From Siniperca chuatsi (lineage: Eukaryota; Chordata; Actinopteri; Centrarchiformes; Sinipercidae): a DNA stretch of 64,000 nt. Made by a program: the position numbers and the translations under genes. Under the pieces are notes generated by a model. That model had not been told where the DNA came from and searched no databases. It saw nothing but the letters and a program-made list of their open reading frames with translations. Of the stretch, positions 1 to 64,000 are shown in pieces (the stretch's first letter is position 1; each line of letters starts with the position of its first letter). The stretch is from contig NC_058046.1 in the NCBI RefSeq assembly GCF_020085105.1, positions 27,498,175 to 27,562,174 on the forward strand. Direction: 5' to 3'.

Positions 1-215
1 GAGAGACTGACATTACTAGAGCCACGGCACAACCATGGCTAAAAAAATGTTTAAATGAACAAAATTAGATGGCAATAATCTACTTCTCATTCTTTATTTT
101 GTGTTCACTCATAGAATGTTTATTATTCTGTCATCATCTGGGCCATAAAAAATGAAAAGGGATCCCAGGGTGTTTCTTAATAGTAGTGTTTCTCCTCTGA
201 CCCCACATGCAACAG

Positions 216-707
216 GAGGAGCTGGTCTTCACCGTGTGCCTTCAGGGCACCTTCACCGCCATGGACGACGATCCCGTCCACTGGACCAAAAGCATCAACA
301 TTGGCAAGCCACTGATCGCCCGACTGGACCTGCACCGGGCCATGCGGCGAAATAGTTGCCTGCAGACCTGCCAGATGCCCCACAGCCCGTCACAGAGCCC
401 CTGCCACAGCCCTGGGCCTGAACACCGCCTCCACCCCCATCACGGGACGCACCAGGCCCAGGACTACAACCGCCTATCACCACAACACCACTACCTAGAT
501 GTCTACGAGCGTCTTCAGGGTGCAGTGGGAGGCTGTGGGGATTCCTACTACGACAACGTCAGCCAATCTCGCTATGAACCTGCGTACGACTCAGCTGGTG
601 GGCTTTCAAGCTCACCGGGAAGGCTTAGCATCCCTATAGAGGCCAGTGACGACATCACCGAGCTGCAGACTGTTTTCATCAACAGTCTGCAGCTTCAGCA
701 GCAGTGA
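216..707 (+). CDS. Terminal coding exon of an unidentified gene
   Basis: A pyrimidine-rich acceptor ending in CAG at 213-215 opens a 163-codon frame that ends in TGA at 705-707. The first ~45 residues look folded (start EELVFTVCLQG, then a DDDPVHWTKS stretch). The rest is low complexity and rich in Ser, Pro, His and Gln, and the protein ends in LQLQQQ. There are several YxxY-like tyrosines (YYDN, YEPAY, YLDVYE), as in cytoplasmic tails of signalling or scaffold proteins, but I do not recognise the family. The upstream exons lie outside the window. Two poly(A) signals follow about 200 bases downstream, supporting a 3'-terminal exon. That this is a real exon is fairly secure; the function is unknown. 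Confidence 0.7.
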   Translation, partial: EELVFTVCLQGTFTAMDDDPVHWTKSINIGKPLIARLDLHRAMRRNSCLQTCQMPHSPSQSPCHSPGPEHRLHPHHGTHQAQDYNRLSPQHHYLDVYERLQGAVGGCGDSYYDNVSQSRYEPAYDSAGGLSSSPGRLSIPIEASDDITELQTVFINSLQLQQQ

Positions 708-906
708 AACAGCTGCTGGATGTCATTGATATTTCTCAGAAGAGAAGCTTTAAGTGTCTAATGTTGTATCTGGAATACTGCTGCTCTTTCTGTTATATGT
801 TGTGTCTCACTACGATTGTTTAGAATATTATATTCTTTAAGTTATAAGCATTATTTTCCTCAAGCTGTACACTGACTTTTGTACTTGAATTTTAAAGAGT
901 TTTGTA

Positions 907-928
907 AATAAATTTTTAGAACAATAAA
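907..928 (+). terminator. Polyadenylation signals of the first gene
   Basis: Two AATAAA hexamers (907-912 and 923-928) lie about 200-220 bases after the stop codon at 705-707, the expected place for the end of a short 3' UTR. Confidence 0.65.
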
Positions 929-3073
929 AAAGTGTAAACTGCCATATTTATAGAAAAGCTATAAGATACTGGATGGTAATTGTCAAGATCAGACATGTCA
1001 CAAACCTTGTGTAACATTATTACGAAAACTTTATTTCAGAGCTGGAATTTTACCTCTCGCAAAGGTTTGAAAATATGAGCCAAATGTGCATAAATTAAAG
1101 GGGCATTAAGATTAAGAAGATAAGGGGTGAAGCAATCAGCACAGCGCAAGAACTGCATTGTAAACATTTGTTCATGTAACTAGAATAAAAGAAAAAAAAG
1201 AGCTCCCTCTGCTGTACAGTTAGAATAAATATCTAAGGCCATCAGACATTTTATAATGCAATTAGCCAGAGGAGAGAAAGTAATGGTTAAAAACTTTGAC
1301 CATGGACAATCGACCAGATTAAAAACCTCTACCGACTGAGAATATTTCCACAAAGCTGCTATTCTTGTGTTTTTCTATCTTGTAGCTGCCCCCACAGGTT
1401 GGCAGTCTGTTAGGACTTCTCCACCACCACAGTACCCAGTGTCATCAGCTCCTCTCATATCTTTGTTTAGCAAAGGACTTAATTAGTCTCCATCTGCTTC
1501 TTAGTGAACTGTCAAACTTTTCAAAAAGAGTTCCACTCAGTGATTTTCCTGCTGGGATTTAAGGCACTATTCGCTTCATCATCCTCCACAAGTTCATGTT
1601 GCTACTTTTGGATGGGCCTGATGGTGAGAGATCAGAGACTGAGGGCTGCCATAGTCCATTGCACACTTGATTGACATTATTCCTGTAGTTTGAGGTCCAT
1701 ATCTGAATGTAAAATTCAACAAGCCAGACCTTCAGTCATTGCAGTTTGTGTAACATGAGGTCACTATAAGAACCCCATGGGCTGGTAAGCACTGCACCCA
1801 TAATGTGCTGCTCCATAGTCCCACTGTATATTCATTTCTACATGCAGATGTAGAACATGCAGAATTAATCACCTTACATAAGAAACCATGAGTCTTGTGC
1901 CATTCATTGCACTACTGTTCTGCCCAGTCCAATTCATTATTGTACATATCCATCAGTATACTTCTGTTTATAGTAATGCCATCTGTATATAATGTCCATA
2001 GTACCACTTGTATAATATTTTCATAATACTGCTCTATCCTGCATTTATGCACACACTTGGTTAGACCTAAACTGCATTTTGTTGCCTTGTACTTGTACAT
2101 GTATAATAAAGTTGAATCTAATCTAATCTTAAAAAAAAAGGGAATGTCCCACACAGTGACAGAAACAGCCAAACCCTGCAGAACACAGTATGAGTGGAAA
2201 ACCAGTTCAACAGTTCAACCCGTTTGCTTTTACGCAGTGTTTCTTCACATCAGGTCAAGATTGTTTGTGAGAACAATTTATTAAGAAACAGTGGAGGAAG
2301 GAAAGAGGAAACTGACAAATAACTGTGAAGACAGAATGGAGAAGGGTACAAAAAAATATCAACACACAGAGACTGGTGAGGAAATTGACCTTTATTCAAA
2401 GGAGTGTGTGAGATGTAGTGAAAACTGTGTGTGCGCATATCAATGGTCCATTTTACACTTCTTAGCCTGTGCATCCATAATGCCATACATGAGGATGTTA
2501 AACTCAGTGTTATTAATATTGCGCACAGGGGTTGTTTCTAGGGGTGGAAAGAGAGCTACTACTCAAGCAGAACTACTCTTAACTCAGTTATGGTGACAGT
2601 TGAATAGCAGCTCTTCTGAAATCTACTCTGTAATTTTTTAATACATTATCTAAAATATAATTGTAACAGAATTTTTGGTTTTAGAATATGCTCAAAAAGG
2701 CAAAATTGTATGAAAAAAAGTTCTCTCTCCTGGATGTTTTCAAGAGGGCAGGCAGACCATGTGACTTTCAGCTGTCAGGTCCAACATTATAGCTCTCAGG
2801 TCAGGACATCTGTAATATTTTTATCACACACAGCTACATTTTGCTTCAATGCACAGGAGTGTTTATTTCAGTATGTTCTGTTCCCTTCAGGATCTGATTA
2901 AATAATGAATGGAGTCCATGGAGCCACCCACAGGCTGCAGGGTGATATCATGGCTGCGTCACTTGTGCAGTTTAGGGGGGAGGGGTGGGGTGGTTTAGAC
3001 GATGCAGCAGGCAGAGACAGGAAAAGAACGAGTGAGAAACCTGCCCGCAGAGAGGACAGAGAGGATAATAATC
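929..3073. other. Intergenic region with a LINE 3' tail
   Basis: I see no supportable gene here; the short frames are in AT-rich DNA without splice or codon signals. About 2,064-2,140 is the 3' end of a fish LINE: a TGTACATGTATAATAAAG-like tail followed by short TCTAA-type repeats and a poly(A) run. The sequence from about 2,900 to 3,073 is purine-rich and is probably the 5' UTR and promoter of embigin. Confidence 0.5.
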
Positions 3074-6000
3074 ATGTCCGCCACCTGGAAGCAGCTCTTT
3101 TTTCAGATCCTCCTGCTTCTCGTCTCCTGCAGACACATCAATACAAGTAAATGACTATTTGAGTTTAATTTTGAATGTGTGTGGTTGTGTTAAAACCTTG
3201 TTCTACCTTCTCTTTTCCCCACTAAATGATCTGCAACCTTGTGAGGAGGAAAATGTCATAGGATTTCCACACCATCATGTACCACTGTATCTACCATATT
3301 TTGGTTTGAAGTTGCTGGTAGTCAATATTTATTGTCTTTATTTTTCTCCTTTTTAATGGCCCCCAAAAGTATTCTTGTCAGGGTGAAAAATTCACTGAGA
3401 CAGCATTTGCATCATCACGGGACACTGAAACTCTACATAAATTTAAAAAAAAAAAGTAATTATTTAAGGATAAAAAATAAATAACAGTATGCAAAAGAAA
3501 AAAGAGATAAAGAAAAAAATCTGATATAAAAGGCTTTTTATATAGCTGTGATCAGGGATATCAAACGGATTATCATTTAGGCAAACTGATAATTCACTTT
3601 AATGCATTATGTTTTATACTCTCCGTACATTTAAAATTGCCTCTGGCTGTACCCAATTACCTTTGATGTAATATCGCCAGTAGTTTTTGTCTTTTTTATG
3701 GAGTATAAGAAAAGGATAGATTCATTGTTAATAGGTTAATTTCCACAGGCTTCAGGAAACAAATTTTTATTATAATACCTAATTGGAGTATTTGATCCTG
3801 CCTTTGATATTTATGTATTTAAGTTTTGTTAGTTTTAGCTTGTGTATATTTTATCTTCATCATTATGACTCAATAGCTTTGAGCTGCATTTCTCTGTATG
3901 AAAAGTGCTATATGAAGATTATCAATACATATCAAGTACACCATAGCAACCATCTAGTGCAACCTAACAATCACTTAGCAACACCCTGGTAACCGCACCC
4001 TAAACAACTACCTAAGAACCACCTAAGGCCGTTAGCCTTACAACCCCAATGGCAACACCCTTCAGACAACACCTTACTGCATGCTAGCTACTAGTTATGA
4101 AGCACACACACCATAAGGTGTATATATGTACAGTATATATTGTTTTTTTGCATATTTGTCACACTTAAATGTTTCAGATCATCAAACAAATTTAAATATT
4201 AGTCAAAGATAACACAAGTAAACACACAATGCAGTTTTTAAATGAAGGTTGTTATTATTAAGGGAAAACAAAATCCAAACCTACATGGCCCTGTGTGAAA
4301 AAGTGATTGCCCCCTAAACCTAATAACTGGTTGGGCCACCCTTAGCAGCAACAACTGCAATCAAGCATTTGCGATAACTTGCAATGAGTCTTTTACAGCG
4401 CTGTGGAGGAATTTTGGCCCACTCATCTTTGCAGAATTGTTGTAATTCAGCCACATTGGAGGGTTTTCGAGCGTGAACTGCCTTTTTTAAGGTTATGCCA
4501 CAGCATCTCAATAGGATTCAGGTCTGGACTTTGACTAGGCCACTCCAAAGTCTTCATTTTGTTCTTCTTCAGCCATTCAGAGACCTCAACCACAACAACA
4601 TCCAAAGAACTGAAGGCCTCACTTGCCTCAGTTAAGGTTTCATGACTCCACCATAAGAAAGAGACTTGGCAAAAAAACAGCCCCAGACCATCACACTACC
4701 ACCACCATACTTTACTGTTGGTATGATGTTCTTTTTTCTGAAATGCGGTGTTACTTTTACGCCAGATGTAATGGGACACACACCTTCCAAAAAGTTAAAC
4801 TTTTGTCTCGTCAGTCCTAGGAGTATTTTCCCGAAAGTCTTGGGGATCATCAAGATGTTTTCTGGCAAAAATGCGATGAGCCTTAATGTTCTTTTTGCTC
4901 AGCAGTGGTTTTTGTCTTGGAACTCTGCCATGCAGGCCATTTTTGCCCAGTCTCTTGCAAAAAAAAAAAGAAATCAGGAAGGGGGCAAACACTTTTTCAC
5001 ACCACAGTATTTTACCAACGATGTGTTGGATTTCACAGTCGAATTAGTTACTCTGGTTATTGTATTGGGAAAGTAAAGAGGTCAAAGAGAAAGCTATCAG
5101 AACCATGGATAGTGCCTAAACTTGCTACCGTATACAGTATAGTATCGTCTCGTCACATAATCAAGTAGAGACTTGACATTGGACAACATCAACATACATT
5201 TACCCAGCAATCATTGCATATCTATATATGACAAAAATACCTAAGAAAATATTCATTGAATTTAATATTTTTTATACTTGAGTTTTTATAGTTTATATAG
5301 AATAAGCATATAATTTTGTTATAGATTGCGACTTACTATTTTACCAAAAAAAAAGAAGAAAAAAAACCATGACAAAGATGGGTTTGCCTTTGTGCCCGTT
5401 CTCCACTTATTGTGTTTGGCAAAACATAACAATGGACCCCAGTGCAACTGCACTGCCCCACGGTCTATAGTTAAGCCCCAGGCAGGCACCTAGCAACACC
5501 CTAGCTATCACCCCCAAAAACCATGTAGCAACCACCTCACAAAACTAACAAAAACATGTAGCAACACCCTGAAGAAGCCTGAACTGAGGGTGAAATGTCT
5601 TCAACAAGTCCAGTTGTCTTCGACTTAGCACTTAACAGTTGGTTTATCAAGAATACTTTTGGGGGACAACAGTTGTGGTTTAAATACAGTCACACCCTAG
5701 TTATCACTATAAAACCCCTAGCATCTCCTTAGTTATCACCATGAACAGCCTAGCAACCACCTGGCGAAACCCTGACAACCACTCTAAACACCATAGCAAC
5801 CACATAGCAATGCCTTTGCAATGACCAATAATATCCTAGCAAACTGGCCAGAAAAGACAGAAAGCAAAACTACCAGACACATGAGGGAAGGAGAGTCTCT
5901 CAAAATAAAACAGGAAATAACAGACATAAACTCTCAAACCATGACAGTATTTGGTAACAGTATTCTCCCCTGTCTTGTAACACTGTGGGGACATCGACTA

Positions 6001-9000
6001 AACGGAAGTTTCAATCATTTAATTATTTGGTGAAAAATAATACTATGTTTTTATCTATGTTAAAATAGCCATTATTGAAGGAAAGAAGAAAAACATCAAT
6101 ATAACAGGTGATTCCAAACTTTTGAACGGTGGTGTATATATATATTTGTTTTTCTGTCAGAGACACCTGGCCCAACGCCCCCGCCGCTGGATCCCATCAG
6201 TCCCCTGCCAAACGATGTAAGGAGCTTTGTTCTTAAAGGTAACTGTTTTCAAATATCAATCCATCAGAACACGTTAAATCTTATAGCTACAGCAGAACAT
6301 TTTGACGAGGTATTGTAGCAGTATTATGGCAGAGATGGGTGTTTTGCCAGGTCATGATGAGTGCTTGTTTGTTCAAATATAATCACACTTTTCTGAATGA
6401 ACAGGGGTCTGATTTCCTATTGTTTCTGTGTTTGAAATCCTTCTACAACTCTCCACACAGGTGAAAGTCACACTGAGAAAGTTGAACTGTCGAAGGCTGT
6501 CAATCTGGTACTGGAGTGTATCTGGACTGGTAACCAGAACAAACTACCAAACATAACTGGGTTCTGGAGAAAAGATGGGGATGAAATTGAGAACAGCCGT
6601 CTCACAGTGCAGTTGGAGAATGACCAGTATAATCTCAAACGAGAGTAAGTACTTAATTATTCCATCCACTCGCTTCAGAAAATGCATTTTTATCCTAATT
6701 TGTCTGTCTTGATAGGTATATGCCCCTATCCACTGTGTGCTGTGCTGTCTGATATTTTAAATTCATGCATGTGTGCATCATGATTTACAAAGATGCTTGA
6801 TATGTATATATTATTAAATATCATACAAATTAAATTTATATTTTTAAATGTTCAGTCTCCTCTACAGCAGCTTGAGAACTTGAGTTGGATGTCTGAAAAC
6901 TGCCTTTTATCAGTCTGCACTGCCAGTCCATATCTGCAATTGTAAAAAATATTTTTTCTGGTAGTTAAATTTAGTTTAAAATTACTTTCTATAAAGACTT
7001 TATATAATTGACATGAAAGTAGAGCACATTGAGTTGCTACCACTACTATTTGTTTGTTAAATTATAAATGATCTTAGCACATTTTATTGCAGAATAGTCA
7101 TGTTTTGATGAAAGAATCACATATTATATACAGACTTCCTTTTAACATTCATCCTAAATTTAACATAATAAGTTTTGGTATAAAATCTCTCATCTATTTT
7201 TGGTTTACAGGTTCAGCATTGTCAGCGAAGAAAACCTCGGAAACTACTCATGCGTGTTTGGAAGTGAAGCAAAAATAGACTTTGTTGTGGGAGGTACAGA
7301 TCACATATATATCACATTTTACATTTCCCAGCCAACATTTGTATTGCTATCAGCTTACTATGTCCCTGCTGCTTATTCATAATGAATATCAATATGTACA
7401 CTGTGTAACTATGTTTGAAGGATGCAAGATGCAGCCTACAGAGTGACATTTTCACAGAGTGATTATTTTGCTCTTTTTGCTTGCTGTCCGCCAGCTCCAC
7501 AGATTGGTGAGATGCGAGATAAGCCGATAGTCAGCTATGTGGGGGACTCTGTGGTGATTACATGTAAAATGGAGGAAACCAAACCGAAACCCAACACCTG
7601 GAACTGGTATAAAGCTAATGGTACAGAGAAGGTGAGTGAGCTGCTCAGATCCTTCTTCTGTGTGGTTTTAAGTGACACTTGTGTCACTGGTGACTTTTGA
7701 ATTGAAACCTTTTCAACATTTGTTTTGGAATCAATGGACTATAAATGGAATAAACAGGTCAGCACATTTGGCTAAAGTCCCTCATGGTGTAAACACACAG
7801 GTGTTTTCCCTTATTCGCCTGACTAGACCTCTTCTTCACCCTTTAAAGGCGGGACAACTTATTCCTTTATCATTTTTATAAATGCATGCAGTTTGGTGAC
7901 CTCACTTAATCCCAGTATAGTTCCACACCTGAGCAGAGGTCTAATCAGCCCAAATATCTGAAAAACACCTGGGCAGGTGTGCAGGGCCTTTAAATTCTAA
8001 GACCCAAACTTGGCAAGTTACTGGGTACACAAGTCAAAATTGAACATCATAGAGGACTTCAGTCATAATCTTATCCAAAAATCCTGGAGAAGTCACTTTA
8101 AAACAAACGAGTGTTGATGTTTAAATGGAATATGTATTGATGTATTAATGTGTCTTATTTAAATTCTTATCTTTCAAATAAAAAACCTCACGAGTATTTT
8201 GTTTTTTACTGTGAAAGATTGGCTAATCTAAACAAACCCAATAGAGACGGGCCCCCATCTGATGAAAAATGCATGACATTTAAACACACTCATGGCCTCT
8301 GACCCGTTGGACTGATATTTGTCCTAGGAGCAGATTTTCGCTGATGCGGAGCCTCACCGGTATGAAATCAAAAACGAGGAGAGGAAGACCACACTGGTGG
8401 TGCACAACCTGACAGAGACCGACTCCGGCTTGTTCTACTGCGGTGCTGTGTACACCATCGGCACCACGGTGGGCCACATGGAGCTGAGGGTCAGTTATGG
8501 AAAGTCACTAAGCCGAAGTACATTTACATAATACTGTGCTTAAGAGCAATTTTGAGTATTTCTAGTTTATGGTCATTTATACTTCTAGGGAAGTATTGGA
8601 CAGCTGTAATTACTTGTTACCTTTCAAGATTTAACCTATAAAAACACACAATAAGCTTATAAAATGCAACACATTGTCAAAGGATAAACCAGTGGTTCGC
8701 AACCTTTTTGGCTTGTGACCTATAACAAAAACACAGTGTCTACTTGTCACGTTTCCGTTGTCTAAGTTATTAACACATTTCCCCTCTAAACCTCTCAGAT
8801 GGTTTCATTTTAACAACAGTTTGAGACCCAAAGACATTAAACTCTCCAATATTTCACTAAAAAGCAGAGATTAGAGAAAAGTCCAAAACAATTATACAAA
8901 TTTGAATAGCAGAACTTTGTTTTTAATTCTTTCCTGCCCCATTAATCATCTCACGACCCCTCAGATTTATCTTGTGACCCTTTGGAGGAGGCCCGAACCC

Positions 9001-9682
9001 TAGGTTGGGAACGACTGGACTAAACTATCTAACTGTATATTAAGTAGTTAAAACTAGCTCCACCTCAACCAGCTATGACAGTAAAATGCTACTTATGCAA
9101 TGATGCTTCAGTATTAACAATCTAATAATTTCATATCTAATAATATATCATTTACATGGGACATTTGACTTTTTAACCACATTTTGTTGACAATACTTCT
9201 GCACTTTTATTTTAGTAAGGTTTTGAATGCAGGACTTGTACTTGTAATGGAGTATAAGTAAAAAATCTGCATATTTCTTCCACCACTGCTGAAGGTCATC
9301 ACTATCTACGAGCCTCTGAAGCCCTTCATAGCCATTGTGGTCGAAGTGATCGTCCTGGTCGCCGCCATCCTGCTCTACGAGAGAAGTCAGTCCAAGAAAA
9401 ACTACACAACAGGTAGTCAGACGGCATACAGATGCTCATTTACGTCTGTGTGTACTGTATTGTGCAATATGTTGTATTCTAACTTGAAATTATCTGCCTT
9501 GTTCTCAGAAAATGGACCGAATGACCAAACTAACACGCTGTGAGTACTATGGGAAATTTCTCTAAAGATATTTGAATATATTTGTGGTTTTTCATGATGT
9601 ACATCTTTATGCCCTCATCAGGACACAGGGAGAAAATAATGGATCAGAGGGAAGTTCTTCAATGAGACAGCGGAAGGTTTAA
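3074..9682 (+). CDS. emb: Embigin, two-Ig-domain transmembrane glycoprotein
   Basis: Nine coding exons give 308 aa: 3074-3146, 6161-6238, 6461-6644, 7211-7293, 7495-7631, 8328-8489, 9295-9412, 9509-9539 and 9622-9682. All junctions are GT..AG and keep frame. Residues 1-~22 are a signal peptide (LLLLVSC core), followed by a Pro-rich linker. Ig domain 1 spans about 50-140 (Cys in LECIW, Trp in GFWRK, Cys in GNYSCVF). Ig domain 2 spans about 141-240 ([22 protein letters not shown]). A transmembrane helix at about 245-270 contains a Glu (IVVEVIVLV), the hallmark of the basigin/embigin/neuroplastin family, and is followed by a short basic tail. Family members are adhesion molecules and chaperones for monocarboxylate transporters. 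Embigin is preferred to basigin because of the PLKPFIAI pre-membrane segment and the neighbouring MRPS30, as in mammals. Confidence 0.85.
3940..4090. repeat. Degenerate TAGCAACACC-type repeat, block 1
   Basis: This part of embigin intron 1 repeats units like TAGCAACACCCT and AACCACCTA about every 15-25 bases with drift. It is the same family as the block at 5,440-5,820, and the two flank the rearranged Tc1-like element. Confidence 0.6.
4262..5010 (-). mobile_element. Rearranged Tc1-like transposon relic
   Basis: The ends are inverted copies of each other around GTGTGAAAAAGTG plus a run of C (left) or G (right). Inside are antisense fragments of a Tc1/mariner transposase; one minus-strand frame at 4,632-4,868 contains [14 protein letters not shown], a Tc1 transposase motif. 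The coding region is badly broken. The segment at about 4,565-4,678 reads in the opposite orientation to its flanks, so the copy is internally inverted as well as deleted. It lies in embigin intron 1 and is non-functional. Confidence 0.8.
5440..5820. repeat. Degenerate TAGCAACACC-type repeat, block 2
   Basis: Multiple drifted units of TAGCAACACCCT and AGCAACCACC occur here. They are interrupted at about 5,570-5,690 by an unrelated insertion containing GTGAAATGTCTTCAAC, a motif seen in other fish repeats. Confidence 0.6.
6108..6140. mobile_element. Tc1-like terminal inverted repeat remnant
   Basis: A motif of the type TTCCAAACTTTTGAACGG followed by TGGTGTATATA matches the terminus of Tc1/mariner elements common in fish. 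It ends about 20 bases before embigin exon 2 (6,161), so the element end contributes to the intron's acceptor region. Confidence 0.6.
8690..9017. mobile_element. hAT-type MITE in an embigin intron
   Basis: Imperfect terminal inverted repeats begin CAGTGGTTCGCAACC and end GGTTGGGAACGACTG. The flanking octamers GGATAAAC (8,682-8,689) and GACTAAAC (9,018-9,025) match at 6 of 8 positions, as expected for an old 8-bp hAT target-site duplication. There is no coding capacity. Fragments of the same family occur near 32,600, 59,520 and 61,030. Confidence 0.75.
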
Positions 9683-11529
9683 AGACTGCAAATACAACAG
9701 AACCAAGCTTCTTTAAAACTGTTGACATATTTTGACTATAGCAATATCTCATCAACTGTTTTGTGAATATGAAGTCTATTATAGTACCAATATTTTCACC
9801 AAAAAAAAAAAAGCGCAATAACTACCACTTAACAATCACTCCTTTGATTCGTACAAAAGTAGCCTCTTTTATGTACGAGTTACATTTTCAGTTTCTAGTT
9901 TCACTGGAAGATATGTTTCTTATTTTTAATCCACAGTGGTGTCATGACGGCTAAAAGAGCAAAGCATAGATTTTTTTTGTCTTGAACCCTGTATTTCTTC
10001 ACTTCCTGTGGAAAAACTGAGACAATGTGGTTGAGTTCTGACATCGCTATGCCTTTGACATTTCTCTTTCACAACGGAAATGCATTTTCTTCTTTATGCA
10101 TTATGGTTTGTGAGCAGTGCCTTACACTCTTCAAAAGCACTTAATTAACCATTCATACTGTGCTTGCAACTACTTTGTCACTTTTTAGAGTTTGTCCTTA
10201 CAGTAATGTTGAGTGGCGCATTGCATTTGTTATTTTCTTTCACATAAACCATTATGAAAATGATACATTATTGATTTAAATTAATACCTTAAAATTATGA
10301 ATTATGCATACAGTACTCATTACTCGGAAGCATATTAGGCATATGCGAGTGATTGTATTACCAGTGGCTCCCCCTTGGGGGGGGGGGTGTAATACTGGTA
10401 ATACTGTAATGTGTGCCTCACATGCTGTATATTACCTTAATAAACGTGTATATCAAGATATATCATCATGTATGCAGATGCTTGTGTATCTTTTTCATGT
10501 TAATGTATCAGAAGATGGTCCGAAAGGTCATATTTCCTCCTAATCATGACTTCAACTGTGCGTCTTTACTTGTCAATCAACTTTACCTAAAAGGTGTGCC
10601 ACTGTATACGTAAACAAGCAAAATAAAACTACACGTCACAGTCACTGTGTTGGTTTCAGTAACTGTCTGTAATAACTTTCAACTTGCATTTTACACTCCA
10701 CCAATTTCACACAGTCTGTTTAAAGGTCTTTGGGTGAACTACAGCACATGTGAGAAGTTGTATAAATCCTTGTGTGGCTCCAGAGGGAGCTGCGTGAAAT
10801 CTGATAAATGTCCTCAAGTGATGTCACCTGAGTCAGTGTGGGTTGGGGTTGAAGTTAGAAAGAAGTGAGCTTACCGGACCTCCGTAGCCCGCGGCTCATC
10901 TCTGCTTGAGGCTAGCAGGTCGAGGCTACATTAGCCACTACTTGAATAACACATCCGAATCTCCAACCAAACTGTCAGCGGTTGACTTGCATTATGGGTA
11001 ATATAGGCAGCACTTTTTGACAAGGAAGAAGAATATGTGGAATAAAAGACGATATCTCTGGTTCTGCTGCATCGATTTTGATCCTTTGTTTTTAAAAAAC
11101 TGTCCAGTGCACAGGAATGCCATGCTAAATCTGTGTAGTACTCTTTGACAGGAAAGTGGGTGTATGAGTAAAAAGATGTCTTATTAATGTTAACATTTTA
11201 GTAGTAAGCACTGACAAACACAAGAGCGTCAATTTGAAAAGTATTACTTTAGTTTTGCATAAATACAATCTGCACAATAATAATCAGAGATGTGTGTGCA
11301 GTGTTTTTTCAGTACTTTGTTCAGTTTTCAAACTCATAACACAGCTTAACACAGATTTTTCTGCTTTTTTGAACATTACATTTTATACAGTCTTCCTCAT
11401 GTCTGCCATGTTGGGCTCTTTAAAGCTCTTTCTCTTGATTTCTTGCATCTTCCAATGGCTTGGAGAACATAGACTCAAGGAAATCTCCCCTAAGACAGTT
11501 TACCAAGGCAGACAGGAACCCGAAGAGCT
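9683..11529. other. Convergent intergenic region, embigin 3' UTR to MRPS30 3' end
   Basis: No gene is visible. An AATAAA at 10,622-10,627 is a good candidate for the end of a ~940-base embigin 3' UTR. A poly-G run lies at about 10,377-10,388. About 10,765-11,155 belongs to a dispersed repeat family that also occurs in both inverted-duplication arms (about 31,330-31,650 and 62,390-62,700); the shared block contains GTGATGTCAC and TTGACAAGG motifs. Confidence 0.5.
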
Positions 11530-14500
11530 CTACGGCTGGTTCATGAGAAATTGAACCAGAAGCTTGACGACACCGTCGTTCAGACCCACAACCTCTCCAT
11601 CCTGCACACTCTCGTACAGTCGCAGGCTCTCTGTGCCCCACAGGAGGTTTTTCCTGGGGTTGTCGGTGTCCGTCTCCACAGAGAGGGCCACTGTGTTCAG
11701 CTGGTAGCAGAAGAAGGAGAAGAACTGGCCGTCTGTGATCACAGCCTGGGACACGAAAGGCCGGTTGACATCCTCGTGGTTCCAGAAACCTACGGAGGTG
11801 AGAGGGAAGTATGACCACCAGCTACTTCTTCGCTCTTCAGTAAAAATCCACTTTAAATGACTTTAAAATATAAACATTAATTTGGCCAAATGTAGACGGT
11901 GTGACATCAGGATGTTTCTAGCACTGCTACAATATTAAAAGACAACAAGATTAAAAGAGCAAATATGCCTCTGTCCTCTTTTGGAGTTACTCTGCTGTAA
12001 ACTGTTTAACTGATACAAAAACAGTAACTGTCACATATAAGTCAGACTGTGAAATCAAGAGCAAAGGCTTTTTGATGGTCCTATTTCACCATGTGAAGTA
12101 AGAGTTTGGAGTTGAGTTTCTGCCCTCAGTACAAGGACAAAAAGAAAAATGGAGAATCACCACAACAAATATATACAGTATCATAAGCTCTGCTGTAGTA
12201 CGAGATGCATGTGCTGATAACTCACCCTGGTACATGGCCTGAGCTCCTGTCCAGGCGAAGAGGCTGGCGAGTCCATTGGCTCTGAGGAAGACCTCCACCT
12301 GATCGGACTGCTGCCGTCGAGCCATCCGGTCTCTGTGGTATCGGTCAGGCACCAGGTGGAACTGAGTGTGACCGTAGCATGCTGGGTCTGGTAGCTTGGC
12401 ACCTGTTAATGAGACCAGGAGGACGGCGCTAATGTAAACCGAGCACAGCTGAGAGGAAAGAAAAAAACATCATGCTTCTAATGTTTTTTCCAGGATGATG
12501 TGAAGTGTATAATTGACAACTTTTTCCATACAATTGATATCTTTAACAAACTAACTTCTATTTACCCAACTAGGATGGACTGTCTTTGCCAGAAAAGTTC
12601 AGAGCTGCAACGATTAGTCGAGCGAAAGAAAGTTAGTCAGCAACTATTTTGACAAAGCTATACATTTTCAAGCAACAAATGCAACATGGTTGATGTTTCA
12701 GCTTCTCAAATGTTAGAATTTGCTTCTTTTTCTTGTCTTACATTATAGAAAATTTTATATCTTTGGGTTTTAAACTGTTGCTCGAACAAAACAAGAAATT
12801 TGATATCATTTTCCTGCTGTTTTATTGACCAAACAATTCACTGACTAATCGAGGAAACAATCAGCAGATATATCTTCAGTGAAAATAATAGTTGCAGCTC
12901 TGGAAAAGATTTGATGCTGCTGCTGCATATTAAGGAACATGCTATTGATCTGCAGAAACGGGGACAGCACTTAACTTGGAACATACAGTATACAAGAAAA
13001 CAAAAAACTGTAAGAAGCCTAAGGCTACAGACATGTTAGACCAGTGGAAATGCTAAGAGCAAAACACCAAACCAATGTTTGTCTCCAGTAATAGTAGCAC
13101 CAAAAACAGGATAAACATCTATCTCATAGACTGGACTAGAAAAGTACTGCAGGTTAGACTTTTTGCATATCCTACACTGAACATATATACTGCATATAGA
13201 CATGTATACATGCATATACTGTACATAATCACCTACTTCATGTATATAAAGTAATCTTTTACATAATCATTTACAGAAACAGTTTGATGTTGTTGTTTAT
13301 TGTTGCTTTTTTTTTTTATTCATGCACACATCTATTTGTTCACCTACTTGTATGTACACAGTAGTTCTATGTTTACTTTTACCTGTCTCTGTTGTCCTTG
13401 TTTTTAGCTGTATGTCTACTTCTATTTATCTTCTTGTAAATTGCTCTTGGAACTGTGTGTGTGTGTGTAAGTATTTTGACAGCAACTTAAAACCAGAGTC
13501 AAGTTCCTTGTATGTGTACACATACATGACCAATAAAGCTGATTCTGATTTGAGGGACTGAACAGACACTGAAAGCTGCATGTTGGCGCCCCCTAGTGAC
13601 AGCAAGAGGTAACTGAATAATGAGAATTCAACCCATATGCTACAATATGTAACCAGCACACAACATGCTCGTGTTTACCAACTTGGATGGTTTACACACA
13701 GATGCTGATCGGACTGTTCATCAAAATCATGCACATAACACTTTCCCATTAACGGTCTTTTGGCTGCTCAAAAATCACGTAATCAGGATGAAGTAAGACA
13801 CAGTGGATGCGACTGGTCTCTCGTAGCTGTGTGTTACCTGTAAAGATATTGTTGTCATACTGTCTTCTGAACAGAGGCATCAGGTTGGGAGCAAATGCGA
13901 CCTCTGGTACTTCAGCTGCGTAGGAGGCCTCCAGCGGGGTAAACTAAGAGAACGACAAAGTGATTAGAGCAAAATCACACGTTATGCTTGACAGTAAACT
14001 GAAACTATTACTTATATTATCAGTCTCTGTGTGTCAAGTTGTGTAACATTTTATAACATCTTTCAGTGTGAATCTATTTCAATTATTTGTGTCCTTCAAT
14101 GGTGTGCCATGATTTGCTTTGAGTTGCTTTGGCTCCGGTTTGGTAGGTTTGTCATGTATGAAAACCCAGATTAAGATGAAAATGCCATGAGATGTTTTTA
14201 CGTGTTGCTCTGGGTTTTTTTTTTTTTTTTTTTTTTAATCATAAAGTCCATGGTCTGAAAATGATTTCTACCTGTGGCAGTTGCTGAGTAATCCTAATCT
14301 GACTGTGGGGGAGGTCATCAATCTGGAACCTGGTTGGCTCTAGCCGGCCTCTCCGGTGCCCCTTTGGGATGATTCTCTGTCCTCTCCTCCAATAAAAGTT
14401 TACCTGGGGATTAATATCTGATAGAGAAACACAAGGAATATAACTTGCAGAGGTCAAACAGTCATTTCTGTGGAATAATCAGAATCTGGTCATAGAGCTG

Positions 14501-16193
14501 AGACAAATATCTACGTACGGAAATACTACTAATTTTGGTTTATGTATTATCTTCATATGTGTCTGAGTATCAAACCTCAATCTGAGTGTCTGGTCAGATT
14601 TGTACGCTTGTTCACTTATTCTTTGGTCAGATTGTTCTTTATTTAAATCATAAATTCACCACTTTTAGACTGTATTTCATTTGCGCAAAGTTCTCAGCTG
14701 CTTGTATTTAAACCATTTTTCAAATTTGAGAAGTTTGGCTTTTTTTTTGGTTGAAAGGAAGAAAGAAAAAAAAGCAGCTTTGTAGAAAATCTACAATGTT
14801 TTTATTCCTCAAAGTGAGATATTGTAAAAACGTATTGTTTTGGTATCAGTTCCAAAACTCAGGTATCATATCGGCACTAGTATTAAAACAGATAAAAACA
14901 TCACCCTGCCCTAGATATACTTGTGCTAAAGGCAGCACTTTTAGTGAGGTGACTTACTTAACTGTTCTTGTTGAATGAAATAAGGCTGCAGCTAATGATT
15001 ATGTGTTGATTAATTTTTTAAATACTTTCTTGAATAATCATTTATTCTATGTGAAAATAGTGAAAAATGTCCAACTAAATTCCAAGCGACCGAGAAAAAA
15101 ATGCTTTTTGTTTTGTCTGACCAACAGTCCAAAACCCAAAATATATTCAACTGACAACATTATAAACAGAGAAAAGCAGCAAATCCTCACATTTGAGAAG
15201 CTTGCACCAGCTAATGTTTGGCATTTTTGCTTGATAAATTCCTGAAACAATTAATCGATTAGCAAGTTGTTGTCATGTAACTTTCTGTTCATATATGATT
15301 AAACGACTGATCACTTTAGCACCAAAGTGAAATATAGGCTACTATGAATGCCGCTACTTTCCCCAATGGTATCCACATTGCAAATAAACGATTCTCTGAT
15401 AAAAATTAGGATAAAAACCTTGTTTACTGGTCCATTTAGCTAACTAACCAGCCACATTCACAACAGTACTACAGATGTAGTTTTAAGAGGCACAAGGGCT
15501 GGAAATGATGGTTTCAAAGTGCCAAAGTGGATGGCAGGGCAGCTAATTCACCACAGTTTGACTGGTGCCGTATCAATCATCCTTACCTAGACTGGAGAGG
15601 AGGAGCAGTGGATTGTATTTGGCCAGACTGTAGGTGAGTCCAGTCACAAGGTTTCTCAGAAAAGGTCCAACCATCTGCTCCTGCTCTCTGTACAGGAAAG
15701 GTTTGCGTTTCTTCATGTACCAGTGCTCCTGTAAAATCACACGACTGACCAAGGAGCGGATGTCCGCGAACGCATCACTTTCAATCCCCGGTACTGTGAT
15801 TTGAGCTGCGGGTGGCGGCGAGCTGTCCTCCCCCTCGGTCTTCTCCTGGCCCAGGGTGAATTTCTCGGGCAGGCCCGGGATATATGCGGTCTTGGTAAAG
15901 TGCTGGTACCATTTGTCTGCGTTCCGAGCGAAAGTCTGAGGGTAAACCACAAATTTCTCCCGCTGGATACGAGTGATGAGGGAGAGCTTCTCCTCCACGG
16001 AAGAGGCACATATCTTTTGTACCTGTTCCTCGACCTGACGCCGCAGGGCAGATTTGCTTTTAGCCGTGAGAGAGGGGACGATAGGGGGGTACGCGGGATC
16101 CTTGACCGCAGCCTCGCTGTGGACAAGCTTTTGGTTTCTAAACGGAGGCAAGTTTTTAGGGAACAGCAAGGGCAGCCGTGTGCGGGCCGCCAT
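11530..16193 (-). CDS. mrps30: Mitochondrial ribosomal protein S30 (PDCD9/mL65)
   Basis: Five coding exons on the minus strand: 16193-15587, 14417-14272, 13943-13838, 12402-12226 and 11789-11530. All junctions are GT..AG and in frame, giving 431 aa (human 439). Recognisable blocks are [13 protein letters not shown] and [14 protein letters not shown] near the N terminus, [18 protein letters not shown] and [13 protein letters not shown] in the middle, and [32 protein letters not shown] and [10 protein letters not shown] near the C terminus. The N terminus is basic, consistent with mitochondrial import. The second Met (16,193, MAARTR) is preferred over one three codons upstream because the family starts MAA. 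The protein belongs to the mitochondrial ribosome. It is head to head with HINT2 and tail to tail with embigin. No defects are visible. Confidence 0.97.
12600..12902. mobile_element. hAT-type MITE (CAGAGCTGCAAC ends)
   Basis: Perfect 12-bp ends CAGAGCTGCAAC / GTTGCAGCTCTG are flanked by GAAAAGTT (12,592-12,599) and GAAAAGAT (12,903-12,910), a 7/8 match typical of hAT insertion. It lies in MRPS30 intron 4. Related copies rich in AATCGATTAA-type motifs lie at about 14,985-15,265, 27,120-27,362, 42,560-42,940 and 59,290-59,420. Confidence 0.8.
13150..13560 (+). mobile_element. LINE 3' fragment
   Basis: The segment ends in ACCAATAAAGCTGATTCTGAT, the characteristic 3' tail of fish non-LTR retrotransposons, preceded by a short TG-repeat at 13,455-13,468. 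The coding part is absent. It sits in MRPS30 intron 3, antisense to the gene. Confidence 0.55.
14985..15265. mobile_element. Diverged member of the AGCTGCAACTAA MITE family
   Basis: It begins GGCTGCAGCTAATGATTA and ends with ACAATTAATCGATTAG. Its centre contains CCAAAACCCAAA, shared with the copies at 12,600 and 27,120. It lies in MRPS30 intron 1. The termini are too diverged to define a target-site duplication. Confidence 0.55.
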
Positions 16194-17010
16194 GTTTCTC
16201 AAATGACTTCAACTTGTTCTTCCGTTCCGTTGACATGTTAACTAGCAGTCTCCCACAACAGCGTCCCCTACTGCACGAACAATATAAATATAATTACCAT
16301 ATTCGACAATGTTTTAGTTGTCTAAAGATCTACCACTATAAAGGAACTAAGACACGTAAACTGTATTATTCTAGTTTATTTCAGATTAAGGCCATATTAT
16401 ATGATTTACTTGTATATAGCTAATGTTAGCATTGGAGGACGTTGAAGCTCTTGAAGCGACCCTTGAACCATTAAAAAAATGCCCCCTTTGGACGCACTCA
16501 AAAATGTCGTAAGTTTGATATTAACACAACATTATCGTGGAAATAATAAGACCTGGAGAACTAAATGTACAATCCCAGGAGTAAAATTTGGAGACTTTGA
16601 GCAATGAAGTCGTGTCTAACAATTGATGGGAAAAGTGTCAACCTTTTTGCCCAGTAAATTACGATTAAACCTGCGTTTCTCACTTGAGGCGCATTTTTAC
16701 ATCTGATCCCAACATTGATAATCAAATTACCCCTTTATACATTCATTGCTGATAAAACAACAACTTCATACTTCTTCTAACTTCTAACGGCGTGTCGTTT
16801 CTCAGTAACGTTAGCCTACTCTAAATGGAGACAAGTCGTCTTCAAGATTAAATAAACGTTACAAGGGGCTACGTGAAGGCAACATCAACGTACGGTGCAG
16901 AGTTTTCGTCTGTTAAGATTTTTTGGACTGCGCAGTAGTGTGTCAAAAACTGATATAAACCCTGACATATTTACTTCAGAAAACTATAATAGCTAACTAG
17001 TTAGCTAGCT
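16194..17010. promoter_or_regulatory. Shared MRPS30/HINT2 head-to-head promoter region
   Basis: The start codons of MRPS30 (minus) and HINT2 (plus) are only 817 bases apart with no other gene between, the usual layout of a bidirectional promoter. Both products are mitochondrial, so co-expression is plausible, but that is inference. I see no obvious TATA box at a convincing position for either gene. The half nearest HINT2 contains several GTTAGC/CTAGTTAGC motifs. Confidence 0.55.
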
Positions 17011-19212
<2,202 letters not shown>

Positions 19213-22200
19213 TGGTTTCATGTGTATGTTACTGTGTCTGTTAGTCTTTTCTGTCTCTCTGGCTTTTCGGGCTACATTAATGTTTAATCTCATGAGCATG
19301 ACCTGATACATGATTGGTGTAGTTGACTAAGTTCATCTCATTTTCCATACAAGAACTCACTTCACCTCGCAAAATATGACATGTAAATATGAAATATGAT
19401 CTTGACAAATGTAAAAATGAAGAGTAAAGACATTATGTTTGATACGGCTGCAAATAAAGACATTATTTGTAATATGGAAAGCTCAAAATTCAACTCAGTT
19501 CTTTAATCTGACATTGTCTAGCATCTGTAGTAAATTACAAAATACAATGAGAAGTTTAATCTAGACAGCAATAGGAATTTTTATCAGTGGGATTCTTCTC
19601 AGCAAAACAGGTTTTACATCTTTTTATGCACCTTTTGCGTTATATTTTCAACTCGTGGAGAGAGAAAAAAAAGGGATTTCACACATGGTAAGCACTGAGT
19701 TAATTAGAGACGCAATGTTTCCGCCAGACATCAAACTCACAATGTAAAACAACACATCTTTATACTAAAGCCACAGGTTGTAACAACCAATCAAAAAGGG
19801 GAACCAAATCCCAAAACACCATAGACAATTACCACATCACCACCTTAAATGAGACAGACAATAATGTCAACTCGAATGATCAAACATAGAATACGAATTT
19901 AAACATTTATACACATACTAAACACGTTAAAATATAGATGTTTAATAACTCACAAGTGGGAGCTTTAAAAGTAGGTGGAATACACTTTTTATTTAGTAAT
20001 TCTAGTAATACTCTTGTTTTATTGAATATTTTTACTTTTTCAAGATACACTTTTCTACCCTGCTTTACTGAATATCCATCTATTTTGTAAATGTATTAAG
20101 TAAAACATTTTCATTAGTTTCTTATAGTTTCATCATTATTTCAAATAATGTATTTACTTTAGAAAATGCCCTCTAAAAATATTAGGGGGGAAAAAGGAAC
20201 AATGTCTGTGGTTCTCACTGAAAGTCAACGGAAAAGTCAGGCATTGTTACACTGATAACTCTGTTTTAAGGCACACAATATAATATTTTGTACCCACAGC
20301 ACATCTTAAATGTTCTTGTGTGTAGTCTAGTTTCCTACTACCTCTTTTTAGCGTTGCTGGTATTGATGAATCTCCTCACTAATCCTTTACAACCTCCACA
20401 GATCGCACGCGCCCAGATATTAGCAGTGAGGGTCGGGTGTGGACAGATGTGGTCTGACTGGGTGGTATGATTCAGTGATCGCGGTGCCCGTGTGCAAGGT
20501 AACTGGGGGTCATTTGGTTGAACCTTCCCCTGTATTTAGCAATGTTCACCTTCTTAAACGCAGCCATCAGACAGACTCGGCTGTGAGACATACGTATCTC
20601 AGCGGAAAAGAGGAAACAAGGCCTGTTTCATTGACATGTAAAGAGAATACAGAATTCGATTTTTGGACATTTTAAACTGCTTCCATGTTGTGCACCGACA
20701 AAATGATCCCAAGTAAAAATCATTGTCTCTTACTGATTTCCCTTAATCACTTTATATCGATCACATATAGTAACGACGTAAATAGAGAAGTGGAAGAAAA
20801 TTGAGACTCTGCAAAAAGTGTCTCCAACATGATAAAAATATCCGTAATATTTTGTGCATTTCAGTGAGTATTGCCAAAATCTTGACATGTCTTTCTTGAT
20901 GTGTCATTTTGGTAGAAAAGGTCAGAGTTGCACAAGTTTTGCTCAACTAATAACTAAAAACTAATATCTATCCTCGTCTTCGTAAGTCGATTTGGAATAA
21001 TAAAAGTCTCTATACCTACTCAAGCTTTATCATATTGCTTTATAGGATCTTTATAATGTTAAATGTCTTGGACTGTGGCCAATGCTAACAGTTGTCAGCT
21101 AATATAATTACTATAAACAAAACAGGTTTCTAACAGCTACAGACTGTTTGTGTGTCAGGGTCAAGGTCTTCTTCACCTCGATGAGCCATAACCTTTGGTC
21201 AAGTTTGTCTGTGGACCTTTAACTGGTCAACATGGCCTCAGCAGCAGGTGTTCAGAGGATTGCACAAGTCTCTGTTGCTCCGGACGAGGCGTGAGTGCAG
21301 GGGAACTTGATATGCTCTCATGCAAGTCATTAGGCTGATATTTTCTTCAGGGGGCAACAGTTGAGCACCTGCACCAGGCAAAGATTGATCCAGGTCTGTC
21401 CTGCACCTGACAGTAACTGTCAAGTTGATGCAAATCAGCTTTGTCCCTGGAGAAGGTAGCTATCATTTACAAATGTTACCATTTTATGCTTTTTGATGTT
21501 AGTGTGTCAAGTGTGAAAAGACTTGTGCACGGTGTCTTTTGTTGTCATAAATTGCTATGGGGACTTATATGTATGGGGTCTTGTATGAGGATTGTTGTTG
21601 CACATAGAAAATCTTAGTTTATCCACATGTTACAGGTCTTTCTTCAGCTGACCTTATTTTAATTGCATAACACAATAAATTCATCTCACATTTTAAGCTT
21701 TTAGGACTGAGGAAACTACACCATCATGAACGGTGTTTACATGTTGACAGAAGCAAACTGAATTCAGCAGCCTTCGGGGATGCATGGTAAATATGTTTAA
21801 GACAAACACATGACTAAGAGATGGATGTAACCCCCATTTCATGTGAGCAGGCTCCTCGACTTTTATCATTTGGTCAACAGTGAAGTAGTCCTTCATAACA
21901 CCCCCCCCCACACACACACACACACACATACACACAATGATTGCCTCTAGTTAAAAGTTAAACAAACAGCTACTACTACTCATTTTTAACTGGAAGATTC
22001 AACTTAACTTAGTTTTTTTCAAAGGTAACATCACATTTCTGGGTAATGTACAAATTGAGACATGAATGAGACTGAAATCTATTTTTGTGGATTACAGGGC
22101 ACTTTAATTGATAATTGCATAATCCAGAGCAGAGACTTTGCTGTTGCCACTTCATATTGCCACACTGTAGTTTTGTAAGTCATATGAACTTTGGTCCAGA

Positions 22201-22865
22201 GACATCTTGACCTGATCTTAATAACTGACTGAGAGTCTGCTGGTCTGGCAGATCTTAATTTAATATGATTTGATTTACAAATGTATGTCAGATTTATTTT
22301 ATCTCTACAGATTTGTTGAATTGATTGACTACTTTTGGCAGTGTAGTTATTTGAAGGTGCAACTTGTGACCATAAGACACAAGTATTTGAATCGTTTCCA
22401 CTGCTGCAAAAAATACACTAGATGGCATTATTTCACTGTCTGCAGTGCAAACACAGGAGATCTGAGTTGAGGAAGACCTGCGCTTCACACAATATTTACA
22501 TTTTATTTAATACCTGAAATGTTGGTTAGACACTTTAACTTCAACTTTAATTAACTGCCGTTGACTGAGGTGCAATGTATTCTTCTTCTAGGTGTGATTA
22601 TTTGGGTGCTCACGATTTGGGGCAAATAGTAGAAATGCATGCAGATGTCCAAAGGCTTTCTGGCACAGTATTCAAAGTTTCGACATTTAGGCCGCTAGTG
22701 ACGGTGGTCATTGGCTCTGAACTGTTGCAATGACTTTGGTGAATGTCAGTCTCGTTTAAATAAGCTGTTTCATAATAGATTATCTTATCTGCGTGGAGGG
22801 TCCTCAGTGAAGGACATCTGCCGTCCAGCTAAGATAGTTTTCTCTGTTATTCCAGCAAATACAAG
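19213..22865. other. Intergenic region between HINT2 and ACSBG
   Basis: I can support no coding gene. About 20,402-20,501 is bounded by CACAG and AAGgtaact and is more GC-rich than its surroundings, so it could be a non-coding 5' exon of ACSBG. A C-run followed by a CA microsatellite lies at about 21,900-21,937. TTCCAG at 22,850-22,855 is the acceptor of the exon that carries the ACSBG start codon, so at least one upstream 5' UTR exon should exist. Confidence 0.4.
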
Positions 22866-25800
22866 ATGAGTGTCCAAGAATACTGGATTAAGAGCAATGG
22901 TGTTGCAGTCATGGATGGTAATACTGAGAGGTATGTAAAACGGTGCAAGTCCTAAAGTGGAAAACAAATCTTTAACCATTTTCAAGGTGATTATCCTGTA
23001 GATTCGATCCACTAACCCTAACCCATTTGATTTTAAGCTATGCATCTAAAAATGCCCGTTTATCCATTTTTGAACTTTAGCTCGTTAATGCCTTCTCAAT
23101 GGCTTTCACAGCATCCCTGCTCAAAAGACTCTGTCAGACTCCACAAACTTAAAGACCCACTCCACTCTCATCCTCAACGGAGAGGCCACCACAGTTGAGC
23201 TCAGTGCAACATCAGCTTCAGAGAACCAGGAGACTCATCCCTCCAGTAACACCGAGGCACCGGCCAAACCTGCCAGATCCCCTGAGCCGGAGGGAGCTAC
23301 TGAAGGACTTTCACCAGGTGACAGTCTGATTGCAATGTTAGGAGAGAGGAACTAATCTGATGGGAAAATGGCCTCAAAAGTGAACAAAATGCTTTTTTAC
23401 TTGTTGGTTTGCTGATTGTAGAGCACAGTGGTTCCCAATGGCTACCAGGGTCACAACAGTAATCTGAGGGTTTGGGAGATTAACAAGACAAGAAATAAGA
23501 AAACAATATCATTTCTGCTCCACAAATTATTTTTTTCTGACTTGTTTTTTATTGTGAAATTCACAACATGTTAAGAAGGAGACTGTGCTTTACAAAAGAA
23601 ATGCACCAGTCTAATGGTGCGTCTAAAAAGCCTCGTGGTCATGAGTAAAAATCCCATGATTCACTGTACCAAATGATGCACCAAGATCTAAACAAAACAA
23701 AAGTTGTTTGCACGACTTTGTGCATCAGTTGACAGAAATGTGTGCCCTTTATGAAAACAGTTGCAGTTCTGTGAAGTTGTTTAAAACCAGACTGAAGTTT
23801 GGAAATAAAACTTTACCTTTAAGTTAAGTACTTACAGCCACGAGCTTCGCTGTGAAGAGGAAAGAGAGGACCTCAGGTCAAAGAGCTGTAACAATAGATA
23901 AAATGCTGGAGGGCTAAAGTGGTGGGTGTTGTTGTTTAGTTTAGAGTTTAGTAGGAAGCTGACAGCAAGACAAAGCAGACTTTTCACTTTTTGCAGAAGA
24001 GCAAACAAACATTTAGCAAAAGGAAGGAACAAAAAATCAAAACCATCCGAGAGTTTTGGTGATACTTAAGAAGACAGAGTGAAAATAACGTTAAGGACAA
24101 TAAAAAACAATGAAAACCAAATAACAGGAGGGAATTTTAGCAAGGCCTTTGTGCACTTTTGGAAAACAAATACAGCATTATTGTGTCTGTGTTCTCATGC
24201 TCTCAATCTAGTCGTGTTAAAACCATATTACTTCTTCTAACCAAACCTGATTGGCATGGACATTCGATAGCTTCCTGTTTTGTCTCAGGTAACATCATAG
24301 CCTTCCCCTGTTCACTGCATAACCTGCTAATCATGTTGCTCTGGGACAGCCGGTGTAACAAACCCACAGGGGTAGTCCAGTGCTGTCTGCAGTCCTCTCA
24401 TACACCTGACTCTTCTTCTAAGCTTGATGTGTCTTGGTGTGGTGCAGGTGTCTGTTTAAATTGACTTGTCATTAATGTGGGTAAATCCGGCTGCCCCTGT
24501 TGTCCCAATACAGAAGAGCCCAAGGCAGTTCCCCTGTCGACTGCGAATGCAACAACAACTCTGGCCCCAGCTGACCAGCTATGGAGCACCAGCAGAGAGA
24601 AGGCAGTCAGGCTGAGAATGGAGGGCTCAGGCCCGGCTTCAGAGACTCCCATCACCATCCATCAGGCGTTCCTGGACACGTTGGAAACGTATGCGGATCA
24701 TCCAGCCTTGGCTTCCAAAAAAGAGGACCAGTGGGTGACCGTGACATGGAGGCAATACTATGAGCAGTGCCGGGCAGCTGCTAAAAGTTTCCTCAAGGTT
24801 TGTTTATTTGTTTGGAAATATTTGGGCAGTGACACATGTTTTGGTATGTTGGCTCTCTACTCCAGCACACTGGATTTCCAATGAAACATTAACTTTTAGA
24901 TTTAATTTAAGCGTGTTTGCTTGTTGGAATTGTTGCCTTTTTTATGAATCAATCAGCAACAAAAACTAGGCAAAGCAAATTCATTTATTGTATATAAGAC
25001 AATTCATACACAGAGGCAGTTTCAGGTGATTACACTTAAAGGAACTAAGTGGACAAGTTGCCATAAGGTCATCATGTTTAATAATACCACACAAAGACAT
25101 CAGCACTCACTCTGTCTCCCATGTTTACTTCTTTCTTGCTTCAGGGGCATTTTGCTTTTAGTCTGGTCTTCAGCAAATTCCCAACCTGTTGGCCAGTCAA
25201 GAACCTTCCTCTGTTTGGCCATAAAAAGGTGTTGGTTGCTGTATTTGAATGTTTAGGGTCATTATTTTCCTGCATTGTCCTAAAACACAGGCTACACAAA
25301 ACGTCCAATTCCTGGCACCTGTTGTGTAAACAGTACCTCAGAATTGATTCCCTCTCTCACTGTAAACTCTGTGGTGTGAGAACGGGCTACTGAAAACACT
25401 TGGGTGTGTGAAATTCACAGCTTGTGTTACGTCTCCTGTTTCATGGACATGTTCGTGTCCCATGAGGTGGAGTAGCATTTGAAACGAGATGTAGGTCAAG
25501 AGTAACAGAGGCACTGTGCCGCTGTGTCATTAAAGATACATGTTCTTTAAAAAAAATAAGATTTTGTCTTCTTTTAGTTGGGGCTGGAGCGTTACCATGG
25601 TGTGGGGATTCTGGGATTCAACTCCCGAGTGGTTCATCTCGGACGTGGGCTGCATCTTGCCGGGTAAGATCACATTTAAGGAACTGAGATAGATACAGTT
25701 CTGTGTAGACTTTACAGTCCACTTTGTGCTTGAGATGCCTCAGCATTGTTTCACCTGACACTGCACATTTATCTCTGTCCATGCTTATCTCAAAGTTAAT

Positions 25801-28800
25801 CTCTGCTCACACCTGTTCAGGCTGTACTAGTTTAAAGTCTCAGGAAACCTTGGTAGGCTTGCCATTTCTTCATTGCTTTCTAGAAAACTATGGACACAGC
25901 AAAAACTATTGTCAGTATATCCAGCAGTTAAATAAGTGACATTGAACTTGTGTAATTTATTCACCTATTCAAAGACTTAAACTTACTGTACAACAAGAAT
26001 TCATATACAAAAACATAGCTTTTGTGCGATTAACTTTAATTTCTGCAGTAGATGAAATATCCAGTGAAACAAACGTGAATCAATGTAAATCATTTAGGTT
26101 TGTTTCTATGATAAAATCCTAGTTGCATTAGTTTGAACCTCATTGTTAATACTGCCTCATTTGGCCAGGACACTCCTGGTTAAACTAAGGTTTAAAAAAA
26201 GAATAATGAATAAATAGAATAAACACTAACTTCAGTCGTTTCTGCTCAGTTAAAAGAAATTCTCTCTGAAAATAGTGTGTGATTTTTAGCCAGTTTGTGA
26301 TACAAACTGTAGGCAAATCCACAGTGAATCATCTTTTTATTCTGCTATTCTATCTGGTTTGTGCTTTAGGGGTTTAGCAACCGGCATTTACGCCACCAAC
26401 TCGCCCGAAGCTTGTCAGTATGTGGCTGCCAACTGTGAGGCCAACATCCTGGTGGTGGAGGACCAGAAACAGCTCAACAAAATCCTGCAGGTTGGGAGCT
26501 TTATTACAGCACCGGGCCTTAGTGTGCCTGTAATAACTATTTGACAAGCTAGAAAAAAATCTGTCCTTACATGACTTTGTTTGATTTGTCTTTCTCAACA
26601 GGTTAAAGATCAACTACCTCATCTGAAAGCCATTGTCCAGTATAAAGGCGAGCTGCAGCAGAAAGCACCATTCCTGTATACAGTACGTTCACTCAGCAAA
26701 CATATTGATTAAGCAGATAAGTCACATGGTTATAAAACATCTGAGTATACTGTATGTGATACCTACAGTTGCACCATTGAGCTTTTTAATGCAAACATTA
26801 TCTTTAAATGTGACTGAGCTCAAATGTATTAAACTGCACTACACAGCAGCACTTTTTTTTTAACATAATCTCTATTTCTGTAGTGGGCAGAGTTCATGAA
26901 GCTGGGAGAGGACGTGCCCGAGGAGCAGCTGAATGCTGTGATTGACAGTCTTCGGGCCAACGAGTGCTGTACTCTCATATATACCTCTGGAACCACTGGC
27001 AAACCTAAAGGAGTCATGTTGAGCCATGACAATGTGAGTTATCTAGACAAACTACTTTCCTTTTGTTATCTTTTATTTTTTTCACACAGCTTAACTGCTT
27101 GTTAAATGTTATTCTGTTCTAGGGCTGCAACTGACGATTGTTTTCACTATCGATTAATCTGCTGAATATTTTTCTGCTTAATCATTTAGTTTATTATTAA
27201 GTCAAAAAAGTGTGGAAAAATGCCCGTCACAACTTTCCAGAGCCTAAGATGAGATCTTCAAATGTCTTGTTTTGTTTGACCAAAAGTTCAAAACCCAAAG
27301 ATAGTAAATTTACAATATGTGAAGAAGAAAAGCAAAAACGATTAATCAATCGACAGCTCTATTCCTTCTTTCATTTAACCTTTATTTAGACAGGTCAGGC
27401 AGGTACAGGCTTTTTGAATGTTAAAGAGATTGTGATTAAAGTAAAATAAAATAATAAATAAATAGTGATTATGGTCACATAAGGTAGAAAATAGAAAATC
27501 AACTTGTAGTGCAAGGAGTTGACATGTGATAGGTATATAAAATACATAACACCAAAGAATCCATAACATGTTAGATCAAGGCAGATTTAAATTAAATGTA
27601 ATAGTAAAATCGACAAAAACATCAACACAGAGAGGAATAAAAAGGTGTTGGTGTGTCAGTAGTTTCTGCGTCGGGAAGAGAGTTCCTTTTATTTAAAACC
27701 ATATTTGTACTGCAGGCCTTGATCAAGATTTAGATTAATAACAGACATTTTCCTAAACCAGAATTTTAGGAGATATTTAAGATGAGTGAGGACATACTTT
27801 GTGTTTAATGAAACACTCTTCAGTTTAACATTCAGATTTTTTTTAACAGCATCCTACATGTTTATTTATGTAAATAAAAAGAAGAGGACCCAACATTGAG
27901 CCTTGGGGATCTCCAGAAACTGCTACAACATATATTTTATGCTAACACTAATACTATCGAGCAGATAGCAGCCAGACCAAATATTTTTTATTACAAACTC
28001 ATGGATCACTGAGCTCTCTGATCTGTGCCCTGCTACCACTGAGCAAGTGCCTTTTAATGAGAGTGGGGCTCTTAAGATTTGGGGCCAGTTTATGATTAAT
28101 TAGAATTGTAAACAGTCATTTTTCAAGGCTCCTATTATGGGTAATGCTCTATTTCCTGCCTCCCTCGTCGACATTCCAACTATGGGTTAGAAAAAGTTTG
28201 ATCTGTGTAGTTTTGTCAGAAAATATTTTTCACCATCCTTTAAGGCCCCACAACACAGTTGGATAGAACAGTGTTTTTCAACCTTTTTTGAGCCAAGGTA
28301 CATTTTTTCATTGAAAAAATATCACAAGGTACACCACCAACCGAAAAAAGTATTTTATGATCTTTCATATTTCTTCTTTCAAATAAAAAGTTGCTGCCAC
28401 CTAGTGATATGGAAGAGTATGACATGGTTACTCTGCCGGTCACTAGACAGCACAGACACTCGACAATGGCATATTATTTGCAGACAATAATTAATTAGTT
28501 TTCAAAAAATGTTTTTTAGACCAATTAGGTGAAATTGAATAATTTTCCATGGCACACTGACGATCTCTCACTGCACACTAGTGTACCGCGGCACAGTGGT
28601 TGAAAATCACTGGGATAGTAGCATGGTTGTAAATTGACCCATTGCAAAAGGGTTTAGGATCTGTTTTATACCAGACAATTCATGCAGCTGCATCGCCTTC
28701 CTCAGACCACATTAAGCTGCAGTGGGAAGAGGAACTGGGCTCACAAATATCAGAAATGGCTTGGCAGTTATCACATCATCAATATGCATCAGGCAGGGGC

Positions 28801-31800
28801 TACTACAATTTAGAGTACTTCATAGGCTCCACCTGACCTGCAGCAAATTGGCAAAGCTCTTTTCAGGAGTAGGGAGTAGGAGAGGATTTTTGGACATGGG
28901 TTTTTGATACCTATTACCTTCAGATAGTTTTATAAATTCTGGAAACCTTTTCTGCTTTATTTTTTTTATAAAATTTTTCCTTTTCCTTTTATATTTTGCA
29001 TGTGTGGGGTGGATTTAGGCTGATGTTGGCGTGTGTGTGGTGGGTGAGTATGTGTGAGCAGTTTGTTTGCTGATTTGTATTGTGAAAATTCAATAAAAAT
29101 GTTTTAATAAGAAAACTCTCTGATGACTCCTCTCTCACTTAATGTGCAGCTGATATGGACAGGCCGTACGTCAGCTACTAAAGTAAACATTAGCCACGGA
29201 GAGGAGGTGGTGGTCAGTTACCTGCCGCTCAGCCATGTGGCAGCCCAGATATTTGACATGTGGATGTGTGTTAGTTTCGCCATGACCACCTACTTTGCAG
29301 AGCCAGATGCCCTCAAGGTAAAGATGCCTACTGTTGTATAAAACATGGAATTAATAATGAAGGTTTCATATAATGACTATGAGCCCCATTCATTTTACAG
29401 GGCTCCTTAGTAAACACACTGAAAGAGGCTCGTCCAACTTGTTTCCTGGGGGTTCCTCGCGTGTGGGAGAAGATGCAGGAGAAGATGAAAGCTACCGGTG
29501 CCAAGGCATCCCCAATGAGGAGGAGTGTGGCGGCCTGGGCCAAGTCCATAGGCCTGCAGTACAACTACAGTGTCATGAACGGGTGAGAAAGCAGCAAGGA
29601 TCCTTTGTTAGAATCTGAATTTGAAATTTTGACCCAATGATAGCGCTAGATGTTAAGTGAGGGGATAATATACTTATCATCAACAGTATCATAATCCACT
29701 TTCCACTTTGTACTTTCCACTTATTTTAATTTTATAGTTATATCCACTTGACCTTAATTTATCTTACCTGTATTATAGTGTATTATATTTGATTGCTTAG
29801 TACTTCTATTCCTGTGTGCACTGATGTGATAGTGAGCTGCTGTAATAAAAGACTTTCCCTTCGGGGATCAATAAAGTATTTCTGATTCTGATAATCAAAG
29901 TGGTTACAATTCATCCTGAGGGGGACTTGAATGTTTATACTAAATTTCATGGCAATCAAAGGTAACAGCGAGAATTTTTATAAGGACTACTTTTGCATTC
30001 CCTCGCAATATATTTTGTGTTACTCTCGCAATACTTTTCTTTTTCCATTCCTTCAGAGCCATATGTCTATTTCCGCACAGCTGCTCACAGCGCCACACAA
30101 CAGTATATCAGCTCATTGAATTTTACTTTGAACTGGGCAATAAGTATGCTGATATAGTGCTACTGCTCAATAGGCATGCATCGTTATGTCATTAGCGAAA
30201 GTAAAAGTAAACAAATTTTTTGATCAAGAGGTCTCTCCAAAAGAAAGCAGTACGGTAATCTGCAGGATGCTGTTGGTTACTGTACTCTGTGCTCCTCTGG
30301 ACCTCAGAGGGGTTTCACTGAGGAAAAGGGGATGTCTCCAGAGGCGGAATTACAGATGTGCAGTTGAATCTACCTCACAAAGCTAATGTGCTGTATTTAA
30401 GTCAAAAAAAGCAACAAACACGAAGGTGACTGAAATGCTGCAAACGGAGTCTGTGGTTCTGTCACAGAGAGAGCAGACAGCACTGAACCACTTGCAGAGA
30501 TACATCAGGAACGCAGAGCAAGTTGGAAAGCTTTTTGCGTTTTTGCACAGGGTCCTCTGTTCTTTGCACAAATCAAATTTAAGTAACCTTCAATGCTGAA
30601 ACAGGTTTTGGTAGAAGGCCTTTCGCTGTAAGTATAGAGCAATAATTGATGCTCCTTATACACACAGCTCCTACCCAGAAGTTTGATAATGTTCTATCTG
30701 ATAACTTTTTTGCAATAGACTTTTTATAAGGTGAGGTGTCCATAAACAATGCGTAATGCATTAATTTGAGAATCTCCGCACTACCTTCCATTTCAAATAG
30801 ACATATGGCTCATAAGAAATGGAATAGCAAAAGTATTGCAAGGGAATGCAAAAGTAATCCTTAAAAAAATTCTCGATGTTTCAGTTTTGGCCCCTGTTCT
30901 TAATTCCTAACAAATTTTAACCTCAAAAATATAACTTACTTTATCTTTTGGGTTACAGGGAGAATCTGGTGCCGTGGGGCTTCATGCTGGCTAATAACCT
31001 GGTCTTCAAGAAGGTGCGTGCTGCGCTGGGCTTAGACCGCTGTAAGTACTGCTTCACAGGCGCTGCCCCCATCACCAAAGAAACTTTGGAGTTCTTCATG
31101 AGCCTGAACATCCCGCTGTTGGAGCTATACGGCATGAGTGAGAGCTCCGGCCCACACAGCGTCCCCTGTAACAACGAATACCGCATCACAAGGTCAGCAG
31201 CAAAGCATTATGGAACGTGTCAACTATAATTAAAATGCATTGTTGATATGGATGTGAGAATACTTCAAGATGCTGTAACCTGTATTTTTCTCTCCAGTGA
31301 AAAGATTACTTAAAGGGGAACTAATCCACAGGTTTTTTCACATTTCTCTTTACAAGTGATGTCACTTGAGTCAGCGTGGGTTGGGGCTGAAGACTACAAG
31401 TTTGAAAATGAAAGAAATCTAGCGGTGTGGAGAAAGTGGTGAGCTACTAGCATCACCCAAATCTCTGACCAAACTGTTGGCGGTCGAGTTGCGTTGTGGG
31501 TAATGTAGGCACCAGGTTTTGACAAGGTAGAAGAATGCGTGGAATAAAAAAGACAATATCTTGCATCAATTTTGATCCTTTTTTTTTAACTGTCCATCGT
31601 GAGTCAGACGATGTTAAATCCGTGGAGCACTCTTTTAAAAGTTGCACTTGACTATATTGTTATAGATTTCCTCCTAAATGAAGAAGTAGGATCCCATCCC
31701 CAATAACTGGTGCATTCCATGTGAAACTGGTAAAAAAAAAACGTTCCAAACAGCGATCAAAGCATCATCAAGCATACTTATCATACATTTAAATCTTCAG

Positions 31801-34800
31801 TAACTAAGTTTTTGGTGACTAGGGGTCAACGAAAACAAGCTGTAAACACAAGACTGACATGTTATCACCCTATAAAGTTGCTAGCAAACAGTTGTCTATT
31901 TGCACATGCAGTAGATGCGGAGCAGCAACATTAGCCTTCATTTGCAGTCGTGTTTCAGGCCACCTGATGGATGTGAGTCCAATATTCACTCTCCTTTTAG
32001 CTCTGTTTTAGTCTCCACCATCTCCTGAGGGAAATATGTGGCTCTTTAGCTGCTAAATGCTCCACTGTGTTCACCAGGTAGCTGCTAACTTTGTCTGTCT
32101 GTTGTTTGGTGCTGGGCAGGTAGCGTACAGTGGGTTTATTTGCTGGGAACAGCTGCTGCCAAAAACGTTGCTGATGAGAGCTGTGAGAGTGAACCAACAT
32201 AGAAGTTAGTTAGGGGCCGGAGATAAGGTGAATGAATGTTTGACGAGTTATGCAAATGTATATATCTATGGCGGTCTTACATTAAGTTAAAGTCAAAATA
32301 GCTCAACGTAGGTTAAAGAAAATTAGTCACGTGAAATCAAAGTATCAAAACAACAAACGGTATTAAAAGATAATCAACAACCTTAAAAGAGTGCGGTTTT
32401 TCCAACCTAATAGCTAAGGAGGGGAAGAGAAAACTGCATGTTAAATGGTTGAAATGTATATATTTTATAAATATTTTGCAGAATGCAACCCTGGACACGT
32501 GTATGAATATTTGTCTGCCTATAAGGATGGATGAGTCAAACAGAAAGCTGACTTCTCAACATTAGGTCTTTTGCCTCGTGGTATTTTCAAATCAGTAATT
32601 CCCAAACTGGGGGTTGGGACCCTCCAAGATAAATCTGAAGGGTAACAAGATGAGCAAAAAGGAAAAGAAAGAAAATAGATATTTGTGTTGTATGAAATTC
32701 TATGTTTTTAGACTTTTCTCTAGTTTTTGCTTCTTTCTTGTGAAATACTGGACTCTTTTCGTTTCGTCAGGCCTCTAAATGTCCTAATCCTGTTTTGTAA
32801 AGCACTTTAGGATACATCTTTGCATGGAAGGTGCTATAAAAATATAGTTTTTATTGTTATTATTGTTATTATAACTTGTCTTGCGGGATTACTAGCAGAC
32901 ATTCATTTGTTTTTAAGATGTCACAAGCCAAAAAACTCTTTCACTGCTTTAAATAATCAGCCAGGTTTGTGTATTTTTACCTGTAAATGTTTTTCATAGT
33001 TTACTGACATTATGTTATCTCATTTATATGTGCTAAACTTCAAAGCAGGGGTGCCGTTGTAATGCAACTACTAGTGTAGGTCAGCATCAGGTCTAAAGGA
33101 GCATGTTGTTGACTTATGATTTGTCTTACCAGCTGTGGAAAGGTGATGCCAGGCTGCAAGACGAAGCTGGAGAACCCAGATAAGGATGGAAGTGGAGAGA
33201 TATGTTTCTGGGGTCGGCACGTCTTTATGGGCTACCTGAACTCGCCTGACAAAACAGTGGAGGCTCTTGACGAGGACGGCTGGCTGCACTCTGGAGATCT
33301 GGGAAGACACGACCAGCACGACTTCCTGTACATCACAGGAAGGATCAAGGGTAAGCTCAAAAAAGCATGTTCTTAATTTGGGGGGGGGATGCACTGCAAG
33401 AAGCATTTTGGATTATTTTTGGTATGAAACATGGATTTGTACAGGTTCACTCATCTTTGTCAGCTTTTCAGTGTTTGGTCCAAACAAAGATATGAGCATT
33501 TGGGATATCCCAGTAGTATTTATTTAAGAGTCACTGGTGGAAAGTAACTACGTACATTTATTCTGCATTATTTATTTATGTAATTTATCTGTACTGTACT
33601 TAAGGACAATTTTGAGGTACTTATAAGACTTGATACTTCAGGGAAATATTGCACTGTACTCCACTACATTTATGTGACAGCTGGAGTTACTAGTTACTTT
33701 GTATATTAAGATTTCACATAAAAAATTATATACATGATAAGATTGTTAAAATGCAGCCAAATACTGGATTTTTTGGGACTTATATTTGGGAGAAATATCC
33801 GATAATGATAACAAAGCATCTTGATACGGATTCCTTCGATTTGTCTTTTTGAAAGAATTGTGACCAAGATACAAACTGAGCGTGACATGTTACAGTAAAC
33901 TATGTAATGGTGACACTGTTTCTAAATTACCTTAAACCTAGTTTGGCCCTTCTGTACTGCAATTTCATATAAACTCCAGGAAAAGAACACAATTAAATGC
34001 TCATTGTGTTTAATTATAAAATTAGATGCTGAACATTGGCAAACAGGTGACACACTTTTGAAACTAAACTTTTTTGCTCTTTTTTGCACAGAGCTGATCA
34101 TCACCGCCGGTGGAGAGAACATCCCTCCTGTCCCCATTGAAGACGCAGTGAAGTCCGAGGTGCCCATCATCAGCAACGCCATGTTGCTCGGAGACAAGCT
34201 CAAGTTCCTCTCCATGCTGCTCACCCTCAAAGTAACTGGGTCTCCATTCCTGCAGACAGTCACGGCTAATAAATAAATACAACAAATGCTATAATGACCC
34301 TTCTCTCTGTTTCCAGTGTGTCACGGACGACAACTGTGAGCCCACAGACGAGCTGAGCCCCAAGGCTTTAGCCTTCTGCCAGCAGCACGGCGTCACAGCA
34401 GCCAAGGTGTCGGAGATCATAGCCAATAAGGAGCCAGCTATCTACAAAGCCATTCAAGAGGGCATGGAGCGCGTCAACACCAGAGCAACATCCAACGCCC
34501 AGAAGATCCAGAAGTGGGTCATACTGGAGCGAGACTTCTCTGTCGGTGGAGGAGAACTGGGTGAGTTATTTTGCTTCATTTTATGACTCTTCCTTTTCGT
34601 GTTAAAACTGGAGCAAAGGTCTACACACAATAACAGTATTAAGGAACGAGGAAGTAGTCACTACAGTCGCTTTTTAACTTACTGTTAAGTTTAATCAGCT
34701 TTTAATCAAGGCCATGTCGTAATCAGACAAGCCTTGCAACTGTGCCGCATGCCAGAAAACATTCCAGTGAAGTTTGTTTGACTGCGATTGAATCTCTCCC

Positions 34801-34942
34801 TCGTCAACAGTTAAATTAACCCGCTTTCCTTTTTTTCTTGTCTGTGCAGGACCCACCATGAAACTGAGGAGGCCCATTGTTGTGAAGATGTACCAGGAGA
34901 AAATAAAACGAAATGTATGCAGTGGCCACGGGAAAACAGTAG
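22866..34942 (+). CDS. acsbg2: Bubblegum-type long-chain acyl-CoA synthetase (left copy)
   Basis: Fourteen coding exons: 22866-22930, 23112-23317, 24514-24797, 25578-25663, 26370-26490, 26602-26682, 26884-27033, 29150-29317, 29401-29582, 30959-31192, 33133-33350, 34092-34231, 34317-34560 and 34850-34942. The product is ~757 aa, with a Ser/Thr/Pro-rich N-terminal ~100 residues and then a full AMP-binding enzyme: P-loop YTSGTTGKPKG (~314), YLPLSHVAAQ, GVPRVWEK, YGMSESSGPH (~505), GWLHSGDLG (~576) and ITAGGENIPP. It forms acyl-CoA from long and very-long-chain fatty acids with ATP. Three frame problems exist: exon 4 loses 2 nt near 25,624 and 1 nt near 25,657, so 11 residues replace the conserved NSPEW..VG segment; and an extra A in 34,905-34,908 shifts the last codons, so the literal frame runs on to 35,157. 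All lie in short homopolymers. ACSBG2 rather than ACSBG1 is a preference only. Confidence 0.92.
27120..27362. mobile_element. AGCTGCAACTAA-family MITE in an ACSBG intron
   Basis: It begins AGGGCTGCAACTGACGATTG, contains CGATTAATC near both ends, and closes with CGACAGCTCT. It shares the TCAAAACCCAAAGATA internal motif with other copies in the window. Confidence 0.6.
27363..28260. repeat. Unclassified repeat-like intronic DNA
   Basis: No gene is visible. The segment at about 27,840-27,930 (AAGAGGACCCAACATTGAG followed by CCTTGGGGATCTC) resembles a motif found antisense in fish retroelements, so an old insertion is likely, but I cannot assign a family. Confidence 0.3.
28269..28612. mobile_element. 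hAT/Charlie-like MITE
   Basis: The ends are CAGTGTTTTTCAACC and GGTTGAAAATCACTG. The flanking octamers GGATAGAA (28,261-28,268) and GGATAGTA (28,613-28,620) match at 7 of 8, a clear hAT target-site duplication. It lies in the 2.1-kb ACSBG intron between exons 7 and 8. Confidence 0.85.
28625..29115 (+). mobile_element. LINE (L1-like) 3' fragment
   Basis: A broken frame in sense orientation encodes a segment with LQWEEELGSQIS, then RVLHRLHLTCSKLAKLF after a frame change, resembling the C-terminal part of an L1-type ORF2. The insert ends with AATAAAAATGTTTTAATAAG. It stops only ~35 bases before ACSBG exon 8 (29,150). Confidence 0.6.
29690..29884 (+). mobile_element. LINE 3' tail
   Basis: The segment ends with CTTCGGGGATCAATAAAG followed by TATTTCTGATTCTGAT, a standard fish non-LTR retrotransposon tail with short repeat units. 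It is absent from the corresponding place in the right duplication arm, so it marks the outer limit of visible homology on the left. Confidence 0.65.
29970..30874. mobile_element. Foldback-type MITE with ~100-bp inverted termini
   Basis: The left end starts CGAGAATTTTTATAAGGAC and the right end closes with the near-inverse GTAATCCTTAAAAAAATTCTCG (shortened here). Inverted similarity runs on for ~100 bases through TTTTGCATTCCCT and GCCATATGTCTATTT. The interior (~700 bases) has no coding potential. It is missing from the right arm, so it inserted after the duplication or was lost from that arm. The target-site duplication is unclear, and the superfamily is unassigned. Confidence 0.8.
31330..31650. 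repeat. Dispersed repeat shared with 10.8 kb and the right arm
   Basis: The block contains TGATGTCACTTGAGTCAG, TGGGTAATGTAGGCA, TTGACAAGG and TTTTGATCCTTT in the same order as 10,815-11,150. It lies in the ACSBG intron after exon 10, and its inverted counterpart is at about 62,390-62,700. Confidence 0.6.
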
Positions 34943-35593
34943 ACTGGGCTGCACAGAGATCAGATAATACTGAAGAGAAACTTTGGGGCATGTTTATGAA
35001 CATTGTATTGTGCCCAGACGTCATGTTGAGAAATGTATACACCTCTTTTCACCTGAATGTTAAAAGTGCAAAAGAGCTTTGTAATTTAAGCGGGAAAAAT
35101 CTTGATTCTGATTGTGTTGTATTTAATGGATTAGAGGTTTGTGCTGCTATGTTTTAATATGTCAAGTTTCTGTCGTCTAAGCTGTTAAATGTACATACAG
35201 TTTCAAAGCAGCTGTGCACGTTTTGTAAATGAAAACATCCAAATCAGAGCCAAAATCTTGCCACTGAGTGTACGGCATATACAGGTGAATTGTACAGTAT
35301 CCTCAGCACCAAAGCTACATGCAGGGCGGGAAACACTGCCTGGTGTCCTCATTTAGGGAAGTTAACTTTTACAAAATACTCCCCATCTGGCAAAGTTGCA
35401 GACATTACCTCTAAAGACTGCCAGTGATGTTTGAATAAGTATTTTTATAATGTGATAAGAATATCAGTAGTCTGAAGTTCACCAATCACACGCATGTGTA
35501 AATTGTAAAGCATACATTTTCATTTGTGCTTCTCCATGTACAGTTTGATAAATATTGAAATGTTTCTTTTGTGATAGATGTTCTATGTTTATC

Positions 35594-35599
35594 AATAAA
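35594..35599 (+). terminator. acsbg2: Poly(A) signal of left ACSBG copy
   Basis: AATAAA lies ~650 bases after the expected stop (34,942), followed by an A-rich and then T-rich stretch. The equivalent hexamer occurs in the right copy at 57,413-57,418 on the minus strand, so the signal is conserved in both arms. Confidence 0.65.
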
Positions 35600-35689
35600 A
35601 AGTGAAGGATCTGGACAAATTAACCAAACCAGGTTCAAAAATGTGTTGGTTTATTTCTCCCACGAATATTTTAGGATTTTAGGATAATG

Positions 35690-36125
35690 ACTTTGGTGAT
35701 GCTTTGACTTTTCTTCAAGCGCCTCCATGACGTTGACATTTGAGGTTTTGAGTGAAACTATTGGATGGATTGCCATGAAGTTTGTTCATTCATGTTCACA
35801 TCAGAATAAATTGTAATTTTAAAAATTGTAAATTGTCACTTTTGTGCTCCCCTGACATTTCATTTAGCGCCATCATCAGGTCAAATGTGTCCAATACTTT
35901 GGTTTATGACTAAATACCTGCAAAATTAATGACATTTCCATCAGCTTTTGTTTTTAGTGCTAGCAAATGTTAGCATGCTAACACGCTAAACTAAGAGAGT
36001 AAACATACCTGCTAGCATAGTCATTGTGAGCATGTTAGCATGCTAACATTAGCTGTTAGCTCAAAGCACCACTGTGCCAAAGTGCAGCCTCACCGAGTCG
36101 CTAGCATGACTGTAGGCTTAGTCTT
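35690..36125. repeat. Dispersed TTAGCATGCTAA repeat (left-arm copy)
   Basis: The segment contains several GTTAGCATGCTAAC-type palindromes and an AGCTCAAAGCACCACTGTG motif. It matches 46,080-46,725 (same family, direct) and 56,880-57,300 (inverted, right arm). It is a common fish repeat without coding capacity. Confidence 0.7.
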
Positions 36126-37599
36126 GTTTCTTGATAAATGACTTAAAATAAAACTGTTACATATCAAAACTGAGATTAATTTTCTGTTAATTATTCCACT
36201 AATTGTTTTAGCATTTCAAAGATTACCATCTCACTTATTCTGAAGTGGATAGGCTCCACGTCTATAATGTTACTCACCTTAAAAGTCGTTAACTTTTAAC
36301 CAACTTTTTTACATTATTTTATGGGCTTTTTTAAGATCTTTTGGGAGTTAGGGTTGCTAAGGATATTTTTTCACTGCTACTCGTTTTCACGAACTCAAAC
36401 TTGACACATAAAATACAGAAAAACTATACGATGTAATGTATTGTCAAAAATGACTAGGGTCAGTGCGTTTTAATGATTAAATTGAACACTGATGTGCAGC
36501 TGAAAATTAATGTTTCATGACCCTTCAAAAGGTCTTTTTTGCACAAAGCTGATCATCACTGTCTACATTTCTCTTTATTGATTTTGATTTCTGATCTGTT
36601 TACTGTAAGTGGGCCTCATGGTTTCTGCCACGTCACTGCAGATCCTGCTGATTAGTTTGGCATATTTATCTGTGCTGTTGTTCTGTTTCTTCACCTCGAA
36701 TTGTACAAGAAACATCTAGAAAAATTCCCTTTACGCTCACACACACACACATCAGATTGCATTCTGGAACAACTGGTTGTGTTGCTTCTCATTTCAGAGC
36801 AGTTTTTCAGATAAAGTTACGTCAGCATTTCTCCTAAAACTGTCTCACTTCAGCTGGAAGGAATGAGAATATATCCAAACATCTTATCCTCCAGCATAGT
36901 TTGAGTATTTAAACTGTTTGTACAGGGTTGGGCTGATTCACTGCACTTTCACTACAGGCTCTTTGCATCTGACAAGGTGTACTGATAATGACGTCAGGTC
37001 AGGTCTGATACATCTGGTACATCAACACACTCATCGCTGGGTTTCTGAACACAAGGAAACTGATCTTAATCTTCCCACTGGCTGGAAGACAACATAAATT
37101 GGCCCTGTCTTACATGACCTCTGACCCATAAATGTTTTGTCATTTTCTGTGAAAGATTCAACTCAGAATATAGAAATATGTATTAAAATAATCTACTGGT
37201 GGCTGCAGTGGACACAAAAGCAGCAGCGTTCCCAGGTGAAGAATGAAAAAGGTTAGTTTTAGAAAGGAAGTGAGCCAATCACACGATCTCTCTGTCTCTG
37301 TTTTCATTAAATTTAACATCCTCTATTGTCACAACATTCACCCTGAGACAAATACCCTCATGCTCTCTCTCCAAGTGCATGTCTTACTTTACCTCATACT
37401 TTAATGAATCAACATAACAAGCCTCTCTCCATTTGTTTGTCACACTATTAATCTTTTTTCTACACACGTCAGATTTGCACCAAAAGGGATTTTCTTCCAT
37501 GCATCATGAGACATTTCCACAACAGACCATAAAGCCATTTTCAATACTGTTTGTATGACAACTTCTTTGTATAAATTAATTACTTTTTTCTTATTGTGT

Positions 37600-37937
37600 C
37601 ACGCATATAACTATGCACAGCCCACACGCACTTACAAGACACCATAAATTCATACAAGCCAGGACCGGAGCGCTGCGTATACATTTCCAAACAACAGAGA
37701 AAGTCCAAAAATAGAAACAAAACAGAGTGTCATTGTCTACAACTAAATTTAAAAAAATCACTGATAGGAACATTTACGATATAGCAATAACTGCTAATTA
37801 AATAATCCATCTTGCCTTCTTTTCAAGGCTTTAGAGATAAAGTTAGAAAACTTCAAACATTCAAATTTATTGCTTAAATATTTCAGGGTTTTTTTTGTCG
37901 AGAGACATTTCATGGAAAAGTAACTCTCTTAAATTAC
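37600..37937 (-). mobile_element. Truncated LINE fragment at the left-arm inner boundary
   Basis: This is the reverse-strand equivalent of the LINE tail at 55,040-55,400. Here the element breaks off at 37,937, whereas in the right arm its reverse-transcriptase C-terminal coding continues outward to about 54,680. Confidence 0.6.
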
Positions 37938-37941
37938 ACAA

Positions 37942-38155
37942 GCTCACATTTGTTCCTATATGATCGGTGCTTATGTCAAGTTAAAAAGTAGACAAACGTA
38001 TTTACAACCTCCATGATGGTGAAGTTGACTCTCTGTGTACCATCAACAAATGAACATTGTAACCTTCATAAAAATAGGATTTATTGCAGGACTGTTGCAT
38101 TAGTTTTAAGTAAGTTTAGATTACTTAATAAACTGTCAACTGTGTATAACTACCA
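37942..38155. repeat. Second inverted repeat, left half
   Basis: The segment beginning AAGCTCACATTTGTTCC is an approximate reverse complement of about 39,780-39,990. Shared motifs include TATATGATCGGTGCTT, TTACAACCTCCATGAT and AATAGGATTTATTGCA. It starts immediately after the left arm of the large inverted duplication ends. Confidence 0.8.
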
Positions 38156-38157
38156 CC

Positions 38158-38330
38158 TTGAGCCTTAAAGGTCCAGTGTGTAATATTTAGGAGGAGCTAT
38201 TGGCAGAAATTGGAATAAATTATTTCTAAGTATGTTTTCAAATGATTTCAATGAGTGGTTTTTATATTCAAGGGTTTATAATGACATCAAAAAAGTTTTG
38301 TCTTCAGTTACTTTGACTCTCAATAGTTAT
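38158..38330. mobile_element. Diverged, truncated copy of the AGGTCCAGTGTGT MITE
   Basis: It begins GCCTTAAAGGTCCAGTGTGT and continues with AGGAGCTATTGGCAGAAA, as in the copies at 45,435 and 63,672. No right terminus is recognisable. Confidence 0.65.
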
Positions 38331-39500
38331 CTTTGCTAGACGCAGGAGAGTAGTGTGTATCAACGTTAGGCTTAGAGTTACATGAACTGAATTACTTACA
38401 TGGTGGAGAATTGTTAAAACTCACATTTGTCAAACATGGATTTGGCTTATTTGCTTTGGTTAATACTTGTGGAGACGTCCCTATATAATATAGCCTAGGC
38501 CTACGTGAAATGTCTTCCTACAGTTCAAGGGATCATGCTTTCAATCAATACCCCTAACACTGCTGCTACTGCAATTACTACCTTGTTTTTCAGGCACCTT
38601 ATCAATATCATACTAATAAGAGCCATCCCAATAACAGGCAAATAGTAGTAAATAAATAAATAATGATAACAAGATTAGTAAAAGTGATCTGAATTTATTG
38701 AAATAATGGTACAGCAATTTTAAAATAACCAAATAATAATCTAACAGCATAATTATTAATCATTGGTTTCACACATTACACTGTCACCACTGTTCATTGC
38801 AGTAATACCCCCAAAAATTAGTTTATGTTAAAACCAGATCTCAATAAATACAGTTTGTGGCTTGTTCCCTTAAAGAGTGTCCACTGAGCCTACATTTAGT
38901 TAGGGCTAGCAGATACCAATTTTAACCAACCATTTTAAAAGTAATACAAGTCTTGATTAAACTAACACACAATTAACAGCAGTTCTTAACAGCAGATGAC
39001 ACATCGATCAGCACCTTCTGTAACAAAAAAGACGATTGTCTGAGTGTTAGATGTTTGTTCACATATAAAAAAAAAAAGCATTATGATTAGACAACTATTA
39101 CTAAAACTAGTTCTGCTCTTGCCTCTTGTTACAGACAACACAACCTTTGTGTTTACATTAATTAATTTAGAAAGAAGACACTAGTGAACAGACAGTCAGC
39201 ATCGTCACTGATTAGCTTACTTTCTAACGTTGAAGAGCGTTTGGCGGTTACATGTAATTTAGCGACCGTTATATCGCTGATGTTTTAGCTAACAGATTCG
39301 ATTAGTTGGGCACTAATTTCACATTAAAATATACATCTTGGGATTTAGTTTTCAGTACCTAAGACATTTATTTGAAAAGGTCATTAATCTCCTTCTGCGT
39401 ATTACCAAAACATAATTTTAAATCCATATTAAATATATTAAACTCATAACTTTTTGAAACCCATTTCTTTTCAGACACACCTGAACGCTACCGCTCTTGA
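38331..39500. other. Non-coding DNA, no feature seen
   Basis: AT-rich DNA with no supportable gene, RNA gene or element boundary. It is the loop between the halves of the smaller inverted repeat. Confidence 0.4.
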
Positions 39501-39540
39501 ACGCCTCCCTCACGTGACGTTCAAACGTATGGCGAAGGTG
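39500..39540 (+). promoter_or_regulatory. Possible promoter / first exon with E-box and CRE-like motif
   Basis: TCACGTGACGT combines a palindromic E-box (CACGTG) with an overlapping CRE-like TGACGT. It is followed by ATGGCGAAG directly abutting a good donor (gtgagt at 39,538). Together they resemble a short 5' exon, perhaps of the reductase gene at 43,308. The exon there has an upstream acceptor (43,211-43,212), but reading through from ATGGCGAAG meets a stop, so if used it would be non-coding. Confidence 0.3.
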
Positions 39541-39779
39541 AGTGAGCTAATGTTGGTTTGCTAAGTTAGCTCGCAGCCTTTAAGCTGTTCTCTCTTTTAT
39601 CTGGATAATACTTAACGCCAAACTGTGATGTTTTCGGAGAAATGTGGCAAAAATGTTTGTTGCTCCGCTTATTGAATAACATAAATACCTTTACGGAAGG
39701 GGTGTATTTGAGGCGCGCAAAAAACACGAAACACAAATTCACCCTGGTTAGATTAGGGTTCTAGTTAAAATGTGGTAGT

Positions 39780-39990
39780 TTATACACAGTTAATAGTGTA
39801 ACCTACTTAAAACTAATGTTATCTAATGCAACAGTTCTGCAATAAATCCTATTTTTTGTGACGGTTACAATGTTCAATTTTTTGTTGGAACAGAGAGAGC
39901 CAACTTTACAATCATGGAGGTTGTAAATTAGCTTGTCTAGTTTTCAACTTGACACAAGCACCGATCATATAGGAACAAATGTGAGCTAAT
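39780..39990. repeat. Second inverted repeat, right half
   Basis: Approximate reverse complement of 37,942-38,155, with scattered substitutions and small indels. The interval between the halves is about 1.6 kb. Confidence 0.8.
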
Positions 39991-41440
39991 TATTTATTTT
40001 GTATGGCCACACAGGCCACAACAGTTGTTAGTCCTGTGTTAAAAGACCCATGAAAAAATCAGAAAGTGCTTTCATCTTCCAATATTTGATTTTTGGTAGT
40101 GGGACTGTCAGCTTGTTTAACACTTGGTTCACTGGTTGAGCCTTGCATAATAGTAAGTCCTCAACAGTATGGTATTGTTGTGAGTGCAGAACCATATTGA
40201 AAGCAGCCTTATACTCATAGAAAGAAAGACCTGGTGTGTGTGAGAATCAAAAACTTAAATGAAGATTGCTTGCCTATTATATTAATACCATGTTGAAACT
40301 TTTGTACACACACACACAAGCAGGGCAAGAGGCTTAACAATTCAAAGTGTTGTCCTGCAGACTTGCTGACTGCAGGGAGAAGTTGATTAGCTGTTGCAAA
40401 CAGGCTTACATTTATACAAAGAAACAGGGATATCAGAAAGCACATCCTGTATTGGGGACAGTATGTAGTATAATGGCCATGAGAGGAGAAGAAGCAGTTG
40501 TGGGGAACGAAGCAGAGGGAGTGTAGGATGTTGTGCTGACTGTGGTTTACTGAATAGAAAAGATCCATGTACAAAATATGTTTTGATTCTCCAATGCTTT
40601 AATAAATGCCAAATTAAGGAATAGCTTCTCTCCAGACTTTTCTTTTGCAAATAAACGAACGCGCTGACATGTGCTCTCAGTAATTTTTCAACACTTGCTA
40701 ATTGATTTTCCATGCTGGTGGTTTATACTGTACATCTTAAAACCATAGAGTCATTGAGTTCTCTTTGTTTTGAGGACTGTTATTAAGTTATGTATGTATG
40801 CTTTCATAATCTACAGCAGAATTGAGAGATAGGATGAGAAACTGGTTGAACCTTGTTTTCAGAGGTTTTTGAAGGCAAAATATTGCCTTAGAGTGTTTTT
40901 ATTACAGTATCACAGTGTTTCTTTAATTCCATGTGCTACTTAGCAACTTCCATGTTAGCGTCACATGCAGCCTGATGTTGTTCAAGCAAACCACCAGATA
41001 GATTTTAAGGATTTTACAGGACAGGCCTCAGGGAGTCATTAAAACAGTAGTCAAACACAAAATGGGAATCAGTCTTGATCCTATTGAAGGTCACATGATG
41101 CGTGTTTTCGTCTCTTTTTCTGGAAACTAATGCATTTTAAGTGCTCGGACAAGAGCAAAAGCACAAAGTGACCTTTGACTCTTGGTTAGATTAAAGGTCA
41201 CATAAAGTTCAGTGTAGTACTTATCCTAAAGACTATATCCATGAAAATATTTAACTAAGTTTGGGTTTAAAGCCACATATCATCAGAACTTATTTTTATG
41301 TGATTGTGGTTGGCAAGACAGGTGTAACAATCTGAACAAGTTGAAATCAAATAAAATCAGTAAAAATTGCATTAAGGTTGTTTCTTTGAAATAGCAGCAC
41401 TGCTGTTTGTTCTGAAGAGCTTCTAGCACTCACATACCAG
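39991..41440. other. Non-coding DNA upstream of the SINE
   Basis: Short open frames on the minus strand at 40,215-40,713 show no family resemblance, have no splice context and overlap each other in different frames. I regard them as chance. Nothing else is recognisable. Confidence 0.4.
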
Positions 41441-41650
41441 CCGGGGCGGCTGTGGCTTAGTGGTAGAGCGGGTCCACCAATCGGAAGGTCGGCGGTTTGA
41501 TCCCGGCTTCCTCCAGCCCACATGTCGAAGGGCTGTGCTTTCGGTGTGTGAGTGTGTGGGACTGATTAGTTACTTTGATGAGCAGTTTTGCCATCAATGT
41601 ATGAATGGGGTGAATGTGATAAAATACAGTAAATGTCATTCTTCAAAGGT
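41441..41650 (+). mobile_element. tRNA-derived SINE
   Basis: The head has RNA polymerase III promoter boxes at tRNA spacing: box A TGGCTTAGTGG (41,453-41,463) and box B GGTTTGATCCC (41,494-41,504). A non-tRNA body follows, fading by about 41,650. The cloverleaf is not fully paired, so this is a SINE rather than a functional tRNA gene. I do not assign a subfamily. Confidence 0.75.
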
Positions 41651-42559
41651 TTACATATGCTTCATTAGCCTATTGTTGACACAGGAGTATTACATTAGAG
41701 CTTAAAAGTTTTATATTGTATCAAAATAATTTAAATCAAATTGAACTGTGGGAAAAAATGTGATATTTTATGATCAAAATCGCAAGTATTAAATCAGTAC
41801 ATCACTACTTTACATGTAGTAAAGATGGCTTGTATCTTAAAACATCATTTAGGCTACATGATTGACTATAACTTTATCTGAACATATATTTTTGACTTTG
41901 ACAGTGACACTATTTAAAAGATGTAACATTCCACCTGCCTTCACAAGGTTTCAGTCCCGTATCTCCACAAAAGACTTTGTACAGCACCTTTCAACAACAG
42001 GGCATAAAAAGACAGTGGGAAAATATAAAGTGAATTTTAAAAGAGTGAAATGAAATAGAAGATAAAAAATGGGAAAAAATATAATAGTAAAATTACAGCA
42101 AATCGTAGCAAGTTTTTGCACAAAGCTGCTGTCACAATGAAGCATGTGGCTCCACGTTGACCAGAATTAGCTCGAACATATGAGCTACTGTATCAACTAA
42201 ATACATTTTTCAGAATAATTTCCTAACCAGCATCATTTGAGATTCAGTGTCTGTTTAGTACCTCAGAGAGCATCTGACGAACAAGCTCGTCATCCTCCGC
42301 TGCTGCAGAAATAATCCTTTCAGCCCAGTTTGGACACAGCAAAGACAAGCAGTGTTTGTTCTTCTTGCCTCCTTTAAATGAAAGTTTTCATCTCCCTGTT
42401 AGTGAGTTTGGACAGCCGTGAAAGCTTTTTCTCACTTCACATGAGCATTTTTATATGAACAGCAACAGAAAAATCGAATAATAACTTTGTTTTAAGTCTT
42501 GTGTGATGTTTGTACATGTACGTCATTTTGAGATCGATAGCAGGTTGCGTTCTTTTGTA

Positions 42560-42940
42560 GATCTGAAATGATTAGCCAATTTATTGATAAGTTGAGTGAC
42601 AATAAAAAACTGCAACAATTTTGACAATCGATTAATTCTTTAAATGATTTATTAGGCAAAAACTGTCAAACATTTTCTGGTTCCAAGTGCTCAAATGTAA
42701 CGTTTTGCTGTTTTTGTGTTTTATATCCTTTAAAATGTAATATCTTCTGAGTTTTAGACATTTAATTGGACAAAAAAGTGATTTGAAGACATCATCTTCA
42801 GCGTGTGCAGTGCATTTTTCACTATTTTCTGACATTTTATAGACTAAGCAACTAATTGATTAATAATCAATTAGGAAGGAATAATCAGTAGGCTACATTA
42901 ATTGATAATGAAAATAATCGTTAGTTGCTGCATTAATCCT
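42560..42940. mobile_element. Diverged AGCTGCAACTAA-family MITE
   Basis: The segment contains CAATCGATTAATTC near one end, TTGATAATGAAAATAATCG near the other, and the internal TGTCAAACATTTTCTGG block typical of the family. The ends are too drifted to give a target-site duplication. Confidence 0.5.
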
Positions 42941-43307
42941 GTGTTGCAATTTGCAAAACTACTCCTACAGATTGTCTTCATTGTATACGATTTAACCTCT
43001 TTAGATAAGTATTTCTGTTCCGATCAGTGACTGATATTGTATAGCCCAATATCACAAATCACACATTTGCCTCAAGTGGGTACAAACAAGGATTCAGTGT
43101 AGCATTTATCTATATTTTAAAGACAAAATACGTCAGATGACAAACATAAATTCCTTAGAGAGGACTTCTTTTTTGCACCGTAATAATCTTGTTTTACACT
43201 TGATCTTGAAACAGGAAGCGAACCTCCCCACAGTTAGTCTGAGACCATTCGACGTTCGCTGTCCATTGATCAGCCCTGACTGAGCTCAGTGTGTCAAGAG
43301 TCTGAGG

Positions 43308-46300
43308 ATGAAGATTGCCGTGCTGGGAGCCACTGGGCAGACTGGACAGTTTCTGGTCAACCAGGCGCTGCAGCAGGGTCACACCGTCACCGCCATCGTC
43401 AGGAACCCGGGAAAACTCACCGTGCATCATGACAATCTCAAGGTAATGCAACACTGCGTTTGTGCTGCTGCTGTCTGCATGTTGGGTTCAAAGTTCAGTC
43501 AGTGAGATGTCACATGATAAATGTTTTATTGTGTCCAAATGAAGTTTATATGAGGTAAAACCTTAAGTACTGCACTTGTTTCTGAACAGTAGCCACAGAT
43601 GTTCGTGTAGGTTTAACATCTGGGTGCGAGACTGTACACAGAAGTGCAGATAACAATGTGGACTTGACTGCAACACTGCAAAGATAAGCCTGGTGTTATT
43701 CTATATTTTTGTTTTTGTCAACAAATCCCATGAAAAGACCAAAATCAACAATTAAATGATTATATAAACAAGTAACACCTGATATATGTTAGTCCTCTCT
43801 GTCATAGACCTCCATTGTTGTCCACCAACTATTAAAAACACTTACTGTATATGAGCCTGAAAGTACCAAAGGGTAACTTGTTCCTTCAGTATGATGAACA
43901 GTGACTGTTCTGAGTCACTCCCTCACCATCCGCAGCTGAAAATAGTCCCAAACCAATGCACTATTTGAGTAACCTTTGCTAAAAACTACAGCGCCCACAC
44001 CCAAGATGAAAAGCAAGCAGGTACATAGACATAATGTGCATCATTTGATGCAGATCACACACATATTCTTTGGAAAAGTCAGAAAATAAATGTGTTTTGG
44101 GAAACGGTATGTAAACGGTATGTAAAGTGCTACAACACATACATATGTGTATGTGTGGAAGTGACATATTTGTATTAGGCCTTCTATATCAAGCTATAGG
44201 AGGAATTGGGAGGAGGTAGCGCACCCGACACAATAGCAACTGCTAGTAATTGTTGAAGAAATCTTCTTAATGTAAAACCTGACACATATCTTGAGAATAC
44301 GAGAAGCACAACTGGAAGAGAAATGGGTAAAATGGACATGATACAAGAATCAAAATGGCGAAATCGAAACAGAGCTGAAAATAAATGCATCAACAGGATT
44401 GGCTTGACTGATAGAAAAAATGTAAATGTACTTCCCAAACAGTAATCTCTGGTCAATTAAGATTTAAGTAGAAAAAGACTAGTGTCCACCTGTTTTAGGA
44501 AATTACTGAGCCTTAAAAAAAAAAAATGAAACTATACATTTGTGACCTGTTTTTTAAAGATTTTTTCGGTTAAGTCTTCTGCCACAGACAGGGATAGGGA
44601 AGTCGGAAAGACAGATTAACACAGAGAGACAATAGAATAACACCAACCTTATCCTTAATTATACTTTACTGCTGGAAGATCTTCACATTAAGGCATCGAA
44701 TAAAAATCCTGCAATTTGAAATGCATCATCTGTCAAAATAAATAACTCAAACTTGAATTATATGTGATCTCAGCTCAACAAAGGGGTTCCTGATCATCCA
44801 CTGCGGCTGATCTGTGTTAACTGAAGTATATATTATTCGTGTTTTCAGGTGGTTGAAGCTGATATTTTCTCGGCAGACAGTCTGAAGACTCATTTCAAAG
44901 GACAGGATGTGATCATGTCCTGCCTCGGCTTCCCCAACTCCTTCTTCTCGGCGGTGACGGGCTACACCCTGTCCATGAACGCTATGATCAGCGCCATGCG
45001 AGAAGCCCAGGTCAACAGGATCATCACCATGACCTCCTGGTACACTGACCGTAAGTGTGTGGGGACTTTTGTGATTTCATAATGAAAAAAATCCACCCAA
45101 TTGATCTTATACTCTTCTAGGAGTTGTTTTGTGTTGATATACTGTAATTTACTCTTTAACCTTCTCAAAACAACTTACCACAACCTTCAGATGTCCACCT
45201 ACAGCCTACTTATTTGACTAATTTGTGAACTTTGGCTTGTCGCTGCGTTGCATTGTGGTGTATTGAGGCTGTTATAGAATTTGATATCAATTCATTTTCT
45301 TCGAGGATTTTCTCCTGATTTGATTGCAAACATCTAGAAAGAAACACTTTTTTGAGGCTCTGACACCACTGACATGTTGACAGGTATTGACATAAAACTG
45401 TAGGCTCCACATCTTGTAAAAGTTCATGTATTAAAGGTCCAGTGTGTAACATTTACGAGGAGGTACTGGTGGAAATGGAATATAATATTTATAAGTATGT
45501 TTTCATTAGTGTATAATCACCTGGAAATAAGAATCGTTGTGTTTCCATTACCTTAGAATAAGGCGTTTTATCTACAGAGGGAGCGGGTCCCCCTCCACAG
45601 AGGCTCCCATGTTGCACCGCCATGTTTCTACAGTAGCCCAGAAGGGACAAACCAATCACTGGCTCTAGATAGGACCTTTCGAGTTTTTCATGAGTTTGGC
45701 TGCCACCGTAGTTTCTCCTACACGCTTGGAAGGGGAGGATGAGACAAGCGGTATTCAAATGATTGCAAACTGCAATTTCACCGCTTGATGCCATTAAACA
45801 CACTGGACCTTTAAGAGTGACAATCCCATAAGTGTACAATTTATTTTGACAAACAAATCTTACCTCAATGTCCACTTACTAGCATTTATCTTTATCAGTG
45901 GATAGAGATTTGTCAGTTGTCATGTCGTGGCAACTGCTCAACTCGGTCCGCTGATGACGAATGTAAAATGCGGTATGTACGAAAGTTCTGGGGGGGGGGA
46001 GCTAATAAGAATGACCTTTCACTTTCATCTTTAGTAGCTTTTTAGCCACAGTAGCGGCTTGGCTCTAAGGATGGTAATGTCAGTCTGTCGGTCGGTCCAC
46101 CACTTCTAAAATATCTCAACAACTAGTTGATGAATTTCCATGGAACAGATATCCATGATCCCCAGAGGATAAATCCTAATGACTTTGGTGGTCAAAGCCT
46201 GGAGGTAAAAGTTTTCACTTATTCAGTAATATATCTCAACCTCTACCAGATGTATTGGCGCAAATATTGTAGTTAGACATTCATAGTTCACAGATGATAT

Positions 46301-49300
46301 ATGCTTCTTGAACCCCTGAATTTTCCTCTAGCGCCACCATAAGGTTGACATTTGTGGTTTTGAGTGAAATGTCTCAACTATTGGAAGGATTGTTAAGAAA
46401 TTTGGTTCAGACATTAGTGCATGAACTATAAAACTTTGATCCCTTGGCTCTTCATCAAAATTAAATTTTTCACTTTGCTTTATAACTAGACGCCTGCAAA
46501 ATAAATGAGATTCCCATTAGCCTTAGCTGTACTTTGCGTTTTGTGCTAATGTTAGCATGCTAACATGCTAAACTTAGATAGTGAACATGGTAAACATTGT
46601 AACTGCTAAACATCAGCGTGTTAGCATTGTAATTGTGAGCATGCTGATTTTAGCATTTAGCTCAAAGCACCACTCTGCCGAAGTACAGCCTCACAGAGCC
46701 GCTAGCATGACTGTAGACTCTTATTTAATATAGAGCTTGGCAACCGACGTCACTGCGCAGTGCATTCTGGGACGTAAGCAAGAGGGTGCCGCCATATTGT
46801 GAGGCCACATCGGGCGAGAATTAAAATATGAACATATCTGTAAAAATATGTTGAAAAGTCAATTAAAAGAACGAAATGTACTATACAGAGACAAACTTCT
46901 ACCGGACGGAAGAAAACGGTACCTGGAAAAGATGGCATTGATCGGAAATCTGGATCCGTATGAGGTGCTTGCAAGAGAATGTAGTCGAGACCCCGACGAT
47001 TTACCTCCTCTGACATTTCCAGATATTTTTGTATATTTAGTCTGTGGTGTGAGTGCTTATACCGAGGCTGAGTTTCGTAATTTTAAATCTATGGAAGCCC
47101 ACGTTCAATTTACAAATGGCTGGGTCCATGACTTGGAAGCCTACAAACCGCCAAGCTGTGAAAACACCGTCGTTCGCACAAAGGTGTGTATCATCTTACT
47201 TACCTACCTGTGATTAGTGAAACACGCATCTTTACACAAAATTTTATCAGATTTTTATAATATCCTCCTGATAACCAGCTATGGTGTTTTATGGACATTA
47301 TGTTTTAGCGATTTCTCTGAGACATTACAGTTTTAAGTCTGGATGTCCTGTACAGAGCATGTTCAGGGCTTTTCAGAGATAATAAACGATTGGATGTTTC
47401 CCCATGGCCACTCCCTCTCCTTGGTCTTTAAAAATAGATGACATTAATTTAGTGATCAAGTGTAACACCCTTATGGAAATATGATAATATTTTGTGCTAT
47501 TATAACAGGACTTTTTAAAGTCCCAATGTCCTCTACAGAGGATATGACATAACATGAATAAAATATAATTTTTCTAAATTTTTCTTTTGCTCTAAACAAT
47601 GTAATGACCTGACAAAATACTAAATTCATCCATTTTATCCTGGTAGTCAGGAGGATAATATGTGTGTGTGTGTGTATGTATGTGTATATTATGTGTATAT
47701 ATATATATATATATATATTGTGAGCAGTGCCGGGAAGGCGGGGTAGCTGAGACCTGTACTCAAGTTGGAGGCAACAGTTCGAATTCGCGGCACAAAGATG
47801 GTCACTGATGTGCCAGCATACTGGGTTTTGCCTAGTAACTTGAGCAAGATTCACCCAGAAGTGGGATATAGGATAGACTACACCTCCTCAGTTGCACAAA
47901 GGAAGACATTAGACCAGCGAATAAATACACAGTCCACAGCACCAGCCATAAGGAGTCGGGCACAGAAACGGAAAACTCCTCCAGGTAATCTTGAAGATTT
48001 ATCACCACTTCTTGATACGTTACTGCACCATAGCAAGGCCGTTGGTTTTTCAGGGATGGAAAAGTACTATGCACAATACTCACAACACACAGCTGCTGCA
48101 CCATCCTCTGCTTTACCTCCATGCCTGGCAAAATCCCTGTATGATGAAAGCATAGAAGCCAGTGACCTGTCTGCTGTCCTGCTGGCCTGTGAGAAGAACA
48201 TGAATGCTGTACGTGAGACGGACGAGCAGGCAGCAGCTGTAGAACAGTACACCAGGCAACAACATCTGTCGTCTGCGTGGTATGATTACAGAAGCGGAAG
48301 AATTACAGCGTCAAAAATGCATGCTGTATATGCCACCTCTCTGGAGAGGCCATCCCACACAGTTTTGAAGCAGGTGTGTTACCCACACGCACAGCACACA
48401 ATATCAACTGTCCAAACCAGATGGGGTATCAGTCATGAGGGTGATGCTAGAAAGGCCTACACTGAATCCACAGCTGCATCTCACACACACTTCAAAATCA
48501 AACCGTGTGGCTTCATAACAGCAGCTTCCCTGAAATCGGAGCATCACCGGATGGCCTGACTATGTGTGAATGCTGTGGAAAGGGCTGCCTGGAGGTTAAA
48601 TGTCCTTACAAGTATCGGTCCTGCAGCATCCAACAGGCATTGGTCATGAAGGACAAAGACTTTTGTCTCCAATTGTCCTCAAACAACCTTCAGTTGAAAA
48701 GAGACCACCGCTTCTACACCCAGATCCAGACACAGATTTATGTCACCCAATCAAATCACTGTGATCTTGTTGTTTGGACTGAAAGTGATTTCACTGTGGT
48801 GCGGGTCTTTCCAGACCAGGATTTCTGGGAACCTCGTCTAAAAAAAGCACAAGAAAGTGTGTGTCCCAGAACTTGTGGCAAAACATTACTCAAAGGACAT
48901 GCAGCCTCATGTTCCAAATGAAAAAGAGCAGTAGTAAAGAAGTGGCTGTTGTTTATGAAAGAATTGCCCTTAGGCCTACTCATTTAAGAGTTTTTTTTTT
49001 TAAAGTGTTATACTTGACTCAAAGAGTATTAGTTTGTTACTTGAAGTTTAGTGTTTCAAAGTAGTTCAGCACAAGAAACTAAACATTGCAATTTGCAGGA
49101 GATTTTATTTATTAAAATATAAGTTTTTAATTATCAAATTGTCATCTGAAGTATTTCATGTACAAATAGCATACCATGTTCATTCTAAGGCAGGTACACA
49201 CACCCCCACAAAAAATACAAACATGTTCAATCTCAGGAGGGAACCACACATTCACACACACCAAATAGAAAACAAACATTTCGCTTGGGGTCTTTTTACC

Positions 49301-50752
49301 ATTCAGCATGCACATTTTTCGGTTTCATCTGGCCTTACAACAACACTTGGACACATGTTAACTAGAATACAGCAAACATTAACAATCTTATCAAGAAGGG
49401 TAAATTCTTCATCCTTACTGGGAAGCAACAAACTAATTGGTACCGTGTTATGTAATAGTTTGTATTTATTGCACAAGCTACCTATTACCCTTTCTACGTG
49501 TATCCTAAGGTGTGCTATAGCACGCGTGTCTTCCACATCCTTAGCATCGAGTTGACATCTGCTTTTAGTGAATGCAGGAGTTTTAACTTCCGCGCACATC
49601 ATTCCCACACTGTCTTTAATATCAAAGCCTCGGCCCGCTAACACTAAATCGCCAGGCAACAGTTTGTTAAGAAGTCCACAATTCTCAGTTATGTGCTTGT
49701 CAGATGCTCGTCCCCCCCATCCCTTTGAAATAAATGAAATTAGGCCTTGGGGTGTAATTCCGATCAAGTATTTCATTGTGTGTGTACCTTTGTAGTGGGA
49801 AAAGGATTGTGCGCGCGCCATTAAATTTGACGGCCTCTCTGTACGTATTTCAAAACAGTCGACAATAATCGCAACACGCTTTCCAAAAGCTTCCAAAAAT
49901 TAATGTGGCATTGTGGCTTGTAAACAGTGTCTCTCAGGCCAGTACAACAAGGGAGAAAGGCGTGCATACAGCACATCGATGGTGTCGGCAATGGTAGCGG
50001 AAAGAGTTCTACGTGACACATTATGAAATTGTGACAGCTTCTTTGAAACTGGCAGGAAGGGCTTAACTGTAGCAAACATTGACAACAAAATTGCAAAACA
50101 TGGAAGTCCTGTATAATATCGTACCTTCTCTGTATTATCTCTGAAAAATTCTTCATCCATCTTTAACTTGTTCAACTCAGACCTAAGCTCCCTATTTTCC
50201 TGCAAAACACGGGTTAGTTCTGCACTGCTTTGCTCACAGAACTGGTATTCTACTCTAAGTCTCTTAGCTGCTGATTTGTCTGTTTCTGTCTGTTCACTAT
50301 ATTCCTCCTCTTCCACAGCTCCTGCCTCTGCTTGATCCACATATTCCTCTTCTTCTGCAGCTTCTGCATGTTCTAGGACTCCATCTCTCTCATCTTCATT
50401 CATGTTGTTTTGTTCACTTTGGCCTCCTCCCTCAGATTCTCTCAAATGGTGTCTATGTTGTCTGCGGCCATGCCGATCTGACACTGTGGCTGTGACTTCA
50501 CAGTGACCCAGGTGCGGGGTTGGAGCCCGGTCTGGATGAGACTCGTCCATCTCATATGCTGGTTTACCTTTGGGAAGACAAAAGTATCCACATTGAAACA
50601 AATTATTGCAATCAACAGTGGAAATACTATATGTAATGTTATACAATACTACATGTTATGTTATAATGTAATTATTTATTTTTATTTAATATGAAGACTT
50701 CAGATGCAAAAGCCTCTAAGTGCTGTCTGAAATTTCAGACAGCACTTAGAGG

Positions 50753-50784
<32 letters not shown>

Positions 50785-51442
50785 ATCTATCTTAAAATGT
50801 CGACAGAATAGTGCTTAGTTACAAAATGTAGAGGAACCTATGACTCCTCTCGGTAACACAATCATTTGCTAAGTGAGGTTTATACACTTACCTGAATGAA
50901 AATGCCTGGAACACACTTTAAATGATCTTGGGATGTCTGCGAAATGTATGTCCGTACGTCTTACGGCGGATATCCAGGCCATCTGTCTCCGCTTTGTTAC
51001 ATCAGACACATGACTTCCTTCATTTTGTTTCCAGGCCGGAAAACAATAAAAAGAAAGACCGTTGTCTATTTTTCTCCCACGTCGATCGTGTGAACGGACA
51101 TTACATCCAACAACACAGCAGGTTCTTCCCATGACTAAAACTTTGTCGGCGCTTCAGAACAAGTGGCCTCACAATATGGCGATTTTTCCCATCAGCCATC
51201 GCGGCGCTAGAGCCGTTACGTCACGCCCCCATACTCTAAATGGAATGGCATAATGGAAGTCTGTATGAGTCTGTTTAAGGCTGATTTTTCACTGGAAGAG
51301 CAGAATATATTTCTATAATTCTGAATTTCAAACTTAAAGTACTACAATTAAAGCCTTTTAAATTCATAAAATAATGTCTTGTAATTATGGGATGTAACTT
51401 ATTTTGTTTTTCAGGATCTGCTTCTGTTTACAGTGGTTTAAT

Positions 51443-51521
<79 letters not shown>

Positions 51522-52478
51522 TATAGGGAACTTTTCTAAACCCATGTTACAAATTGCTTCATACAAGGCAACAACTTCACAACAAGCAACAAGTAGTAAG
51601 CAAATAAATACAAATAAAATAAATAAAAGTTGAGTTTCTAATTCTGTGTGAAAATGGATTACAGAAAATTGGTCTTCACATTAAAGGATTGTTATCAGAA
51701 ATAAAAAAAATTTTCTGTGCTCATTCTTGGTGAAATTTGAGAAATTTAAGAGAATAATTTCTCTTAGTTTCACTGTGTTTTTCTGTTTTGTTGTCAGCTA
51801 ACTCTGGAACGCAGTCATCTTATCTCATCCGGTTCCTCCTGCTGCCGATTATCCGAAGCGTCCTCACCAACATGCATGAGATGGAGCAGCTTCTGCAGAA
51901 GACTGAGGACATCAACTGGACTGTGGTGCGCCCACCTGGTCTCAAGAACCTACCTGCCTCAGGTAAAAGCAGATAAGCAGTGGCCAACAGTGGGCAGAAA
52001 CAAACCTGTAAACAGACTCAAGAACATTTATTTAACAAGCATAGGAGGCTGCCAGTTTGGCCAACACCAAGAACAGCAGAGCTTCATTCAGGGAAGTGTT
52101 TGCTTCTGCCTCAGGATCCATTTTGACATAGTTCAAGCTTATTAGCATGTGCTCTCATTACTTAATGCATTGAGAATGAATGGGCCTCATTTTGTGTTAA
52201 TGCTATTCATTTCCTTGAGGTTTCAGCATGTAACGTCACTACCTGAAGGACCAAATGAAAATGCTGTTGTTGTTGTAATGCCTCTGACTCCGAGTTTTTC
52301 TATCTTTGTGTCCTCCACAGCTCAAGAGTTTCTGACCCATGATGGATACTTTGTGCCCGACAGCAGTGGTCTCCCTGCAGGCAGCGCAGTGGGGAGAGGA
52401 GACGTGGCTCGCTTCATGCTCTCTCTGCTCAACACCAACGCCTGGGTCAAGAAGGGAGTCGCCATGACTACCAAATGA
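43308..52478 (+). CDS. NAD(P)-binding reductase, biliverdin reductase B/flavin reductase-like
   Basis: Four exons (43308-43442, 44849-45050, 51798-51962, 52321-52478) encode 219 aa; human BLVRB is 206. The N terminus [19 protein letters not shown] is the glycine-rich dinucleotide-binding loop (GATGxTG) of atypical short-chain dehydrogenases of the NAD(P)H-binding/NmrA-like group. AIVRNPGKL follows the second beta strand, as in enzymes that prefer NADPH. Later blocks are [34 protein letters not shown] and [13 protein letters not shown], all in the order seen in BLVRB-like proteins. BLVRB reduces flavins and biliverdin IX-beta in the cytosol. Similarity is at family level, so the true substrate is uncertain. 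Intron 2 is 6.7 kb because it hosts a transposon. The gene sits in the spacer between the two ACSBG arms and has no visible defects. Confidence 0.85.
45431..45814. mobile_element. TTAA-flanked MITE (AGGTCCAGTGTGT ends)
   Basis: The ends are exact inverted 13-mers AGGTCCAGTGTGT / ACACACTGGACCT, flanked by TTAA at 45,431-45,434 and 45,811-45,814. TTAA target duplication is the signature of piggyBac-type integration. The interior is non-coding. It is the one complete copy; others are at 38,158 (diverged) and 63,672 (runs off the window). Confidence 0.85.
46080..46725. repeat. Dispersed TTAGCATGCTAA repeat
   Basis: Related to 35,690-36,125 and 56,880-57,300, and at its first half to 63,180-63,400. 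It contains GTCGGTCCACCACTT, GTTAGCATGCTAACATG and AGCTCAAAGCACCACTCTG. It directly adjoins the ISL2EU-like element on its left. Confidence 0.7.
46848..48921 (+). pseudogene. Decayed YqaJ-type nuclease gene of the ISL2EU element
   Basis: Exon-like block 46,848-47,183 encodes an N-terminal domain ([36 protein letters not shown]) ending at a donor. The next recognisable coding begins near 47,720 with a residue set ([11 protein letters not shown]) that looks like a damaged SWIM zinc finger next to an AT/GT microsatellite. From 47,775 it continues with [12 protein letters not shown] and then the nuclease core: [29 protein letters not shown], then after a frame change [19 protein letters not shown] and [10 protein letters not shown]. 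These are the PD-(D/E)XK-type motifs (D in SPDG, ExK in EVK) of lambda exonuclease/YqaJ nucleases. Frame breaks near 47,768 and about 48,515-48,527, and the apparently missing middle exon, make it a pseudogene. Confidence 0.8.
47655..47720. repeat. GT/AT microsatellite inside the YqaJ pseudogene
   Basis: A TG run followed by TATG units and a TA run. It lies where the SWIM-containing exon would be expected to start. Confidence 0.85.
49303..51132 (-). pseudogene. THAP-domain DDE transposase of the ISL2EU element, with premature stop
   Basis: Exon 1 (51,132-50,892) encodes a THAP zinc finger: CCVVGC, a Trp in MAWISAVRR, and CSRHFHSG. Exon 2 starts at 50,567 in frame ([13 protein letters not shown]), followed by an acidic linker with E/Q repeats, a helical region ([13 protein letters not shown]), a helix-turn-helix-like region, and a DDE endonuclease core: [62 protein letters not shown]. 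An in-frame TAA at 49,902-49,900 splits the frame just before the catalytic core. The second catalytic segment reads LAGRGFD where relatives have an Asp (LADRGFD, from memory), so activity is doubtful even with readthrough. The stop of the core frame is at 49,303. Confidence 0.85.
50711..50754. repeat. Perfect 44-bp palindrome
   Basis: AGCCTCTAAGTGCTGTCTGA and the following AA form one arm; the other arm is its exact complement with no spacer. It abuts an AT repeat (50,755-50,780) and lies in the intron between the THAP exon and the core exon of the transposase. Confidence 0.95.
51440..51525. repeat. AAT repeat switching to ATT repeat
   Basis: About 15 TAA units (51,444-51,490) turn directly into about 11 ATT units, producing a near-perfect inverted repeat. 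It lies in reductase intron 2, between the transposon and exon 3. Confidence 0.95.
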
Positions 52479-54679
52479 GAAAGAAGAGAGACAGGGTCGG
52501 TTCACCCAAAGTACAAAAAAACTATATTTACTCACCAACCTCTAGTGGTATCTAGCCATGCAAATATTTTTCTTAAATTTGAGATATCGGCCTTCTAGTC
52601 AACCTTTGTTTCCAGCAGCAGCAGGGTGCTGTTTTCAGCAAAATAGCTCTGATAAATCCACTGTAGGCTACCTGCTGCGCACCAAAAAGCAGACAGACAA
52701 AGTTAGCGACTAGCTGGTTAATGTAGTGGAGCATTTAGCAGCTAAAGAGCCCGATATTTCCCCCAGGAGTTGGTGGAGAGCAAAACAGAGCTAAAAGGAG
52801 AGTGACTCACATTCATCATTTTTCCAGAAACTTGCTAACAAGTTCACAACAGCTTTCTAAGGTGATAATATTGTCAATGTTGTTACTGCTGTAAACTTCA
52901 ACAGTAAAATCTCTCTTCAGACACTGTGTTTCCATTACTCTGGATAATCCCAAGGACCTCACCGTAAGCATTTTTCACTGGAACTACTTTTTATCGAAGA
53001 ACCAGTCCCTATGAAAACTGTTGATTGCACGCTGAGGGAATTATGCAGACTGAGGATGTAATTTCTAAAAAGAGATGTTTTTTTTTAAATGTTTCAATGC
53101 TGTGAGCACCACAAACAAAAGTCAGTTCACCTCTATAGTAGTAGTGACATTGCAGTAACAGCAGAAATTATATTTTTAACCCCTGGGTAAATAAGCCAAA
53201 AATATCGTCATGGTTAGATACCACTAAAACAATGGAGAGAAAAAAAAAGTGTTTTTAATTTGATTTAACAAAATGTGCAGTCTATTGACACACTGCCTTC
53301 AGTCTACTACTGGATAAAATGGTATAACTGCCTTATATAGCCTAATCTGTCTGGTGAATGTCTTTTTATTTACTCTTGTTTAACATATTCTTGTTTTTAT
53401 ATGTTTGAAAACCATCAGTAAGTGTACCATTTAATTATGTTGGTTTCTACTGATTGTAGTACATGATTCAATTCAGTTTTATTTATATAGTGCCAATTCA
53501 TAACAGAAGTTATCTCATTGCGCTTTTCCTATAGAGCAGGTCTAGACCTTCCTCTTTATATTATTAATATAAACAGACCCAACAAATCAAATGATTATGA
53601 TTTCAAAAACAAATGATTTCAGCCACATGGGGTGTTGTGCCATATCTGGTAGCAGAAAGAGAAAGTCAGCTGGGTTTCCAACATGTCCATTTGCTGTTTT
53701 ACTTACAGCTACTAGTTGATATCTCATAATGAATGAAAATCTTCATACTGTACTCACATGAGTACTTTATATTTAAATATGTACTGTATCAGTTCTGTAG
53801 AATAAACACACAATAATGAAACTGAGAGCGGGTCATTTGTGCTGGAAGTGCAGAACGAGAGCTTACAAGTCAGACGACTTGGTGGGTTTTGGAAGTTTTG
53901 GAAATCCTGGGTGGTTCAACAATCCCTTTGACTTCTGATTTATGCTTACAAGAAGATCTGAAATACCAAATACTGCTTGTCAACTATTTCATCTACGATA
54001 GTTTAATGTTTCAAGGTTTCAACATTGCAGAATTCTCCAGTATTTCAGATTTTCAAGTATGCCGACCTCAATCTGTGACATAAAAGCAGGTGCTTGATCT
54101 CATCTGTCAAAGTAAAACACCTGGCTGGCTTTGATTCTAGTGATCTGGGTATGGTCAGGTGTGCAACATGCTTAGAAGTACGTGAACAGTGTAGAGAAAG
54201 TCAAGATATATGTAAGATATATTGTCATGGACACATCTCAAGTTATCCACAGATTGATATTGTGTTATGTTTTCACCTCTTTCATTATTTCTGCTAAGAG
54301 AGGGGTATTTTTCTAAAAGCAGGATCAGGAAGTTCTTTTATCTCAAGTTTCATTATTAGAAATTCCAGCATGCATGATTGCATAATTTTTATAAATCTAA
54401 TATGCCGCGTTCAAGCCTAATATTCAAATTCCATATTAATGGATTTGAAGGAAACTTTGAAAGTCTAATTATTTTTATTTTTATATTGACCTAAAGTTAG
54501 TATGGCTTCTAACGACTATCAATTTCCTGTTTTAAGCTTTGGTTCTTACCCACACTTGCACATTAAACATGTAACTCTATGGAACATATAAAATGACAAA
54601 AAGTACATCTTAAAACAGAGCCCAAAACGTGATAAAGAAGTAGAAAGGCTCCATTGAAGGTCCCTAAAAAAGTTTAATA
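52479..54679. other. Non-coding DNA downstream of the reductase
   Basis: No supportable gene. About 52,665-52,810 (ACAGACAAAGTTAGC, GGAGCATTTAGCAGCTAAAG) is a dispersed repeat also found in both duplication arms (about 32,000-32,130 and 61,925-62,060). AATAAA-type signals for the reductase are not obvious close to its stop; one occurs at about 53,802. Confidence 0.4.
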
Positions 54680-55400
54680 CCGAATGGCCACATGGTTCTG
54701 CAATACTCAGCTGCCATTCCAGCAATTCAGGGAGACATAAGCTGGGTACCAGGATCACAAAAATGTGAAACGATAAGACTGTGGAATCATCTGATCAAAA
54801 TGGGGAGGATACATAATATTATAGCTTCTATTGAAGTTTGAAATGGTTTGAAAATATCTCGTCAAAGCCAAAATTAAGGACATATCTAGCTAAAGTTTGG
54901 CCCTGAATATATGTTATATCTCATTTATCAAGAAGCCAAAGATCTAAAGAGCTGGTATTCAGGAGGAAAACCAATTGGGAGCTGTGTGTTTGAGTGGAAA
55001 GTGAGTCCCATTTTCTTTTGTACTGTACAACTTTTAATGATTTAAGGGAGTTACTTTTCCATGAAATGTCTCTCGACAAAAACCCCCTGAAATATTTAAG
55101 CAAAAAACTGGAATGGCTGTTTAATTTCGATGTGTTTAAGTTTTCTAACTTTATCTCAAAAGCCTTGAAAAGAATGCAAAATGGATTATTTAATTAGCAG
55201 TTATTCTGATTTTTCCAGTGCTACATCGTAAATGTTCCTATCAGTGATTTTTTTAAATTTAGTTGTAGACAATGACACTCTGTTTCTATTTTTGGACTTT
55301 CTCTGTTGCTTGGAAATGTATATGCAGCGCTCCGGTCCTGGCTTGTATGAATTTATGGTGTCTTGTAAGTGCGTGTGGGCTGGGCATAGTTATATGCGTG
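54680..55400 (+). mobile_element. LINE reverse-transcriptase C-terminal fragment
   Basis: Broken frames encode RLWNHLIKMGRIHN, GSCVFEWKVS, then ESESHFLLYCTTFNDLREL (55,000-55,060) and ALKRMQNGLF. This resembles the HFL..C..(Y/F)..LR zinc-finger-like motif at the C-terminal end of many fish LINE polyproteins. The element spans the inner boundary of the right duplication arm (about 55,040). It is degenerate and immobile. Confidence 0.65.
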
Positions 55401-56879
55401 ACACAATAAGAAAAAAGTAATTCATTTATACAAAGAAGTTGTCATACAAACAGTATTGAAAATGGCTTTATGGTCTGTTGTGGAAATGTCTCATGATGCA
55501 CGGAAGAAAATCCCTTTTGGTGCAAATCTGACGTGTGTAGAAAAAACATTAATAGTGGACACACAAATGGAGAGAGGCTTGTTATGTTGATTCATTAAAG
55601 TATGAGGTAAAGTAAGACATGCACTTGGAGAGAGAGCATGAGGGTATTTGTCTCAGGGTGAATGTTGTGACAATAGAGGATGTTAAATTTAATGAAAACA
55701 GAGACAGAGAGATCGTGTGATTGGCTCACTTCCTTTCTAAAACTAACCTTTTTCATTCTTCACCTGGGAACGCTGCTGCTTTTGTGTCCACTGCAGCCAC
55801 CAGTAGATTATTTTAATACATATTTCTATATTCTGAGTTGAATCTTTCACAGAAAATGAAAATTGATAAAACATTTATGGGTCAGAGGTCATGTAAGACA
55901 GGGCCAATTTATGTTGTCTTCCAGCCAGTGGGAAGATTAAGATCAGTTTCCTTGTGTTCAGAAACCCAGCGATGAGTGTGTTGATGTACCAGATGTATCA
56001 GACCTGACCTGACGTCATTATCAGTACACCTTGTCAGATGCAAAGAGCCTGTAGTGAAAGTGCAGTGAATCAGCCCAACCCTGTACAAACAGTTTAAATA
56101 CTCAAACTATGCTGGAGGATAAGATGTTTGGATATATTCTCATTCCTTCCAGCTGAAGTGAGACAGTTTTAGGAGAAATGCTGACGTAACTTTATCTGAA
56201 AAACTGCTCTGAAATGAGAAGCAACACAACCAGTTGTTCCAGAATGCAATCTGATGTGTGTGTGTGAGCGTAAAGGAAATTTTCTAGATGTTTCTTGTAC
56301 AATTCGAGGTGAAGAAACAGAACAACAGCACAGATAAATATGCCAAACTAATCAGCAGGATCTGCAGTGACGTGGCAGAAACCATGAGGCCCACTTACAG
56401 TAAACAGATCAGAAATCAAAATCAATAAAGAGAAATGTAGACAGTGATGATCAGCTTTGTGCAAAAAAGACCTTTTGAAGGGTCATGAAACATTAATTTT
56501 CAGCTGCACATCAGTGTTCAATTTAATCATTAAAACGCACTGACCCTAGTCATTTTTGACAATACATTACATCGTATAGTTTTTCTGTATTTTATGTGTC
56601 AAGTTTGAGTTCTTGAAAACGAGTAGCAGTGAAAAAATATCCTTAGCAACCCTAACTCCCAAAAGATCTTAAAAAAGCCCATAAAATAATGTAAAAAAGT
56701 TGGTTAAAAGTTAACGACGTTTAAGGTGAGTAACATTATAGACGTGGAGCCTATCCACTTCAGAATAAGTGAGATGGTAATCTTTGAAATGCTAAAACAA
56801 TTAGTGGAATAATTAACAGAAAATTAATCTCTAACAGTTTTGATATGTAACAGTTTTATTTTAAGTCATTTATCAAGAA

Positions 56880-57300
56880 ACAAGACTAAGCCTACAGTCA
56901 TGCTAGCGACTCGGTGAGGCTGCACTTTGGCACAGTGGTGCTTTGAGCTAACAGCTAATGTTAGCATGCTAACATGCTCACAATGACTATGCTAGCAGGT
57001 ATGTTTACTCTTTTAGTTTAGCGTGTTAGCATGCTAACATTTGCTAGCACTAAAAACAAAAGTACAGCTGATGGAAATGTCATTAATTTTGCAGGTATTT
57101 AGTCATAAACCAAAGTATTGGACACATTTGACCTGATGATGGCGCTAAATGAAATGTCAGGGGAGCACAAAAGTGACAATTTACAATTTTTAAAATTACA
57201 ATTTATTCTGATGTGAACATGAATGAACAAACTTCATGGCAATCCATCCAATAGTTTCACTCAAAACCTCAAATGTCAACGTCATGGAGGCGCTTGAAGA
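56880..57300. repeat. Dispersed TTAGCATGCTAA repeat (right-arm copy)
   Basis: Inverted counterpart of 35,690-36,125; it contains two GTTAGCATGCTAAC palindromes within ~65 bases. It was part of the duplicated segment. Confidence 0.7.
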
Positions 57301-57412
57301 AAAGTCAAAGCATCACCAAAGTCATTATCCTAAAATCCTAAAATATTCGTGGGAGAAATAAACCAACACATTTTTGAACCTGGTTTGGTTAATTTGTCCA
57401 GATCCTTCACTT

Positions 57413-57418
57413 TTTATT
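57413..57418 (-). terminator. acsbg2: Poly(A) signal of right ACSBG copy
   Basis: TTTATT on the plus strand is AATAAA in gene orientation, ~650 bases after the stop at 58,070, at the same relative place as in the left copy. Confidence 0.65.
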
Positions 57419-58069
57419 GACAATCATAGAACATCTATCACAAAAGAAACATTTCAATATTTGTCAAACTGTACATGGAGAAGCACAAATGAAAATGTAT
57501 GCTTTACAATTTACACATGCGTGTGATTGGTGAACTTCAGACTTTTGATATTCTTATCACATTATAAAAATACTTATTCAAACATCACTGGCAGTTTTTA
57601 GAGGTAATGTCTGCAACTTTGCCAGATGGGGAGTATTTTGTAAAAGTTAACTTCCCTAAATGAGGACACCAGGCAGTGTTTCCCGCCCTGCATGTAGCTT
57701 TAGTGCTGAGGATACTGTACAATTCACCTGTATATGCCGTACACTCAGTGGCAAGATTTTGGCTCTGATTTGGATGTTTTCATTTACAAAACGTGCACAG
57801 CTGCTTTGAAACTGTATGTACATTTAACAGCTTAGACGACAGAAACTTGACATATTAAAACATAGCAGCACAAACCTCTAATCCATTAAATACAACACAA
57901 TCAGAATCAAGATTTTTCCCGCTTAAATTACAAAGCTCTTTTGCACTTTTAACATTCAGGTGAAAAGAGGTGTATACATTTCTCAACATGACGTCTGGGC
58001 ACAATACAATGTTCATAAACATGCCCCAAAGTTTCTCTTCAGTATTATCTGATCTCTGTGCAGCCCAGT

Positions 58070-61000
58070 CTACTGTTTTCCCGTGGCCACTGCATATATT
58101 TCGTTTATTTTCTCCTGGTACATCTTCACAACAATGGGCCTCCTCAGTTTCATGGTGGGTCCTGCACAGACAAGAAAAAAAGGAAAGCGGGTTAATTTAA
58201 CTGTTGACGAGGGAGAGATTCAATCGCAGTCAAACAAACTTCACTGGAATGTTTTCTGGCATGCGGCACAGTTGCAAGGCTTGTCTGATTACGACATGGC
58301 CTTGATTAAAAGCTGATTAAACTTAACAGTAAGTTAAAAAGCGACTGTAGTGACTACTTCCTCGTTCCTTAATACTGTTATTGTGTGTAGACCTTTGCTC
58401 CAGTTTTAACACGAAAAGGAAGAGTCATAAAATGAAGCAAAATAACTCACCCAGTTCTCCTCCACCGACAGAGAAGTCTCGCTCCAGTATGACCCACTTC
58501 TGGATCTTCTGGGCGTTGGATGTTGCTCTGGTGTTGACGCGCTCCATGCCCTCTTGAATGGCTTTGTAGATAGCTGGCTCCTTATTGGCTATGATCTCCG
58601 ACACCTTGGCTGCTGTGACGCTGTGCTGCTGGCAGAAGGCCAAAGCCTCGGGGCTCAGCTCGTCTGTGGGCTCGCCGTTGTCGTCCGTGACACACTGGAA
58701 ACAGAGAGAAGGGTCATTATAGCATTTGTTGTATTTATTTATTAGCTGTGACTGTCTGCAGGAATGGAGACCCAGTTACTTTGAGGGTGAGCAGCATGGA
58801 GAGGAACTTGAGCTTGTCTCCGAGCAACATGGCGTTGCTGATGATGGGCACCTCGGACTTCACTGCGTCTTCAATGGGGACAGGAGGGATGTTCTCTCCA
58901 CCGGCGGTGATGATCAGCTCTGTGCAAAAAAGAGCAAAAAAGTTTAGTTTCAAAAGTGTGTCACCTGTTTGCCAATGTTCAGCGTCTAATTTTATAATTA
59001 AACACAATGAACATTTAATTGTGTTGTTTTCCTGGAGTTTATGTGCAGATTTAGCCTTTTTTAAGAAAAATATTCAGTTATCATCAAGTTACCACCCCCA
59101 ACTCTTAAGGCCAACTTCCTTTTCAATCTAATCTAAAAAGACAAAAAAGATCATGTAAAAACAAAGTTTGTTGAAGCTAATGACATGTGTTTTAGAGTTA
59201 TGTGTTTTAGCATCGGATTATATAAACCTTTTCAAAATAAAAAAGTGCAGTTGCATGTGCCATTTTCGCAATCTACAAGTGCGATAGTCTTGTAGTGCTG
59301 AAATGATTAGTTAAATAATTTATATAGTCATTTATCAAGCAAAAATGCATTTACTGGTTCAAGCTTCTCAAATGTGAGGTTTTGCGATCTTTGTCTTTTT
59401 TATCTAATTGTAAATTATGCTGCATTCATGTCATATTGAATTTACTGTAATTATGAGTTACCGTCTCAGAACTTTAAAAGTACTCAGATCCTCTACTTAA
59501 GTAAAAGTACCAATACAACAATGTGTCGGGCCCCTCCAAAGCATCCCAAGATAAATCTGAGTGGTTGTGAGATGATTAATCGGAGAGGAAAGAAGAAAAA
59601 AGTAAGTTCTGCTACACAAATTTCATATTCATTTTCCAGACTTTTCTCTAATCTTTGTGTTTTTTGTGAAATTTTGGATAATTTTACTTCTTTAGGGCCT
59701 CAAACCGTAATTTTAAACTAGGTTTAAGGTAATTTAGAAACAGTGTCACCATTACATAGTTTACTGTAACATGTCACGCTCAGTTTGTATCTTGGTCACA
59801 ATTCTTTCAAAAAGACAAATTGAAGGAATCCGTATCAAGATGCTTTGTTATCATTATCGGAGATTTCTCCCAAATATCGATATTAGTATCGCCGTTAAAA
59901 AATCCAGTATTTGGCTGCATTTTAACAATCTTATCATGTATATAATTTTTTATGTGAAATCTTAATCTAAAAAGTAACTAGTAACTCCAGCTGTCACATA
60001 AATGTAGTGGAGTACAGTGCAATATTTCCCTGAAGTATCAAGTCTTATAAGTACCTCAAAATTGTCCTTAAGTACAGTACAGATAAATTACATAAATAAA
60101 TAATGCAGAATAAATGTACGTAGTTACTTTCCACCAGTGACTCTTAAATAAATACTACTGGGATATCCCAAATGCTCATATCTTTGTTTGGACCAAACAC
60201 TGAAAAGCTGACAAAGATGAGTGAACCTGTACAAATCCATGTTTCATACCAAAAATAAGTAAAATAAAAATGCTTCTTGCAGTGCATCCCCCCCCCCAAA
60301 TTAAGAACATGCTTTTTTGAGCTTACCCTTGATCCTTCCTGTGATGTACAGGAAGTCGTGCTGGTCGTGTCTTCCCAGATCTCCAGAGTGCAGCCAGCCG
60401 TCCTCGTCAAGAGCCTCCACTGTTTTGTCAGGCGAGTTCAGGTAGCCCATAAAGACGTGCCGACCCCAGAAACATATCTCTCCACTTCCATCCTTATCTG
60501 GGTTCTCCAGCTTCGTCTTGCAGCCTGGCATCACCTTTCCACAGCTGGTAAGACAAATCATAAGTCAACAACATGCTCCTTTAGACCTGATGCTGACCTA
60601 CACTAGTAGTTGCATTACAACGGCACCCCTGCTTTGAAGTTTAGCACATATAAATGAGATAACATAATGTCAGTAAACTATGAAAAACATTTACAGGTAA
60701 AAATACACAAACCTGGCTGATTATTTAAAGCAGTGAAAGAGTTTTTTGGCTTGTGACATCTTAAAAACAAATGAATGTCTGCTAGTAATCCCGCAAGACA
60801 AGTTATAATAAGAATAATAACAATAAAAACTTTATTTTTATAGCACCTTCCATGCAAAGATGTATCCTAAAGTGCTTTACAAAACAGGATTAGGACATTT
60901 AGAGGCCTGACGAAACGAAAGAGTCCAGTATTTCACAAGAAAGAAGCAAAAACTAGAGAAATGTCTAAAAACATAGAATTTCATACAACACAAATATCTA

Positions 61001-63085
61001 TTTTCTTTCTTTTCCTTTTTGCTCATCTTGTTACCCTTCAGATTTATCTTGGAGGGTCCCAACCCCCAGTTTGGGAATTACTGATTTGAAAATACCACGA
61101 GGCAAAAGACCTAATGTTGAGAAGTCAGCTTTCTGTTTGACTCATCCATCCTTATAGGCAGACAAATATTCATACACGTGTCCAGGGTTGCATTCTGCAA
61201 AATATTTATAAAATATATACATTTCAACCATTTAACATGCAGTTTTCTCTTCCCCTCCTTAGCTATTAGGTTGGAAAAATCATATTATTCCAAACTGACT
61301 GTATCAGTCTCAGCTTGTTCCAACTCTTCTTTGAAGCTATATGATGTTTATACTGAGTGAAATGTTCAAACCTGAGACTCCATGTTTTTATGGCTGCACT
61401 GGTCCATTAAATGTATATATTCCAGATGTCATGCGCATCATTTATACACATTTCCCCATATATCAACCTGATGTATTTGGTATCTTTGGAAGCTTTGGGA
61501 TCTCCACTGGAGAGTAAATTAAGTTCTGAGAGTTTGATAATGTTGGGTTGCAGTGAGAGTCAGCGAGGTTTAAGGGTGTTAGAGCCATTTTATTTAATGA
61601 GCTTGAGGTTAAGGACAAAGGAAAGAGATGCCGTAGAGAAACCGCACTCTTTTAAGGTTGTTGATTATCTTTTAATACCGTTTGTTGTTTTGATACTTTG
61701 AATTCACGTGACTAATTTTCTTTAACCTACGTTGAGCTATTTTGACTTTAACTTAATGTAAGACCGCCATAGATATACACATTTGCATAACTCGTCAAAC
61801 ATTCATTCACCTTATCTCCGGCCCGCAACTAACTTTTATGTTGGTTCACTCTCACGGCTCTCATCAGCAACGTTTTTGGCCGCAGCTGTTCCCAGCAAAT
61901 AAACTCTGATAAACCCATTGTACGCTACCTGCCCAGCACCAAACAACAGACAGACAAAGTTAGCAGCTACCTGGTGAACACAGTGGAGCATTTAGCAGCT
62001 AAAGAGCCACATATTTCCCTCAGGAGATGGTGGAGACTAAAACAGAGCTAAAAGGAGAGTGAATATTGGACTCACATCCATCAGGTGGCCTGAAACACGA
62101 CTGCAAATGAAGGCTAATGTTGCTGCTCCGCATCTACTGCATGTGCAAATAGACAACTGTTTGCTAGCAACTTTATAGGGTGATAACATGTCAGTCTTGT
62201 GTTTACAGCTTGTTTTCGTTGACCCCTAGTCGCCAAAAACTTAGTTACTGAAGATTTAAATGTATGATAAGTATGCTTGATGATGCTTTGATCGCTGTTT
62301 GGAACGTTTTTTACAGTTTTCATATGGATTGCACCAGTTATTGGGGATGGGATCCTACTTTTTCATTTAGGAGGAAATCTATAACAATATAGTCAAGTGC
62401 AACTTTTAAAAGAGTGCTCCACCGATTTAACATCGTCTGACTCACGATGGACAGTTTAAAAAAAAGGATCAAAATTGATGCAAGATATTGTCTTTTTTAT
62501 TCCACGCATTCGTCTACCTTGTCAAAACCTGGTGCCTACATTACCCACAACGCAACTCGACCGCCAACAGTTTGGTCAGAGATTTGGGTGATGCTAGTAG
62601 CTCACCACTTTCTCCACACCGCTAGATTTTTTTCATTTTCAAACTTGTAGTCTTCAGCCCCAACCCACGCTGACTCAAGTGACATCACTTGTAAAGAGAA
62701 ATGTGAAAAAACCTGTGGATTAGTTCCCCTTTAAGTAATCTTTTCACTGGAGAGAAAAATACAGGTTACAGCATCTTGAAGTATTCTCACATCCATATCA
62801 ACAACGCATTTTAATTATAGTTGACACGTTCCATAATGCTTTGCTGCTGACCTTGTGATGCGGTATTCGTTGTTACAGGGGACGCTGTGTGGGCCGGAGC
62901 TCTCACTCATGCCGTATAGCTCCAACAGCGGGATGTTCAGGCTCATGAAGAACTCCAAAGTTTCTTTGGTGATGGGGGCAGCGCCTGTGAAGCAGTACTT
63001 ACAGCGGTCTAAGCCCAGCGCAGCACGCACCTTCTTGAAGACCAGGTTATTAGCCAGCATGAAGCCCCACGGCACCAGATTCTCC
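58070..63085 (-). CDS. acsbg2: Second bubblegum acyl-CoA synthetase copy, 3' half (partial)
   Basis: Five exons on the minus strand: 63085-62852, 60544-60327, 58919-58780, 58694-58451 and 58161-58070. They encode the C-terminal ~309 residues. All splice sites and frames are intact. Motifs are YGMSESSGPH, GWLHSGDLGRH, ITGRIKELIITAGGENIPP and the adenylation-domain C-terminal Lys region GGELGPTMKL. The end is KINEIYAVATGKQ and a stop, intact here but frameshifted in the left copy. Differences from the left copy include NGEP for NCEP, SPEA for SPKA, QQHS for QQHG and NEIY for the shifted NEMY. The first nine exons would lie right of the window, and the left intron preceding the same exon is ~1.4 kb, so a complete second gene is possible. 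If it is only these exons, it would lack the ATP-binding motif and be inactive. Confidence 0.93.
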
Positions 63086-63179
63086 CTGTAACCCAAAAGA
63101 TAAAGTAAGTTATATTTTTGAGGTTAAAATTTGTTAGGAATTAAGAACAGGGGCCCAAAATGAAACATCACCGAGAAGG

Positions 63180-63400
63180 CAATGTCGGTCTGTCCATTGG
63201 TCCACCACTTTGGCCCAGAAAGAAGTATCTCAACAACTGTTGGATAGATTGATTTTTGGATTAACTTTTCATCTAGCGCCACCATGAGGTTGACATTTGT
63301 GGTGTTTAAGTTAAATGACCCAAACAACTATTGGAGTGATTGCCATGAAATTTTGTATAAACATTGATGTCCCCCTCAGGATGAATTGTAACCACTTTAA
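63180..63400 (-). repeat. Dispersed fish repeat, part
   Basis: In minus orientation it contains CATCCTGAGGGGGAC and AAATTTCATGGCAATCA, and on plus GTCCACCACTTTGG and GGTTGACATTTGTGG, as at 46,080-46,400. A shorter piece is at 29,890-29,960 in the left arm. Confidence 0.6.
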
Positions 63401-63405
63401 TTATT

Positions 63406-63671
63406 AGGGTCGCAAATCTTGTTAGCTGTGATTTCGGTGTACTGAAATTTGTGACCCGTCAGATTCGGAGACACTAGAGGATCAACTATATGACAAAGAC
63501 CAAAGTGTCAGGGGAGGTGTTAGTGCTCTACAGACAGACCTACACACTAAACTTTTTGCTATCACAGTAGGTTTGCAATGGTTTGACATTTTCACGGTAC
63601 GATAACCGTCTTAGAAAATATCACGGTTTCACGGTATTACAGAATTATTATTATTATTAGTTACAACAAGC
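63406..63671. other. Unmatched DNA beyond the right arm
   Basis: No gene is visible. About 63,560-63,640 contains CACGGTACGATAACCGTC and TATCACGGTTTCACGG, a motif recurrent in fish transposon ends, followed by a short TTA repeat. Confidence 0.35.
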
Positions 63672-64000
63672 CTTAAAGGTCCAGTGTGTAACATTTGGGA
63701 GGAGCTATTGCCAGAAATGGAATATAATATTTATAAGTATGTTTTAGCTAGTGTATAATCCCTAAAAATAAGAATTGTTGTGTTTTCGTTACCTTAGAAT
63801 GAGCCGTTTTTATCTACAGAGGGAGCGGGTCATCTTATTATACATCCACGGTCCCCTTTCATGGAGGCCACCATGTTTCTACAGTAGCCCAGAACGGACA
63901 AACCAACCACTGGCTCTAGATGGGGCCGTTCACGTTTTCTGTGAGTTTCGCGGCCACCATACTTTCTCCTACACACTTGGAACGGGACGGTGAGGCGAGC
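63672..64000. mobile_element. AGGTCCAGTGTGT MITE, truncated by the window end
   Basis: It begins CTTAAAGGTCCAGTGTGTAA and is co-linear with 45,431-45,760, including GGAGCGGGT and TTTCTACAGTAGCCCAGAA blocks. The right terminus is outside the window. Confidence 0.8.

Follow-up and report, generated by a model that had tools for sequence, protein, structure and literature searches.

The inverted arms and their genes

The analysed stretch of Siniperca chuatsi DNA (64,000 nucleotides, hereafter the window) holds an inverted duplication, whose arms were each found to be about 16 kb long when the window and a further 60 kb of the same contig were compared by BLAST (Table 1). The inverted homology was correctly recognized in the original prediction, though the arms are approximately twice the 8 kb and 8.4 kb that it gave. 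In a self-BLAST of the window, positions 30875-37934 pair in inverted orientation with 63169-55040, in pieces that are 97.6-98.2% identical with gaps counted. One full 12-exon ACSBG2-like gene lies on each arm, and the pair is arranged tail to tail around a spacer of the predicted 17 kb, which contains transposons as well as a gene for an NAD(P)-binding reductase; the predicted pair of convergent ACSBG loci flanking a reductase gene was thus borne out, with both genes at full length. A search of solved structures with one open frame of the spacer gave no match. Chance or a mere transposon repeat as the source of the arms was ruled out by the arm alignment and the exon models, since 12 collinear exons are present in both arms, and the locus is a real tail-to-tail segmental duplication of a whole ACSBG2-like gene.

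Table 1. Positions of the features of the ACSBG2-like locus, numbered from the first letter of the window.
Feature	Position	Strand	Details
Left arm	21753..37934	+	16,182 bp; BLAST against right arm, window extended by 60 kb of contig sequence
Right arm	55040..64000 in the window, on to 71135	-	16,096 bp in total; same BLAST
Spacer between the arms	37935..55039	.	17,105 bp
Left ACSBG2-like gene	24475..34942	+	12 coding exons, splice-site-checked model
Right ACSBG2-like gene	58070..64000	-	Exons 8-12 in the window; exons 1-7 at 68296-64594, beyond the window
Reductase-like gene in the spacer	43308..52478	+	At least 4 coding pieces; NAD_binding_10, E 9.3e-38 (Pfam, joined coding pieces)
Divergence island (intron 5 end and most of exon 6)	29094..29282	+	29 substitutions in 182 aligned columns
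Left intron 5 segment without real right counterpart	27235..29012	+	Partly dispersed repeats
Left intron 7 segment, essentially unrelated to right intron 7	29593..30872	+	Contains the 0.9-kb TIR element

The five shared exons that had been described, with equal lengths of 234, 218, 140 and 244 followed by 93 (left) or 92 (right), are exons 8-12 of the 12. Exons 1-7 of the second gene follow past 64 kb, where an extension of the assembly had been proposed to look for the earlier exons, and a truncated second gene is ruled out by this finding. The predicted amino-acid differences are present but minor within the window, amounting to three in exon 11 plus the frameshift of the last exon. Several arm-private inserts of 0.24-0.92 kb each were observed, including the 0.9-kb TIR element on the left and the right-only segments (362 bp and 407+241 bp in the arm comparison), as had been expected. 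The TIR element has imperfect terminal repeats and is a member of a high-copy family, with at least 60 matches listed for positions 30000-30600, the self-match included.

The right gene has an intact frame of 680 aa and is 100% identical to the database protein P0001 across 98% of its length, with the next fishes at 79-90%. The product is named ACSBG2-like in the databases, P0001 carries an AMP-binding domain (PF00501, E 6.2e-76), and the P-loop SGTTGKPKG closes exon 5 in both copies. Whole-length similarity and the AMP-binding domain with its P-loop point to a pair of putative ACSBG2-like acyl-CoA synthetases, with the activity being predicted. The frame of the left gene is open, yet its short-form start is gone, exon 2 is partly scrambled and exon 12 is frameshifted, which gives a shifted C-terminus; the long-form exons upstream are intact. 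These alterations may be Nanopore consensus errors.

Divergence of about 1% also occurs between fish haplotypes, and the arms could in principle be two haplotypes that were laid down as an inverted duplication during assembly. The assembly was indeed made from Nanopore data, as stated in the genome report (PMC9321114), though the k-mer heterozygosity published there is 0.05%, far below the arm divergence of 0.9%. In addition, the 164 kb examined contain zero N, the order is inverted around 17 kb of other sequence, the arms carry their private inserts, and ACSBG2 pairs are present in other fishes as well, so that we regard such an artefact as highly improbable.

A divergence island at exon 6

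Where they can be aligned, the two arms differ by 0.9% outside a single island of 189 bp at exon 6 (29150-29317 in the left gene), while the island itself differs by 16%. Of the 141 substitutions in 12,652 aligned columns, 29 lie in the 182 columns of the island (binomial tail 4e-27), a number not attained in any of 1000 block shuffles. Its edges are sharp, with the bases directly outside, in the same block, again being about 99% alike. The dS of exon 6 is 0.144 against 0.020 in the eight exons 3-5 and 7-11, the dN/dS is approximately 0.75 against 0.14 elsewhere, and 11 of 49 columns differ in the intronic flank. Since silent sites and the intronic flank are both raised, the excess of divergence goes beyond the amino acids alone. 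Introns 3, 4, 6, 10 and 11 have left and right lengths equal to within one base, whereas intron 5 measures 2116 bp on the left and 440 bp on the right. The original prediction held the duplication to be old enough to diverge; the 0.9% outside the island would by itself suggest a young one, and the exon-6 block together with the unrelated introns 5 and 7 points to a greater age. This block and both introns are situated beyond, or right at the border of, the stretch that was comparable when the prediction was made.

Exon 6 follows the P-loop and holds a segment that lines up, in three alignments with plant 4CL and luciferase sequences, with the region of the substrate pocket in acyl-CoA ligases, to which it may contribute. 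Two alternative exons 6 within one gene were not observed, each copy having one exon-6 match (54 of 54 candidates scored). No separate entry for the left exon 6 was found among the best 120 of 139 database matches, headed by P0001 at 82%, though the entries are clustered at 90% and such an entry may be hidden.

A short island with sharp edges and neighbouring bases about 99% alike is what might be left when a recent duplication was followed by the transfer of an exon-6 patch, either out of some third and more distant ACSBG gene or through introgression. However, no third copy that could act as donor was found in the Siniperca genome, the other ACSBG loci found there (C6 and C4) are just 56% and 42% identical in this segment, and such a patch would leave the unrelated state of introns 5 and 7 unexplained, which makes a donated patch improbable.

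ACSBG2 pairs in other fishes

The ACSBG2 pairs of other fishes were compared at the protein level. Exon 6 is relatively more diverged than exons 10-11 in 11 of 12 same-genome fish pairs (Siniperca included) and more than exons 3-5 in 10 of 12, and six of the 12 pairs show zero differences across the 128 residues of exons 10-11. The Sphaeramia pair opposes the pattern and the Siganus pair opposes part of it. Between fish species, too, exon 6 varies more than any other exon, with a mean of 0.273 in a between-species baseline of 20 hand-picked proteins.

Trees were constructed from hand-picked sets of 53 of 122 aligned rows, 24 rows (cottioids) and 22 rows (Siniperca exon 6). For exons 6-8 of the cottioid fishes, a clade uniting the copies of one species was rejected in five of seven species, the exceptions being Cyclopterus (p 0.083) and Clinocottus (p 0.19). 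For the rest of the gene, the same-species copies are sisters in five of the seven, Zoarces and Lycodopsis being non-sister, and the grouping of all nine B copies as one clade was rejected (p 0.00026), the cottioid copies having been labelled A or B after inspection of exon 6. Both tree signs occur together in only three of the seven species, namely Cebidichthys, Pseudoliparis and Gasterosteus, and the other four show one sign; the paired entries of Gasterosteus, like those of Dicentrarchus, represent two genes or possibly alleles or isoforms.

In the Siniperca exon-6 tree, the left (L) and right (R) copies group together weakly (72/38), giving no support for a pair older than the family, and no other fish could be singled out as the closest to the exon 6 of L or of R. 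In exon 6, the two copies likewise cluster by species in Siganus, Symphorus, Dicentrarchus and Sphaeramia, so that a single ancient duplication common to all pairs is without support from the trees. The weak L and R grouping would suit a recent duplication in the Siniperca lineage with little conversion, in which exon 6 of one copy evolved fast through positive selection or local hypermutation, as would the low divergence outside the island, the variability of exon 6 between species and its high dN/dS. Nevertheless, the raised dS and intronic flank, the replacement of introns 5 and 7 only around the island, and the escape that cottioid pairs display on the trees speak against this explanation, which we consider unlikely.

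Probable gene conversion with an escaping exon

Most of the gene is nearly identical between the two Siniperca copies, whereas a single exon has diverged strongly, at silent sites too; this pattern suggests mutual overwriting of the copies, with one segment remaining different. We infer, as the probable explanation, an inverted pair under gene conversion from which the exon-6 island escapes, as in human RHD/RHCE. Non-allelic conversion between the arms would keep exons 1-5 and 8-12 and most of their introns alike, and the arms would thereby look younger than the duplication itself. The surroundings of exon 6 would escape through the mismatch that has arisen in introns 5 and 7, which would block conversion, and perhaps also through selection that maintains two exon-6 versions. 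The same mosaic appears, from aligned proteins, to be present in the ACSBG2 pairs of other spiny-rayed fishes, and together with that of Siniperca it indirectly supports the predicted proneness of the locus to gene conversion. Should the damage to the left copy be real, two versions would no longer be under selection in Siniperca.

More tentatively, conversion might repeatedly re-homogenise the ACSBG2 pairs of spiny-rayed fishes, and selection might repeatedly preserve two versions of exon 6, which adjoins the P-loop and would hold part of the gate or pocket for the fatty acid; this might give two substrate preferences on a shared protein in several lineages, including Siniperca. If so, the ACSBG2 of these fishes would offer repeated natural experiments in which conversion is pitted against selection on a single exon, and fish ACSBG2 duplicates would look younger in gene trees than their real age. 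Near-identical inverted copies in Nanopore assemblies could likewise carry false frameshifts. No literature joining ACSBG with concerted evolution was found in a search that covered few subscription papers.

Mammalian sex-chromosome palindromes also have near-identical inverted arms around a spacer that are kept alike by arm-to-arm conversion, whereas the Siniperca arms are 16 kb long, lie on an ordinary contig and have a non-converting block inside. RHD and RHCE face each other with a gene between. In Ohta 2010 (PMC3966226), which reviews Innan's two-locus model, they are conversion-homogenised duplicates whose fixed differences cluster in one exon, and the clustering is explained by selection opposing conversion. 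Both systems consist of two highly alike duplicates with the differences concentrated in one exon, though RHD and RHCE are primate blood-group membrane proteins studied with population data, while the Siniperca pair is known from one genome and the proteins of other species. The bubblegum acyl-CoA synthetases of vertebrates (ACSBG2) are the same gene as the Siniperca copies, with a single gene in human compared with two convergent copies and an exon-6 island in Siniperca. The human gene has an inverted duplicate of exon 7 within an intron, about 94% identical and reported to show no sign of constraint (PMC2671141), which is likewise a local inverted duplication in this family but, unlike that of Siniperca, comes with no second gene.

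Extent and layout of the inverted arms

The duplication of a known enzyme gene, ACSBG2-like, in inverted orientation is genuine and larger than first stated. The arms were recovered by a self-comparison of the window, as the original prediction had them, though the sizes of 8 and 8.4 kb proposed there were too small. After 60 kb on the right and 40 kb on the left were added from the same contig, the joined 164 kb contained no N bases, and the homology ended sharply at both outer limits (the window is C5:27498175-27562174 in a genome of 718,788,923 bases and 65 contigs). The rest of the second ACSBG gene, for which sequence past 64 kb was to be checked, is present there.

Features of the inverted duplication and its surroundings (coordinates above 64,000 lie on the same contig past the window)
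Feature	Coordinates	Strand	Details
Left arm	from 21753		16,182 bp
Right arm	to 71135		16,096 bp
Spacer			17,105 bp
Left ACSBG2-like gene	24475-34942	+	12 modelled coding exons
Right ACSBG2-like gene	68296-58070	-	12 modelled coding exons
TIR element	37941-39987		2 kb; inverted ends of ~220 bp, 84% alike
YqaJ-type nuclease frame	47747-48921	+	spacer
DDE_Tnp_4 transposase frame	49303-49899	-	spacer, beside YqaJ-type frame
THAP domain frame	50869-51153	-	spacer
Mitochondrial ribosomal protein S30 gene	15573-16208	-	flanking gene
MALT1-like gene, part	201-707	+	flanking gene

All 11 introns have GT-AG splice sites in both copies. The right copy has a stop-free reading frame of 680 residues, and its best database match is P0001, "long-chain-fatty-acid--CoA ligase ACSBG2-like isoform X2 [Siniperca chuatsi]", a long form whose upstream coding part is present in both arms. 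The left frame is also open throughout, with the upstream exons of the long form intact and the short form's in-frame start lost; two small indels in exon 2 jointly keep the frame and alter 10 of 28 aligned residues, and a frameshift in exon 12 gives a longer tail. The changes in exons 2 and 12 are indels of 1 or 2 bases in short single-base runs, around which the arms are otherwise identical. The 718.79 Mb mandarin-fish assembly is described as Nanopore-based with Canu, WTDBG, Racon and Pilon, at a k-mer heterozygosity of 0.05% (PMC9321114). Polishing may fail at these runs, since short reads derived from the left copy would fit the right copy better, and the left copy's coding changes, for the most part such 1-2-base indels, may be Nanopore consensus errors rather than true damage.

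Mosaic divergence between the arms

The collinear core, from which unmatched segments and the ragged ends of the arms, outer as well as inner, were excluded, carries 141 substitutions in 12,652 aligned columns. An island at 29094-29282, running from the last part of intron 5 through most of exon 6, holds 29 of them in 182 aligned columns (binomial tail 4e-27; highest count 20 in 1000 block shuffles), leaving 112 in 12,470 columns, or 0.9%, outside it. Between left and right, exon 6 has a dN of 0.108 and a dS of 0.144, versus 0.003 and 0.020 for exons 3-5 and 7-11 pooled, exons 1, 2 and 12 being omitted because of their indels. The intronic flank of the island differs in 11 of 49 columns, while intron 6 and exon 7, in the same block, return to ~99% identity. 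Intron 5 (2116 bp left versus 440 bp right) and intron 7 (1376 versus 1508 bp) share homology in short stretches only; introns 3, 4, 6, 10 and 11 match in length within one base. Divergence outside the island is patchy, with 9 of 1964 columns at 22035-23999 versus 24 of 1520 at 30873-32396, and patchy conversion would give such unevenness. Two further ACSBG loci were located in the genome, on contigs C6 and C4; their identity to exon 6 is 56% and 42%, respectively.

Same-genome ACSBG2 pairs in other fishes

A protein search scored 7992 candidates, and the best 120 matches contain same-genome ACSBG2 pairs; 12 pairs, one of them that of Siniperca, were compared for each exon separately, with 190 between-species comparisons from 20 hand-picked proteins as the baseline. 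Exon 6 was relatively more diverged than exons 10-11 in every pair but Sphaeramia (11 of 12) and more than exons 3-5 in every pair but Siganus and Sphaeramia (10 of 12), and six pairs were identical over the 128 residues encoded by exons 10-11. Within Cebidichthys, the two copies differ at 0/128 residues in exons 10-11 and 11/56 in exon 6; the control, a comparison between species of the A copies from Cebidichthys and Zoarces, gave 7/128 and 7/56 (A and B label cottioid copies after inspection of exon 6). Exons 7 and 8 are also diverged in P0004/P0005 (Symphorus), P0033/P0057 (Gasterosteus) and P0063/P0064 (Siganus), so the escaping block is wider there than in Siniperca.

In a quick tree of 53 rows on exons 3-5 and 9-11, same-species copies were sisters in all species but Zoarces and Lycodopsis (10 of 12). 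Exon 6 alone united them in four of the 12 species, namely Sphaeramia, Dicentrarchus, Siganus and Symphorus, and separated them in seven cottioids, with Siniperca left without resolution; B copies of several cottioids clustered (82-83%), the zoarcoid B copies at 96%. A careful set of 24 rows compared exons 6-8 with the rest of the gene. For exons 6-8, a same-species clade was rejected in Zoarces, Lycodopsis, Cebidichthys, Gasterosteus and Pseudoliparis (p 0.00009 to 0.037), and not in Cyclopterus (p 0.083) or Clinocottus (p 0.19). Over the rest of the gene, the nine B copies were rejected as a clade (p 0.00026), and sister pairing within the species held for Gasterosteus, Cebidichthys, Pseudoliparis, Cyclopterus and Clinocottus but failed for Zoarces and Lycodopsis. 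Just three of the seven cottioid species carry both tree signs, and the odds are put slightly lower for that reason. The left and right Siniperca copies group strongly in the rest of the gene (100/99) and weakly in exon 6 (72/38); since they stand together in exon 6 as well, the case for an older age rests on the island seen in the DNA, on the two replaced introns and on analogy.

Possible maintenance and neighbouring elements

A segment of exon 6, which the P-loop precedes, aligns with LPMFHIYAL of plant 4CL (chimeric protein, 3tsy). The layout, the identity pattern and the island are observed; as to their maintenance, conversion between the inverted arms would keep most of the gene alike, and the loss of homology in introns 5 and 7 would hinder it across exons 6-7. 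Selection may favour two exon-6 versions. The segment aligned with LPMFHIYAL is presumably the pocket or gate region. The Acsbg family was reportedly surveyed across vertebrates in Gene in 2018. The kind of arrangement is already known and the novelty lies in its genomic place; what makes it notable is the exon-6 island, which recurs in other fishes. Human ACSBG2 contains an inverted duplicate of exon 7 (PMC2671141), and two of its missense variants show signs of balancing selection (PMC7058154).

The TIR element begins less than 10 bases from the inner junction of the left arm and may be either the cause of the duplication or a later guest. The YqaJ-type, DDE_Tnp_4 and THAP frames are remains of transposons. 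An AT-rich simple repeat of ~84 bp at 51442-51525 is self-complementary and translates as IIII/NNNN.
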